The position numbers were made by a program, and so were the translations under genes. From Allomyces macrogynus ATCC 38327 (lineage: Eukaryota > Blastocladiomycota > Blastocladiomycetes > Blastocladiales > Blastocladiaceae), in assembly GCA_000151295.1 (NCBI GenBank), contig GG745328.1:332381-396380 (forward strand): a stretch of DNA of 64,000 bases, read 5' to 3'. Positions 1-64,000 of this stretch are shown here, one piece after another. The stretch's first letter is position 1. Every line of letters starts with the position of its first letter. The notes beneath the pieces were generated by a model. That model did not search any database and was not told where the DNA came from. It saw nothing but the letters and a program-made list of their open reading frames with translations.

Positions 1-2993
1 CGCCCTCGGCAAGGTCGCGGTCGTGGGCGGGCACTTCGGCGTCGTTCGGGTGCACGAGCAAGCACGCAAACCACTTGTCGTCGACGTGCTCGACATATGC
101 AATCCATAACGTGCAGTGCGGGAACTGCGTGCGGACGGCGTCCACGTCGGCGCGCTCCGAATCGGTCATCACCGCGTACCGCTGCATCGCGACGAGAAGC
201 GTCAGCTTCTCATCGACCAATTGTGTCGCTGCACGGGACGTCGGCACCTCCCCCACCCGCTCCACCTCGGCGTCGGTCGGCACCCACGCATCAACCACCC
301 TGTCGGCGGTCTTCGGATCCTCGAGTTGCGCGAGCATCATGAGCGCAGCGCGGTACTGCATCATCCCGAGAATCGTGCGATACAGCGTCTGCGTACGGGC
401 CGACGCCCACATCCGCGTGCGCAGGACCGCCGCGTTGGTGGGCGCGCGGAACCCGAGCATTTGCAGCGGCATGTCCCCCGCCCCACCACCGTCCACGTCG
501 CCGACTTCGAGATCCTCGACGTCGCCGTTGGCTGCAACGTACCGCGCCCAATCGTCTGGGAACAGTGCCTGCAAGTAGGCCAACTGCAGCATCGACCCGC
601 GGTCGCCGTCACGCACTAGCTCGCGCAACGAGACAAGTGTCGCCTCGGCGTAGTGTGGGACGAGCACGGTCAGCGCCGGCACCGACTTGACGGGCAACGG
701 CGCGGGCAATTGCCGCATCGACAGCGACTGCCCAAAGAACCGCAGTCGCTGAATGGCCGCGTCCGATGCCACCGCCGCCGACGCGTCCTCTTGCCTGTCG
801 AAGAAATCGGGCCGCACGAGCTCGGTCGCGGTGCGCGTATAGAGCATACTGGTTCGCGCGGGGCGCGAAATCTGGTGGCCCGTGTAGAACGACTCGACGA
901 TCGCGTTCCAGAGCACGGCGACGTGCGTCATGGGCACGCGTGCCGCCGTCGCTGCTGTCGTTCCGAGCGCGCGCGTGGTCGTGAGGATCTTGGCCCGGAT
1001 CCGGTCGGGTAACCGCACAAACACGCCCTGCCACGGCCGAAAAATACTGGCGCCGTCCACGACCGACAAAGCAAACCCGGTGATGGCGGTCGCGATCGTG
1101 TACCACATGTAGGTGTCGAGGTGGAAGAACGTATACGTCAAGACCACGAGCAGTGCCGTCACGACCCACCCGTAGACTTGGCACAGCGCGAGTGGTGCTG
1201 GAATCGCCATCCCAGCAGTGGGAGTAGGCACGGGCGTGTGGCACGCGTGCTGCAGCACGATCCGCACGGGTTCGCCGAGCGGCAAGAGCAGGAAAAAGTA
1301 GCCGGTAATCAGCTTGAGTGCGAGAATCGTCGTCCACAGCAAAACCGACGCGCGGCGTGTGCCCTGCGACCCCGGCCGCGACGTGCGCGGGGTCGAGCCG
1401 TGCAGGACCGACTCGCGCGGGTACCGCGCGGTGAACGCCGGGTTCGCGTTGTTGAGCGACTCGCCGTGGACGGGGAAGACTGGGCGTGCGACGGTCGCGG
1501 CGACAGTCGTCAACGAAATGGCGAGTTGCGTGAGTGCAACGAGTTGTCGTCCCGCGCCGCCGCCAAAGACGTAGCGCATCGGCCCACCACCAGAACGCGC
1601 GCCGAGACCACCCTCGATCGGGCGCGAGAGCAGCAAGTAGACGACGTACGCCGCCGGTAGGACCATATTCGCAACCAGGAACAAGAGCGACCACGCGACT
1701 TTGGCCGTCGCGCGCTTCACTACTTGTCGCGACGTGGGCAGGTAGCACGGCTCGATCGCAGCGACCGAGAGCAAGAGCAGTGCGACAGAAGCGCCGCCGA
1801 GGCCCGTGAGAAAGAGCCTTGTTTCGGTGGGTGGCGCGGGCCCGAGGACAGGGGAGGGTGCGTTGCCGAGATGCGGAGGGAAAAACCCGTCGTAGATGAC
1901 GGGCGGGACGAGCGTGATGAAGGTTCCGAGATGCAAGGCCCAGACGCGCGCGAAATTGACAACGAGGTGCGTGAACGTGCGCGATTCATAGAAGGTTTTG
2001 CGCGCGAATTTGGGCCAGTCGATCTACAGCGGGTTGCGGGGCGAGGTACGGCACGAGGTGAGGATCAGAGTGGTGATGTTGGAGCGGGATATGGGAGAAG
2101 AAACGTGTACCTGCGCGAGCAGCTCAAACTGGGCGTGCGGCGGCTGAGACAGCAGCAGCTGTTGGCCGCTCTTGGTCCTGAGGCTCTATTCCGAGAAGCA
2201 AATCGGATTGGTCAGATCACAGGCCACATGGCGTCTCGGATCACTCCAAAGTGTGCTCAAAATCACGTACCCCAAGCCACTCAGCATCCCAGAAGAGCTC
2301 ATTCCAATCATCGTATCCGACAATTTTCGTGTGGTCGCGCTGCCGAAACTGACCCGAGGGCTTCTTGGCCGCGTTGGCGAGCAGCGTGTACGCCGGACGA
2401 ATGACGACGTCAAGGAACGGCGCCTCTGCCGGTGCGTCCGACACGGGCGGAGACGGCGCGCAATCTCGTCGCAGCGCCAAGTGGAAGACGAGGCACAGGT
2501 ACTCGGGGCAGTAGCGCAAATTCGAGGCCTCGCCCCAGATCAGCAGCCAGAGAGCCACGTCGGCAAGCAGCCGCGCGAGTCCCGTCGCGTCATCAGGTGC
2601 GGCGCGCAACGAGCTGATCCACGCGTCGGGTCCCGACAGTGTAGGTTGCGGCTCTTCGTCGGTGCCTTCAGCAGCTTGTACCGGGAACAGCGCCTTGGTC
2701 ATGCCTGGCGCGCGCAGCCACCGCACGTAATTCGCGTGGTCGCCCGAGACGTAGTCAGCGTGCACCGAGCAAATCGCGTCGTTCGGGGTTGGTAAACGAG
2801 AGGCGCGCGACGCGATCAGGCGATGCAGCAGGTGGAACTGGTTTCGCGCGCTGTCGGGCTGAAAGCTGAAGGCGTGCTTCAGCCGCTCGCACTCTGTCCA
2901 GAGGAGCGTGGCCCACGGTGCGCCTGGTGGCGGGTCGTCAACGCCAAGCGACGCGGTCGTGGCCGGAGCCGGTGCGCGCGACATGGACAACAA
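1..2993 (-). CDS. FKS1-like: 1,3-beta-glucan synthase catalytic subunit, FKS family (5' part; gene runs off the left edge)
   Basis: Makes cell-wall beta-1,3-glucan from UDP-glucose at the plasma membrane. Exon 1 (2993-2271) encodes the FKS N-terminal domain: 'FSFQPDSARNQFHLL', 'SRASRLP', 'HADYVSGDHANYVRWL', 'LLIWGEASNLRYCPEYLC' and 'KIVGYDDWNELFWDAEWLG'. A 247-nt intron (2270-2024, donor GTACGT, acceptor TGTAG) joins in phase 0 to exon 2 (2023-1), which begins IDWPKFARKTFYESRTFTHL. Exon 2 stays open to the window edge and carries membrane segments, then the cytosolic catalytic start: 'RFFGQSLSMRQLPAPLPV', 'LVPHYAEATLVSLRELVRDG', 'LRTRMWASARTQTLYRTI' and 'MQRYAVM'. These are the diagnostic FKS1/callose-synthase blocks. 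The start at 2993 (or 2984) leaves only about 30 residues before the domain, shorter than usual in fungal FKS1, so an upstream exon is possible. The long antisense reading frames in this stretch are shadows. Confidence 0.93.
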
Positions 2994-4393
2994 CGCAGCG
3001 GCAGCGGCGGCGGCGGTGGAAATCGTCGAGGTGCGGTGCGCCGTGCAGACGTGGGAGGGTAGTTACGCGGGTCGAGTTGAGCAAGGGCGCGTGCCGGGCG
3101 TCCGCGAGCTAGCGCAAGGGTGCGACGTGGGCGAGCGAGCGCTTGGCGCGCGCGTCGTGGTCGTCGACGCTGGCGGGCTCGCGGACGACGCGACGAGGGG
3201 GCAATGAACGCGACAATGGGCCGACGGAGCAAAGGGCACGCGTCGTCGAGCGACACGGGAGAGCGAGTCGGCGCGGCCCAGGCGCGCGCGCGCGTGGGCA
3301 CCGAGGTCGGCCGTGGCGCCGGCGCCGTCGTGGCCACGGCCGTCGCGGTGGCCGCAGTGGTGGTCTCATCGTGCGCGGCAGGGTCTCGCACCGATCCATG
3401 CGGTCTCGGCGCGACTTGGGGATCTGCGACAATAGGTGCGACCGCGTCTTGCGCGTCGCTACCGCCGCGGTCTTGGAGGGCAGCACGTCGCGATGCGGCC
3501 TGTCGTCGCCGCCATCGTTGCCGTCGCCGTCGTCGTCGCGAGTCACCGACCGCCGCCGACTCGACAGCGGCAGAGCCGGCTGCGTCAGGCCGCGCCACGT
3601 CACTCTCCGATATGCATGCAGAGACAGGACAGTCACCATGAAGTCACCATGGCGTCCCGTCACGCAAGGCAGCCGCCTAGCCCGCGGTCGCCACTCCGGC
3701 CTCCGGCATTTGACGAGCGCATGGCATGTCGTCGCAGTGTCCGAGCCGACTCGTGCGCCCGCGTATCGCCCGGACCAGGTGATGGGCAACGAGGAACATC
3801 GTTCGTGCTGTCTTCGTCGGCAGTGCCGTCGCTGTGCTTGGCCCTCATTTTAGTTCCGTTTACGTTCGTGGCAACAGAGTGGGAGCACTCTTTCATCCCT
3901 TTTTCGCTCGGCCCTCAGTTTCGTTGGCGCAGCCTGCTATTGTCCGCCCGTTCGAGCCATTTTGATTGAGCAAGCGTTTCGGTTATTTAGTATGAATCGT
4001 TGGCGACTCCGAGTCCGTGTTGTCCAATGTTTGAGATGTGTTTGTGAGAAGGATGGTGGAAGACTGACCGGCGAGCATTTGGCGTCGCTGTTGCAGGCCC
4101 ACTCGGCCGCTGCACCTGTATGCATGGCGTCAAGGGTATCGATCAATCCGTGATACAACCCACACCAGCGCACACTCGCAAGTATCCGGGAATACGACCA
4201 AAGCACAAAACAGACATGCTATTGTATTGCAACTTGAACGCAACTTTTGCCATCCAACTCCGTCGCCAACCCTAAATTGGCTGAATCAACGCGACAAACA
4301 AAATGACCCAAGCCGCAGCACGACCCGTCATCCCCACCTGCACCGCGCGCCGACAGGCCACTAAGGCCCCTCTGCGGCCGCCGCAACGCCGCC
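2994..4393. other. Intergenic, no supported gene
   Basis: A stretch of about 1.4 kb between the start of the glucan synthase and the 3' end of the lectin-like gene. 3.0-3.6 kb is extremely GC-rich and biased in CGG/CGC triplets, which opens long but compositionally odd frames (Arg/Ala-rich) on both strands. None shows domain-like sequence. 3.85-4.3 kb is more AT-rich. It probably holds the glucan synthase promoter. Confidence 0.5.
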
Positions 4394-5356
4394 CTACGGC
4401 CGCTGGCACAGCGGGTAGGCTGGTGCCGTCACGAGCGTCACGGCCCCCTTGTTAGCGCGCACCGTCAGCTGCATGTCGACACCGCCGTACGAGTCGCCGT
4501 TCCACGAATTGATGAGGACCGAGTCCATCGGGTTCATCTTGATGTTGGGACTCTGGCGCAGCACCTTGATAATGTTGTCTAAGTTAGCCGCCGTCACGTC
4601 CGCCAGGACCATGCCCGCTGCTTCACATGCGGCCACCGCGGCTGCGCGCGTCGAGACTTTGCCCGCGGCCGTCACGACATTGAGCGGCGGAACCGGCACG
4701 GGCGGAAGCGTCGTCTGCGGCGGCGTCGTCGTCGTCGTCGTGGTTGGCGACGCAGTGGTCGACGTCGAGAGCGGCGTCGTCACGGGTAGTGGCGTCGTGG
4801 TGGTGGAGGTCTGCGAGGTGGTGGACTGCGACGTCGTTGTCGTCGTCGTCGATGTCGTCGATGTCGTCGATGTCGTCGATGTCGAAGACTGCGAATCGAG
4901 AGTCGGGAAATCCGGGGGCTAGGATGGTGGCGTTGGTCAACCGAGTCCAATGAGGCGAGACATGGCGCGATCAGGGCCGTGTCCAGACGTACCGTCGCCC
5001 CGAGCAAGGGCACAAACAAGAACGTGTCGTCTGATCCAAGGGGCTTCGAGAACTGCACGACCGTGATCGAAAAAGTCGATGTGCCCACCGGCAGTGGGAA
5101 AGACCCCTTGGAGTACTCGGGCTTGGTGAAGGCCGTCGCGGGCTCATTTTGTGGGTTGGCGCACGAGATGGGGCCTGGCGTCGACGTGAGCCCTGTACAT
5201 GGGTCCACGCGCAGATGGCAAGGCTGGGAGGGTGATGGGGAAAAGCCCGTGGACCAGCCCAGCGGCAACGGCGAGAACAAGCAGCGCGACAATGGGCATG
5301 AGCGCGATTCCACTGCTGCCGCCGCGTTGGCGAGTCGTCGAGATCAGCGCCGCCAT
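4394..5356 (-). CDS. Secreted Ser/Thr-rich protein with C-terminal lectin-like module (apparent frameshift)
   Basis: The reading starts at 5356 with a signal peptide (hydrophobic core 'MPIVALLVLAVAAGLVHG'). It then needs a one-base shift in the T4C4 run near 5234-5245 to reach a Cys-containing domain ('CHLRVDPCTGLTS', 'GPISCANP'). A 74-nt intron (4992-4919, donor GTACGT, acceptor CCTAG) leads to exon 2, a Thr/Ser linker built on a (TCGACA)n tract and a C-terminal module containing 'ACEAAGMVLADVT', 'INSWNGDSYGG' and the ending 'YPLCQRP'. That C-terminal pattern recalls secreted or surface proteins of basal fungi ending in 'SWNGDxY...LCQ'. A C-type-lectin-like fold is my inference. The frameshift may be a sequencing error or real decay. 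A partial copy of the C-terminus lies at 11113-11234. Confidence 0.6.
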
Positions 5357-5617
5357 GATGCGGGTGCTGCTGGTGGTTGATCTTGCTGTCGTTGTTGAGA
5401 TACTCAGCCGGGTCGACTTGGTAGGCACTTGCGAGTTACCGTTCACGGTTAGCAAAGCACTTGCGCTGGCCAGCGAGAGCGAGAGAGAGAGAGGGAGAGC
5501 AAGAAAGCAAAAGCGAAGGCCCTGCCTGGCATCGATATTGGTGCGGAGTGGGCAAATAGGTGAAGGGGCATATGAGAGACGCATGGGTGCAACCAGGTCG
5601 GCTATCCATTTCCACAC

Positions 5618-5658
<41 letters not shown>
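5618..5658. repeat. 7-bp minisatellite (TTTTCCA)n
   Basis: About six tandem copies of TTTTCCA. It lies downstream of the 5.8 kb WHxH fragment and upstream of the secreted lectin-like gene. Confidence 0.85.
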
Positions 5659-5754
5659 GGCCCATCGTTCCATTTTGTTGCCGCAGTTTTCACTCCAATT
5701 TGTGAGAGCCCGAGACACAACGGAGTTGTCATACTAGTGGAGTGACGTGTGAGT

Positions 5755-6115
5755 GAATGCTCGTGGTCGGTGACCCACGCGTCCTTGGGCTCGTGATGGA
5801 TCCAAAACGGCAGCTGCTGGTTCATGGCGTCGGCGCGCGTTTCGAAAATATGCGTGTGCCAAACAGTGTCGAGGAAAATGCTTGGCGAGAGCAAGACCAC
5901 ATTGCTGTCGTTGTGCACAACCTTGAGAACCAGAAACCAGCGGTACTCGTGAACGGCTAAGTCGACGTCAGCAGCAGGAAGAGACGCATGAGGGCCGTTG
6001 CGCAGGCTAATAGCAAGCGAGTCCAAATCGAGGTTGTGCTCGAGAAAGCGGGCTGCAGCATCGGTACTGGTCAGCAGAGGCGGCAGGTCAGCATCCTGAG
6101 GCTTGGCAGTCGCTG
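5755..6115 (-). pseudogene. WHxH-Ubl family fragment
   Basis: Minus-strand translation gives 'LLTSTDAAARFLEHNLDLD', then 'VDLAVHEYRWFLVLKVVHND', 'LLSPSIFLDTVWHTHIFETR' and 'MNQQLPFWIHHEPKDAWV'. It is very close to the intact paralogue at 8702-9637 ('AIHEYRRFLVLKVVHND', 'AVWHTHILDTRAY'). Homology stops abruptly near 5760, where the paralogue continues with the RWGEPP motif and the ubiquitin-like part. Here it runs into the TTTTCCA minisatellite region instead. Two signature residues differ (LDT to FET, Tyr to Asp). No start codon fits the N-terminal part. I read it as a truncated copy. Confidence 0.8.
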
Positions 6116-6159
6116 TGTGGCGAACTGTGGGCAGAAGTCGTCAACATTCCCCCATTGAT

Positions 6160-7610
6160 TCAGCAGCTCTCTCTCTCTCGAAACTGCTTTTGGACTTGTA
6201 AGAAGTGGAAGAGGACCGCATGCTTGAGCTGCTCAACGACCATTTGCTGCCAACACTTGTTGAATTGACATTGCTCACCAGCGATCTCACACCTGAAGCT
6301 GAAGATTTTGGGCAGGTCCTCTGGTTGCAGGTGCAGGAGCAAGGCCTCCAAACTCGCTAGCTTTGCATCCCCTGTCAGGTCCGCCATGCCCTTGGGTGCC
6401 ATGGACAGGGCCACCAGATTCAGTATCCTCAGGACCAATTCCACGTCTGACAGGGTGAAATGCTCTCTGGGATCCATCTGCAACCAACGCGCAATGCAAT
6501 CCATTTTCCAAAGACTTTGCCCTAGTTGCTAACCAAACAACGGTTTGCATCTGTAGAAATGGTGCAATGATCCAATATATTCAAATTGCGATCCATCAGC
6601 AACAGGGGCAGCACCACTAAACTCAGGGCCTTGGCGCGCACTTTGTCCACCTTGGGGTGGTCAGCAGGTACACAATGCAATGCAACCTGGTCAGATGGGT
6701 TATGTCTGCTGCTTCAAAGTGCGCCTTGGCCTGGACCGTGCCGACCACAGCATCGAGCATGGCCAGCACATCAGCCTGGTTGTCCACATTGAGCTTTAAG
6801 AGGGCCACCTCCTGGAGGAGCGCAGCAAGGACCTCCAGGCAAGATGCCACTGTGATAGTGCCACACATCTGGGTCATCAAGCACTTGGTCATGTCCATGA
6901 GCAGCCTGTCTTGCTCAGCACCTGCCCACTCTTGGCATCTTCTGACTTGTTGAGGGGGCCAAACACGTTGGTGGGGCACAAAACCCCATCACCATCAGGG
7001 CAGGCAATGGCATTGCACAGCATGTCTGGTACACGCATCTTGCTGCTGTCGTCCCGCTTCAGTGGGTTCTTAGAAGCAGCTGATGAACTGGCCATTGACA
7101 TGGCATCATGTTGGTGTGTGTTGCAGTGGTCTGCCCCCACCACGTGCGCCAGGGCGTGCACCACAGCAGGCGGGGCGGCCAAGTGGCCTCCACTGTGGTC
7201 TCCACTGCAGCCGCTGCAATGTGGGCAACATTGCTGGCCATCAGCATGTCATTTCCACGACCCACAGGAGCGTCATGCATGGGGTGGGGCTTGTCTGCAA
7301 CCGCCAAAGCGTGCGCGACAGCGCCTGCGCAGGGAGCGCCAGGGCGGACCTGCTCCAGCACCTCACTGCCGGCCACCCCCCTATCCAGGACAGGCAGGGC
7401 TGGTTCAACGTTGGGGACACCCGGGAACTGTCCACCAACAACCGGAATGGCGTCATCAATGTCATTTTTGAGCATTGTCACGCTTGGGAACGTGCTGAAC
7501 TCGATTGCCCACTGGTGTCGACCGAAAAGAAGGAGTGAGGATGCTGACAGGTTGAGGGCAAGGGGTTTGCACACCTCGACTGGGCTCAGGCAGTCAAGCC
7601 TGCTTTTCAT
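6160..7610 (-). mobile_element. Degraded repetitive unit with minus-strand ORF remnants
   Basis: Broken minus-strand frames look protein-like but are not recognised. They include 6160-6504 (helical, 'LVLRILNLVALSMAPKGM'), 6623-6979 ('EVLAALLQEVALLKLNVDNQ', 'AMLDAVVGTVQAKAHFEAAD'), 6889-7182 and the 7059-7610 frame ('DIDDAIPVVGGQFPGVPNVE'). They follow one another in different frames, as in a mutated coding region. The right end (7561-7740) matches repeated DNA at 38.4-38.9 kb, next to a tyrosine-recombinase fragment, which is why I call this a mobile-element remnant. No catalytic domain is visible, and which strand originally coded is uncertain. Confidence 0.45.
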
Positions 7611-7740
7611 TTCTCAGAACTGACGTTCCATCATATGCTTCATGTTCCTGAGATCGTGTCGATCGATCAAGCCCATTCAATAAAAGGAATAGGCACATTG
7701 CAGCACCCCAAGGAGCTGGCAAGGGCAAGGGACAATGAAG
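7561..7740. repeat. Dispersed repeat shared with 38.45-38.48 kb and 38.72-38.86 kb
   Basis: The block from GGGGTTTGCA to AATAAAAGGAATAGGCACAT (7561-7699) recurs at 38720-38862 with scattered substitutions. The adjoining 'GCAGCACCCC..GCTGGCAAGGGCAA' (7700-7736) recurs at 38454-38482. The block contains AATAAA on the plus strand. Confidence 0.8.
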
Positions 7741-7823
7741 CCACAAAGCTTTCCCCACCTGCGTTTCGATCCAAACCAACCTACCTGGGACAGGTCGAAT
7801 GACTTCCCGCGAACTGTGGATCG

Positions 7824-8300
7824 TCAGTCCCGCATGATAAAATTATTTCCCAGCGCCCGAATCTTGCGGAGCCGCATTTCGCCCATTGCATGCCGCTTCC
7901 CAGCTTTCAGGCGCAGGGCCACAAGCTGCTGCGCTGCCTCCCCATTCAAACACACGACGTGAAGTTCGGAGACTGGAACGTCATGAACGGCAGCACATCG
8001 AGCCAACGTGGTGCCGATCCGCCCAGAACTTGATCGAGTGCGTCCCAGAACGTGTAGAGCGAGGGTGGGAACAATGGTGGCAACGAATTGAGCTTGTTTC
8101 ATTTGAGTTCCAGCGATTGCAAGCAAGAAAGCAGCAACGGTTAGAGAGCAGCGATATCGGCTGATGTGAGCACAATGCTGGATTCCAGGTCAAGTCGCCA
8201 AAGCGTGAAAGGCAGGCTCGAACAATCACTTGGCTCGGTAGGCAACCCGTGATGGCAAGCAATATGAGATTGGGACACTGCACGCCAAGTTAGTGGAATT
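7824..8300 (-). pseudogene. F-box-like/LRR family fragment (C-terminal repeats)
   Basis: Minus-strand fragments in two frames align to the C-terminal LRRs of the intact paralogues. 'LILLAITGCLPSQVIVRACL' matches 'LTTLTLTGCLPSRLL' of the 39.7 kb copy. 'VPVSELHVVCLNGEAAQQLV' and 'MRLRKIRALGNNFI' match the terminal 'MPSGLRELSMVGCRLDESRV...RLRIRADEGQFL' of the 31.3 kb gene. At least one frame change occurs near 8130. There is no F-box part. It is the tail of a decayed copy. Confidence 0.65.
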
Positions 8301-8301
8301 G

Positions 8302-8701
8302 GCGGCCAAGAACCGTGTCATCAAACTCCGTATCCGGCATTGAGATGAGACCATGTACACTAAGGCAGCGATTGCATTGTCAAAGGTGCATGACTTGTGC
8401 GACCTCTTGCCTGGGCGTTGACGAATCACACGAGTTGTACTCCTGCCAACAGATAATTTGGTGTCTGGATTGCAGTCCTACAATGGAGTGCACATTGCAG
8501 GGGACGCAACGGCGAATCGCAAGAGAGATGGGCGTGTGGTCATTTTCTCTGCCTGGACTCAAAGGCAGCAGATGTATGAACTGTGTCTGAAGATGGCAGA
8601 ATTATTATGTTTTTACAGAATGGCGTGCCAAAAGTGAGCGCCATGCATTTGGTTCTGGCAATTTGTTGAGCAGCAGTTTCCTCCAAATCTTGCATCGAAG
8701 G
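8302..8701. other. Intergenic, nothing recognised
   Basis: This stretch lies between the F-box/LRR fragment and the 3' end of the WHxH gene. Short frames occur on both strands and none resembles anything else in the window. Confidence 0.4.
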
Positions 8702-9637
8702 TCAGGACCATCCATCACTTTGCCATTTCAAATCAAAATGGATGATGTTGCGCACCATACATCCGCGCCCAAGCAACAACATCAACATCAACCCCAACAA
8801 GAGCAACGTTGGCAACGCCAAGATCAAGAGCTTGAGCCGAGCAATCATATCCGAGGGGAACGCCTTGAGTTTGATGGGTTTGCCCGTCAGGGTCTTGATG
8901 GAGATTTGCATCGTCAGTTTGGCTGGAACATGACCGTCACGGTCAGGGCTTTGGGGGAGCAACTGGATCGACATTGAGGAGGCAGCAGGCAGCACAGCAG
9001 GTCCAAGCAATGACGCAGTTGCAGCGCACACTTCATCCCAAACCATCGCGGGCGGCTCCCCCCACCGCATACGGTAGCACGCGAGTGTGTTTTCAAGGCG
9101 ACATGTATAATCCACGCGGTCGGCAACCCATGCGCCTTTGGGCTCGTGATGGATCCAGAACGGGAGCTGCTGATTCATGGCCAAGTAAGCGCGCGTGTCA
9201 AGAATGTGTGTGTGCCAAACAGCGTCGATGATGGCGCTTGGCGAGAGCAAGACGGCATGGCCATCGTTGTGCACGACCTTGAGAACCAGAAACCGGCGAT
9301 ACTCGTGAATAGCAAAGTCGATTTGGTCGGCAGGAACAGGAGCGTGCAGGTCGTCGCGCAAATTGGCTGCGAGCGCGTCCAGGTCGAGGTCGTGCTCGAG
9401 AAAGTGAATGGCAGCATCAGTGCTGGTCAGCAGCGAATCACTGCCAACTTGCGGCAAAGAGTGCACGCTCCCTGATTCCACGGTCCGGGCGGGGTCGATG
9501 GAATTGGTCGTGGTTGCGTCTGCATGCAGCGACTGCTGATTCAACATGATCGCGGGCGGGCCGCTGAAATGGGCAAAGACAAGTGACAAGGAGAGGACAG
9601 ACGGTATCAGCGCTACACGCAGCTGTCGGAAGCACAT
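8702..9637 (-). CDS. WHxH-Ubl family protein with truncated ubiquitin-like segment and hydrophobic tail
   Basis: The start at 9637 gives 311 residues; an alternative start is the Met at 9547. The N-terminus 'MCFRQLRVALIPSVLSLSLV' could be a signal peptide or membrane anchor. A WHxH module follows: 'FLEHDLDLDALAANL', 'FAIHEYRRFLVLKVVHND', 'LLSPSAIIDAVWHTHILDTR', 'MNQQLPFWIHHEPKGAW', 'CYRMRWGEPPAMVWDE'. After a linker comes 'MQISIKTLTGKPIKLKAFPS', strikingly like the N-terminus of ubiquitin. Instead of completing the fold it runs into a Leu-rich stretch ('LALPTLLLLGLMLMLLLG') and stops. Either this is a real C-terminal membrane anchor or a mutation destroyed the beta-grasp fold. The frame continues upstream to 10093 without domain content. 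Function is unknown. The module resembles plant GRDP/DUF1399 repeats. Confidence 0.65.
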   Translation of the reverse strand: MCFRQLRVALIPSVLSLSLVFAHFSGPPAIMLNQQSLHADATTTNSIDPARTVESGSVHSLPQVGSDSLLTSTDAAIHFLEHDLDLDALAANLRDDLHAPVPADQIDFAIHEYRRFLVLKVVHNDGHAVLLSPSAIIDAVWHTHILDTRAYLAMNQQLPFWIHHEPKGAWVADRVDYTCRLENTLACYRMRWGEPPAMVWDEVCAATASLLGPAVLPAASSMSIQLLPQSPDRDGHVPAKLTMQISIKTLTGKPIKLKAFPSDMIARLKLLILALPTLLLLGLMLMLLLGRGCMVRNIIHFDLKWQSDGWS

Positions 9638-10184
9638 GGGCACGAGCAGCTTGTTGAAGTTGATGGTGGTGACCTGCGATGTGCACCGCGACGAGATGGA
9701 CGCAGCCGAGATGCAAGGGCAGCACCAGCGCGTGATCCAGCGGAGTCGAGGATGCATCAGCTCTCGCGACATGCGGCACGCGAACCCCTCTCGCCACATC
9801 ACACCGCCGACGAAGCAGCAGTCGAGGTTGTTCTCGTTTGTCGACGGCGGCTCGGACTGCCCCACCCACGACGACGATGCTCGGCAAGCAGCAGCAACAT
9901 CAACAGCAACAGCACCCGGCACCGGCCGCGCCGCTGCACGCCGCCGATCAGCGGCCAATGGCCACGAGCCATTTGACGGACGACCAACCCGTCGAGACGC
10001 AGCACCAATATCACCAACACTGCCACCCAGCGTCCGGCATGCAGCATCATCGCAACGATCCAACTCGCAACAACCGCTGATCGACGCGATCATGGCGCCG
10101 GTCGCTTAACTTTCGCAGACTGCTCTTCTCAGCATCGCTCATGCAGGTCCACCAGGCGACGCCGAGCTCGGCCACCAACCTCCC

Positions 10185-10640
10185 GTGGCCGCCAAGAAAG
10201 TGACTCAGGCCGCAATACAGGCCGCGACCGATCGTGCCGTCCACTTTTTCGTACACGATCTCGACCTGACTTCGCTTGCCGAGCACCTACGTCGCTCTCC
10301 GGCTCCGCCCGCCGACATTGACCTCGCGCTGCGCGAGTACCGCCGGGACCTGACTCTCAAGGTCGTGCACCGTGACGAACACGCGACGCTGCTCTCGCCG
10401 AGTCTACAAGTCGGCGCCGCCTGGCACGCGCACGTGCTCGACACGCGGTCGTTCAAGGCCATGAACGACGCCTGCCGCTCTTCATCCACCACGACCCGCG
10501 CGGGCGTACGACCAGGACGCAGCCAATCGCCCGCGTCGGCTCGAGAACACGCACGCGTTCTACCGCGCGCGGTGGGGCAACTTGCCCACGGCCATGTGGG
10601 ACGACGGGCAGGTTCATCCAAGCCGCACTCGTTCGTTGTC
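10185..10640 (+). pseudogene. WHxH-Ubl family copy broken by two frameshifts
   Basis: The plus strand reads 'TQAAIQAATDRAVHFFVHDL', 'PPADIDLALREYRRDLTLKV', 'LLSPSLQVGAAWHAHVLDTR' and 'FKAMNDA'. Then a shift is needed for 'LPLFIHHDPRG' (near 10468) and another for 'AYDQDAANRPRRLENTHAFY' and 'RARWGNLPTAMWDDG' (near 10505-10600). No in-frame ATG fits the start, and no ubiquitin-like part follows. The nearest relative is the copy at 42.7-43.9 kb, which shares 'EIQAATDAAVRFL' and an equally broken C-terminal half. The repeated single-base losses in GC runs may be decay or sequence error. Confidence 0.7.
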
Positions 10641-11112
10641 GCTCGCAACCGTCTCGGAACCAGCAGAATTTGACGAGGGAATGAAAGTGATTCTTGACCC
10701 GGTGTTCAGCAGCAGGCTCCCTCGCATGGAATTTTCAATTCGCGAGTCGACGAAAGTGGCATCACTTCCTCCAAAATGGACTCATCCGGCCAAAACGGTT
10801 AAAATTGATGTCGTGCCGCTTTCGTCCTTTCTCTCTCGCTCCGGTTCTATCCATAGCGCATGCTTTGCCAATCGTGAGCGGATTTGTGCCAGTTTCAAGA
10901 CCTCTGTAGCTGAACATCTTGACGCCGACAACAAGCTTAGCCGGGAACACCACACCAGCATCATAAGGTCGCTTTCGTGCCCATCGTGGGCGGAACGGTA
11001 GGTGGAAGCGTTTGTGTTTGCACTCTGCATTGCGCCCACCCAGGCTTCCCCTCATTTGGCCAACCACACCACCCATCGCCAACTCATTTCCTGGATTTTC
11101 AGACTCTCAATC

Positions 11113-11234
11113 TGATGACGACGACGAACGGCGATACGTATGCCAGTGTTGGCATCCAGCTGACGGTCCGCGCGAACAAGGGCGCCGTGACCCTTGTGAC
11201 GGCACCAGTCTACCCATTGTGTCAGAGGGCGTAG
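11113..11234 (+). pseudogene. C-terminal fragment of the secreted lectin-like protein
   Basis: 'NGDTYASVGIQLTVRANKGA' and 'VTLVTAPVYPLCQRA' repeat the last 35 or so residues of the 4394-5356 gene almost exactly, on the opposite strand and without the upstream Thr-rich and Cys domains. It is a partial duplicate, or possibly the last exon of an unrecognised gene. An AG-ending pyrimidine tract precedes it at 11095-11101. Confidence 0.65.
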
Positions 11235-11723
11235 GTTGGCATTCGCAGCGAGCCTGTTCTCGGTCTTGGTGACGCGACCATGTCGCGTGGTGGTGGGGTG
11301 GCGGGCAGGGACGCTCAAGTAAGACAGAACTGTTTGAATCAGCGGATGGGGTAGCGACGAATTCGTTGGGCTGAAAGTGGGTTGTATTTTCATTGGCACT
11401 GTTCTTATTCTCCTTCCGGTGCTCGCAAGTGTGCACCTGTGCGGGCTGTGGAACAGAGGAATCGAGAAGCAAAAACGACGTCACAAATCATGAAGCGCGA
11501 TAGACTGCAATGGCCAACGCTTTCACAATAAATTTCGTGACGGAAATCCGCTGCAACCGTTTTAACACGTATTCTCCAATCACAAATGCGATGCCGTCAA
11601 GGCCCGGTGCACGTCAACTGACATACTTTTGCACTCGGTGCGCACAAACAACCTTGACAGTCCTGTGGCGCGCCACCTGCCTGGTATCCGTCGCCCTGCC
11701 TCAGGCCTCGCCAGGCTGCTCGG

Positions 11724-11901
11724 CCGTTCGGCCGGGCTCGGATACCCGGAGGGTATCCGTCGCGCCAGCCTCGGCGTCCATGATCGTGAGAGAGGCGCCG
11801 TCTTCGGCGCTACAGACCTTTATTTGTGTGAACAAAAAACACTGAAAATGTGATCAACGTAAATAAAGGCGTCCACTCCCACCTCCAGAGAACCTCGCCT
11901 C
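11724..11901 (+). repeat. Left terminus: outer edge plus inverted terminal repeat
   Basis: 11779-11901 is an exact inverted copy of 16254-16376 (123 bp). The outer 11724-11790 pairs with the internal complementary region. A small palindrome (GGATACCCGGAGGGTATCC) lies at 11740-11758. Confidence 0.92.
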
Positions 11902-11969
11902 CTCGAAAAGCCGCTGCAGACTGCACGACACCGTCCTGGGGGCCGATCTTCGTTCGCTTGCACCGCACC

Positions 11970-12968
11970 ATGAACGTCAACCCCCCCAATGACCCCGCCG
12001 CCGTCCTCGCAGCCGCCCGCGCGGACATCGCGGCCAACCCCGACGGCCCACTCGCTCAGCTCCTCGCCGCTGCACTCGCTCTTGCGGGGCCTGGCGACGG
12101 AGCCGCCCCTCCCCCCGCATATCAGACGCCCTGGCCGTGGCGCGATGCCCCGCCGGCCCCCCTCGTCGTCGACGATGACGCTGACGGTGGCCGCTACACC
12201 GTCGAAGGCGCCCCTGCAGAGATCCTCGGCAGGTCCGCCCTCTCGTTCCGGGGCAGGTCGTCCGACGTCCTCCGACACTACCCCCGCCCCAACGGTAGCG
12301 TCGACCAGGCCTCGCGGCTCGACGCCGCCCTCGTCGAGGCCGCTTCCAGGGCCAAGACCGGAGAGACTGTCAAGCAGCGCGACGACCGCGACCGCAAGCA
12401 TCAGGAGTACCTTGGTCACGTCATCCGCGCGCTCGTGCCACTCGTGCACTTGTTGCACGTTGTCGACCACGAGCTCAACCTCGACGACCCCGAGCACGGA
12501 CCCGAGCGCATCGCCGCAGACGCCGGCCGCTTGCGCACGGTCGTCCGGGACGCCCGCACCGCTGCCGTCGACGCCCTCAAGCTCACCGTCATCGGCAACG
12601 GTTCCATCGAACGCGCCCGCCGAGACGCGGTCATCAAGGACCTCAAGCTCGGCGAAGTCTTTGCCCAGCGCGCCAACGTTCCCAGCACCGACCGCGCCCT
12701 CCTGTTCGGCCCCGACGCCTTCCGCGAAGAGTTTGCCGAGCTCAACCGACGCCGCGACATGGAGCGTGTCGCTGGCGTCGCTGCCGCCGCCGCCGCCGCG
12801 GCCCGTCCCGCTCGCGTACCGGGAAACGGTCGTGGCCACGGTGCCCGCGGCGCAGGGGGCTACCGTGGCGGACGCGGCCGCGGTCGTGGTGGCACCTGCG
12901 CCAATGGCCAGCGGCGCGACCAGCCGCGGGCCGATGCCGACAACAACCGGGACGCCAACCGCGTCTGA
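11970..12968 (+). CDS. Gag-like ORF1 of the DIRS element
   Basis: It encodes 332 residues from the ATG at 11970; the frame is open upstream to 11850 through the terminal repeat. The N-terminal half is Ala/Pro-rich. The middle is predicted helical ('KHQEYLGHVIRALVPLVHLL', 'DALKLTVIGNGSIERARRDA', 'FREEFAELNRRRDMERVAG'). The C-terminus ends in an RGG-box-like Gly/Arg tail ('RGAGGYRGGRGRGRGG') rather than a CCHC zinc knuckle. Position and the nucleic-acid-binding tail support a Gag role; there is no direct sequence signature for capsid. It presumably packages element RNA. Confidence 0.75.
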   Translation: MNVNPPNDPAAVLAAARADIAANPDGPLAQLLAAALALAGPGDGAAPPPAYQTPWPWRDAPPAPLVVDDDADGGRYTVEGAPAEILGRSALSFRGRSSDVLRHYPRPNGSVDQASRLDAALVEAASRAKTGETVKQRDDRDRKHQEYLGHVIRALVPLVHLLHVVDHELNLDDPEHGPERIAADAGRLRTVVRDARTAAVDALKLTVIGNGSIERARRDAVIKDLKLGEVFAQRANVPSTDRALLFGPDAFREEFAELNRRRDMERVAGVAAAAAAAARPARVPGNGRGHGARGAGGYRGGRGRGRGGTCANGQRRDQPRADADNNRDANRV

Positions 12969-13076
12969 AGGCGCCGGCGTCCCCGGAGACGACGCCATGG
13001 ATGTCGACGTCGTCCCCGATTTGGCCCACCGCGCCTGGGTGGCCAGACGTCCTCGCGCGCGGACACTTGGGCCTCG

Positions 13077-14914
13077 ATGGTCCGCGACGCGGAATCCTTG
13101 CGTTCGGTACGGCGTGGGGCCACGATCGACTTTATCCAGTCGCCGCGGCCCAACCTGACGCTCCGCCCGTTCAGGCTCCCGGAGGCCGACCGGGCGGTCA
13201 TAGACAAGGAGGTCTCGGATTTGCTGGCCCGTCGCTGCATCGAGCCGACCACCGAGCCAGCCATGCTCATGAACCCTTTCACGGTCGTCCAGCCCTCGGG
13301 CAAGATCCGGACCTGCTTCGATGCGAGACCTCTCAACCAGTTCGTCCGATTGCGTCGCTTCAAGATGTCGGGGATCTCGACCGTGCGCCATCTGATCCGT
13401 TGTGGCGACTACTTCGTGCGCCTCGACCTGAAGGACGCCTATCACTCGGTTCGCCTCGCGCCAGAAGTGCGGAGGTTTTGTTGTTTTCGGTGGAACGGGC
13501 AATTCTACCGTTTCACTGTACTCTTCTTTGGACTCAGTTCGGCGCCCCAGATCTTCTCGCGCCTCATGTCGTCAGCCCTGGCGCCCCTGGTCTCGTCGGG
13601 GATGCGCCTTGTGGCGTATCTGGACGACGTCCTCCTGCTCTGCTCGTCGCGCGAGGAGGCACTCCGTCAGCGCGACCAGTTGATTTCGCACCTCGGCTCA
13701 CTTGGTTTCACGGTAGGCCTGGCCAAGTCCCAGCTGGAGCCGAGTACGACGACGACCTTCCTCGGCTTCTCGATATGCTCCATATCGATGACCATCTCGG
13801 TCCCGCGCGACAAGGTCCGCAAGGTGTCCCGCGAGGCCAAGCGCTTGCTCCACTCGGTCTCGTCCACGCCGCGCAAGCTGGCCCAGTTCCTTGGCCTGGC
13901 CAACTCGCTGGCCCCGGCGGTGGCCCCGGCCGGGATCCAGCAGCGGTTCCTCCAGCGCAACCTGCACCATGGCCTGCGCCCGGGCCGCACGTGGGAGTGC
14001 CCGGTCCCGATCATGCAAGCGTCCCGCACGGAGCTCTCNNNNNNNNNNNNNNNNNNNNNNNNNNNNNNNNNNNNNNNNNNNNNNNNNNNNNNNNNNNNNN
14101 NNNNNNNNNNNNNNNNNNNNNNNNNNNNNNNNNNNNNNNNNNNNNNNNNNNNNNNNNNNNNCCGCGGGTGGTGGACCCGCCGCGAGTCCGACATGGGCTC
14201 GAACTGGCGCGAACTCAGGACGATCGAGATCGCGATCCGCTAAACCTGTCGGCTTGGGCCGGCCGGACGGTACTGATACGAACCGACAACATCACGGCCA
14301 GCTGCTACGTGAATCGCCAGGGCGGTCACGCGTCGACGCACCTGCTGGACCTGGCCAAGTCGATCTGGCACCTGTGCATGTGTCACCGGATCGACCTGCG
14401 CGCCCAGTATCTCCCGGGCGAGCTCAACACGGCGGCGGATCGAGCCTCCCGGTCGATGGACAACCACCGGTACGGACTGACGGACCGCGGGTTCCGGCGG
14501 TTGGAGGAGTGGTTTGGTCCGCGGACCCTGGACCTGTTCGCAGATCGCACGAACGCTCGGTGCCCTCGTTTTTGGTCGCTGCATCCAGACCCCGACGCGG
14601 ACGCGGTCGACGCCTTCGCGCAGACGGCATGGCCCCGGCGGGGCGGCTACGCCTTCCCGCCCCCGATGCTGATCCCTCGGGTGCTGCACTGTGTGTGCGC
14701 GCACTGGGTCAACGAGCTGGTCCTGGCGACACCGGCGTGGTACTCAGCGGCTTGGATGCCGCTGGTCCGACGCCTGGCGCGCGCGGAGCCTCTTTGGCTT
14801 CCACCATCGGCGGCGTGGACCCCGCGCTTCCACTCTCACCGCGTGCTGCCCTCCTCGCGCGGGATCCTCTTGTGGCGCGTATCCTGGAGGGGCTCGCCAC
14901 CTCCTCGGGTCTGA
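13077..14914 (+). CDS. Reverse transcriptase / RNase H ORF of the DIRS element (gap and frame break)
   Basis: The RT part (frame starting by 13077) shows 'MNPFTVVQPSGKIRTCFDAR', 'LNQFV', 'RLDLKDAYHSVRLAPEV', 'FTVLFFGLSSAPQIFSRLM' and the catalytic 'LVAYLDDVLLL', then 'LGFSI' and the thumb. The N run (14039-14161) removes the start of RNase H. After it come 'SNWRELRTIEIAIR' and, one frame over, 'TVLIRTDNITASCYVNRQGG', 'STHLLDLAKSIWHLC' and 'LRAQYLPGELNTAADRASR' (RNase H core DxxTxxxYxNxxGG and D-R). A single missing base near 14240 explains the in-frame stop at 14241-14243. The remainder to 14914 is the linker before the recombinase. The copy is probably recent but inactive as assembled. Confidence 0.88.
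14039..14161. other. Assembly gap (123 N)
   Basis: This run of N lies within the RT to RNase H junction of the DIRS element. Its true length is unknown, so any frame relation across it is provisional. Confidence 0.99.
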
Positions 14915-16335
14915 CAGTGGACGCTGCCCTCCTTGTGTTTTTTGCGGACCGCGACTCTACGACCGAGGCCCGTGTTTCACGTTTCCAGCACTTTGTTTCG
15001 TGGTGTCGGAATCTCGACACCGATCCTCTTGAGTACACGCCCGATCGCCTCGCTTCCTGTCTTTCCGCTTTGTCCTCCCGTCTCGCCCCCTCCACGCTGC
15101 GCATGATTGCCGGCAGCGTCTCGGTGATTTGGCGCCTCCTGCATCCGTCGTTGCCGCCCGCCGGCGAGGCCGTCGTCATCACACGCCTGCTGAAGGCCGT
15201 CGCCCGTTCCCGTGCTGCCCCTCCGCCGGCTCCGTCGCGTGGCCGATGGGACCCACAGCCCCTGCTCGACAAGATTGCCTCCCGCTGGGCCGACCCGCTG
15301 GGCGAGCTGGACCTGGCCCGCTACACGCTGACTCTCCTCGCCCTCACCACCGCGTGGCGCCCATGCTCGGACCTGGGCCGGGTGCTCTTCGCGCACCTCG
15401 AGTTTGACATGGACAGCCCTGCGCCTCCTGGCGCCTGGCACACGTGGCCACCCGAGTCGGTACCGGACTCCGTCACGCTCTCGGCCTGGCGGACCAAGAC
15501 CTCTGACGACCTGGTCTCTGTGCGCGTGCGCGCGCTCTCCAGCGACCCCGACTTGTGCCCCGTCCGCTGGACCTGGCGCTACGTCCAGCGCACGCGCCAC
15601 AAACGCTCGTTCGACCCTGTTCCGGCCGACGCGCTCCTGTTCCTCCGCTCGACGGACTCGGGCCCTGCGTCCGAAGACACGCTCGCGAAGTGGGTCCAGT
15701 GCGTCCTGGACTCTGCCGGCATCCACGCGACCGCTCACTCAACTCGCGGCGTGGCCGCCACTGTGGCCGCCGAGGGCGGCGCTTCCCTTATGTCGATCCT
15801 GCGCTCCGCGCACTGGGCCTCCGCCTCGACATTCTCGCGCCACTACTGGTGTGGCGATGGGTCCCTCGTCCGCTTCTTCCGGAAGCGCGATGGGGCTCCG
15901 GACGCTGTCCCGGAAGGACTTGGCCGCGTCACGCTCAAGCGGGCCCGCATCGTGGACGAAGATCTCACGATCATGGACGCCGAGGCTGGCGCGACGGATA
16001 CCCTCCGGGTATCCGAGCCCGGCCGAACGGACATGATCCCGCCCACTGCCACCCATCCTCTCGCCGTTTTGTTTTGGTCCCGCTTGCCTTGTTCCTTTCG
16101 CTCCTTTGTGTCTCCGTCTCTTTGTTTGGCTCGCTTCGCTCGCTTCCTTGTCTGTGCCCTCCATCCTGTTGCGCCACGGGGCCCCCAACCGCCCGCCCTT
16201 GAGTTGGCCACCGTGGCGCCCGTTTGTTCGTTCGGCTGCCGCTACTTTTCTCCGAGGCGAGGTTCTCTGGAGGTGGGAGTGGACGCCTTTATTTACGTTG
16301 ATCACATTTTCAGTGTTTTTTGTTCACACAAATAA
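14629..16335 (+). CDS. Tyrosine recombinase ORF of the DIRS element
   Basis: It replaces the DDE integrase and would insert the circular DNA copy. The frame is open from upstream; an in-frame ATG is at 14629, and domain-like sequence starts near 14860 ('LTVDAALLVFFADRDST'). The core shows the first catalytic Arg in 'LTTAWRPCSDLGRVLF', the H-x-x-R box in 'HATAHSTRGVAATVA' (His codon 15736, Arg codon 15745) and the nucleophile in 'ASTFSRHYWCG' (Tyr codon 15844). Thus the R...HxxR...Y set is complete. The frame overlaps the RNase H frame upstream. It runs through the internal complementary region and into the right terminal repeat, stopping at 16333-16335. The true start is uncertain. Confidence 0.88.
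   Translation: MAPAGRLRLPAPDADPSGAALCVRALGQRAGPGDTGVVLSGLDAAGPTPGARGASLASTIGGVDPALPLSPRAALLARDPLVARILEGLATSSGLTVDAALLVFFADRDSTTEARVSRFQHFVSWCRNLDTDPLEYTPDRLASCLSALSSRLAPSTLRMIAGSVSVIWRLLHPSLPPAGEAVVITRLLKAVARSRAAPPPAPSRGRWDPQPLLDKIASRWADPLGELDLARYTLTLLALTTAWRPCSDLGRVLFAHLEFDMDSPAPPGAWHTWPPESVPDSVTLSAWRTKTSDDLVSVRVRALSSDPDLCPVRWTWRYVQRTRHKRSFDPVPADALLFLRSTDSGPASEDTLAKWVQCVLDSAGIHATAHSTRGVAATVAAEGGASLMSILRSAHWASASTFSRHYWCGDGSLVRFFRKRDGAPDAVPEGLGRVTLKRARIVDEDLTIMDAEAGATDTLRVSEPGRTDMIPPTATHPLAVLFWSRLPCSFRSFVSPSLCLARFARFLVCALHPVAPRGPQPPALELATVAPVCSFGCRYFSPRRGSLEVGVDAFIYVDHIFSVFCSHK
15964..16038 (+). repeat. Internal complementary region of the DIRS element
   Basis: 15964-16030 is the exact reverse complement of the left outer edge (11724-11790). 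16029-16038 is the reverse complement of the right outer edge (16370-16379). The two abut, as expected for a template that aligns both ends. Confidence 0.9.
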
Positions 16336-16379
16336 AGGTCTGTAGCGCCGAAGACGGCGCCTCTCTCACGATCATGTCC
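16254..16379 (+). repeat. Right inverted terminal repeat of the DIRS element
   Basis: 16254-16376 is the inverted copy of 11779-11901. It contains AATAAA at about 16330 on the plus strand, a possible polyadenylation signal for element transcripts. Confidence 0.92.
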
Positions 16380-17449
16380 GCCTCGCCAGGCGCTCGGATA
16401 CCCTCGCGCTCGCTGGCGCATCGCCAGCAGTTGCAAACCTGCATCGTCGTCGAGGTCGCACTCATTGACGTTCAGTTAGTGCAATGTTGACGGAAGCGCT
16501 TCGACCCAGTGCGCTGCATTCCCAAGCTTCGGGTTATTCCCAGCAAGAAGCATGTGCCGGGATGGCGGAAACGAGGCCGGGAGCGACTTGACTTTGTTCG
16601 TATCGGAATTGCGGGGGCCCGTGCTGCCAGCACATTGCTGCATGACGGCCTGGGCAAGGTCGTGCTACGTGAGCTTGGCGGTACGCCAGTGCGGAGGGCC
16701 GATATGGTGTGCGGTCCCGCATCAATGACATTGGAGGCCTACGAAGCCATAAACTTCAAGTGGCGGGCAGCTTCAATTTGATATTCCTGTCGCTGGATCA
16801 TGCCTTGAAAATGATTGCAGCAACTGCAAGACCGGAAATTCAATGCTCTGGACCCTTTGTGCGACAGTGGTCAGCAGCCAACTCGGCTGCAGTTTCGCCC
16901 TTGTAGCTGGATTGTTCTTCCCGGCGCCGTGATGGTCGCCCCATGAGCCGTGACGCTTTGTTGATGGGTTCATGTGAAGCAAATTTGGTCGCTTCCAATT
17001 TGTGACCAGGCTTGGAGCACTCTTCCGCGTTGACACTGATTGGCTGCAAACTCGTCTTCAAGTCCGCTTGCATCTTTCTTTTTTGTGGGATGGATGCCGT
17101 CCACAGATCGACAAGGCGAGCAAAGCTGTCAACAGCACAACTGTTTATTACAAGACACCACCAGCAAAATGCCGTCAACAAGGATCGTTTCGCCATAGCC
17201 AACATAACCAACGTAATGGTACAGCTAGAGACAATGCTGGGCGCACGGCGCCAGCCCCAAGCTGCTCGGAACAAGTCTGAATCATCATTGATGATCTTTG
17301 ATCGGCTCATGGGCGCGGCCATGGCCATGCCGTTGTTCTGTCGTGGTGACAGCCGTCCTTGCGGAGCAGCCCAGTCTTGACCAAAAAAGGGATCCTGCAC
17401 CAACAAATTCTCCACATTCAGTTCAACGCGGACGCACAAACCGCATTCA
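16380..17449. other. Intergenic, no supported gene
   Basis: This lies downstream of the DIRS element. A minus-strand frame at 16840-17439 (199 codons) and a plus-strand frame at 17012-17380 overlap each other. Neither shows a recognisable domain, so I leave both out. Confidence 0.4.
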
Positions 17450-19216
17450 TCAATGCTCGGCCTCCAGCGCGCGCCGAACTCCCGGCGAAAACCAGTTCCC
17501 GTTTGCGTAAACTGTCAACCTGGCATCCTCCGTCAAGATCCGTGCGCCCAAGCGCCGGCGCATTTCCAACAGCCGCCGTCCCGCATCATCGTCGAGACGG
17601 CACCCATCGATGCAAATCAGCCGCAGCGTCGACGGCAGTGCGTCGATCCAGCGCGTCACATCATCAAGGTTCTCGTTGTGCGCAACCGATAACACGCGCA
17701 GTCCTGGTGGAAAGGAAGGTGGGAGGGCCGTGAACAAGTTGGTGTCGAGAAAAAGCTTGTGGAGGCCAGACGGCAAGTGGGACCAAATGAGTTCAACGTC
17801 ACGCGTCGTGAGGATGCTTTGAGGGAGTCGGAGAGAGCGGAGCGAAGACGGCAACGCCCACACGGAATTGTCCGGGATAGGTGGTAAGCACGGCGCGGCC
17901 ACGAGCGACGTGAGAGCTGGGAAATGCTGGTCAAGACGGCCAAGGGACGAGATCCGAAACGACGAGAACAGACATGATTCATCAAATTCGAAACCGTCCA
18001 TTCCGTACGGGGTAGGACTTGCGACGCGCAGCGATTGTAGCGTTGGGGACGCAAACCGCGGCATGGCCTGGGCAACGACCTGGTCTGGCCACGCTGGCGC
18101 GTTCAGATGGAGCGATCGCATCGGCACAGGTAAAAGGTTGACTAGACTGTGGAGGTGGGACGCATAATTGCCTATGCGCGTGCCGAGATCAAGATGACCG
18201 TCCAATTGGAACGAAATGTCGTAAACGCGTAGTTCGCGTGCCTGGGGCACAAGCGGAACATCAATTGACAGCGCGTTAAGATTGGCATAAACATACAGAA
18301 GCACAGATCGCATCGGCGACTTGCCTGCCGCCTGCGCCAGAGCCATGCCGTTCAACACGTGCACCACATCGTTTGGACGGAACAGGAGCCGATAGTCCAG
18401 CACGGCCAGGTTCATCAATCGAGTAAGAGCCCGTGACAGTGCCATGCTGCATTGCTCCTCCAAGGGGGCAGCAACTTGAGCCGCCGAACGATCGTGCTCG
18501 ATCGTGAGCGTGGTTAAGGTGGATGGCAACTGATCAAACAGGTCCGTCAGCGTGTCACCGTGAACGCCCACCAAATTCAGCTTCAAGTCGCGCAGAGCCG
18601 GGGGGAACGAAGCAATGAGCGTCTGCAAATAGGTCCACGTGACGTAAAAATTGACCAGCGACAGCGACTGGACGGATCGTGGGCAAACTGGCCACGGGAG
18701 GTTGAACTGGCCCACAATCATGAGCCTGCGACACGCTGAAGGGACCGGCACTACGCCCAAGTCGATGCTGTAGATGGTGGCATGCTCGAGTTGACGTTGC
18801 GGGACAGCAATCGTCGTCCAATATCGTAGAGCAGCATCGCGACTGCCATGAGAGTCACGCTTGAGCACACGGTCGCTGCGCCGCGGCAATACGAGAAAGA
18901 AGTCGCGTGACTGAGCGGCTCCACGCAGAACAACAAACTGTCCAGGTTGCGGGGGGTCTGGGATCGGCCCTGGCGAGTCGTAACCGGGCTCTGCATGCCA
19001 ATTATACCACCTGTCGTAGACAGCAAACAGTGTCTTGGTCGGAACACGCTGGCGCAACGCTGTCCAGACCGAAGGCACAAAGAGCATCGGGGACGCGAGT
19101 GCAAAATGAAGCAGCGACGCGCGCGGCCCCCAAGCCCAAGTCTCCGTGCACAATATCCAGCGGCAAACGAGCTCGATTACGTCGTAGGGAAAGCATTCAA
19201 GAGGCGCGCGATGCAT
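17450..19216 (-). CDS. F-box-like / leucine-rich repeat protein (intact)
   Basis: A single uninterrupted frame of 588 residues. The N-terminus 'LECFPYDVIELVCRWIL' followed by 'SLLHFALASPMLFVPSVWTA' is a degenerate F-box-like helix pair, the part that would bind Skp1 in an SCF ubiquitin ligase. A region around residues 100-160 has an 'FFLVLPRRSDR' strand and 'TTIAVPQRQLEHATI', conserved among the copies here. From about residue 180 there are irregular LRRs ('LPSTLTTLTIEHD', 'PVPMRSLHLNAPAWPD', 'LPSSLRSLRLPQSILTTRDV', 'FPPGLRVLSVAHNENLD', 'LPSTLRLICIDGCRLDDD'). Length and order match the 31.3 kb paralogue (585 aa). The substrate is unknown, and the F-box assignment is by pattern only. Confidence 0.85.
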   Translation of the reverse strand: MHRAPLECFPYDVIELVCRWILCTETWAWGPRASLLHFALASPMLFVPSVWTALRQRVPTKTLFAVYDRWYNWHAEPGYDSPGPIPDPPQPGQFVVLRGAAQSRDFFLVLPRRSDRVLKRDSHGSRDAALRYWTTIAVPQRQLEHATIYSIDLGVVPVPSACRRLMIVGQFNLPWPVCPRSVQSLSLVNFYVTWTYLQTLIASFPPALRDLKLNLVGVHGDTLTDLFDQLPSTLTTLTIEHDRSAAQVAAPLEEQCSMALSRALTRLMNLAVLDYRLLFRPNDVVHVLNGMALAQAAGKSPMRSVLLYVYANLNALSIDVPLVPQARELRVYDISFQLDGHLDLGTRIGNYASHLHSLVNLLPVPMRSLHLNAPAWPDQVVAQAMPRFASPTLQSLRVASPTPYGMDGFEFDESCLFSSFRISSLGRLDQHFPALTSLVAAPCLPPIPDNSVWALPSSLRSLRLPQSILTTRDVELIWSHLPSGLHKLFLDTNLFTALPPSFPPGLRVLSVAHNENLDDVTRWIDALPSTLRLICIDGCRLDDDAGRRLLEMRRRLGARILTEDARLTVYANGNWFSPGVRRALEAEH

Positions 19217-20022
19217 TGTTGGGACTGGCTCAGCGGGGAGTACCGTGTTGTCGGCGAGAAGAGTCGTGATGTCGTCGGTATGGTGTCCGCGATGACCAGC
19301 GCCACTTGAATCGTCGGGAATCAGAATGGAAGCGAGAGAGTGCTGTATGCGCCAAGTTGTGCTCGTTGAGATGTGGTCGCTGCGTTGGGGTGAGGTGCGG
19401 CCGCCTTCAGGTGTGCATCACAAGTGCGCCCGATCTGTCACGGTCGTTGCCGAACTCATGGATGTCTCCCCTCTTGCATTTCCCATGTGATTCAGTTGGA
19501 AGAAATATTGGCGCGCATACATTCACGGCGTATACTGCTGTTGTGAGGATGTGATTATTTTCTGTCGGGAGCGAGCTGCAACCACATGTTGCAGAGCTGA
19601 CATCGGCGATGCGGTCGAGTCGGGGAAGTACGACATACCAGATCCGGATCGTCGTGCCAGGCGCTCCATTTATCCTTGTTCGCACGGTGCACAAGAAAAC
19701 CGATTCCAAGGCTCTCACCATCATAATGGAAAATAGGGGGTCAACTCGGCATTTGACATCGCCCAGATCGCAGGGACTCGTTGCCCTACCATGTGCAGTC
19801 AGGAAATGGTTCAGATCAAGTGCAGCAAATGCGAGCATGTTCGGGTCTCTTCACCTCATCGAGCGATATAGATATACACTAGCGGCCGTTTCATTCGGGC
19901 GCGCACAGCTCGCGGCGCGCGCCACCCGCGTACGGCCGAGGAAATCAAAACAGAAAACCAAAAACGAAACCAAGACCACTCAAATAACACCACACAACTC
20001 CTGACGACTGGGGTAGTCGTCC
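19217..20022. other. Intergenic, no supported gene
   Basis: This stretch is upstream of the F-box-like gene and downstream of the first MFS transporter. It is more AT-rich than its neighbours. It probably contains the promoter of the F-box-like gene and the 3' UTR of the transporter. Confidence 0.4.
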
Positions 20023-21496
20023 TTACGTATGCGTGACTGCCGACTTGCGCACCTTCCAGAACACGCCGGCAAGAATCAACCCGAGCGCGGCGAGCGGGAT
20101 CATCGAGTAGAATGCAATGTCGTAGACGTGCCACGGTTGGACCCCGGCCTCGCGCTGTGCCTTGATAACGGCCGTGAACCCAACACCACCCGCAACACCA
20201 CCCGCGGCCCACGCGGTCATCGCCACACCAAACAACGCGCCGATGCGCGCGGCCGAGAAGCAATCCGACAGGAGGCCGGGAATCAGGCCGAGCGCGGCGC
20301 CGTACGCGGCAGTGAGCGCAAAGAAGAAGACGAGGAACAGCTCAAACTGCTGGTTGTTGATCCCGATCAGGACGACGACGAGCGAAATCACGGTCAAGGC
20401 GATCGAGAAAATCATCATCAGGAGACGGCCAAATTTGTCGGACATCGCGCCAAACACCATGCGCCCGAGCACGTTGAACAGGCCGTTCACGCCCGTCACC
20501 CATGTTCCCGTCGCCTTGGGCTTGCCAAACGCCGTCTTGACCATATCCGAGACGCGCGAGATCGTAACGAGGCCAGGGATCACGGCCAGGAAGAAGATGC
20601 AGTAGACAAACGCAAAGTTGCGCGAGAGCAGGTCCTCGGCGAGCGTCGTGCCCAGCGGCGACGGACCGTTGCCCTTCTCGACGACGGGCGTGGCCGCGGT
20701 CTTATCCTCGTCATTCGGGGTCTCGGCGCGCGTCGGGACCGGCGCGACAGGCGGCGGGTACCGCAGGAGCATGGCCGACCCAAACGAAAGGACGAAGTAG
20801 ACGGCGCCGAGGATAAAGAACGTGTCGCGCGGGCCCTGCGCCGTGATGAGCGCGTCTTGCGTGAAGGAGGCGATCACGGACCCGGCACCAAACGCGGCCA
20901 CGCCGATAGACGAGGCGAGGCCGCGGATTTCAGGGAACCACTTGGTCAGGACTGTGGGAAGATGGGAAGGCGGGCGAACGGTTAGCATCCAATTCGAGAT
21001 GGCAGACGTGGAATCGCGACGCGACAAACGACAGAAACGTACCCGAGACGGGGCAAATGTAAACGAACCCAATTCCGAGCCCGCCGAGCACGCCATAGCC
21101 GAAATATAGCAGGCCGACCGACTTGATATGGCACGCGACGCCTGCCAGGATGTGCGCGAGGAAGAACATGACCGACCCAATCGCGACCATCTTTTTCGGC
21201 CCATGGCGCTCGAGCCAGGGGCCGCCGAGGAATGCCGCAACACCGAACCCGGCCACGGCAATGTAGAACGTTTCGGAAATGACTTCGGCCGTCGTCGACA
21301 TGAGCGCGGCAATGGGCGCGTTGTAGACGGACCACGCGTAGAGCGACCCAACGGCGAGCTGCACGAGCACGCCGGCGGGGAACAGCACCCAGCGTTGGAA
21401 CGGGATGCTGCCGATGAGGAACCGCTCGCGCTCGAGGTCGGCCTCAGTGCGCCGCGACGTCGTGTCGCCAAAGTGCCGCGCAAACCAGTTGGACAT
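20023..21496 (-). CDS. MFS transporter, oxalate/formate antiporter (OFA)-like, copy 1
   Basis: Two exons: 21496-21043 and 20951-20023, with a 91-nt intron (donor GTACGT, acceptor CCCACAG) in phase 1 after 'YICPVS'. The product is 460 residues. N-half: 'SIPFQRWVLFPAGVLVQLAV', 'GSLYAWSVYNAPIAAL', 'GGPWLERHGPKKMVAIGS', 'GGLGIGFVYICPVS'. The join gives 'VLTKWFPEIRGLASSIGVAA' and 'FGAGSVIASF'. A polar central loop (about residues 225-260) follows, then the C-half with 'TGTWVTGVNGLFNVLGRMVF', 'GAMSDKFGR' and 'TAWAAGGVAGGVGFTAVI'. The 12-helix plan, YAWSVY motif and KWFPE/RG..S motif fit the OFA/monocarboxylate branch. The substrate (oxalate, formate, other carboxylate) cannot be read from sequence. 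It is a close paralogue of the 23.7 kb gene, with the same orientation and intron. Confidence 0.9.
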
Positions 21497-22011
21497 GGCG
21501 ACCAGTTGCTTGCGTTGTTGGTTGTTTGGTCGAGGTTGGGGTTGGAGAGAGCAGCGAGCGCGAAAGTGGACGAGAAGAAGCCCGCTGGGAGAGGAGCGGG
21601 GTACTCGATCCTTATCAAGGGCACCGAGGCGAGCTGGGGCGACGCGCGGCCGGTCAAGTACGCGTAGTCGTGGGGTAACCTCAAGTCAAGTTGTTGCTCG
21701 AATCTGCACGCCTCTGCTTTGGACCCGTGGCGGCGTCGTTGGCCGCCGAAAAATCGAGGCCGCGTGCGCTGCTGCTGGTGCGACAAGCTGATCAAAGACG
21801 AATGCGGCGGGACGTAGAAATTTTGGAGGCGGTGAGCCGTAAGACCTTTTGTATAGGCCCGCCTCGACCACCGAATTCGAAAATGGGACCCATCACCGGC
21901 CTTTTGCAACAGGGGAGTAAACGAGCAGGACATTCAAAAGCAGGTCGAGAACACAAACTCGGTGCTGGCCGGAATGCGCCTAGCAATGGTGCAACTTCCA
22001 GTGGCGTTGGT

Positions 22012-22030
22012 GGATTGGAGGGGACACGCG
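22012..22030. promoter_or_regulatory. Conserved upstream block shared by transporters 1 and 2 (copy 1)
   Basis: GGATTGGAGGGGACACGCG lies about 520 bp upstream of transporter 1. Nearly the same 19 bases (25645-25663) lie about 500 bp upstream of transporter 2. A second shared block (GCTGGCCGGAA) is at 21964 and 25528. It is a candidate regulatory element, or simply residue of a recent duplication. Confidence 0.4.
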
Positions 22031-22659
22031 AATGACGAAGCGTCTCTGGCTTGTCTGGCGCGCGTGTCTTTCGACCAGTCGCGTGCGTGCCCACTCTTGA
22101 TCGTGAGGCGGACGTGCACGGCTCCGCCGAGTTTAGGCGCGTGGGTCCAAGTGGCGGCGCCGAAAGAGCAGGGAAAAGCCACCAGATCAGGGCAGGTGGT
22201 GCGCGCGTCGTGGAGGGACGAGCCGGAATGGTCGTCGTCGTTTGCGCCAAGCTGCGTGCGGAAGTTGTCGCGCCGCGAACGGCGCGCGCTGACAAGCATG
22301 GCAGCAACGCAACACACCCCTCGCGGTCACGTTTCAGCGAGCTTTGGAAGGGATGCCGGTTGCCGATATTCCAAACGCAACGAGGTGTTTCGACCAGCCC
22401 GATCATGTCTGCCGTGTGCGCGACGGCGGTACGTTGGGCACTGATTGACCGGCGCTGCCTGCGACGTCATCGACCGCTCGGTCCAAGGCGATCCATGCAG
22501 TTCTGGAAGTCGGGTTTGGGATGCAAAAGGCGCTCACTTTGGATCGTCAATGCTACCATCTTGCAACAGTGGAACGCGCTCTCTGTCCCTTTGCCGTTCC
22601 TGTCACCCACTCCATCCCGTGCTCGCAGCAGCTGTCATAATCATATCCGTCCACATACT

Positions 22660-23062
22660 CAAACGTCTGGGAACCGCTCAGCCTGCAGCGCGTCTCGGAC
22701 ACACGGGCCCAAGTGCCTCAGTCGGCGGCACATGGGCGGGATGGCAGCCATGACCAAGTCGAAAGTGCTGACAGCGGCACAATCAAACTGGCAATGAGGT
22801 ATCGGCACCGTCTCCCAAAGCAGCGCCGACTCCCAGTTAGCGCTGTCCTTGGCGCCATGGCTGGACACACGGTTGCTACGCGTCGAATTGCCCTTCCGAG
22901 TTGTGAGCAAACCATGTCTGCCGGGTATCCCAACTGTCTATGGCAGTCAACGACGCCACGTTTCGTTCGTGCTCGCGTAACGCGACGCTGATTGCAGGCA
23001 GGAAAAGCAGTGGAGATGCCACCGCAAAATGCATCAGTGCCGTCAGTCACCCAATGATTTGG
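22660..23062 (-). pseudogene. F-box-like/LRR family N-terminal fragment
   Basis: The minus strand gives 'LMHFAVASPLLFLPAISVAL' (matching 'SLLHFALASPMLFVPSVWTA' of the 17.4 kb gene). After a stop and a frame change it gives 'ALLWETVPIPHCQFDCAAVS' and 'FDLVMAAIPPMCRRLRHLG', matching 'ALRYWTTIAVPQRQLEHATI' and 'DLGVVPVPSACRRLMIVG'. The LRR region is absent. It is a decayed, 3'-truncated copy lying between the two MFS paralogues. Confidence 0.75.
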
Positions 23063-23593
23063 ACAAGAAAATGTTACCGGAGCGCTCCCCGCTCATTTGA
23101 GGTTTGTGCCTGCATGTAACAAAGTATAAATGAACAGACGTTGCGACACAACATGGTCTTGTTGATGTTTGGCCGGCGGCCCGGCTCATCACGCTCGATA
23201 GAATCAAGAAACTTCAAAGCACCAGCCATCATTCAACAGCCAGCCATCAGGCCGCGCCGAGCTTTGCCTCGAGATCACTCCTCGCGTGCGCTTGCATCCA
23301 CCTCGCCGCAGGCAACATTCCTCAAGCGTGCCTTCAGATCAAACGCGCGCCACTTCTTGCTTGCTCCAAGAGTCAGTAGCTTTTCGCTTCCGATTCGTTC
23401 AAGTCAAGTTGAGCAAAGAAACGAACATGTTCAGGCCATTTTCCGCAATCCTTTTCCCACATCGACAAGCACGATGGGATATGTATATAGACAAGTGGCT
23501 CCCCACCCAGCCAAAGAAAACGCGCGCGCCCCCAATGGGCGCGGGTGCCAGACCAGCAAGCAACAAAAACGGACAACCAAGTCAAGACTGAGC

Positions 23594-23615
23594 AAAAAAA
23601 AAAAAAAAAAAAAAA
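23594..23615. repeat. A22 homopolymer
   Basis: A run of 22 A on the plus strand (T on the coding strand of transporter 2), about 50 nt beyond that gene's stop. Its length is error-prone in any assembly. Confidence 0.9.
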
Positions 23616-23663
23616 TCACAATCGACGCGACCCAAACATCGGGTCGTCCCAAACTCCACCCCT

Positions 23664-25147
23664 CTACGTCCGCGCGACCGCCGTTCGCCGCACCTTCCAG
23701 AAAATGCCGGCCAGAATCAGACCGAGCGCCGCGAGCGGGATCATCGAGTAGAACGCGATATCGTAGACGTGCCACGGCTTGACGCCGGCCTCGCGCTGCG
23801 ACTTGATCACGGCCGTGAACGCGACGCCACCAGCGACACCGCCGGCGGCCCACGCCGTCATGGCCGTGCCGAACAATGCGCCGATACGTGCCGCCGAGAA
23901 GCAGTCCGAAAGCAGCCCAGGAATAAGGCCCAGCGCGGCGCCGAACGCCGAGGTCAGCGCAAAGAAGAAGACGAGGAACAGTTCAAACTGCTGGTTGTTG
24001 ATACTGATGAGCACGACGACGAGCGAAATAATCGTGAGCGTGATCGACACGAGCATCATCGGCATGCGGCCAAACTTGTCGGACAGCGCGCCAAAGACCA
24101 TGCGCCCAAGCACGTTAAAGATGCCGTTTACGCCCGTAACCCAGGTGCCCGTCGACTTGGGCTTGCCGAATGCCGTTTTGACCATGTCGGAGACGCGCGA
24201 AATCGTGACGAGACCGGGAATCACGGCGAGGAAAAAGATCACGTAGACGAAGGCAAAGTTGCGCGAGAGCAGGTCCTCGGCGAGCGTCGTGCCGAGAGGC
24301 GACGGCTCGTTGCCCTTCTCGACCGCGGGCGTCGCCTCGGTGTCGTTCTTGTCAATGTCATCCTGCGGCGAATCGACGCGCGTCATCACGGGCGCCACAG
24401 GCGGCGGGTACCGCAGGAGCATGGCCGAGCCGAACGAGAGGACAAAGTAGACGGCGCCGAGAATGAAGAAGGTGTTGCGCGGGCCGTGCGAGGTGATGAG
24501 CGCGTCTTGCGTGAAGGACGCAATGACGGCGCCAGCGCCGAACGCGGCGACGCCGACGGACGATGCGAGACCGCGGATTTCAGGGAACCACTTGGTGAGG
24601 ACTGTGAAAAGTGGGCATGGGAAGCACGGTTAGCTTCCGTTGCTGGGCACGCGATGCACCTCGGCCGAAGCGGGCAAAAGCGAGAGAGCGTACCAGACAC
24701 GGGGCAAATGTAGACAAACCCGATCCCGAGCCCGCCGAGCACACCATATCCAACATAGAGCAGCGCGACCGACTTGATATGGCACGCGACGCCCGCCAAC
24801 ATGTGCGCCAAGAAAAACATGACCGACCCAATCGAGACCATCCGCCTCGGCCCGTTGCGTTCGAGCCAGGGCCCGCCGAGGAACGCGGCGAGACCGAACC
24901 CGGCAATGGCAATGTAGAATGTGTAGGAGACGGTTTCGGCCGTCGACTCCAAGAGCGCGGCAATCGGCGCATTGTAGACGGACCACGCGTAGAGCGACCC
25001 GACGGCAAGCTGCACAATCACGCCGGCGGGGAACAGCACCCAGCGTTGGAACGGGATGCTGCCAATAAGGAACCGCTCGCGCTCGAGGTCGGCCTCCGTG
25101 CGCCGCGAGGTCGTGTCGCCGAAGTGACGCGCAAGCAAGTTGGACAT
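23664..25147 (-). CDS. MFS transporter, OFA-like, copy 2
   Basis: Two exons: 25147-24694 and 24601-23664, with a 92-nt intron (donor GTACGC, acceptor TTCACAG) at exactly the same place and phase as in copy 1. The product is 463 residues. The start at 25147 ('MSNLLARHFGDTTSRRTEAD') is chosen by match to copy 1. The two proteins are near-identical in the N-half and the C-half ('GTWVTGVNGIFNVLGRMVFG', 'TAWAAGGVAGGVAFTAVIKS'). Most differences fall in the central loop ('TPAVEKGNEPSPLGTT', more acidic here) and in the second helix pair. A tandem duplication that included upstream DNA explains the pair. Substrate unresolved. Confidence 0.9.
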
Positions 25148-25644
25148 CGTCGCGACAGGTTGGTTGCTTGATGGGTTCAAGGAGTTGTTGCGAGTCGTAG
25201 TACACCTTGGCGTTCCGAGGCGCGCGTCGTTGGTCGTAGAGAAGTCGGGGTCGGTACGCGTCGACAAACGCGCGTCCTGGTCTGCTAGTCGCGGCGGGAG
25301 CGAGAAGCAGGAGTCGGCGTCGTCGTCGAAGACTTGGTGGATTTAACTCGGCTCGTCGGCGGGGGCGGCGCGACCTTTAAAGCGGCCCGGGGCTGGGCGT
25401 CAAAATGTTCGAAAGGGACCCATATGGACATCGTCTACAAGCGGAGCGGCAACACTGGCAGGCAGCGGCGGCGACAGCCATCGGTGCGCGGACTCGGCAC
25501 GCGGCAAACGGGAAAGAGACTCTCGGCGCTGGCCGGAACGGACGTGTGGCGACGTTCATGGGGCCTCGGACGTCTCCATGCCGGGCGGCCCCAGGGCGTG
25601 GTGCGCGCACAATAGCGGCGAACCCGCACCGAGCGGCTTCGAGT

Positions 25645-25663
25645 GGGTTGGAGGGGACACGCG
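25645..25663. promoter_or_regulatory. Conserved upstream block shared by transporters 1 and 2 (copy 2)
   Basis: GGGTTGGAGGGGACACGCG, the counterpart of 22012-22030, about 500 bp upstream of transporter 2. Confidence 0.4.
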
Positions 25664-26679
25664 GCAAACAAGGCGACGCCTCGATTGGGGTCGCTTGCGG
25701 ATTATTTTGGACGTGTCGCGTGTCGGTTTTCATTGTTGAGGCAAGCCGGCGCTTTCGTCGCCTGGGTCCCGCGTGGCGAGCGTCGACGTGCGGGGAGGCC
25801 CACCAGACCTTGGAGCGTGAGCGTGAGGGTGGACGCGCGTAGGGACTAGCCGGAACAAGATCGTCGTCGCGTTGTCGTCGCGCTCATGGTCGATGTCGTG
25901 GGTGCGCGCAGTGACCGTGCGCGCAAGCGCTGGTACGTGTGTGCTTTTGCGATTTTCTCCTCGTGCCTTTGCGCTTCGCAACCATGCTTTCGTTGTCTTT
26001 GTCGAGCTCAACGTCGCGGCCAAAAGAGGGACAGAGTTTTCCCAGGCGCCCTGCGCTGGGCTGACGCGGCAGGGAACGAGCGCCAATGCAAAGCGCACCC
26101 ATTCGCATCGCACGCATCGCGCTTTGCTTTGGACCCGCCGGGTCAGCCGGTGCCCCACCATTCCGGTTTCTCCCCGATGCGCTCGCGTACACCTCCGTCC
26201 TTGGGTCGCTGGAGAGCCGACCTTTGTGTGGGAAAGGTCGTCGTCCGACGTCGAGGCGGGCGTGGTGGGGCCCAGCGTGGCGAACCGAGGCGTTACGCGT
26301 GCGACCATCGCCAATCGTAAAAATCGAGCACGTGGAAGGGCTTCATGCATCGAGACCCCTTCTCGTCGCGTTCCGCCTTCACCGCAGCAAAAATGGGGGC
26401 GACGCCACTAGGCGTGCCCCACGGATCAAGCCGGGAAACTGAGCTGAACGGAAGGGTCGCACTCGCGTCCAGCTCAAACAACACATCTCACAACGATCGG
26501 CACCGTCGACACACGAGATGAGGAAGAATGGTCATAGGCGAGTTTGAGCCTCTCCAAGGCTATACGGTTTCGGTGTGCAGGTGACAAAATGTGTCGACCA
26601 CGACATGATGCGCCACAGTCAACGCTCTTCACGGAAGGAGTACAACCGCTACTCCTCTCCATCAATCGCCAACACTCGA
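25664..26679. other. Intergenic, no supported gene
   Basis: This stretch lies upstream of transporter 2. It has several open frames on both strands but no domain-like sequence. Confidence 0.4.
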
Positions 26680-27000
26680 CACGCGTCGTGCCACACGCGT
26701 CATGCCAGCGGCGGATGGTGGCGGCCGCAGCTGGCTGCGCGCCTGCGCGTCGCGTTCTTCAATATGTATTTACGACGCGTCGTCGCTCCAGATGCCAGCG
26801 TCGATCTATCTGTTGATCGCTCCTGGAATACGAACAAAGGAGGGACCTGTCAGTAATAACCCAGCACTCGGCAACGGCCGCGCCGCTCCTCCTGCGTCCG
26901 GCGGCATTATTGGGCAGCGTGCGGGCAGCCACGCTCCTGTCGCGAACCATGCCGCGACCGTCATCAACCCAGCGGTTTGTCCCGTCCTCTCAAAACGCTC
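26680..27000 (-). pseudogene. Duplicate of the 3' end of the neighbouring WHxH-Ubl gene
   Basis: About 26870-26960 repeats, with substitutions, the last codons and first 3' UTR of the 27212-28570 gene (shared blocks around 'GTGGC(T/C)GCCCGC' and 'CTGAC(A/G)GG(G)TCCC'). A second shared stretch, GG(T/C)GGCGGCCGCAGC, occurs at 26717 and 27046. Only the tail is recognisable. Confidence 0.35.
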
Positions 27001-27166
27001 ACAATACCGGCGAAACTCGACACGCGTCGCACCAGACAGCAGACGGTGGCGGCCGCAGCGTCGCAGGACGCCGCCGCGCAACTAGGGCGAGCGTGAGCAG
27101 GGCTGCGCGCGCACCGGTGCTCCCGCTCTACGTGTGCTTTCGCAAGTCAGAGTCAGTCAATCTACC

Positions 27167-27172
27167 TTTATT
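27167..27172 (-). terminator. Polyadenylation signal AATAAA
   Basis: AATAAA on the minus strand, about 40 nt past the stop codon of the 27212-28570 gene. Confidence 0.6.
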
Positions 27173-27211
27173 GAACACAAATATTGCTCCAGGACAAAAC
27201 AAGGGACCCCG

Positions 27212-28570
27212 TCAGCAAAACCCGGTCGACGGCGCTCTTCCACCACCACCCGGCGGGATCGACCAGTGCGCGGGCGGCCACGTCGTCGCCGTCGTGAGCC
27301 CTAATGACGACGCGACCGGTCGCTGAAAAGCGAACCCCATTGCCGCCGTCGTCGCTGATTCCGGCCACATCCCCGTCGGTGCCCCGACCTGCCCCCCCTG
27401 CACGCGCGGCGGTGCCTCCCGCAACACGACCGTGGCCCCGCTCTCGATCCCACACTCGCTCAGCGTCCACTCCGGCCCATCAAGCTTCCACCCAAGGTAC
27501 GTGAGCCGCTGCGCTGCCAGCGGGACCACGCGCTCGCGGTATATCCCCCACATCAAGTCGCGCACCGTCGCGTTTGGGTCCATGACGAGGTCAAGCGCCG
27601 GCGTGCCGGGACTTGCTATGTGGATCCGGAGCTTGGCCGCTGACGGGCCGAATGGCCGGTCGCGGTCGCGCGGCGGCGACGTCGGAGTTGGCGGAAGCGA
27701 GACGGGACTCAGCGGGAGTGGCGGGTCGGCGTACGGCGCCCAAATGGCCGCGGGCGGGTCGGTCCCAAACTGCGCGCGGTACAGGTCGGCCGTGATGGCG
27801 AGTTCCGCAGTGCGGTCACGTAGAGTCGGGTCGTGGTGGGGGAAAAAGGGCAGGTGGGAACACATGCCCGCGTAGGCGCGGGTGTCGAGAACATGCGCGG
27901 CCCAGACGGCCCCGACCAAGGGGCTCGGCGCGAGGAGCGTGTCGTTGACGTCGCTCGCGAGGACCTTGAGGGCGATGAACCGGCGGTACTCGCGCACGGC
28001 GTGCGGGACCAGCGTGGGCGAGGGCAGCTCGGGTGGCGGGAACCGGTACAGGTGCGCGGCGAGCGGCACGAGGTCGAGGTAACGGTCAAGAAACTCGTGC
28101 GCTGTCGTCATGGCGGGGAGCACGTCGAGGGTGCGGTTCGGGCCCGGTGGTGGGAAGGGTGCGGGTGCTGCGATGGATGCAGAGGTTGGGTCGACGGCCC
28201 AGATATTGCCGATAGGTTCCTCGCCGAACCGCGCGCGGTACGTGGCGAGCGTGGCGGCACGGCGGTGTGCGCGGGATGCTGGGTCGAATGCGCCCGCCGG
28301 GTCGTGGTGGATGAAGAAGGGCAGTTTGGCGCACATGGCCGCGTAGGCCTTGGTGTCGAGAATGTGTGCGTGCCAGAACTGGTCGATGGCGGGCCTCGGC
28401 GAGAGGAGGAGCGCGTTGCTGTCGTGGTGTAGGACCTTGAGCGCGAGGAATCGCTGGTACTCACGCAACAGAAGGCCCGACGCGCCCGTGCGCACGGCAA
28501 TGCGGTCCAGGCCGAGGTCCGCGTCGAGAACGATGACAGCCGCGTCTTGGAGGGGTGGAGCGCTGGTCAT
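27212..28570 (-). CDS. WHxH-Ubl protein with two WHxH modules and a C-terminal ubiquitin-like domain
   Basis: 452 residues from the ATG at 28570, an intact single frame. Module 1 (about 35-125): 'LLLREYQRFLALKVLHHD', 'LLSPRPAIDQFWHAHILDTK', 'CAKLPFFIHHDPAGAFD', 'YRARFGEEPIGNIW'. Module 2 (about 190-280): 'AVREYRRFIALKVLASD', 'LLAPSPLVGAVWAAHVLDTR', 'SHLPFFPHHDP', 'YRAQFGTDPPAAIW', where the first His of WHxH is Ala. Residues 312-386 form a ubiquitin-like beta-grasp domain ('AKLRIHIASPG', 'LDLVMDPNATVRDLMWGIY', 'LTYLGWKLDGPEWTLSECGI', 'SGATVVLRE'). The Pro/Gly-rich tail has no GG end, so it is not a conjugatable ubiquitin. A TTTAAATAT box lies about 140 bp upstream. The module resembles plant GRDP/DUF1399. 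Role unknown; a ubiquitin-mimicking adaptor is conceivable. Confidence 0.85.
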   Translation of the reverse strand: MTSAPPLQDAAVIVLDADLGLDRIAVRTGASGLLLREYQRFLALKVLHHDSNALLLSPRPAIDQFWHAHILDTKAYAAMCAKLPFFIHHDPAGAFDPASRAHRRAATLATYRARFGEEPIGNIWAVDPTSASIAAPAPFPPPGPNRTLDVLPAMTTAHEFLDRYLDLVPLAAHLYRFPPPELPSPTLVPHAVREYRRFIALKVLASDVNDTLLAPSPLVGAVWAAHVLDTRAYAGMCSHLPFFPHHDPTLRDRTAELAITADLYRAQFGTDPPAAIWAPYADPPLPLSPVSLPPTPTSPPRDRDRPFGPSAAKLRIHIASPGTPALDLVMDPNATVRDLMWGIYRERVVPLAAQRLTYLGWKLDGPEWTLSECGIESGATVVLREAPPRVQGGQVGAPTGMWPESATTAAMGFAFQRPVASSLGLTTATTWPPAHWSIPPGGGGRAPSTGFC

Positions 28571-29404
28571 GGAGGCTATCACGGCGTTCCTGCGGTTTGG
28601 TCGATACGCGTGTCGTCGGCCAAGAGGTGGCGGTGGGGCCGATGCAGTGCAGCGAGTCGGAGCGGGGCGAGGTGGCGGTGGTGCGCTCAGTCCTGCGTGC
28701 CGGACATGGAGATTTAAATATCGTCGACGTTTTCGGCGTGGTTGGCTCATCCCTTGCGGTGCGCTGTACGCAACTTGAAGCTGGCCACGTCCCAACGCGA
28801 ACGTGCTTGGGCGGACTGCCTGTGCGCGGTGCCTTCGAGTCACTGGGTCCTCTGCCACGCAGCCCACGGCGGTCCGCGGCTGTCTGTCTCCACGCCATGG
28901 TCGGTCGGCCGCCGTCAGGGCGAGCTGCGCGGAGCGAATGCAGCAAGTTGTCGTGCGTCATGATCTTGTGGTACCAGCATTAGTACTGACCAGCTATCGA
29001 CGGTGTCGTGACGTCGATGGGTTGGCAACAGGCCACGTCCACGCAGCAGATAAATTGCGTGACGCGGACACGCACACTTTGTGGATCAGGACGCCTGTCG
29101 ACACGGCACCTGCTTCGAGAGCTACGAGAGCCTGAGAGAGCAGCGATCAGCCAGCGGCCCAGCAACTATGGCGAACCAGCGAGGCACCGACGAGCCGAAA
29201 TGTGAAATGTGATCAGGCCACATCACAGATGGAACCGTTTCTGCCTGACCTCGGTTATGTGGAACACTTGTCGGCCGTCTCCAATTTTTCTCGCTCGACC
29301 ATCCACCCGCGACCCTGTCACGACCCAGTCGCAAGTCGTAACCAGTAACCAAGCTCAAACGCGCCATTTCTTCTTCTCGCACATCAGCAAGACCTCTCGG
29401 CAGC

Positions 29405-30350
29405 ATGTCGCTACCAGCCGACAACACCACCAATGAAGGCGACCTGGCTGCACCTGTTCAAGAGACGGCACTGTTCCAGCGGCACGCCGTCTCCTCGCGC
29501 TCACCGATTGAGCGCTTGCCGACGATGGCTGCTGGGACGGGGAAGGCGCAACAGATCTCTTTGGTGAGTGACTCGAACGCACGTGACTTGCCTGTTGCAT
29601 GAAGTGAATGACGTCTCCTTGTTCTTCCTGATTTGCGTTGTTGGGCGAGCAGCCTGTCGACTTTCAGCACGAAGATCGCCAGCCAGCCTCCAACCATCAC
29701 GAGCACAAGTCAAGGCAAGATGTTTTTGCAGCCCAGGTTCTTTTTTCATCGTCGAATACCAAGCCTCGAACATTGCCATCATGCGCACCAATTGCGAGCA
29801 GCAACACGTTGGCGACAGTTGCAAATTTGCAGCATAGTCTTTCACCGTTGAGGCTTTGGCCCGGGTCCCAATTGAACGTCGTCTCTCTGAATTGCTCGAG
29901 GTCGTGTGTCAGGCCATTGTTTCCGCTCCAGAACCTGCACTGAACAGGGTGTCGTGCCATTTGACACTGCTCAACTTTGCGCTCTCGTCTGCTGCGTTAT
30001 TTGCCCCGGCTGTCCGCTTCTTTTTGGCTGGCCGCAATCCACGTTGCCGCTTCAACCTCTTGGACTCTCCGCTCTCAGTTCACGGTGATGCAGACACAGT
30101 GCAGTTCCAGCGGTATCGCGATTGGTGGGCTTCTGCGCCTGGCCACTACCTCCTCAGGTACCTCGACAGGCCAATTCATGACCGGGCACCTTCGACCGTG
30201 GCACCAGTTCTTCCATTTCGTGATGCAGACCGCAATTGTGTGCCATCTGACAGTGCTGGTTTTTTGGGTCATCCTCATGGAGCCACCGGACGCGACTGGG
30301 TTCTTGCTTGTCGAGCCCACAGTAATAGAGCCAATCGCTAAATCGCTAGC
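29405..30350 (+). pseudogene. F-box-like/LRR family, N-terminal fragments
   Basis: At 29405 a frame begins 'MSLPADNTTNEGDLAAPVQE' and reaches 'SSRSPIERLP', the family's N-terminal signature, then loses the match. From 29856 a second stretch reads 'RVPIERRLSELLEVVCQAIV', 'LTLLNFALSSAALFAPAVRF' and 'RDADRNCVPSDSAGF', matching residues 1-150 of the intact paralogues. The LRRs are missing. There may be two nested partial copies. A further weak LRR-like scrap ('STLRELHLVSRC') is at about 30760. Confidence 0.65.
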
Positions 30351-31312
30351 GGTGCAGTGACTGGTTCTTGGCGCCCACGATTGGCATCAACGACGAGTTG
30401 GTGCTGGGCTTGGCGGAGCAGTCGGTGGATTGCCAGTTTGTTCTGTGTGGAGGCCTGCTTGAGTGATGTTGTCAGATTATTTTTGTTGACGACATGGAAA
30501 ATCAACAAATACGCTTCCGGGCCGGAACGACTCGGTGACTGCGCAGGTGCAGCATCTCGAGCGTCGGTGAAGCGAAATGGTTCAAGGTCCACGGTTATGG
30601 TGGGCGAGCACCGCAAAGACCGCCTCGAGATCCCGCGCAAGCAAAAAGAGTCGTGGTGGGGAAGACGGTCAAGTGGTCAAACCCGATAATTGCGCTCCGC
30701 ATCGCGACCTCTCTGGCTTGCAACCGCATCCAAGCATATTATGCGGTACCATGCATCGTCGACCCTGCGTGAGCTGCATCTCGTCTCGCGCTGCCCGCAG
30801 AAGAGCATGTTGCTTGCCCAGCGGACGAGCGAGTTGCTCCCGCTCTCCTCGGTCGTCGAGCCACTCGCCGCTGCATTTCCGGCGGTCATGAATCGTTTTA
30901 TCAAATGACACAGTCATTTCGAGGGCTGGGTCTGAATGACTGGAGAGTGGAATGCCGGGCTTCAAATGTCGAGAGCACGCAACCGGCATCGAGGCGACGA
31001 CCCTTCGATTGAGGACACATTCGTGTGTGGGAACGAGCAGTGTCAGAAACTGCTAGTGGAAGCGGAATCGCACAGGACATGTGGAGTGGAGTGGCGTCTG
31101 CATCAACTATTCGACCAACACGCACAGGCAGGCTCTGCATGTTGCACATCACTTCGACATCTTGCAGCGGCAAGCAGCACCTTTGTAACTTGGCGCAACT
31201 TGCATCCATTCCAAGAATCGATTTGCACTAGGACTTCATTTCAACAAGCAGCACTTGGACGACCCACTTATAACGGTCCTGCAACATTGATTCGACTTTG
31301 CGCCGGCATACC
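30351..31312. other. Intergenic between F-box-like copies
   Basis: There is no gene here, only a possible LRR scrap near 30760. The stretch probably includes the promoter of the 31.3 kb gene. Confidence 0.4.
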
Positions 31313-33070
31313 ATGTCCGACGCCGAAGCTGCGAACCCAATGCGCGCACCGATTGAGCGGCTCCCATCCGAAGTTATCGAGATCATTTGCCGATTCTTGC
31401 TTTGCCAGCACGGTCGCGCAGCTCTTGTGCAGTTCTCAATTGCTGCCGCTGCCTTTTTTGCACCGGCCATTCGTGTCGCCCTTCTTGAGCCACCCCTTGA
31501 CCCACCTGGAACCGAAATTGTGGACGCAGTGTTTCCAGGCGATAAAGTGGAGCGTGCGCGTTGGTGGGCTGCGTGCGCCAAGAGGCCGGGCGAGCTGATT
31601 GTTTGTGCCGAAGCTGACGCTGACCTTGCTGCAGTGGACGAGCAACAACTGAGACGGACTTTTTGTCTGTTTCTGACGATGCGCGCGCACAACCGCAAAC
31701 TTGTTACCTCGCGCCCTGCCGAGTCTCTTTCGGTCGATTTGCTGTCCTTCAAGTGGTCGTTCATTCAGGTCCCTACACAACAGGTGCGGCACGTTGCGTT
31801 TTCTGAGGATGTTGTTCGGCGCATGCCTTTACCTGCGCAGCTGCCATTGCCATCAACGCTCACGATGCTGCACGTCGACGGCCTGAACCTTGGCGACCCA
31901 CCGGTCGTGTCCAAAGTCATGACGCTCTTGCCCACCACTCTAACGACACTCGTCCTTGGTGCTGTGGTCGCTAATTGCGACTGGACGCTCAAGAATCTCT
32001 ACGACCGCTTGCCCCTGACGCTCAAGGCGTTCACATTGATCAATCATCGCATTGGCGAGGTCCCAGAGGATTTCGGGCACGAAAGCACGCCAGCGTTACT
32101 CGATGCTCTTGCGAAAATGACGGCACTGACCCGTTTTCACCATGAGATTCTGCGCGTCGAGGACGCGTCCGTCATTCTCGATGCACTTGCCGCGCACCAC
32201 GGCCGTCGCATGCGTTTGATTTCTCTCAGCCTGCTGGTCACAGAGAACACGAATATGAATGCGATCGGGCCGACCGATTCGGGACTCGACGCACCACTGA
32301 TTGTCGACGACCTTGATGTACGCGTGACATCCTTGGACGACTCCGTGCACGGGAGCATTTCCATGGCGTGCATGCATTATCTGTTGCCTCTCCTCCCGAA
32401 CCCGACCCGGTCGCTACGTCTCGAATCACCCCAGTGGAACGTCCTGCTGTTTGTTCGTATCGGCGATCTGATGCGGGCATCGCCGACGCTCACGCACATG
32501 CACTTGCAGGCCACCGACATGCTACCGTGTCTTGCACAGTTCAACCCGTGGTCAAATTTCCCGTTTTCAGCGCTCATCGAGGACTTTTTCCCGTCAATGC
32601 TCACGTCACTCTCGCTGACCAAGTGCTTGCCGGGCCGCTTTGCGTGTGAGTTCTCGAGCCCGGATTGGTCGTTCCCATCGATGATTACGGAAATCGATCT
32701 GAGTTGTAACGAGCTCGTCACGGCCGATCTCGAGTTTCTGAAGACTCGCTGGCCGCCGGGCCTCGTATCCCTGAATCTCGCGCACAACAAGATTGATGCG
32801 CTCGTCGTACCGCTGCCGGACACGATGCAGGTGCTTGACCTGTCACATAACCGTGCTCTGGGCAAAGACACGCAGCTGAATGACGAATCATTGCGGAATG
32901 AGTGGATTCTCGGCATGCCTTCCGGGTTGCGTGAACTCAGCATGGTGGGTTGCAGGCTCGACGAATCGCGCGTGGGCCTGTTGCGTACGCTCCAACAACG
33001 TGCTGGGACGACGAAGGGAGGGTATGCGCGGTTGCGAATCCGGGCAGACGAAGGCCAGTTTTTGGATTGA
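31313..33070 (+). CDS. F-box-like / leucine-rich repeat protein (intact)
   Basis: 585 residues from the ATG at 31313 ('MSDAEAANPMRAPIERLPSE'). The N-terminus 'APIERLPSEVIEIICRFLLC' plus 'ALVQFSIAAAAFFAPAIRVA' is the best F-box-like match in the family. A conserved linker holds 'FIQVPTQQVRHVAF'. The LRRs run from about residue 185 to the end: 'PLTLKAFTLINHRIG', 'LPNPTRSLRLESPQWNVLL', 'MLTSLSLTKCLPGRFACEF', 'SMITEIDLSCNELVTADLEF', 'WPPGLVSLNLAHNKIDAL', 'LPDTMQVLDLSHNRALG', 'MPSGLRELSMVGCRLDESR'. There are no introns. It is the second of only two fully intact copies in the window. Its product likely acts as an SCF substrate receptor if the F-box is real. The target is unknown. Confidence 0.85.
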   Translation: MSDAEAANPMRAPIERLPSEVIEIICRFLLCQHGRAALVQFSIAAAAFFAPAIRVALLEPPLDPPGTEIVDAVFPGDKVERARWWAACAKRPGELIVCAEADADLAAVDEQQLRRTFCLFLTMRAHNRKLVTSRPAESLSVDLLSFKWSFIQVPTQQVRHVAFSEDVVRRMPLPAQLPLPSTLTMLHVDGLNLGDPPVVSKVMTLLPTTLTTLVLGAVVANCDWTLKNLYDRLPLTLKAFTLINHRIGEVPEDFGHESTPALLDALAKMTALTRFHHEILRVEDASVILDALAAHHGRRMRLISLSLLVTENTNMNAIGPTDSGLDAPLIVDDLDVRVTSLDDSVHGSISMACMHYLLPLLPNPTRSLRLESPQWNVLLFVRIGDLMRASPTLTHMHLQATDMLPCLAQFNPWSNFPFSALIEDFFPSMLTSLSLTKCLPGRFACEFSSPDWSFPSMITEIDLSCNELVTADLEFLKTRWPPGLVSLNLAHNKIDALVVPLPDTMQVLDLSHNRALGKDTQLNDESLRNEWILGMPSGLRELSMVGCRLDESRVGLLRTLQQRAGTTKGGYARLRIRADEGQFLD

Positions 33071-33589
33071 GGCTTATAGAGACTGTATCAGTGGATGGGG
33101 CTGTTTCATGTTCTTTTGGATCTTGTTCGCCGACAAAAACCGCTTCGAACGCAAAGTGCTCTCATCGCTCATGCGTCAGGCAGGCTGCGGTTCGAAGGAA
33201 CGGTCGGCGTAGGAGAGTCCCGGAGATCTGATTATTGTCCAGATTTATCCCGTTTGGAGAGAGGAAACGACGCCCGGGCCAGTGGACAGGCAAACAAAGT
33301 CAAAGAAGTAGTGCACTAACACTTTGTCAACTAGCGACTTGCTTGCGAGCGGGACCCAACTTAACATTACGAGAACTACACATGTTTTTGGCAGCTATGT
33401 GACACGCAAGCACGTGCTTTCCACGTTGCACATCAGCTCATGGACTGCTCAATCCTCGCGATTCTCACCAGTCCACAGTTGCATCAACGTTGCAGATTTT
33501 CATTACCAGCAAGAATGCCCTTGAGGGGCCAGGAGGGAAACAAAGCATCTGATGATACATTGCTCGCTCATCATATTTCGGCCACCAGC

Positions 33590-35170
33590 ATGCAAACACC
33601 GACGACCCAGATTCCGCGCACCGAAGCGGTGGACATGACGCATCGAGCTCGCATCGAGTTGCTCAATCACGATGTTCGCCTTGTACTGTGCGAGTGGGTG
33701 CTCAAGCAATGCGGTTGCAAAATCCTCATGCATTTTGCCATTTCATCGGCCATGCTTTCCGCTCCTACCATCCGTATTGCTGTGACCGCCATCAGCAACT
33801 CGGACTTCCTGGATACCCAGTACGGGGCTCGTTCCCACCAACCAGCGGCGAATTGCTCGAATTCAGTTCCTTTCGGCATTCGACAGGAGTCTATGCTGTC
33901 GTGGAGCGCCGAAACGAAGATTACGACAACCCTGATACGTACTCGTGGCTCCTTCACCTGCCCCTGCGTTCCCAGGATCGCACGCCATTTGATTCGAATT
34001 CGGACGCCCCAATGGCCCTCTCTCCCCGCTCCGCAATCATGTCGGCATCTCCATGTGCCGGGTGGTAGCAAGGGTGGGCCGAGCCCAAGTGCCTGCCACT
34101 TCCGCTCACACTGACGTCGCTCCACATTTCCCCGTGCCCAGAGGACGATTTGGCCAAGATGGCTGCACTGCTCCCGCCACATCTTACGGCGCTTACTGTG
34201 AACGCGGCGACGGACGTAAAAACGTTTTACAACCATTTGCCGCCATTGCTGACTGAATTCAAGCTTTTGAAGGGCGCATTCGCGTCTGAGCCGCCCGGTT
34301 TTGGCCAGGAGAGCGCGCCTGCGCTCATCCGCGCGCTCAAAAGGCTCACGGCGTTGTCTGTTTTCCACCATCAGATGCTCTGTGCTGAGAGCATCGAGGA
34401 TGTCTTTGCTGCGCTCGCGCTCCACTATTCTGGGCCACGTGCCATGTTCTCGGTGGTGCTTCAGGTGATTGTTTCACCCAAGTCGGGTCCCCGCCACCCA
34501 AAACCGCCAGCAACAGGACTCTGAACGTCGAGTACCTTGATCTGAGTGTCGTGCGACAGGAGAACTCGACGCGTGAAGACGTTGTGGGCCACACGTGCAA
34601 TGCAATCATGTTGCTCCCGATTCTGACGCGCTCACTGCGAATCTCGACCCTGTGGTGGAGTGGGCCGCTCGTGTTGCTCGTGATCCTGCGGTTGCAAGAG
34701 GCGTCGACCTTGTCTCATTTGCATCTCCATTGCGATGGCACCGTTACGTCCGACCAATACCGTTTCCGCCACCATTTCCCGCTCTCGGTGCTACCTGCGA
34801 GCCGGATGCCGAAATCGCTGACGTCACTGGCATTGACCAACTGTCTCCCCGGTCGCAACAAGTTCCACATGGTTGTGACCCTGCTGCCTGCGACGCTGCG
34901 CTCGCTCAGTTTGAATGACAACCCCGCACTTAGCGACGATGACAATCATGAGGCGTGGATTCTAGCACTGCCCTCGGGCCTGCGCGAGTTGAACTTGCAA
35001 TGGTGTATGCTTGACGGCCGCTGGTCATTTTGCACCTGCGTGCAGGTCTGTTGCGGTCGGGCCAGCCGCGGTTGCAACTTGACATTGGGAAGAGCTGGTT
35101 CTCTGAAAAGACATGTGAGGCGCTCCACACATCCGATAGCGTGTTTTTGTGATGGGCTGCTGTCCGTTGA
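33590..35170 (+). pseudogene. F-box-like/LRR family copy with several frameshifts
   Basis: Colinear with the intact genes but in at least four frames. 'THRARIELLNHDVRLVLCEW' and 'LMHFAISSAMLSAPTIRIAV' (33.6-33.8 kb) come first. Then come 'DTYSWLLHLPLRSQDRTPFD' (33.9-34.0 kb), 'HLTALTVNAATDVKTFYNHL' and 'APALIRALKRLTALSVFHHQ' (34.15-34.45 kb), and 'LLPILTRSLRISTLWW', 'SLTSLALTNCLPGRNK', 'LPATLRSLSLNDNPALSDDD' and 'LPSGLRELNLQWCMLDG' (34.6-35.0 kb). Two of the central repeats are shortened relative to the 31.3 kb gene. Full-length decay of a tandem duplicate is the simplest reading. Confidence 0.8.
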
Positions 35171-35629
35171 TTGAGTGTTTGTGGATGTCGTGTCTGCGTG
35201 CTGTGTTTTGTGGTTGACCCGCGCGCACTTTGGTTGCCGTCGTTTCTCGCCAATGCATGGCAGGGCGGACCATAGCGGGATAAGATCAATCAAGGATCGG
35301 GTCGGGGAAGGATGCTAGAACCTCACGATATTGGTTCCAATGCCCAACTACGCCCACATGATCGATCCTGTGAGGCAGAAACGACTGCCCCGATTTTAGG
35401 TGTCGCTGTCCATCGGAAGGGAGCTTTCATTAATCACCGCAGCCAGAAAACGCTCGCCCATCTTGTCAAGCGTCCATCCCTCTCCTCGCGATGTTGTTCG
35501 CTGCTACTACCAAATCACGGCGCGACTGGATCCTTCCTACGCCGCAGCAATCCAAGCATCAGTGCAAATCGGGCGCACCAGCACAGGTATATTCACGGCT
35601 TCCACTCCGCCCATCCATCCACTCATCAC
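35171..35629. other. Intergenic, nothing recognised
   Basis: A convergent 3' region between the F-box pseudogene and the WHxH gene. Confidence 0.4.
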
Positions 35630-36559
35630 TCACTGTCCGTCGTCGCCGTCATCCTCGCCATCGCGTCGAGTCGCTTCGGCCAGCAGCACGTCGTCGTCCA
35701 CGAGCCCGATCGCCATGAGTTTGACGTTATCAGCGAGCCGTTCTCCGTTGGGCGCCGTGAACTGCATGCTCGCCGCGTCGTAGGGCCACCGGTCGGCAAT
35801 CGCGGCCTTGACTTTGCCAACCGTCGTGTTGGGGCCGATAATGAACTCGATATCTTTGTCCTCTTGCAGGAAGCGCACACGGAACCGCAGCTTTTTGCCG
35901 GTAGTATCCTGCGCGGGCTTGGATTGCGATTGCGATTGCGGTGCCGCTGTTGCTGGTGGTGGACGCGGCGTAGGCGGTGACAGCAGCGGTGGGTCCCACA
36001 CGGATTTCGGCGGATCGCCCCACCGCGTGCGGTAGTACTCGCGCGACGTGGCAAGATGCCGTGCGCGCTCGGCCGTGTCGTTTGTGCTGGAGAGCTTGTG
36101 GTGCAAAAAGAAGGGGAGCCGCGCGTTCATGGCCGCGTAGGCTTGCGTGTCGAGAATGTGCAAGTGCCAAACGAGCGCAATAGGTGGTGGTGCAGCGAGA
36201 ATCGTTGCAAATTCATCCTTGTAGGCGACCTTCAAGAGCAGGAAGCGCCGGTACTCGTGCAGGACCAGGTCCACGCCGGGTATCGACGGGTGCCGCGCAT
36301 GCTTGAGCGACGAGGCAAGAGCGGATAGGTCGAGGTCTCTTTCGAGGAACTGGGCAGTGGCCGGGTCGACGGGCGGTAATCGTGGTGCTGGTCGAGCGGC
36401 GTTGCCGTTGCATGGCTGGCTTGGTGGTGCAGGTGGTGTTGCACGTGGTGCAGGAATCGATGGCGAACCGGCTGGTACAGCGTCGGGGCCATTGCGCGCG
36501 ACCGCTGCGGGCCGTTTGCGGGAGGTGGTACGCCTTGAGGACGAGGTGGTGCCGGGCAT
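35630..36559 (-). CDS. WHxH-Ubl family protein (intact, one module plus ubiquitin-like domain)
   Basis: 309 residues from the ATG at 36559, a single frame. The Pro/Ala-rich, basic N-terminus (1-60) includes 'SRRTTSRKRPAAVAR', a possible nuclear signal. The WHxH module spans about 68-190: 'AQFLERDLDLSALASSL', 'DLVLHEYRRFLLLKVAYKD', 'PIALVWHLHILDTQAY' (WHLH at 131-134), 'MNARLPFFLHH', 'YYRTRWGDPPKSVWDPP'. A Gln/Ser linker is followed by a ubiquitin-like domain at 223-298 ('KLRFRVRFLQEDKDIEFIIG', 'TTVGKVKAAIADRWPY', 'MQFTAPNGERLADNVKL', 'GLVDDDVLLAEA'). The ending is acidic with no di-glycine. This is the cleanest example of the family's basic plan. Confidence 0.87.
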   Translation of the reverse strand: MPGTTSSSRRTTSRKRPAAVARNGPDAVPAGSPSIPAPRATPPAPPSQPCNGNAARPAPRLPPVDPATAQFLERDLDLSALASSLKHARHPSIPGVDLVLHEYRRFLLLKVAYKDEFATILAAPPPIALVWHLHILDTQAYAAMNARLPFFLHHKLSSTNDTAERARHLATSREYYRTRWGDPPKSVWDPPLLSPPTPRPPPATAAPQSQSQSKPAQDTTGKKLRFRVRFLQEDKDIEFIIGPNTTVGKVKAAIADRWPYDAASMQFTAPNGERLADNVKLMAIGLVDDDVLLAEATRRDGEDDGDDGQ

Positions 36560-36833
36560 TTGCGATCGAAAGCGATAGTAAAGAATAATGGTTCATGCCG
36601 AGTGAGAAAAGGGGCAAACGGGGATGTGGACCCCCATGTTCATGTTCGTTTGTTGCCTAGGCTGCTCCCAAGTTCTTGTCCTGCTTGGCCGCGCTTGGCC
36701 GTTCTCCTTGTAAATCTCGTCGACCAACACAAGACTGCACGAGTCACAACCAATACTTACGAACAGCGACTGGGCGCATCTGACCGTTTTGGAACCAAGC
36801 TTGCAAATACCAATCGATTATCGTTCAGCCAGC

Positions 36834-37630
36834 ATGGCTGCTCCAGGACCTGCCCCGAGCGAGCATGCGCTGATGGTTGCCGTGCGACATTGTTGATCAC
36901 TTGTGCAGATTGGTCCTCGTTGACGGCGACCGGGCTTCCCTTGTTTGCCTGGCCATTGCTTCGGCCACATTTTTTCGCACCCACCATCCGACTTGCGGTC
37001 TCTGAACCAAACCGTGGATGTGCTTTTGAGACAGAGGACCCGGTCGATTATGAGGAGCCTGGGCAGTGGTGGCTTGACAATCTCGGTCAGTACCTTTCCC
37101 CGAATAAACCCGAACCCAGACGACCCGGACCCTGCACGCTCGTGGATCGTGCATCTCACATTGCCTGCCCGCGACAGTGAACGAAATTGTGTCCCGTTCC
37201 AGCTCTTGGAAGACGACCTTGACGCGCTCGATCGCAAATGGTCACTGGACCCGATTGTGTGGCAGCTTCAGCTGCGACATGCGTCGATTGACGAAACGAC
37301 GTTGGGCATGGCCGTCCAACCAGCCTGCCGTCATCTCTGTTTTTGGGACCAGTGGGACGAGTTTGATTTGCGGCCATTATGCTACGACGCGGTCATGACG
37401 CTCAGGTTCAGCGAGTTTCATCTGACTGCCACCATGATCTTGGAGATAGTCGGCGGATTTCCTGCTAAGCTCTCCGAGCTTTCAATGGATTGTTCATCGA
37501 TTGCCGATGTCCTGGCCTCCTGCTTTTGTGCGCGGGGAGGTTTTCAGCTGAGTGAAGTTGTTTTCGCCATGTCGTGCGTATTTGTCGTCATTTCGACAAG
37601 TGCCAAATGCAGAAGGTCTCAGCACCGCGA
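36834..37630 (+). pseudogene. F-box-like/LRR family copy, cut by recombinase insertion
   Basis: It starts at a Met at 36834, hits a stop at 36894, then resumes in other frames: 'LRPHFFAPTIRLAVSEPN', 'DYEEPGQWWLDNLGQYLS', and after a shift 'DPARSWIVHLTLPARDSERN', 'DPIVWQLQLRHASIDE', 'PACRHLCFWDQWDEFDLRPL', 'FPAKLSELSMDCSSIADVL'. Family similarity ends at about 37515, and a tyrosine-recombinase fragment follows within 300 bp. The rest of the LRRs is missing. I infer that insertion of that element truncated this copy. Confidence 0.75.
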
Positions 37631-37779
37631 TTGACTCATGGACCTGACCGTGCGGAGCATCAATATGAATGGGTTTAAGTATATCCAAAGGAGCCATCGA
37701 GTCGCTCTCTCGCACAATTTTCCTTCGTCATCGGACGGTGCGATCACATCACTGTCGACCTGCGCAACAGTATCGAAGG

Positions 37780-38424
37780 TGGTACGCTCCTTCCGGGTGG
37801 AGTGCCCTAGGGTCTCCCACGATGAGGTGTTTGACATGATGATTCTGGACGATGCGGTGCAGGCCTGGGGCCCGACTGCAGACCTGTCGTTCTCAAGGCT
37901 GAACGACTGCATTGCGTACCTCCTCCTGAGGTATGGGAGGCGCCGATTCAGCTGCCTGGAACGTATCGTCGTGCTGGAGAGCGCAGTGCTTCCAGACACC
38001 TTGCGTCTGGCAATCTGCGGCCCCAAGGACCGACATGATCAAACAGTGATCACGTACTTTGCGCAGGCTGACGACCCACTTTTGGGCGCACTGGACTGCT
38101 TACCTTGGGCGCCGCTCCCCCTATGTACCTGACAGGGGCACCAGCGACGCCCTGTTTGTGGGGGGCGGGCACCACCAAGCGTTTCGTGGTCTCTGACACA
38201 ATTGCATCTTGGGTGCGAATACTACTGAGGGATACGTGGATCCCATAGCAGTTCCGCGCCTACGACCTGAAGGCGGCCGCCTGCAAGTTCATGGAACTTA
38301 ACGGGGCCACTGAGGAGGTTGTGGCGGGGACGTGGGCTTCCGCAGCCACATACCGGAAGCACTACCAGAGTACCTGGGTCTACACGAAGCTTCGCCATCT
38401 CCTCACAGAGGTCAGGGGCCAGTA
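37780..38424 (+). mobile_element. Tyrosine-recombinase fragment of a second mobile element
   Basis: Upstream part: 'RLNDCIAYLLLRYGRRRFSC' and 'LAICGPKDRHDQTVITYFAQ', resembling the first-Arg box and middle of DIRS/Crypton recombinases. After a frame change near 38115-38185 it reads 'RFVVSDTIASWVRILLRDTW', an in-frame TAG at 38246, 'FRAYDLKAAACKFMELNG' and 'EEVVAGTWASAATYRKHYQS', ending at 38424. The last block is the C-terminal catalytic region with the Tyr nucleophile (about 38363). The H-x-x-R box reads Y-D-L-K, so two catalytic residues are changed. The sequence is unlike the 11.7-16.4 kb element, so it is a different lineage, now dead. Confidence 0.7.
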
Positions 38425-38484
38425 GACCTGCGAACTGGCACATCGCAGCACCCCGGGGTGCTGGCAAGGGCAATGGACAATGCT

Positions 38485-38950
38485 CATTGCCCGAGCTGTT
38501 AGGGCTGTCACCTGACGGTCCTGACAGCGAGGGACGATGTGTGTTGTCCGAGCCTGAGCCAACATGAGGGGTGCATGATGTGCTTCCCACCCGGTTTCCA
38601 TTGCAGCCAGAATGGGCGGCCGATTTTCCCGTTTTCCCACCCCGTCTTTGACGGGCACATCTGCTCTGCCTGGTGTCTCTCTCTGATCAGGGAGTGAGGA
38701 TCCTGATGGGTCGGGGGCGAGGGGTTTGCACGCCTCAATGGGCCCAGGCAATCAAGCCTGTTTTTTCATTTCAATTCTCAGAACTGACGTTGTATCATAT
38801 GTTTCATGTTCATGAGATAGTGTCGATCGTTTGAGCGCATTCAATAAAAGGAATAGGCACATCTTGCACCCCTCGTGTTGACTTGGCGGACAACACACCG
38901 TCCCTCACTGTCACGACTGTCAGGTGACAGCCCTAACAGCTTGGGCAATG
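38485..38950. repeat. Unit bounded by 64-66 bp inverted repeats
   Basis: 38485-38550 is repeated in inverted orientation at 38887-38950 with a handful of mismatches. Both copies translate to a common reading ('LP(E/K)LLGLSPD..DSEGRCV'), on opposite strands. Between them lies the dispersed block shared with 7561-7699. It could be a foldback or MITE-like unit, or two nested fragments of one element. Confidence 0.65.
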
Positions 38951-39400
38951 AAGTGTCCGGCTCTGAGCATTGGTGGGTGAGAGCAAGAAGAAATGATGCG
39001 GTCAATGTGATGCTTGTCACAGGTTCCACGTTAGAGCGATAGCACTTCCCCACCTTCATGCGGGATGTATGCGTCTGCTGCATGCTGCAACACATCGGGG
39101 CCAAGCACAAGCCGTTCGCCAGCCTCTTGTTCCTAATCGCCCTCCAGATCCTATTGCCAGAGAGTTTGGCTGACATTGATTGTTGCAAAAGGGGGTTTGG
39201 AGAAGATGTTGGAGAATGGCATTTTGCCCTCGAATCAACTCGTGACGAATCAACTTGTGGGGGCAGCCCGCCTACAGCGGAGGTGACCGTCGGCTCCCCC
39301 GCAAGCTGCTTCGTGTTGCGGCTCATGTATTTCATCAACTCGAAACAAAAAGCATCAGCGACGCTCTTGTCGCCCACTTGATGACGCTTCGGGGCCATCG
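38841..39400 (-). CDS. Hypothetical ORF in repeat-rich region
   Basis: A minus-strand frame with a candidate start near 39400 ('MAPKRHQVGDKSVADAFCFE', 'LMKYMSRNTKQLAGEPTVTS', 'SGNRIWRAIRNKRLANGLCL') ending at 38841. Its C-terminal part overlaps the inverted repeat. No family is recognised. It probably belongs to the same degraded mobile element as the neighbouring repeats, or is spurious. Confidence 0.3.
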
Positions 39401-39663
39401 CCCCGTCGTCGCGTCGTCCTCTATGTTCATTTCCTTCCAGCCTCGTTGCGCCGTGCACTGCTGCTTAATCATGGCGCGCGCACGTCACTTGTTCCGCACT
39501 CCCCCGGGTGCCGGAACGCGTCTCGTGCCATGTCCCAAGGTCGGTTGATGAGCCGTTGATACTGTTCAACATTGATAGCACAGGTAAGCATCCAATAACC
39601 GAATGTATGATCATAAAACTGACGAAAGAGCGACGCGAAAGCACATTCCCAATCAAATCAATG

Positions 39664-41449
39664 TCACACATTCTCGTTGACGAGGGCTCTCACAACCTCG
39701 TTCGAAATCTCAAAATTGCCACGCGCCCAGATCTGCAACCACATCCCGCCGGGACGGCGCGGGTGCTGCCCACTATTCTCGCGCGCGCACAAGAGCAGCG
39801 GCCCAAAGCTCACGGGCAGCTGGCACATCGACACATTCAATTCGACCAAGTCCGACGGCAACGCCAAGATCCACCGTTCCGGGTGGAGATCCTCACGCAT
39901 GGCCAGGTTATGGGCAACGTTTAGCACGCGCAAGGTCTGCGGAAGCGGGGTGACGACCGCGTGGAACTGGTTTTGTGCAAGGTTGAGGCGCCGCAACTGG
40001 GGCGGCCACCGTGAGGTCAAGAAGGCAAGATCGCTCGTCAACAGTCCATTCATACTGAGATCGAGGTGCGTGATGGTGGGTGGGAATGTCCAGCTGGCGT
40101 CGGTGAATTTGGCAAGGAGCCGGCTTGGTAGGCAACCAGTCAACGTGAGCGTCGTCAAGGCAGGTCGCAGATGGTCGAGTGCCAGGGACGGCATGAGCAG
40201 CCGCGGCGGATTCTGGATTACGCGCGGTATCGCATCCCCGCTCATTTGCACGTCTTGGAGCGTCGGGGACCCAAACAACCGGGTGAGCGGAACTGCTACT
40301 TCGTTGGTCCACTGAGGGAGAACGACACGCAACGAGCGCGTTGGAACGGGCAAGAGAGCCAGTACTCGACCGCAAGACGCGTCCTGGAATGATATGAAAC
40401 TCGCATCTAATTGTTCAATGGGCCGAGTGGGAATCGCACGAGTGGGGTTCTTGGGGACACAATCTGGCGAAATGAGCCGCACGCAACTTGACCAATCGCA
40501 CGGGCGGACGCCGTTCGGCCTTGGGCACGGCCGTAAGCGCATCAATGATGAGCGGCAAGGAGGCAGCCATGAAAAACTCGTGTTGGAACGTGGTCAAATG
40601 CACGAGCCTACCAAGGACGCGGGCAAGAATGGGGCCGTTGCTGGATCCGAGACTGGCGGCAAAGCGAGAAAACCCCATTTCTGTATCATGGGGGATGATT
40701 CGGAGCGCCACAAGCGTCGACGGAAGATGCTCATACAGATCGCCCAGCTGTTCCTCGCTTGGAATCGGAGTGATAAGGAGCGTCAGGTCGGTGACGGCCG
40801 AGTGCAACAAAAAGCGTCCAATGGCAGCGAGCACAACGGGAGTGACGGGATCGACAGTGAGCGTGAGGTTCTTGACAGTTGGTGGACACAGAATCGGTAC
40901 AGGCCCGAGGTCGTCCCAGTTACCTCGGAACTCGAGATGGCGGCACGCGGGCCAAATAGAGAGCGAACCAGGTACGTCAATGCGAGCATGGCGAAGCTGG
41001 AACTGCGGGATCGGAATGGTCGACCATGTCGGTGCAGGTGACTCCAACGCATCCTGTCTGCCCGACAGATCAATCACTTCGCGCTCAGCGGTCCGAGCAG
41101 GCAAAATGAGGTGCACTGCCCAAGTATCTGCCATAGTCACGTCGCCATCGTCGCCGGCCGTTTCGTTCTCTACGTCGGGAATCTTGAGGTCGACGGTGAA
41201 CATGCCCGTGAGGCTCTTCCACCACGCGGCAAAATAATCGTTAGCGTGTGGTCCAGACGAGCTGAAATCGCCTTCGCAACTTGGGTCGGAGATGGCACGC
41301 CGAATGCAGGGCGCAAAGAATCGGACGGACGCAAGCGCAAAGTGAAAAAGGCCTCGACGGCCACCTCGATCAAGAATCCACTGCAACAAGCGGTGCAAGA
41401 CCGCCGGTGGCAGGCGCTCAATTGGAGTCCAAGGTGATTGGCGGTTCAT
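39664..41449 (-). CDS. F-box-like / leucine-rich repeat protein with a single frameshift
   Basis: The first frame (41449-40415) begins 'MNRQSPWTPIERLPPAVLHR' and 'LFHFALASVRFFAPCIRRAI', with 'DTWAVHLILPARTAEREVID', 'STIPIPQFQLRHARID' and 'LPSTLVALRIIPHD'. Near 40470 the match passes to the next frame ('PDCVPKNPTRAIPTRP'). It continues with 'LLPVPTRSLRVVLPQWTNEV', 'ALTTLTLTGCLPSRLLAKFT', 'TITHLDLSMNGLLTSDLAFL', 'WPPQLRRLNLAQNQFHAV', 'LPQTLRVLNVAHNLAMRED' and 'LPSDLVELNVSMCQLP' to the stop at 39664. Joined by one base, the length is about 590 residues, exactly the family size. Either one recent mutation or one sequence error breaks an otherwise complete gene. Confidence 0.82.
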
Positions 41450-41489
41450 GTCAGGCAGCTGGTTGCGCGTGGTTGATCCTTCACTGGTT

Positions 41490-41870
41490 CAATGGTGGTA
41501 ATCGGAAAAACATTGGTACTACCACAGGTGAGAGAAGTGTCGAAGGACGGCAAAGAGAGGTGCGTCTTGCTGTCGGCACTGTCAGGCGTCCATTGGAACC
41601 CATCGCCGTGCAAGTGCACTTTCCGGACGAACTGCTCGACTCTTTGAGTCGATGCACGGCCCTGGACACGAGATTGTCGGTCCACCACATGGTGGCCAAG
41701 CGGAGCGAGTCGGACGGAATCGGGAGCATATTGACGACTCGCAATATGTGCTCCCACACATTGTAGTAATCGGCATCCAAGGTGGTGCGGCTGACGGCCG
41801 CGTCCAAGTGCACGACTGCAAGTTGGCAGCAGGTGTCTGCCATAGTGCAGGGTTGGTGCCATCTAGCATG
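41490..41870 (-). pseudogene. F-box-like/LRR family, central-repeat fragment
   Basis: The minus strand reads 'LAVVHLDAAVSRTTLDADYY', 'HILRVVNMLPIPSDSLRLAT' and 'MWWTDNLVSRAVHRL', matching the central LRRs ('SLVNLLPVPMRSLHLNAPAW', 'PDQVVAQAM') of the 17.4 kb gene. There is no F-box or terminal part. It sits directly upstream of the 39.7 kb copy, in the same orientation. Confidence 0.65.
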
Positions 41871-42159
41871 TTGTATATCGGCATGGACGAGCCTGCAGCA
41901 TTGCCTGCTGGCCACCAAAAATTGCCTTCAGCATCTGAATATCCGAATTTTCTGTGATTTCAATTACGCCAAAAGAGAATTCAACTGCCCGCGACGTGCG
42001 CTTCGACATCCAGGCTCTGCGCCCGCGCAAACAAATGTGCACGGCCGACGCGAGCTGTCCGGTCGACGCGAGCCGTCACTGTGCCATCTCCGACGCCATG
42101 CTGTCCGAGAAAGTGAGCGTCTTCCAGGTCCGGCAAGTTTCGTCCGATCAAGGTTCAAA

Positions 42160-42480
42160 CTAATTCAGCAGCACGGCCCGAAATAACCTGGATGCCGCGC
42201 CTGCGCATGACAAACGCCAGGCGCGTAATGGATGAGCGTAGGCCCCACCTGGCAGTGCAGCGGACGGCAGCACGCTCGAGGGCGACGGATTGGCCGCAGC
42301 GCGCGAGTGCTGCAAATGTGCCAGCGGCAATCGTGCGCCGCCGTGCGGCCTCGCGTACGGATGAGCACGCGCAGCAGCAGCGCGCGACGGTTCTTGCGGA
42401 CGTGCTGGCACCTGATGATGATGGTGCACCGCGGGATCGGCTGGCTGATGCTGCTGGTTATGGTCCATGATCGGGTCGTC
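42160..42480 (-). pseudogene. WHxH-Ubl family N-terminal fragment
   Basis: The frame from about 42468 ('MDHNQQHQPADPAVHHHHQV', 'EPSRAAAARAHPYARPHGGA') parallels the N-terminal frame at 43893 ('MDSTLQQHQPSRAALSCVHP', 'YAKPMANARSHDGSWWPLAH') of the next copy. No WHxH module follows. It is a partial duplicate of a family N-terminus. Confidence 0.5.
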
Positions 42481-42689
42481 GTCGTTGTGGACCGGGAAAG
42501 TCGTTGTGGATCGGGGACGTCGAGCTGGAAGCAAGAGCGCGCCATGCGCGTCGTTGCGCCACGGACGAACCGGTGCCCGACGATAGAGTCGCGACAGAAG
42601 TGGAAACCAAAGCTGACACGAAACCAAATCTCGAATTGAACGAATGTTCGGCCAAACTTGGGGCCAGCCCCCTCACCTCCCGCCGCCGC

Positions 42690-43893
42690 TCAGCACCCCA
42701 CCTGCTCGTACGCGACATCAATCACATGCGGCCCCTCGTCGGCGTGGCATCCGCACTCGGCCAGCGTCAGCGGCAAGTCCAGCCGCTCGCCATCAACAGA
42801 GAGCCGCGAGTTTGGCCATCTCCACGTTGAACCGAGCCGCAAACGCTGCAGCGACCACATCCACCCGTATCGACTCACCCACACGAACGCGATACTCCGG
42901 CGTCGTGGCGTCCCAAGAAACCAGCACCACCTCCATTGTCTCGGAATTAGCCGCCGCCGCCGCCGCCGCCGCCAGATACTGGACCAGCGTGCGCGACGAC
43001 GCGCGCGTGTCGCGGCACGCCGGCCAAGCGGGCTTGGCGTCGTCCCACATGGCCGCGGGCAAGTCGCCCCACCGCACGCGGTAACGCGCGGGTGTTCTCA
43101 AACCGGCGCACGCGGTTGTTTGCGTCCTCGTCGTACGCGCCGTTCGGATCGTGGTGAATATGCAGCGGCAGCGCGTCGGTCATGACTATGTACGACTGTG
43201 TGTCGAGCACGTGTGCGTACCAAACCGCGCCAACCTGCGCGCTCGTCGCGGTGCACGACCTTGAGAACGAGAAACCAGCGGTACTCGCGCAGAGCGAGAT
43301 CCATGTCGGCAGGCGGCTTAGGTGCGCGCTGGAGGTGCTTGGCGAGCGCGGTCAAGTCGGGGTCGTGCTCGAGAAAGCGCACGGCCGCGTCCGTCGCGGC
43401 CTGGATCTCGGCGCGGGATGCGCGCTTGGGCTCGGCCGGCGGCGCCGGGACATTAGCTTGACGGTTGGCGGGAGAAGATACGGCAGGTGGACGCGCGTGG
43501 GAGTCATTGGCGACCGGGCCGGCCGCGCGTGCGCGCTGGCAGGCTGCAGCTGCACTTGCGAGGGCGCCGGAATCGTATAGTACGACGAGAACCACGACGG
43601 CAGCGGCAGCGATGGGGCCTGCCGCACGACGCAAAACAGCGTGGATGCTGCGCTCGCGGTGGCCAAGACTCGGACGGGTACGGAAGAGCGTAGGCGACGC
43701 GACCACGCGCTACACGTCGCCGTGCTTGAACTGGGCGACGAAGATGCTGCAGCAGCGTGCCAGTACTGGTAGAGTGCGCCAGCGGCCACCACGAGCCGTC
43801 GTGCGACCTCGCGTTGGCCATTGGCTTCGCGTACGGATGCACGCACGACAGGGCGGCGCGCGACGGCTGGTGCTGTTGCAGAGTCGAGTCCAT
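42690..43893 (-). pseudogene. WHxH-Ubl family copy with several frameshifts
   Basis: Reading down the minus strand, the N-terminal Met is at 43893 ('MDSTLQQHQPSRAALSCVHP'). A likely membrane helix ('GPIAAAAVVVLVVLYDSGAL') follows in another frame at about 43.6 kb. Then come 'EIQAATDAAVRFLEHDPDLT' and 'DMDLALREYRWFLVLKVVHR', a shift, 'QVGAVWYAHVLDTQSY', 'DALPLHIHHDPNGAYDEDAN', a shift, 'RYRVRWGDLPAAMWDDA', and a ubiquitin-like segment ('MEVVLVSWDATTPEYRVRVG', then after another shift 'SRLSVDGERLDLPLTLAECG'). Order is preserved and no large deletion is seen except near the LLSPS strand, so decay is young or the sequence here is poor. Confidence 0.72.
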
Positions 43894-44144
43894 GGTGAGC
43901 TTGTCGTCGTCGTCGTCGAGGATCGAGGGCTGTGGGGAGAGGAAGCGGAAGCCAAGTGCGCGCGAACGGCAGCGCGGTTCCTGGTAGCATCGATTTGGGA
44001 GAAGGGAGCTACTGACAGAAGCACGAACGAAGGCTGCTCACCATTGAAGCCGTCTTGTTTCCGTCAAGAGTATGCAGAGCTCAAACCCCCACCATCGCCC
44101 CGCGCAACTGGCGCAGAAATACCGACGAGAACAGCGAGCCCATA

Positions 44145-44858
44145 TCAGCACCCGCGCAACTTCGACATGTCAATGACGTGCACGACCGCACCATCCTCAA
44201 TGCCGCACTCCTCGAGCGTCCAATGCTCCTCGCACCACTTGCCGTTATACAAGAGCGAGTGGCACGCCTTCCCAATCCCAACCTCGGGGTTACGGTCGCC
44301 TCGGGCCGGCTCGAAATGTCCTTCATGCTCAAACAAAATAAGTCAACTCGGCCGAGCCCGTCCACCGACCAAGTCGTGGTACATTTCGTGCAGGCGCGCG
44401 ACCGTGTCCGTCGGCCGCACGTCCAGTACGTCCATTCGGCCCTCGTCACCCCAAGCCGAGACCTGGAACGCGCCGGGCGGTCCACGACGGAAATTGGTTG
44501 GCCGCGACCGGGTGCTCCAGTAAGTACTGGGCGGGTCAGCGTGCCACCGTGCACGGTACAACGTGAGCGTGCTGCTCCTGCGGCGCGCGAGATTCGCAGC
44601 GTCGTTCCAACGTGTATCCTTGGAGTTGCGGTGGATAAAGAAGGGCAGCTTGGCACACATGGCCGTGTAGGATTGGGTGTCGAGCAGGTGCACGCGCCAG
44701 GCAAAGTCGATGAACGGACTCGGCGACAGCAAGATAGCGTCGGCGTCGCTGTGAACCACCTTGAGGACCAAGAACCGGCGGTACTCGTGGAGAAGTCCCG
44801 AGATTCCGTGATCGTGCAGTGGGCAGCGCGAGTCGTGTGAATTGACCGGAGCGGGCAC
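44145..44858 (-). CDS. WHxH-Ubl family protein with intron in the ubiquitin-like domain
   Basis: Exon 1 from 44858 carries 'GLLHEYRRFLVLKVVHSD', 'LLSPSPFIDFAWRVHLLDTQ' (first His replaced by Arg), 'MCAKLPFFIHRNSKDTRW', 'LYRARWHADPPSTYW' and the first half of a ubiquitin-like fold ('RMDVLDVRPTDTVARLHEMY'). An in-frame TGA is removed if 44369-44283 (87 nt, GT...AG, CGTAAC branch-like) is an intron. This gives 'HDLVGIGKACHSLLYNGKWC' and 'WTLEECGIEDGAVVHVIDM' to the stop at 44145. The donor GTCGGT is weak. The N-terminus is short. A frame at 45065-44865 ('MDPVHGG', acidic stretch, 'TPKRRAI') may be an upstream exon. Confidence 0.62.
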
Positions 44859-45065
44859 GTCTTGTCAAATGGCTCGGCGCTTCGGGGTAAGAACGGTATC
44901 GGCCGTCGTGTCGGCAGTATTGATGGAGTCGGCATCGTTGTCGTCGTCAGAAGGGAAGATCACGTCGACCTCGGTCGTCGGGGCCGCTCGCTTGATTCCG
45001 TGACGGCGTTGACCGCCTGCGGGTAGGCCTCCGTGCACAGGATCCATGATGCAAAAGCTGAGCAA

Positions 45066-46216
45066 CAGCGCCGCCGAGAAATTGGGTCGGTGGACGGGCC
45101 AACGAGCGGTCGTTGGTCGGATTCGCGGGTTTGCGGCCTCGAATCAAAGAGCGACTTGGACGTTAACGAATAAACTGATCTGCCGGCGCCATTGCAGCAG
45201 GTTGCGAGCTTCACGAGTGCGTTGGAACGACGATATACAAGTCAACGACGATGACTTCGAGCCTGCAAACAATCTCTGTCACGCGAAAACCACGTTAATT
45301 ATCCCATCTCGAGTGCGAGACGAGCGTGCATGTTCGCGCGTGCACCAGCTTGGCAGGAGTTCCAGGCGGCCACCCGCGAGAGTTGATCAAGCGAGAACAC
45401 GCCGGGCCGAAAAAGGCAAATCCCCTTATCATGAACCCTGATCGTTTGCATTCCCTGCCTCACCAACACTCACAAAGAGAACAAACCCGAGCGTTTCGAA
45501 CGGGGCCACCTGCCGCAACGTGCTCGAGTGCTTTCTGGCCAGCTCGCCAAGGCCAATTTAGGTCATGCGTGCCCAAGTCATTGGGAAGGGACCCCGTGGC
45601 CGACCCATGGCCCAACTCCCTGCAATTAACGCCCCACAAAATGCGCTCGAACAACAGGCAGACGCCGCAAGGGCAAGTCTCTACTGCGCGTCAACACATG
45701 CTCATTCCAAGTGTGTCAAGATGCACTCATCGGTCTTTGTTCAGCCCGATAATTCAGATTGCGCCAAGGTCGCCCGGCGCACTCCATGTCTCCCGCCTGC
45801 GCGATCGTGTGCGACACACGCGCTTCCTTCTTGTAGCCCAGCTTAACACCGAGCTTACGACCCTCACCCTCGCGCGCACAGCCATGATTCCGGATGACGG
45901 AGGAGGACCCCCGTGGACACGTCCTCCGCTTTGGCGCGATATCGCCCAAAAATTAACCCAGCAGCTTTGCTGCCCGACCAGATCCTCGCGTTTCCCACTT
46001 CGCGCGCAGCGGGCCTCCTGCGCTGGTGCCGGAGCGGATCCACACAGCACCGTCCGCGCGCACATTCGAGGCGCACAACGAGGAACCCGCACCACGCACG
46101 CCAGCGCGCGCCCGATCCGGACTGTGGACTGTTGTTGGCCGGTTAGGCCCGTCGTGCACCGAGCGCGTCGGCGTGCGTTGCCCTGCTGGTGCTCGCGTTG
46201 CGCTCGACGTTGGCCA
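45066..46216. other. Intergenic upstream of the third transporter
   Basis: Long plus-strand frames (for example 45326-46426) are Arg/Pro/Ser-biased and overlap the TATA box and leader of the transporter. No gene is supported. Confidence 0.45.
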
Positions 46217-46223
46217 TATAAAA
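46217..46223 (+). promoter_or_regulatory. TATA box (TATAAAA) of the third transporter
   Basis: TATAAAA about 410 bp before the ATG, followed by a CT-rich stretch with (TC)n at 46330-46341. It is a plausible core promoter with a long leader. Confidence 0.55.
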
Positions 46224-46458
46224 CCGCGCCGCCCCCGCACCCTTCGTCCTTGCTATTCGGTCTACTCCAAATCTCCGACTGCCCTCGGCAAGCATCCATC
46301 CTCACCTCTACATCTTCAAGCGCGCGCCCTCTCTCTCTCTCTCCACCGCCGCGCCGCACCGCACCTCATCTCTCTCACCTTCACGCACTCTCCACGGCCG
46401 CCGCTCGCGCGCCGGATCTCGTCTGACAAGTCACCGGTGAGAGCGCCATCCGCTCGCT

Positions 46459-46477
46459 CCCCCCCCCCCCCCCCCCC
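46459..46477. repeat. C19 homopolymer
   Basis: A run of 19 C in the presumed 5' leader of the third transporter, about 150 nt before its ATG. Confidence 0.85.
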
Positions 46478-46628
46478 ACATTCTCCGCAACCGACCGACG
46501 TGCGCCGCCGCCGACGCGTGTCCGCCTTCTCTTCCGTCACCCACAACCGCCCCCACCGGCGCGAATCCGCAAGTGCGAGATCCGCACCCGTCCCGGCACC
46601 CATTCATCCATCCACCACCGCCGTCACT

Positions 46629-48291
46629 ATGTTCGACTTTATCGCGCACCATTTCGCCGACACGAAGCTGCGACGAACGCCCGAGCAAGAAGCGCGGTCG
46701 CGGTACCTGATCGGGTCGGTGCCGTTTCAGCGATGGATGTTGATTCCGGCGTCTATGCTCGCGCAAATGTGTGCCGGCTCGTTCTACGCATGGTCTGTCT
46801 ACAACGGCCCGATTGCGCACATGGTCGAGGCCGAGTCGGTGCAGGAGATTGCCGAGACGTTCTATATCTCGGTCGCTTTCTTGGGTGTCGCATCGTGCAT
46901 TGGTGGGCCGTTCCTCGAGCGGTACGGGCCGACGAGGATTGAAATCATTGGCGGCACCCTTTTCATGCTCGGGCAAATGATCTCGGCGATTGGGTGCTAC
47001 CTCAAGCTCGTGCCCGTGCTCTACGTTGGGTTTGGCGTGATTGGAGGTACCGGGATTGGGCTGTCGTACATTACGCCGATTGCTGGTACGTTTTGCCTTT
47101 CTCGGTTCTCGGGACGTGGACATGTCCGTCGGCCGGCCGGCTGGTCGGTTGGCGCAGCGGCGGCGGGCATCACGCGGCACATCACATACTCTTGAATCGC
47201 GACGCTAACCTCGTCACTTCCACCCCGACTATCTAGTCCTGCAACGCTGGTTTGCCGAGAAGCGCGGTTTTGCGTCGGCCGTGGCCGTCGGGTCGTTTGG
47301 CGCCGGGTCGGTGATCGCGTCCTTCTCACAGGCGGCGCTGCTCTCGGCGCTCGGTCCGATCTACACGTTCATTGTGCTCGGGTGCACGTACTTTGTAATC
47401 CAAGTGATTGCCGGGCTCGTGATGCGGTTCCCGCCGTCCGACTACAACCCGCTCGCCGAGCACTCGCACGGCCACGTGCCCGACCCACACGCGCCGCACC
47501 ACGATTCCGAGGACACGGTCCACCACCACGCGCACCACGACCATCACGACGGTACCGGGCTCGTGGCCAATGCCTCCCAGCCGGCGTCGCCCGTCAAGAA
47601 GATGGTCGACCCACACGGCTCGGACCCGTCGGCGCCCGGCAACCCCTTCTTTGTGGACCTGGTCTCGCGCAACTTCATCATGGTCTGCGCCATTTACTTC
47701 TTGGCCGTGATTCCGGGCCTCGTCATGGTGTCGCGGATTGCCAACATTGCGCAGACGGCGTTCACGGGGATCACGGCATCGACGGCAACGTGGGTCACGG
47801 GCGTGAACGGCCTGTTCAACGTGATCGGGCGGCTGCTCTTTGGAGTCTTGTCCGACAAGATCAACCGCATGGTTCTGTTCATGGTCTCGATTTCGCTCAC
47901 GATCGTGTCGCTGGTCCTGCTGCTCATTTCGTTCCACACGGGCTCGTTTGCGCTGTTTTTGCCGTTCATGTGGTGCCTGACCATGTGCTATGGCGCGCCG
48001 CTCGGTGTCGTGCCGTCGCTGATTGCCGAAGTCGTTGGGCCCAAGAACCTCGGCGCGCTCTACGGGATTGCCACGACGGCGTGGGCCATGGGCGGCGTGA
48101 TTGGGGGCGTCGGGTTCACGGCCGTGATCCAGTCGCAGATCGCCTCGGGCGTTCCGTCGTCGCGCATCTACGACGTCTGCATCTACGCGATGCTGCCACT
48201 CGCGTCGCTCGGCATCATTCTCACGATTATCTTCTACTTCCTCGTGCGCCGCGACCGCCAGGCGGTCCGCGCCACGGCTCCGCACTCGTGA
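46629..48291 (+). CDS. MFS transporter, OFA-like, copy 3 with His-rich central loop
   Basis: Two exons: 46629-47085 and 47237-48291, with a 151-nt intron (donor GTACGT, acceptor ATCTAG) at the same codon and phase as in copies 1 and 2. The product is 503 residues. 'SVPFQRWMLIPASMLAQMCA', 'GSFYAWSVYNGPIAHMV', 'GGTGIGLSYITPIAG', then 'VLQRWFAEKRGFASAVAVGS' and 'FGAGSVIASF'. The central cytosolic loop is His/Asp-rich ('EHSHGHVPDPHAPHHDSEDT' and 'VHHHAHHDHHDGTG'), absent from the other two. C-half: 'ATWVTGVNGLFNVIGRLLFG', 'VLSDKINRM', 'TTAWAMGGVIGGVGFTAVIQ'. It is more diverged than copies 1 and 2 are from each other. A His-rich loop could bind metal or sense pH; the substrate is unknown. Confidence 0.9.
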
Positions 48292-49389
48292 CGTGCCTGG
48301 CGGCGCTGGCACGGCGATGTAAAGGAAAGACGATCGAGATGATGCTGATGACCCAATCACGACGAGTACACGGTGACGACGCGTGGGGTGTGGACTTTAT
48401 ATTTCGGTGTGTGTGGAAATGGCGCTGGCGCTCGCGAGCCATACGTTGGCGTAGAGTCGGATTGGATAATCCATGATTGGCCTTGCTGTATATTTGCTCT
48501 CAATTTATTTACCCTCCCTTCCTGCTTTCGGTCCCCCGTCGACCAATTCCCAGTCCCTCTCGCTCCGTTCTCATCCACGGCAATTAAATGGAGTGTTTCT
48601 TACGTACTTCGTGCAAGTCTGGTCTTGGTTGGTGCAAAGGACAGCTGGTTCGGTTGCAATCTGTAGTAAGTCATCGTGTCGTCTTCATGGCATGACAGAG
48701 CAACTGCTCGGCACGATTTATGTCGTTGTCGTCAACTCGCTTTCTCGCGCGCTCCCGCTCGCTCTCGATCGATAAGGTCTTTACAACATGCGCACCCAAT
48801 CATAGCTCTCAACCATCGCCACGCCTCGCTCACACCGCTCGCACCGCACATCTCGGCCGAAGCCATACACTGCGATCACCCGGCACCCGACAATGACAAC
48901 GCACCATTCGCGATCGCAGCTTTTCCTCCACCTCGCCTCACTTTCGTTCGCCGACCCGGCAGAGTTTCCGCAGCTACTTCTTGTCAACTCGACCTCTCCG
49001 CGACGATGCCGCCACTGAACCCCAGTTCTCGTCGTCGTCAATAAATCAAAGATCCCGTGGGCCACGTCGCGGTCCCATCCATATGCGCGGCCGTCGCCGT
49101 CGATCTCGCGGCCACGGCCACCGCCGCTGGCGACGACGACGACGACGAGATCGTCACGCACGACGCCGCACTCGACGGCCTCGTTTCCTCCCATCCAGTA
49201 CGTGGGACCGGCGAGCGTACCGGCCAGGGCTGCTGCCGCCAAGCACGGCCACGCGACCGGCACATCGGGGGACTCGCATGCTGCGCCTGGGCTGCCGCCG
49301 CCGCCGTTGCTCCGTCACGAAGGCACACCTCAGAATTCGCACCTAATAACGCGCGCCGGCGCCGCCCCGATCGGCTGTGATCCCGTGGG
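48292..49389. other. Intergenic, no supported gene
   Basis: The 3' UTR of the third transporter, then sequence without recognisable coding content. Confidence 0.4.
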
Positions 49390-49745
49390 TGCATGGACCG
49401 CGGGAATCGACTTGATCTCGCTCGCCGGACGGCTCCGTCGCCTGCCCACCCTACTAACCGAGATCGATGTACCGGCGAGACATGGCGCTGCGCGTCGTGT
49501 ACCGCGACGAGAACGGGACGCTGCTTGCGCCGAGCGCCACGGTCGAGAACGTCTGGCGCGTACATGTGTTGCATACGCGCGGGTGCGCGGCGATGAATCG
49601 CGCGTTTCCGAGCTTTGTACTGTATGCCGAGGATGGGGATGAGGATGAGGAGGACCGGTGGGGTGAGCCGCCGGTGGCGATCTGGGGCGAGAAGTCAAGG
49701 GGTGCGGTGCAGCGTCGGCGCCGCTGGATTGCGGGCGACGGCTGA
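49390..49745 (+). pseudogene. WHxH-Ubl family copy, broken
   Basis: 'GIDLISLAGRLRRLPTLLTE' and 'IDV' match 'GIDLNSLATRLRWLPNSPAD' of the next gene. A frame change and small deletion remove the 'LLLREY' helix. Frame two then reads 'YRRDMALRVVYRDENGTLLA', 'ATVENVWRVHVLHTRGCAAM', 'FPSFVLYAEDGDEDEEDRWG', 'EPPVAIWGEK' and stops soon after. There is no ubiquitin-like part. It is the first member of a four-copy head-to-tail array reaching 55.6 kb. Confidence 0.7.
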
Positions 49746-50127
49746 CGCGACGTTGGGCGTGGTCGTACGAGGTCACGCCCTCGCATTCAACTAACATAGA
49801 TTGGCCCAGAAGCATTTTTACGACTCGAGGCAAAGTTAGTGCAGGTTTGTTTGGGGATGACCAAGCTCTGCGGTTTGAGCTTCAGGATTTGCCGTTTGAA
49901 TGGAGAGCAGTGTATGAGGACGTTAAATGATTCACGCTGCTGCCAGGTCGATGTATGCAAGTAAACTTGGCGGGATTTCGTTTGCGGCGGCGATGCGGTC
50001 TCGTCCGTCTCCGAGGGAAAAACTGGAACTGATGAGCATGAATGATTGAAAAGTGGTACGAGTGGATGAGGAAGACAGGTCACATTTTTCCACAGCCATT
50101 TCTCTCCTCCATCAATTTTCTGAGGCT

Positions 50128-50239
50128 CTTACCATTGCGGCAGCCGTCGCTCTAATAAATTCGTCAATCCAATCTGGCAACCGCTTCTCTCTCTCGTGCA
50201 CACCAAGCAAACCGTCCAACTGTGATTGATTGCACGAAT
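50128..50239 (+). promoter_or_regulatory. Upstream block duplicated before the two array genes (copy 1)
   Basis: From 'TTTTCTGAGGC' through 'AATAAATTCGTCAAT' and 'CTTCTCTCTC' to 'TGATTGATTGCA' just before the ATG. The same blocks in the same order precede the 53048 gene (52931-53047). It marks the shared promoter and leader of the duplicated pair. Confidence 0.6.
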
Positions 50240-51829
50240 ATGTCCTCAAACCGTTCCCCCAGCCAAGACTCGCCGCTGCACGCCGCGGCCGCAGAGAACC
50301 CAACGGCCACGACGAACCCGTCCAAGTCAACGACGGGCCTTTCACTTACACCCAGGGATATTAGTGTCCTTCATCGTCGTCCCGGCGCTCGTCGTCCTGA
50401 ATCGAGCATTCCTCTTTCCATTATTGGCCCGACTCCCTGTGTGACATCCGGCCTTCCGTCTCGTCCACCTCCCCGTCGTGACTCTCCACCACCGCCGCCA
50501 CCGCTCCATGACCACCTCCATCAATATCGCGCCTCCATGGCGGGCCGCTTGGGTGCTGGACCTCGCTACCATCCGTATTCGACGACCTCACGTCCAACAG
50601 CAGCGGCAGGACCATCATCTGCGACGTCCCGTGCCATGCCAAATTCGGGCGCGACACTGTACTATGCGGGCCTATCGTCGACCGAACAATATTTGCGCGC
50701 GTCCCTTCCGCGCGGGCCAACTGGTCCACCCCCACCACCACCTGCAGCATCAGGTCCGTCATACGCGACGTTCCGCGCCGTGCCGGATTCGGACACGAAA
50801 CCATACTATACGGACCTGTCGTCGACAGAACAGTATTTGCGCGAATACCTTTCAAGCGGTCCGACCGTTCCTACCCCACCACCTCCTCCGCCACCCTACC
50901 CGGCATTTTTCTCTCCGCCGTCGCCACCTCAACTGCCGCTGGCCCACCACGCGGCAGACCCAGAGGCGAGCGGGGCGTTCGGTGCCGCGTTCGGTGCCGC
51001 GTTTGGTGCCGCCGGGTTCGGCCGCACGGCACCGCCCGTCACCGACCCCACCACGGCACAGAACCGCGCCGACCCTGCATGGCCCGTTGGAATCGACTTG
51101 AACTCTCTCGCAACGCGGTTGCGTTGGTTGCCAAACTCACCAGCTGACGTGGACTTGCTTCTGCGCGAGTACCAGCGGTATCTGCAGTTGCGTGTCGCGC
51201 ACCGCGACGAGGACGGGTCGCTGCTCGCGCCGAGTCCCACGATTGAGCGCGTCTGGCGCGCGCACGTGCTGGATACGCGCGGGTACGCGGCAATGAACCG
51301 CATGTTGCCGTTTTTCGTGCATTACGCTGAGGAGGAACGCGGTGGAGAGGGGCGCGCACGTCGCGTCGCGAATATCCGCTGGAGTTACCGCGCGCGGTGG
51401 GGCGAGCCGCCCGCAGAGATTTGGGACGACGACGGCGGTGCCGCGCCAACAGCGGCAGCAGCTCCGGCGGCGTCTGTTCGACCTTTTCCACCCGCTGGAC
51501 CGGCCGCGCCCCCGCCATCATCAACGGCGGCTGTCCCGCTGCACACCGCGCCGGCCCCACCGCCCCCGACGGCCGACCACCATGACACGGCGTTTGATCT
51601 CGTGGTGCTGACGCTCTCAACGGGCCAGGAAACGGTGCTTCGTGTGCATGCATCCGACACGGTGCAGATTGTCCAGCAGCAGTATGCGACGCTGTCGAAC
51701 AACCTTGGCCGCGTGATCATGTTTCAGCTCCACGGGGAGATGTTGCCGTTCTGGGCGACCTTGGCGCAATGTGGAGTTGAAGCGCGGGCGGGGCGCATGA
51801 CGATTGAAGCGAGCAGTCGTGCGCCGTGA
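50240..51829 (+). CDS. WHxH-Ubl family protein with long Pro-rich, internally repeated N-terminus
   Basis: 529 residues from the ATG at 50240. Residues 1-280 are low-complexity and Pro-rich, with an internal repeat of about 27 residues ('SSATSRAMPNSGATLYYAGL' at 127 and 'SYATFRAVPDSDTKPYYTDL' at 174, both followed by 'SSTEQYLR') and a short 'FGAA' repeat. The WHxH module spans about 284-395: 'GIDLNSLATRLRWLP', 'DVDLLLREYQRYLQLRVAHR', 'LLAPSPTIERVWRAHVLDTR', 'MNRMLPFFVHYAEEE', 'YRARWGEPPAEIWDDD'; the first His is Arg. After a second Pro linker comes a ubiquitin-like domain (about 450-525: 'FDLVVLTLSTGQETVLRVHA', 'VQIVQQQYATL', 'GRVIMFQLHGEMLPFWATLA'). It is an intact single exon and the tandem partner of the next gene. 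Confidence 0.85.
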   Translation: MSSNRSPSQDSPLHAAAAENPTATTNPSKSTTGLSLTPRDISVLHRRPGARRPESSIPLSIIGPTPCVTSGLPSRPPPRRDSPPPPPPLHDHLHQYRASMAGRLGAGPRYHPYSTTSRPTAAAGPSSATSRAMPNSGATLYYAGLSSTEQYLRASLPRGPTGPPPPPPAASGPSYATFRAVPDSDTKPYYTDLSSTEQYLREYLSSGPTVPTPPPPPPPYPAFFSPPSPPQLPLAHHAADPEASGAFGAAFGAAFGAAGFGRTAPPVTDPTTAQNRADPAWPVGIDLNSLATRLRWLPNSPADVDLLLREYQRYLQLRVAHRDEDGSLLAPSPTIERVWRAHVLDTRGYAAMNRMLPFFVHYAEEERGGEGRARRVANIRWSYRARWGEPPAEIWDDDGGAAPTAAAAPAASVRPFPPAGPAAPPPSSTAAVPLHTAPAPPPPTADHHDTAFDLVVLTLSTGQETVLRVHASDTVQIVQQQYATLSNNLGRVIMFQLHGEMLPFWATLAQCGVEARAGRMTIEASSRAP

Positions 51830-52930
51830 GGTGGATGGAAGAAATGGGATGACGGGGATGGGTCGTTGGGCGTATGGCTCGGTCGTGGGTGAGGTTGCAG
51901 AGAGACCAAGTTGGCGCATCACTGGTTGGAATACAATACATTCAAAATGTGCGGCTTGGCGTCAAGGTTCGCAATTTTGATCGGTTGATTCGCCTGCCAG
52001 GTTTCTCAACAGAGCGCCTCTTGTTCTGGATGGACTGAGTCAAATGCGTGTGTCTCGCGATGACGGTTCCATGACCTTGCGCCCTTCTCTCCATTGTCGG
52101 CGCCAGCACGCTCAACTTGCCGGTTACAGGACCGGCTTGCAGACACAGTAAACAGCACCATGTCTTCTGCGCAACACCACCAAGATGCAGCCTCTGACTA
52201 ACGCTGTGGTAGTGACGTGGTCGCCCTTGGTTCACACGCAGTTTCCGGTTTCTGGGACGGTGATCCAGGTGTGATCCGCCTCGTCCCCTGTGGCTTCTGT
52301 TTCCACCGTTTTCTGTTTTGCGCCTCGCGCAATCTTTCTTGGTTATTCTTTGTGCTTTGTGACCTTTTGCCGGTTTTGTGAGCTTTTGTGCTGTTTCTGT
52401 CGGTTTCTCTGTCCGCCTGTCTTAGTAAGCGGGTAAGGCAGACTGGGCCATAAGAGCTGGTGCCCACACCAAGGGAGGCCCACAACGACGCGGACGCGAT
52501 TGTGGCCCCTTTGGACGTGCGCGCGGTGCTTTTGCCCAGTCAGTCTGACCTCGCTCGCCTAGTAGGCGTCGGAACGCTGCGTAGGGACGAGAGTCATTTC
52601 AGGAGGCAGAAGGCAGCAACTCCAGCACGAAGCATGCAACAGAACAAGTATATTCGCCACGGTCAAAGTCGAGGCAAACCCCCCATCCCCCAGGCCTGAC
52701 TTGATCCCAGTCAGCGCCGCGTCCACAACGCCACAGCGCCAAGCGCAAGGCCGACGTCGTGGCGCTCTCGTCTGACGGCGACGGCAAGATTAAAATTGTC
52801 GCCGAAACAGTGCGCCCACCCAAGCATCGGGCTCGTGTCGCCGCGGTTGCCTCGGACCTGCCTGTCCCGCTCGAAGATTCGTGCGGCGGCGAACTTGTCA
52901 AAGTTATTCCACGGTTACCTTTCACAAGCA
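51830..52930. other. Intergenic between array genes
   Basis: There is no supported gene. The last few hundred bases lead into the duplicated promoter block. A plus-strand frame at 52759-52947 is probably chance. Confidence 0.4.
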
Positions 52931-53047
52931 ATTTTCTGAGGCCCTGAACACCACAGCAGCCGTCGCTCAATAAATTCGTCAATTCCATCTCCCAACTTCT
53001 CTCTCCCGCACCAACGCCTTTCAACTGCGATTGATTGCACACACACC
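52931..53047 (+). promoter_or_regulatory. Upstream block duplicated before the two array genes (copy 2)
   Basis: The counterpart of 50128-50239: the same TTTTCTGAGG, AATAAATTCGTCAAT, CTTCTCTC and TGATTGATTGCAC blocks, ending at the ATG. Confidence 0.6.
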
Positions 53048-54481
53048 ATGTCGTCAAACCGTTCCCGCTACCAGGGCTCACCGCCGCACGAGTCCGCGGA
53101 CATTTCCGACCACGAAGGCGTCCATGCCAGTAACGGGCCAGACCTTTTGTCCCAAGCTGTCGGGCCATCTTCAAGTGCCACCTCTCGTCGTCCTGGTGGT
53201 CCGGCTCAACGTTCCGACAGTCGCCCTCACATCCGCGTTACTCGGCCCTGCGACTGTCCGGCCAATACGTCTCGTCCGATTCCCCGACAAGTTTCCCCAC
53301 CTTCATCGCCTCCATTTCATTCCCCTTTCCAGCAGTTTGATGCCGTTTTGGCAGACCAAATGGCCGCTGCAAGTCGGTCCCAAGCTCTGAACATGAAGAC
53401 CTCATTCGCAGCAGCGCCCGCAGTGTCTCGCTCCGTGCCAAATTATACGACTCTGTCTTCGCTTGACTCGTCATCGATTGCGTATCATCTTCGGTACAGA
53501 CCTCGCGAACCACTTGGGAATGCGACCGGTCCGCCCCCACCACTACCACCGTCCTATATCGATTATGCAACATTGTATTACACACCATTTCAACCTCTAC
53601 CTCCACCCATATTCCCTGTGGCGGGCACGAGCGCGAGTACTACATGCGGAACCACGTTCGGCCGTATGACTCCATTTGTAACTGCTCCCGCCGCAACTGC
53701 GAGCCGCGTGACCACTGAATGGCCTACCGGAATCGACATGACCTCCCTGGCCGCACGACTCCGCCGCCTTCTCACGCCGCCGGTCAACGTTGACCTCCTT
53801 CTGTGCGAGTACCAGCGGTTCCTGCAACTGCGTGTTGCGCACCGTGATGAGGACGGGACGCTGCTCGCGCCAAGTGCGGCGATTGAGCGCGTCTGCCGCA
53901 CGCACGTGCTGGATACGCGCGGGTACGCGGCAATGAACCGCATGTTGCCGTTTTTCGTGCATTACGCAGACGAGGAAGAGGGAGGTGAGGATCATCGGAG
54001 GCGAATGGCGAATACGCTCGTGTTGTATCGCGCGCGGTGGGGCGAGCCGCCAACAGAAGTCTGGAACGATGATGAAGCCCGCGCACTGATGGCTGCGGCT
54101 CTGGCGGTGCCTTTGCGACCTTCTCCACCCGCTGGAACGGCTGTGTCGACACTACCAACCCCACCGTCGTCGACCGCACCGGCCCCACCGCCCCCAGCTG
54201 CCGCCCGCGACGCGATGTTTGACCTGGTGGTGTTGTCTGAACCCCCTACCACCGAGGAAATTGTCCTGCGCGTGTGCGAGTCCGATATGGTCCACAGCAT
54301 TATGGTGCAATATGAGACATTGCGTAACGCGCCAGTCGGTGTGACCATGTTGTGGTTCCGCGGGAAAGTTCTGCCGTTCTGGGAAACGTTGGCACAGTGT
54401 GAGATTCATGCGTGGATGGGGCGCGTGTGTGTCTATGCGCGCCGCTTCGTGCTGCGGCGTGTGGGGGATGAGATGGGGTAA
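53048..54481 (+). CDS. WHxH-Ubl family protein, tandem paralogue
   Basis: 477 residues, a single frame. It starts 'MSSNRSRYQGSPPHESADIS', like the preceding gene. The Pro/Ser-rich N-terminal 230 residues are rearranged relative to the partner, with one 'LSSLDSSSIAYHLR' unit. Module: 'GIDMTSLAARLRRLLTPP', 'NVDLLLCEYQRFLQLRVAHR', 'LLAPSAAIERVCRTHVLDTR', 'MNRMLPFFVHYADEEE', 'YRARWGEPPTEVWNDD'. The conserved Trp and first His of the signature are Cys and Arg here. The ubiquitin-like domain is 'MFDLVVLSEPPTTEEIVLRV', 'VHSIMVQYETLRNAPVGVTM', 'LWFRGKVLPFWETLAQCEIH'. It is probably functional as a protein, but any metal-binding role of the WHxH motif would be lost. Confidence 0.85.
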   Translation: MSSNRSRYQGSPPHESADISDHEGVHASNGPDLLSQAVGPSSSATSRRPGGPAQRSDSRPHIRVTRPCDCPANTSRPIPRQVSPPSSPPFHSPFQQFDAVLADQMAAASRSQALNMKTSFAAAPAVSRSVPNYTTLSSLDSSSIAYHLRYRPREPLGNATGPPPPLPPSYIDYATLYYTPFQPLPPPIFPVAGTSASTTCGTTFGRMTPFVTAPAATASRVTTEWPTGIDMTSLAARLRRLLTPPVNVDLLLCEYQRFLQLRVAHRDEDGTLLAPSAAIERVCRTHVLDTRGYAAMNRMLPFFVHYADEEEGGEDHRRRMANTLVLYRARWGEPPTEVWNDDEARALMAAALAVPLRPSPPAGTAVSTLPTPPSSTAPAPPPPAAARDAMFDLVVLSEPPTTEEIVLRVCESDMVHSIMVQYETLRNAPVGVTMLWFRGKVLPFWETLAQCEIHAWMGRVCVYARRFVLRRVGDEMG

Positions 54482-54774
54482 TAGAGATGGGCGGGAAGGT
54501 CGGCGATGGGCTGTTGGCCGCCGGGTTTTGTAGGTGGGCGGGATCGCAGGAAGAACTAGTTGCTGCGTTACGGGGCAGGAATCAATGATACGGAAAACGC
54601 GTCTTTCGGCGTTACGCGTCAGGTTTTTTGATCTGTCAGTTGATTCTCAAAGCGCAACTTTGCCAACATCTCACCATTCGCAATGCATCGAGCTCAAGGG
54701 CGCGCGAGACCGACGACCCGAACCGCGAGCGGCGGCGGGAAAACACGCGCGCGTGCTACTATGCGCCGTACGGC

Positions 54775-55622
54775 ATGACCATTTTCGTCAAGGGGCTCCG
54801 TGGCCAGACCGACACGCTGTATGTGATGTTGACCGACTCGTTGAACCGCGTCGAGGGCGGGTACCAGCTGAAGTTCGCGGGCAAGCAGCTGCAGGGAGAA
54901 GTGTCAGTGGTCGACGCGGGGATTTGCAAGGACAGCATGACACGCGCGTGTATTCCGCCCCTGATTCGCGAGTATCGGCGGTTCCTGGCCCTCAAGTTTG
55001 TGCACCGCGACGCCGACGCGCTGCTCCTGTCGCCAAGCCCGCTCATTGATGTTGTCTGGCACGCACACGTTCTCGACACCAAGTCCTACGTGACCATGTG
55101 CGCCAAGCTGCCCTTCTTCATCCACCACAAACCCAAGGGCGCGCGCGACGCCGAATCGCAGATCCGCGACGCGCGCCGACGAAAAATACTCGCGTGCTAC
55201 CGCGCGCGGTACTGCTGTGACAAACTGGTTCACTGTAATTGCAAGGACCAGGCAGAGCGCACGAATCCACGTTCTGGGTGGTGGGGCAATCGGTCCTGTG
55301 AGCCAACCATACTGTTTTGGTCGAATGAGATCCAATGTCGCGGCAAGGATAAGGAAAGGGAGAGCGATCGTGGGGGTCGCACCTTGTGGACCATGCCCGT
55401 CCTCGTCAAGGGTTCTGGAACGAGATCAACACGTTGTGCGTGCGGCCGACCGAATCAATGGACAGGCTCTGGGAACTGTGCGGAGAGAAAGTGAGTTGCC
55501 CCAAGGATATGCTACGACTGCGTTTTGGCATGTGGGAGCTGGAACCGGGTGAGTCATCGGTGTTCGAAGTGTGGATCAAGCCGCACTCCACGACGTTTGC
55601 CGCTGTCCGGTTCCAACCATGA
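54775..55622 (+). CDS. WHxH family protein with N-terminal ubiquitin-like domain
   Basis: From the Met at 54775, 'MTIFVKGLRGQTDTLYVMLT' and 'GYQLKFAGKQLQ' copy the ubiquitin core (ubiquitin has MQIFVK...FAGKQLE) but with the middle shortened. Then comes the module: 'IPPLIREYRRFLALKFVHRD', 'LLSPSPLIDVVWHAHVLDTK', 'MCAKLPFFIHHKPKGARD', 'ILACYRARY'. The frame runs on to 55494 without further similarity. A second ubiquitin-like segment ('NEINTLCVRPTESMDRLWEL', 'MLRLRFGMWELEPGESS') lies at 55386-55622 in another frame. A GGTACTG donor-like site follows CYRAR at about 55208, so an intron from about 55210 to the CAAG near 55410 could join the two. Exon structure is tentative, and a frameshifted copy is the alternative. 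Confidence 0.6.
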
Positions 55623-55948
55623 GGATCCATATTGCCGTGTTCGTGCAGCCGTGAGGTTGAAGATGCAGCGGGGAGGGATTATGTGCAGAGCTGATGAAGC
55701 AAGAACTGGTTGAAGGCTTGTTGATAGTTGTCTTGATGAGTTCTCGGCCGCAACCGCCCTTGGCTTGAACGTGCGAAGGCAAAAACTGTGAAAAGAAACC
55801 GAGCAGGCCGCCTGTCCGGTGGAGAACTTCAAATGACGCGCTCTTTCATTCGGGGCCCTGCTGGAACTGCTCGCACTGAGCCAAAACATGCGCACGCAAA
55901 ACAACATGTACTGCACAGATTCGGCACAAACTCGTGCCCCACTTCTCA

Positions 55949-58900
55949 TCACAACTGCAGCGGTGCGAGCCCCTTGGCCTGCGCGACCACCTCGCAAAAC
56001 GCCGTCCAATAATCCGACCGCTCCATGCGCGTCGCCGCAACCAGCTGCTCAAGCACCGGCACCGCCTTGGGGTTCTGCGCAGCCACCAAATGCGCGACAC
56101 GCACGAGCGCCTGCGGCCGCTTGCCCGCCAACTCGACCACCGCCGTCGCGAGCAGCTCCAGGTGCTCCGAATTCGTCCGCTGGAACAGTGCCACGTGCAC
56201 GAGCGTCGCGAGCAACTCGTCCGCGACCTCTGCCGCCGCGGGGCACAGGCCCGCATCCACAAGCGCAGCCGCCTCGAGCCCGGCCGCGACCACGTTTGGC
56301 ACGACCGAGTCGCGCACCATGAACGCGAGTACCGCGCCGAGCGGGGTCCAGATCGCGGCGACCGGGTCGGAGACGCGCGGGAGGGCCGACGTGGGGACTA
56401 CGTGCGCGAGCGGGATCTGGGCCCAGGTCGTGGCGTGCAGGTGCGGCTGGTGGTGCACGAGCAACGTGCGCGCGACGCGCGCGACCGTCAGCGCAACACT
56501 CGGGATTTCGAGCGCAGCGCGGTGCACAACGTGCGGGACGAGCGCGACCCACGCGCCAATCACGGCGGCGAGGAGGTCCGTGCGGTCGCGTTCCTCGGCG
56601 AGGAGGGCCGCCGTGTCGAGGATCACGCACAGGACGGCCTTGCGCTCTTCTTCGAGGATCATGCCCGTCGCCGAGGTGGTGGTCGTGGTTGTGGACGCGT
56701 GGCAGTACTCGAAGGCGAGCGCCGTGTAAGCCGCGAGCACGGCTTGGGTCTGCGCGGGCTCGAGGACCATGAACACGTCGCCCTGGCTGAACCGGTAGAG
56801 AATGTCGAAGACGTAAGGCCACAGCTCGGTGATGTACCCGACCGAGGTCATCATGCCAGGGAAAGCCGTGAAAAAGGGAAGCAGCGCCGGCGCGAGCGTC
56901 GTCACGTTGCTAATGTCGGTCGCGCTCGCGACACCGGTCAGCATCTAGTGAGGATTAACCCTGCAGTCAGTTGAGATCAAAAAGGGGAGTGGATGTGTCA
57001 AGAGAAAATGCCGTACCTCAAGACACCGCGTCAGCCGCTGCAAATTCCTCGGCGCCTGCAAGTCGCGCGTGCTCGCAAGCTTGGCAAATTCGGTCGAAAT
57101 CGAATTCACGACATTGGCCACCAAATCCATTCCCTCGCCCGACTGCGCCGCCGTGCCAATACGAATAATCGCCTCGACCATGCCCGAGTAGACGGCCTCC
57201 GGGAACCCGTCGAGCCCCTGCATAAACTGGCGCGCCAGGTCATAAAACTCGGGCAGCTGCAGCATGGCCTGCCGCAACACGCGCACTTTCGAGACACCGA
57301 GCAACACACGAATCACCTGCGTCAAGACGCCCGACTCGGCGCCGTACTGCTGAAACACGGTAGCGGCGCGGACCACGACAAACTGCAATGCGGACGCGCC
57401 AAACGCGTCGAGCAAGGGACCAGCGTGCGCGTACTCTTCGCGATCGGCGAGCACGTAGCACTTGACCCACCGTTCCAGGACCCACCACTGCGACTCCATG
57501 ACGGTCGGCGACGACGCCGATGGGGTTGCGCACAGGAAGTCGAGCAGCTGCAACATCGCCTCAGCGAGTTGCCGAACGCTTGCACCAGGCACGGCCACGA
57601 GTTCAGCGGGCACGAGCGCCACCTCGTTCTCGGCCTTGTCGGCGAGAAACGAGCCCGTGATGAGCAGCAGCCAGTGCGTCGCCTCCCAGTGCGCGCAAAG
57701 CGCATCCATCGACAGCGTCGGGAACCGCTGAATCGTCGACTGCAGCGCGGACGCGAGGTACGCGGCCGACGTGGCCGCGTCGAGCCGCGCGAGGGTCGCG
57801 ACGTCAGTGAGCGTGTCCTCGTATGTTTCCCAGTCCTTGTACGTGTCGAGGTCCTCAGAAAAATTGTCCTCGTCGAGCTCTTCGGCGGGCGGCGACATCT
57901 TTTCGTGCACGAACGCCTGCACGATCTGGTTGGCGAGCGACGCCAGGTCGTGGCCCCACGCCTGCGGCAGCGTGTTCTCGGCACGGAGCCGGAGCGCCTG
58001 CGAGGCTATGGCAACAAGCGCGTATGTGAATCGCAACAGGTCGGTGGTTCACGAAACCGAAAAAACGTACCAACGCGCGCCCACATGGCCAACAGTTCCT
58101 GCCCGGCCTCCTCGAGCCACGAGCGTTCTTCCTCAGACTTGCCGTGCAGCTGCAGCGACACGACCGTGAGCCGGCCAATGTCCTTCAAGAACTCGAGGAA
58201 CCCGGGCACGTGGGCGAGCACCGTATCGATCGGGAAATGATGCCCAATCCGACGCAAAATCCCACCGATCCCGTTCAACAGCGGGCCATTGAACTGCTTG
58301 GCCATGATCGCGAGCAGCTGGTGCATCCCCTGCACAAGACTCGTGCAGAACGCGACCGTCGCGCGCGCCTGCTCGGCCGGGTTCTCCGACAACGTGCGCG
58401 GCAGCGCCTCGGCGCAACTGAGCAAGTTCAGCGACTGGAACATGCGGTGCAGCGGCACACGGAAATGGTCGGAGCTGGTGGTCGCGGCCAGTGCCGTCCA
58501 CGCAAACAGCATCGGCACGACTTGCGGGTCGAGCAAAATCGGCGCCCATGCCGCGGGCAGGTTCACGGGCGACAGGTCGACGTCGCTCGACGGCGTGTAG
58601 CTCGGCTCAAACGTGTGCGTCGTGAAATCCCACGACAGGTGCCGCTCGAGCAGCTCGCACGCGAGACCGAACCGAATGATCAGCGTCGTTTGCGTGAAGT
58701 GCGAGAGGCGCGTTTGCGCGACGGGGAGAAGTCGCAGGAGCTCGGTGATAACCCGATTGAGCAGCGTGTGCAGGTGGTGCGACTGTGTTGAGGGGAAACT
58801 TGGGTGAGTGTGGAATGCGGCGGGCCGTGATCGTGGAAAGCAAACGCACCTGGAAGTGCCGCTGGCACTGCGTGTGCACAACGGGCGACGGCGCGATCTT

Positions 58901-59616
58901 GGCGTCGTTGAAAACGTCGAGGAGCGCGCGCATGTACATGAGCGCAAACAGGCTCCCGAGCCCGGGCGTGTTCAGGTCAGCATCAGACGGGACGTGCAGC
59001 TGCTGAATGACCATCATGAGCAGGTTCGGGTCGGTCGTGTACTGCCGCTTCGTGACGGCAGCGGCAGCCTGAACCGCCTGGCGCACCCACGCTGCGGTCG
59101 GTTTGCCGCTATTCAGTGAGGGAAGGTCAAACTGTCAGACTCCATGGAAAGCGAGTCAGATTGAAACGAGCACACCAACGCACCTCATCGCAATCGAAAT
59201 CAGGTCCTGGATGTAGGTGTTGCAGTTGGCGAGCGGACCGGCCTCGCGCGAAATGGACGTGGTCACGGCCATGGCAGCGTTGTAGCGCGCGAACTCATTG
59301 GTCGAGTGCTCTTGTGCGAACCCGAAATGTCAGACTATTTGCCGACAAGAATCAATTTGGCGTGCGCGCGCAACGTACTCAACACGAACAGCGCCGCATC
59401 GTGAATTCCGGGTGCCTCGCGAAACTGAACGAGCGCCTGCTCACCGGCTTGCCGTGTGGCAGGAATCTAGGTCGTCGATTCCCGGCTGAATGAGCTTGTG
59501 AACCTCGGAGTCGCAATTTCGGCGTTGGCGCAAGTATTGTCGAGATCAATAATCACCTGGAAGTCATCGCACGCGGCCTCGACTTGGCGAAGCACTTGAA
59601 CAAACTGGTCTGACAT
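55949..59616 (-). CDS. XPO4: Exportin-4 (importin-beta family nuclear export receptor)
   Basis: Exports cargo (in animals eIF5A and Smad3) with RanGTP through nuclear pores. Seven exons join in consistent phases: 59616-59557, 59466-59379, 59310-59184, 59108-58850, 58782-58071, 58005-57017, 56944-55949. Introns are 90, 68, 75, 67, 65 and 72 nt with GT(A/G)CGT-like donors. The product is 1076 residues (human XPO4 about 1150). N-terminus: 'QVEAACDDFQ', 'GEQALVQFREAPGIHDAALF' (importin-beta N-terminal type), 'ARYNAAMAVTTSISREAG'. Diagnostic XPO4 blocks: 'ACELLERHLSWDFTTHTF', 'ATHWLLLITGSFLADK', 'WWVLERWVKCYVLADREEYA', 'AFGASALQFVV', 'MLTGVASATDISNV'. HEAT-like helices throughout. It runs divergently from the phosphopantetheinyl transferase gene. 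Confidence 0.93.
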
Positions 59617-59964
59617 GGTTCGTGTGAACAGATAGTCCAACAAACACACTTGCAGCCGCTCAAGTCAATTTTCACTTGAACCACTTCCGCTCAGGTAGAG
59701 CGGATCGAGCGCGAGTGCTAGTGCGCTTCCAATGCTGCAAGTTGTGGCTCGTTGAGATGGCCAGAACGGAACCGGCCGTGGTTCAATAAGTCAGGGTTGC
59801 CCAGCTTGCCCAGTGGCACAGTTTGCCTTGGTGGAGCCTGTCCACGTGGGCGTAAATGAAATTTCGACGTTCTCGCTCTTGTTCTTCTTGCTCTCTTTTG
59901 ATCTTTCTATCTTATACTTGGACTCTCACACGACGCTCAAGCTGTTCTTCACGCCAAATCCGCG

Positions 59965-60658
59965 ATGACAGCCCGTGGTATACTCGGAATCGGCGTCGAC
60001 TTACTGGATACACGGCGCCTGGTCCAGCTCGCGGATCGTCTCGTTGCTCGTGGTCGCGCGCACCAGCAGGATCGGTTCTTGTGCCGTGTTCTGACGAGCG
60101 AGGAGCACAGCGGGTTTGAGCGCCTGAAGCTCACGCGATCGCAAGAGAAGGAATCTTTCGCGGTCGCAGATTCGTCACTTTTGGGCGGATCGTTGCTTGC
60201 CGACCCGGTCTTGCTGCGCTTTGTTGCGTTGAGGTTCGAGGAAACCATTTACAATCGGACGGAAAGAGCACCATCTTCTGACCATTGGCATCGCCAAATT
60301 GTCCAGGTGGGCCGCCAAAGAGGCCACGTACAAGGCGTGCTTCCCACACGCCAAGTTGACTTGGCAAAATGTTTCCATCACGAAACGTGGAGGTACGCGC
60401 GTCGTGTATTCGCGAAGCTTTGACCAAGAAAGACTGACAGCCTGGGCACGACGATTGTGAACGGTAGCAAAACCGGACGTCCGATTCCACGACGTACCAA
60501 AACTGGAGCGACTTGCACCGATGGCGCACCTCTCCGTCTCGCACGACGGCAACCACCTCGTGGCCATGGTCGTCGTGGAGGGAACACTCTCAATGGCCGA
60601 CGAGGACGTGGTGGAGGAACGAAGTGGAGGATCGTCAAATACACCGTTGAAGCCTTGA
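59965..60658 (+). CDS. PPT2-like: Holo-[acyl-carrier-protein] synthase type phosphopantetheinyl transferase
   Basis: Transfers 4'-phosphopantetheine from CoA to an acyl carrier protein; fungal AcpS-type enzymes of this kind serve mitochondrial ACP. Exon 1 from 59965: 'RGILGIGVDLLDTRRLVQL' (metal-binding Asp of the GxGxD motif) and 'RFLCRVLTSEEHSG'. Exon 2, ending at 60392: 'LSRWAAKEATYKACFP' (the catalytic W-A-A-K-E-A motif with metal-binding Glu) and 'LTWQNVSITKRG'. The intron 60393-60467 (GTACGC...GGTAG, 75 nt) joins in phase 1 to exon 3: 'AKPDVRFHDVPKLERLAP', 'HLSVSHDGNHLVAMVVVE', stop at 60656-60658. The first intron is less sure: 60114-60240 keeps phase and avoids a stop, but its donor is GTTTGA. 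Predicted length is about 163 residues, normal for AcpS. Confidence 0.85.
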
Positions 60659-60990
60659 TTTTGGTTGGAGCGACGGACACTTCTTGGCAGTGCATGGACG
60701 TTGGTCAACCGAAACGTCGTGAAGGCAACTGAACTTTCCAGGTGGTGGAATGATTGCGACGAGCATCGTTCTTGTTGAAGGGACTGGTACTGCAGAGGAC
60801 TGCGGGGGACTTGGCGCTGCAACGGATCTTCGGGGATCGCTGACCGAGTGTGTCTTGCTGCCTGCCTGGCTATTGACAAATCGCCATCGGCAGGTTCTCC
60901 TCATATCGCCCACTCCCGTCCCAATCTTTCTCTCCACTCGCTGCAAAGCCAAAAAGGCCCAACTCGCCAACCACTCAACCAACCATAACC

Positions 60991-61542
60991 ATGAGCACCA
61001 ACACCGGCCCGCGCGTCACCAAGTCCGACGACGAATGGCGCGCGATTCTGTCGCCCGAGCAGTTCCGCGTGCTGCGCCAGGCCGGCACCGAGCGCGCTGG
61101 CACGGGCGAGTACAACAAGTGTTTTGAGAACGGAACCTATCTCTGCGCCGCGTGCAAAGCGCCACTTTACAAGAGCACGACCAAGTTTGACAGCGGATGC
61201 GGCTGGCGTACGTGATGCCTCTGCGCGTCCAATATGATTGGTCGACCAGCGACTGAAACGCTCGATCGACCGGTAGCCGCCTTCTTTGACGCGATTCCGG
61301 GCGCTGTGACGCGCCGGGAAGACAAGTCGCTGTTCATGACACGCATCGAAATGTACGGCGCCCGAATGTGCCATGGTCTGGTCGCTTGGTGTCATCCTGA
61401 CACAGCATGCTTTTGTTGTTCCAGTCTTTGCACGAACTGCGGCGGTCACTTGGGTCACGTCTTCAAAGGCGAAGGATTCCCGACGCCGACCGACGAACGG
61501 CACTGTGTCAACAGCGTCAGTTTGAAGTTTAACAAGGAGTAG
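60991..61542 (+). CDS. msrB: Methionine-R-sulfoxide reductase B
   Basis: Reduces methionine-R-sulfoxide in proteins. Three exons: 60991-61207, 61277-61352, 61425-61542 (introns of 69 and 72 nt; donors GTACGT and GTACGG, acceptors GGTAG and TCCAG), 136 residues. Blocks: '[20 protein letters not shown]', '[20 protein letters not shown]', '[19 protein letters not shown]', '[20 protein letters not shown]', '[13 protein letters not shown]'. The zinc site is complete (C52, C55, C100, C103), and the catalytic Cys is C125 in RHCVNS. There is no obvious targeting peptide from this start, so it is probably cytosolic. It lies about 330 bp downstream of the transferase on the same strand. Confidence 0.96.
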
Positions 61543-62581
61543 CTGCTGCAGGGCGATTGACGCCAATTATCGGGCCCTGGTTCAGCTTTTTCTTGAATGG
61601 ATCGGGGATGTAAATACCTACACGATATGAGAAGGTTCCGTCGAATGTTTCCTTTCAGTGGGTCAGTGCGTTTCTTCAACCTGTTCCTGCGCCAGTTTAT
61701 ACATTTAAGTGCTGGCTCTGGGGTGCAACACGCGTATGAATCATGTCAACTTTGGCCTTGCGACCTGAATCTCATTGTTGACGGAAAACCAATGTTGCAT
61801 TGAACCAAATTATTCAAAGACACAAAACCGAGCACTCATCCAGGCTTGTGCGGATTCCATAAGCCCACTCTCTTTCAATGTTTTCAGTCCTGGCCTTGGT
61901 CACATCCAGCACTGCGCGCTAACCGTGGACATTCCTCGCGCTCCAGCCACGATTTCAGCAATTCCAACCGAAGACACGCGGACCTTTGTGATCGGAGGTT
62001 ACAGAGTTCAGATCATGCCAGCTTGGCCGTGAAACCCACCCAAACGATGTCAGTTATGGCATGCGGGAGCGCATCAGGGCCCGCCAGCGCGTGCGCACAT
62101 CCAGCCGGATAATGTCGAGGCAACGCCAGCGACCGAGAGCATCGGTGTGTGCGTTGATTCGACTTTGCGCGTGGCCGTTGATCCTCATTTGAAATGCCAA
62201 CATGGAATCTCCTCCTCGAGTCTGCCCCAGCTCGTTCTATCATATCGCCAATCTGGCCAAGGTTGGGTACGATTTCTTCGTGCGGTTTGTGGTGCTCAGC
62301 GGGCGGGAGCAGCGCGCGGATCTGCGGTCCTCCAGTTTGGTGCACGGTTGACTCACAGGCCTAGTGGATTCGCGTCATTCGATCAAACCTCTCGTCCGTT
62401 CCGCTCGGTTCGTCGTTGTTCGCCCTCCTCCTACCCCAAATTGATCGAGCAAGTACGCCCTCGCTCGAAATCGCAGCTTGTCCCAAGCCGCCGCACTCTC
62501 TCCACCGCTTTATGCGCCGCTGACCGCCCCGCCCGCGCGTCCTCTCCGCATCCTCTCCACCAACCCACGCAGCCGACTACC
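61543..62581. other. Intergenic, no supported gene
   Basis: The region between msrB and the ITPase gene. It includes a more AT-rich 61.6-62.0 kb stretch. Short frames on both strands are not recognisable. Confidence 0.45.
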
Positions 62582-63280
62582 ATGGCCACACCGACCGCCG
62601 CGGCCGCCTCGGCCGCCCAGCTCCTCAAATCGCAGCCGCTCATCTTCGTCACTGGCAGCGCCAACAAGCTCCGCGAAGTGCAATCGATTCTCGGCACCAA
62701 GATCCACCTGGCGTCACACGCGCTCGACCTGCCCGAGTACCAGGGCACGTCGGCGTCTGTCTCCGCGGCCAAAGCCAAACTCGCCGCTTCCACGCTCAAC
62801 CGGCCCGTGATTACGGAAGACACGTGTCTGTGCTTCAACGCCCTGAACGGCCTGCCGGGACCGTACATCAAGTGGTTCCTGGAGGGCGTCGGGCATGAGG
62901 GACTGAACAAGATGTTGGCGGGGTTTGAGGACAAGTCCGGGTACGCGCTGTGCACGTTTGCGTATTGCGCGGGGCCCGATGCCGAACCGATTCTGTTTGA
63001 AGGGCGCACGGAGGTACGTTTTCGTTGGTCAAGTCGCGCGCGAGGATTGTGACTTGAACGGACGCTGATGGTTGCGGGTTGATTTCTCAAGGGCCGCATA
63101 GTCCCCGCCCGTGGGCCCGCCAATTTCGGGTGGGACCCGATCTTCGAGCCGTCCGGTTTTACGCAAACCTATGCGGAAATGGACAAGAGCGTGAAGAACA
63201 CGATCTCGCACCGGTACCGTGCGCTCGCGAAACTGCAGGCCTACTTGGCCGAACACGGGCTGCACCAGGGGCAGCAGTAA
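62582..63280 (+). CDS. ITPA: Inosine triphosphate pyrophosphatase
   Basis: House-cleaning enzyme that hydrolyses ITP, dITP and XTP to monophosphates. Two exons: 62582-63013 and 63092-63280, with a 78-nt intron (donor GTACGT, acceptor TCAAG), phase 0; 206 residues. Motifs in order: '[16 protein letters not shown]' (substrate loop), 'LDLPEYQG', '[20 protein letters not shown]' (metal-binding Glu79 and Asp80 region), '[17 protein letters not shown]', then after the intron '[20 protein letters not shown]', '[10 protein letters not shown]', '[14 protein letters not shown]' (specificity region SHRxxA). Length and order are typical. The N-terminal 18 residues are an Ala-rich extension. Confidence 0.97.
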
Positions 63281-63323
63281 CCACCGCATATCGGAGGAAA
63301 TAAACCTAGCTTTCTAATCGATG

Positions 63324-64000
63324 TCATCGTGGCGGTTGGGGCGGCGGTAACGGCGGCGGCGCCGGCGGGTAACTCGACCCGGTGGTCGCGTAGTACGATG
63401 GGTACCTGGCGGTGCGCCCGTAGAGGTACTGCGCGGAGGAGAGCCATGCGGCCGACGGCGCAGCGGGCGCAGCGGGCGCCGGCGCGGGAGCGGGGACCGA
63501 GGGGGCGGCGTTTGGGTGCGGGTGCGGCAGCGGCACCTGTGATCCCCCGCCCCCGACCGCTGCTGCGGGCGTCACAGAGGCCTGCGCGTGCGCCGGGTGC
63601 GGGTGCGGTAACGGCGGCGGCAGTGGCAGTGGCGGCGGGATTCCTACCATCGCAGCGCGTCTCGGTCAGTTTCGGTCCATCCACAGCGCAAATTTCGAAT
63701 GCAGAGCGTACCGTACGGCAACCTGGCTGGGTACTGCCCGACCCCCGCGCCGGCGTACGCTGCAGCGACCCCCGGCGGCGGCCCTCCCATCCCCGCCGCT
63801 GCAGCCGCTGCCGGCACGCCATAATAATGCGCGTAGGGATTCGGCGCCGCGTACCGGCCATCTACCCCAGGTACCGGCACCGCGGGCGCGGGCGCGGGGA
63901 CGGGCGGCGGCGGCGTGTTGTAGCTGCTCGCGTACCGCGCGTAGACGGCGGGCATTGCCCGCGCCGTAGACAAAATACGGATTACCCGCCGCTGGTGCTG
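63324..64000 (-). CDS. Pro/Ala/Tyr-rich protein, 3' part (5' end outside the window)
   Basis: The last exon (63643-63324) and preceding exon (64000-63712) are joined over a 68-nt intron (63711-63644, donor GTACGC, acceptor GGTAG, phase 1). The join turns 'PARLPYG' into 'IPPPLPLPPPLPHPHPAHAQ'. The sequence is low-complexity: 'NTPPPPVPAPAPAVPVPG', 'NPYAHYYGVPAAAAAAGMG', 'QYLYGRTARYPSYYATTG', ending in PPQPPR. Tyr/Gly/Pro-rich tails of this kind are common in RNA-binding proteins, but no domain is visible in the part present. It converges on the ITPA gene, with only 43 bp between stop codons. Confidence 0.7.

Follow-up and report, generated by a model that had tools for sequence, protein, structure and literature searches.

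What kind of protein arises when a module resembling plant glycine-rich-domain proteins (GRDP, DUF1399) is joined to a ubiquitin-like domain, and how did such genes come to lie side by side in Allomyces macrogynus ATCC 38327? The question is raised by a 64,000-nucleotide stretch of DNA (hereafter the window; C75:332381-396380 within the 54-Mb assembly, C75 being its contig) in which a previous sequence-only reading had pointed out eleven loci of this kind. We scanned all fragments of the window in the six reading frames with a head profile (A4) made from 58 sequences. This search returned exactly the same eleven loci, carrying 12 modules, with E values of 5e-43 to 2e-12 for the best head piece per locus; neither the reversed window nor any of five codon-shuffled versions gave a match. 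The training set of this profile contained four of the 12 modules; Allomyces-only and bacteria-only head profiles each detect the sequences of the other group. The loci are, in order:

5736..6062, minus strand: partial head (profile A4); no tail found
8702..9529, minus strand: open head (9032-9418); a ubiquitin tail starts at 8819-8911 and then goes out of frame
10227..10602, plus strand: head split between two frames (10227-10472 and 10483-10602); no tail found
27212..28867, minus strand: open two-module gene; heads 27737-28105 and 28196-28474; ubiquitin-like tail 27413-27631; end ...GFC
35630..36559, minus strand: open gene of 309 aa; head 35993-36367; ubiquitin-like tail 35672-35890; acidic C-terminus
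42726..43394, minus strand: head split between two frames (43242-43394 and 43082-43252); weak tail trace 42726-42809
44172..44819, minus strand: head (44514-44819) and separate ubiquitin-like pieces 44364-44441 (weak) and 44172-44258
49467..49640, plus strand: head fragment (profile A4)
50222..51829, plus strand: open gene with a long Pro-rich N-terminus; head 51062-51427; ubiquitin-like tail 51593-51811
53048..54481, plus strand: open tandem sister of 50222; head 53723-54067; tail 54218-54439
54868..55212, plus strand: head 54934-55212; weak ubiquitin-like trace 54868-54939 upstream of the head in the same frame

When frames were read without introns, an unbroken head-plus-tail frame was present at four of the 11 loci (27212, 35630, 50222 and 53048); the remaining seven have a partial or frame-split head, or a tail that is incomplete or was not found. 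The 8702..9529 copy has probably decayed, an intron being the alternative. Most loci had been said to carry a beta-grasp domain. With a tail profile whose training set included the window's four full tails, this stands for those full-length tails (27.4, 35.7, 51.6 and 54.2 kb), for two clear remnants at 8.8 kb (E 1e-5) and 44.2 kb (E 3e-4) and for two weak traces at 42.7 kb (E 0.04) and 54.9 kb (E 0.15), but not for three of the 11 loci, where the profile found no tail. Similarly, the five motifs described as common to all copies occur where they had been placed, but all five are not in every copy (each at 5-10 of the 11 loci): slightly loosened patterns for the EYRRFL-type, LLSPS-type and W-H-x-H-x-L-D-T-x-x-Y motifs gave 10, 10 and 7 loci, LPFF or LPFW was present at 8 and strict RWG.PP at 5. 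Absent motifs fall mostly in decayed-looking copies, with the exception of the open 53048 gene, in whose head (53.9 kb) the motif Trp is replaced by Cys.

Screening the genome with the 35630 protein gave at least 31 matches (16 on C75, 14 on C57 and one on C40), grouped by hand into 29 loci: 15 on C75, 13 on C57 and one on C40, 11 of them inside the window. This count, which had been proposed as a check, confirms that short fungal proteins have been expanded into a family. The C75 and C57 clusters (28 of the 29 loci) look homeologous, with three gene pairs alignable along their length. Head and tail share one unbroken frame at ten loci, namely the four of the window, C75:321k, C75:322k, C57:208k, C57:264k, C57:291k and C57:304k, C75:322k and C57:208k being the least-diverged copies; at an eleventh candidate, C57:258k, the head is truncated at its start, yet the locus has a 233-aa protein (P0010) in the annotation. 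Five annotated A. macrogynus ATCC 38327 proteins (P0004, P0005, P0006, P0007 and P0008) are encoded letter for letter by the genome's paralogs, and relatives of the 35630 gene with 81-82% identity are found in A. javanicus, in A. arbusculus and at the A. macrogynus homeolog. Judged from these sequences, the family has expanded in tandem and contains many broken copies.

One explanation of the breakage is that the array consists of decaying duplicates without present function and is heading to loss, as the seven window loci without a complete head-plus-tail frame would suggest. We consider this highly improbable, because purifying selection acts on the three homeologous pairs (dN/dS 0.17-0.28 by the Nei-Gojobori method) and relatives of 35630 are kept in three Allomyces species. 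The ratio is 0.19 for 35630 and its homeolog (0.09 for the tail alone), 0.17 for C75:321k and C57:264k, and 0.28 for the two-module gene 27212 and its homeolog C57:290874-292544, whose tail is looser (0.47); the tandem pair 50222/53048 gives 0.39. These low values indicate that at least the copies compared are maintained, and being pairwise averages they may miss single selected sites. A fast-evolving recognition or defence family, with head and tail both diversifying, would account for the tandem arrays, the frequent decay and the divergent tails and linkers, but it is barely credible in view of homeolog dN/dS values that are, as pairwise averages, low in the heads and in two of the three tails. 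An F-box identity considered for the adjoining LRR genes was dropped, since a scan of four of their ORFs gave no F-box match at E 0.1 or below.

The head spans about 130 residues and is all-helical in a predicted model of high quality (pLDDT 93.6, pTM 0.89). Across 58 heads Y43, L49, W71, H74, D77, T78 and Y81 are invariant and E42, R45, H72 and H94 nearly so. Comparison of the model with solved structures by Foldseek and VIA-align gave no clear relative, which is not proof of a new fold, and the head profile gave only chance-level matches to PDB sequences (best E 0.015). The head had been likened to plant GRDP, with a PF07173 search suggested as the check. That search was negative in the window: none of nine ORFs, from nine of the 11 loci, reached the cut-off of 22.7 bits (best 18.8). 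In a second set of nine proteins, comprising eight paralogs and the 8.7-kb window gene, a single one passed, the two-module homeolog L019 (25.0 bits), and the similarity always lies around profile positions 95-141. The bacteria-only head profile nevertheless detects GRDP proteins (best 7e-8), indicating that the relation of the head to the DUF1399 clan is real but remote.

Much closer matches were obtained elsewhere. An Allomyces-only profile built from 10 heads gave a median of 53.5 bits for 81 ORFs at GTDB loci (the best 80 of 119, which represent the more similar part of the family because they were chosen by motif patterns), a median of 58 bits for six environmental fusions, 59 bits for five TIGR04222-type proteins (class checked in two) and 52.6 bits for one viral-contig protein. 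The genome's own GRDP, by comparison, was matched at five of eight loci with a median of 17.6 bits and unmatched at three. By its profile matches the head is therefore a member of the GRDP/DUF1399 clan that stands far nearer to prokaryotic-type PF27765 proteins than to the genome's own GRDP; the likeness to plant GRDP holds at the level of the clan, but the nearest relatives found are PF27765 proteins and the N-termini of TIGR04222 proteins. The 35630 protein used whole as a single query found Allomyces sequences only, perhaps because its candidate list was taken up by proline-rich words, and a search with the head region alone succeeded.

PF27765 proteins, mostly bacterial, about 165 aa long and named 'glycine-rich domain-containing protein', have the same head (23-36% identity to that of 35630) with the motif order EYRRFL, WHAHILDTRAY, HH and FG..P, but carry short Cys-containing tails where the Allomyces proteins have ubiquitin. 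P0011, the 512-aa database form of the 27212 gene, and the paralogs P0005-P0009 are present in the precomputed PF27765 listing, and P0001 (35630) and P0010 are absent from it. GRDP-like proteins (plant AtGRDP1/2 and the genome's own GRDP) share a remotely homologous head; unlike them, the window ORFs score below the PF07173 cut-off and the open copies have a ubiquitin-like C-terminus. According to one report, plant GRDP members have a glycine-rich C-terminal domain and an RNP-1-like motif, and the C-terminal region of AtGRDP2 has the consensus [CG]GGGCGG[GC] (PMC4299439). The bacterial TIGR04222 membrane proteins P0020 and P0069 resemble the family in their N-terminal head and Cys-containing C-terminus, but they own a membrane region and a TIGR04222 match, which was not found in the two Allomyces proteins scanned (L013 and L019).

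The second half of the proteins had been called ubiquitin-like, and this was confirmed. PF00240 scored above its cut-off (25.4 bits) in six paralogs, with E values of 4.3e-21 to 1.9e-7, and the two-module homeolog C57:290874-292544 passes the cut-offs of both PF00240 and PF07173. The full window tails at 27212, 35630, 50222 and 53048 all fall below it (E 1.7e-4, 0.012, 0.2 and 0.0058, respectively), and are by these scores more diverged than the paralog tails. Genome-wide there are 30 ubiquitin matches, 11 of which lie inside the C75 and C57 clusters. With hhalign the 50222 and 53048 tail pair matched the ubiquitin profile at 89% probability, and the best match of these tails among PDB sequences was polyubiquitin (6.5e-5). 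For the 35630-type tails the profile comparison with ubiquitin was weak (17% probability; E 0.0015 for that pair alone), as were the matches to PDB sequences (best E 0.05), which were mostly to SUMO and other ubiquitin-like proteins. Identity to an Allomyces ubiquitin repeat is 53-64% in four of five tails and 21% in the fifth. Structure prediction, also suggested as a check, gave for the paralog L013 a model (mean pLDDT 73, pTM 0.48) with a confident beta-grasp part, and the top Foldseek match of the paralog model was ubiquitin (E 1.3e-9). Profiles and predicted fold together indicate that the beta-grasp tail is a diverged ubiquitin. It differs from ubiquitin and from integral ubiquitin-like domains in being C-terminal and in ending in Cys or unrelated residues.

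We then compared the ends of the tails. The fusion tails nearest to ubiquitin end in IRLTGC (P0005), LVLKFC (P0006) and LVLRLC (P0012), so that among the four annotated proteins of Allomyces with near-ubiquitin tails, three have a terminal Cys instead of Gly-Gly; in P0010, which also has a near-ubiquitin tail, the Cys is followed by three further residues, GRE. Two more partial copies end in ...TGC and ...KFC, the two-module genes end in GFC after a tail extension, and all six environmental fusions end in Cys, as RLRGC or RLKGC. The more diverged tails, P0001-P0004 and P0007-P0009, finish in residues other than Cys, and a Cys end is likewise missing at the loci 35630, 50222, 53048, C75:321k and C57:264k. 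The Cys therefore cannot be essential for all members, since neither P0010 nor the diverged tails end in it. A conjugatable C-terminal Gly-Gly is absent, the tails ending in GC, FC, LC or unrelated residues, and the tail is for this reason not conjugatable by the usual route. Three polyubiquitin genes read in this genome end in LRLRGGQ and not in Cys, and the last residue of polyubiquitin was accordingly rejected as the origin of the terminal Cys.

The open proteins thus consist of a helical head of about 130 residues of the PF27765/GRDP clan, often a Pro-rich linker, and a C-terminal ubiquitin-derived domain without a conjugatable Gly-Gly. Such a protein could be a plain integral ubiquitin-like adaptor of the Rad23 type, whose tail would dock the ligand of the head to the proteasome or p97 and whose terminal Cys would be incidental. 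This appears somewhat unlikely. It is consistent with the strong constraint on the 35630 tail (dN/dS 0.09) although its end lacks Cys, and with the fact that in NCBIfam the sole match of L013, P0016 and P0017 was Rad23, in the ubiquitin-like part only and far below the cut-off. It leaves the Cys end of the six environmental fusions and of the three annotated Allomyces proteins unaccounted for, and known shuttle proteins usually bear the ubiquitin-like domain at the N-terminus.

The Cys also extends to proteins that have no ubiquitin. Out of 77 non-fused relatives, taken as prokaryotic (101 sequences minus 14 from Allomyces, six environmental fusions and four ubiquitin-only), 76 carry a Cys within 40 residues of the C-terminus and 69 carry at least two there, Cys making up 10.4% of this stretch versus 1.2% elsewhere. 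At the GTDB loci (best 80 of 119) the corresponding numbers are 80 and 78 of 81 ORFs, and the viral-contig heads have Cys tails too. Since Cys is found at the ends of fusions as well as near the C-terminus of non-fused relatives, a head followed by a C-terminal Cys looks like a conserved plan.

These Cys-containing tails, present in nearly all non-fused relatives, could mean that the head is the folded recognition domain for a tail-modifying enzyme and that ubiquitin does no more than hold out, as a rigid stalk, a Cys that is modified or binds metal. Two head proteins belong to TIGR04222, a class of which some members are proposed as MNIO-modified precursors in a paper on MNIO enzymes, which also states that one third of TIGR04222-bearing genomes are without MNIO (PMC12452194). 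At nine of the 80 GTDB loci TauD-like and UvrA-like genes come after the head gene, joined at seven of these nine by a methyltransferase gene (labels are Pfam names taken from one locus). However, no enzyme neighbour common to most of the 80 bacterial loci was noticed, and none stood out at 14 other GTDB loci whose neighbours were read by eye. The bacterial modifying enzyme MNIO was looked for in Allomyces as a partner and the genome gave no PF05114 candidate, the control search being positive in two of 14 genomes; no partner enzyme was identified in Allomyces, and the diverged members have no Cys. We therefore regard the stalk explanation as clearly unlikely.

The fusion had been presented as fungal, and it is indeed found in Allomyces but also in the six environmental proteins. 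In a head tree of 80 rows the eukaryotic family, with 28 rows (22 from Allomyces and six environmental), falls on one side of a branch with 91/86, which is not strong support, and the GRDP rows form a separate, long branch. The environmental rows do not group together; P0016, a long row, falls inside Allomyces, with an unsure placement. A clade of all eukaryotic heads including the genome's GRDP proteins was not rejected by the AU test (p 0.226), nor was Allomyces alone by the topology test (p 0.464). As these alternative clades are not rejected, arrival of the head from a prokaryote by transfer, followed by a single fusion, is no more than likely. Descent of the head from the genome's GRDP proteins is disfavoured by the profile scores and not rejected by the tree. 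A viral source of the environmental fusions was discarded after a scan of viral contigs (profile A3), in which six matches covered ubiquitin alone and one the head alone.

We tentatively favour, with a little less than even confidence, a non-conjugatable ubiquitin adaptor whose original form would present a terminal thiol. A prokaryote-type head gene would have been fused once to a ubiquitin unit, in an ancestor common with the environmental eukaryotes. A surface of invariant Tyr/Trp/His/Asp/Thr/Tyr residues may let the head bind a small ligand or a partner, and the ubiquitin fold may dock, unconjugated, on ubiquitin receptors, as suggested by the fold and by residues 8, 44 and 70, which match in only some of the tails. 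The original protein would have ended in Cys, with the thiol as its working end; the tail Cys of the prokaryotic relatives is supposed to act likewise, as a site that is modified or binds metal. The Cys would have been lost from later copies, for example 35630 and 50222, their tails drifting with the fold kept. Against this adaptor with a terminal thiol stand the failure to find MNIO in the genome, the window tails below the PF00240 cut-off, the weak comparison of the 35630-type tails (17%) and a Cys that is not universal, and the horizontal origin is not proven. A bolder version, which we hold to be fairly unlikely, is that a eukaryotic lineage swapped the Cys tail of a prokaryotic folded-leader-like protein for a whole ubiquitin with its last Gly changed to Cys, and that the product would work by this Cys (modification, metal or thioester-like chemistry) and not by conjugation before spreading in tandem in Allomyces.

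The sequence-only reading knew of no description of such a fusion, and our searches of the literature on GRDP/DUF1399, PF07173, PF27765 and Allomyces or Blastocladiomycota ubiquitin and ubiquitin-like proteins found none, most subscription journals being outside their coverage; in databases the members are named 'hypothetical protein' or 'Ubiquitin-like domain-'. The family shows how ubiquitin became a fixed domain that is not conjugated, its copies ranging from near-ubiquitin to barely recognisable within one genome. It also connects ubiquitin biology with a prokaryotic domain that is widespread and has no known function. The Cys at or near the C-terminus of bacterial-type proteins, viral contigs and eukaryotic fusions provides a sequence clue through which the role of this domain becomes testable.

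LRR-like ORFs and three mutually related MFS-type transporter genes are interspersed with the family copies in the window, which also holds a retroelement:

17450-19216, minus strand: LRR-like ORF
31298-33070, plus strand: LRR-like ORF
39664-41449, minus strand: LRR-like ORF
20023-21933, minus strand: MFS-type transporter gene
23664-25267, minus strand: MFS-type transporter gene
46026-48291, plus strand: MFS-type transporter gene
11724-16393: retroelement, whose reverse transcriptase matches RVT_1 at 4.8e-21

The LRR matches of these ORFs were all sub-threshold and none was obtained in 40415-41449, part of the third ORF. Two of the three transporter genes scored above the Pfam cut-off and the other below it. 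The retroelement contains a run of N (14039-14161) and carries inverted repeats at 11762-11919 and 16236-16393 (92%) and a second pair at 11724-11791 and 15963-16030 (100%), a layout that we take to be DIRS-like; a scan of one stretch of the element gave no match to a recombinase.

Elsewhere in the Allomyces genome (G000), giant GRDP-like open frames (loci L039-L047) lie on four contigs, with the following listed lengths:

C74, 835-854k: 6225 aa
C68, 1220-1230k, with a run of N inside: 6377 aa
C73, 549.7k on: 3618 aa
C75, 1631k on: 3638 aa

GRDP-like matches are repeated within these frames, together with Cys-pair motifs, and the N-terminal 2299 aa of the C75 frame match PF07173 (1.2e-19).

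Outside Allomyces, head proteins were found on viral contigs (L134:5797-6456, L143 and L144), where their tails have repeated Cys or Cys/Gly. Heads matched 2 of 50,697 phage records, and a bacterial head protein matched 35 of 72,556 plasmid records, the matched ones being from Azospirillum, Pseudomonas, Streptomyces, Cupriavidus and others.

Among the best 80 of 119 bacterial loci, 13 have a ParE-like gene immediately 5' of the head gene (e.g. L050:5693-6004; ParE_like match of 4e-12 for the one of the 13 checked); these loci (neighbour cluster 6) belong mostly to Pseudomonas and its relatives. Nine of the 80 loci, from Acidobacteriota, Myxococcota and Pseudomonadota, form an operon-like group (L081, L082, L084, L092, L094, L097, L099, L113 and L118) in which the head protein ends in C..Q.CP and its gene is followed by a TauD-like oxygenase gene and one for a UvrA-like ATPase (Pfam names taken from one locus), accompanied in seven of the nine by a methyltransferase gene after the head gene. 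This arrangement of head, methyltransferase, TauD-like and UvrA-like genes looks like a biosynthetic cluster.
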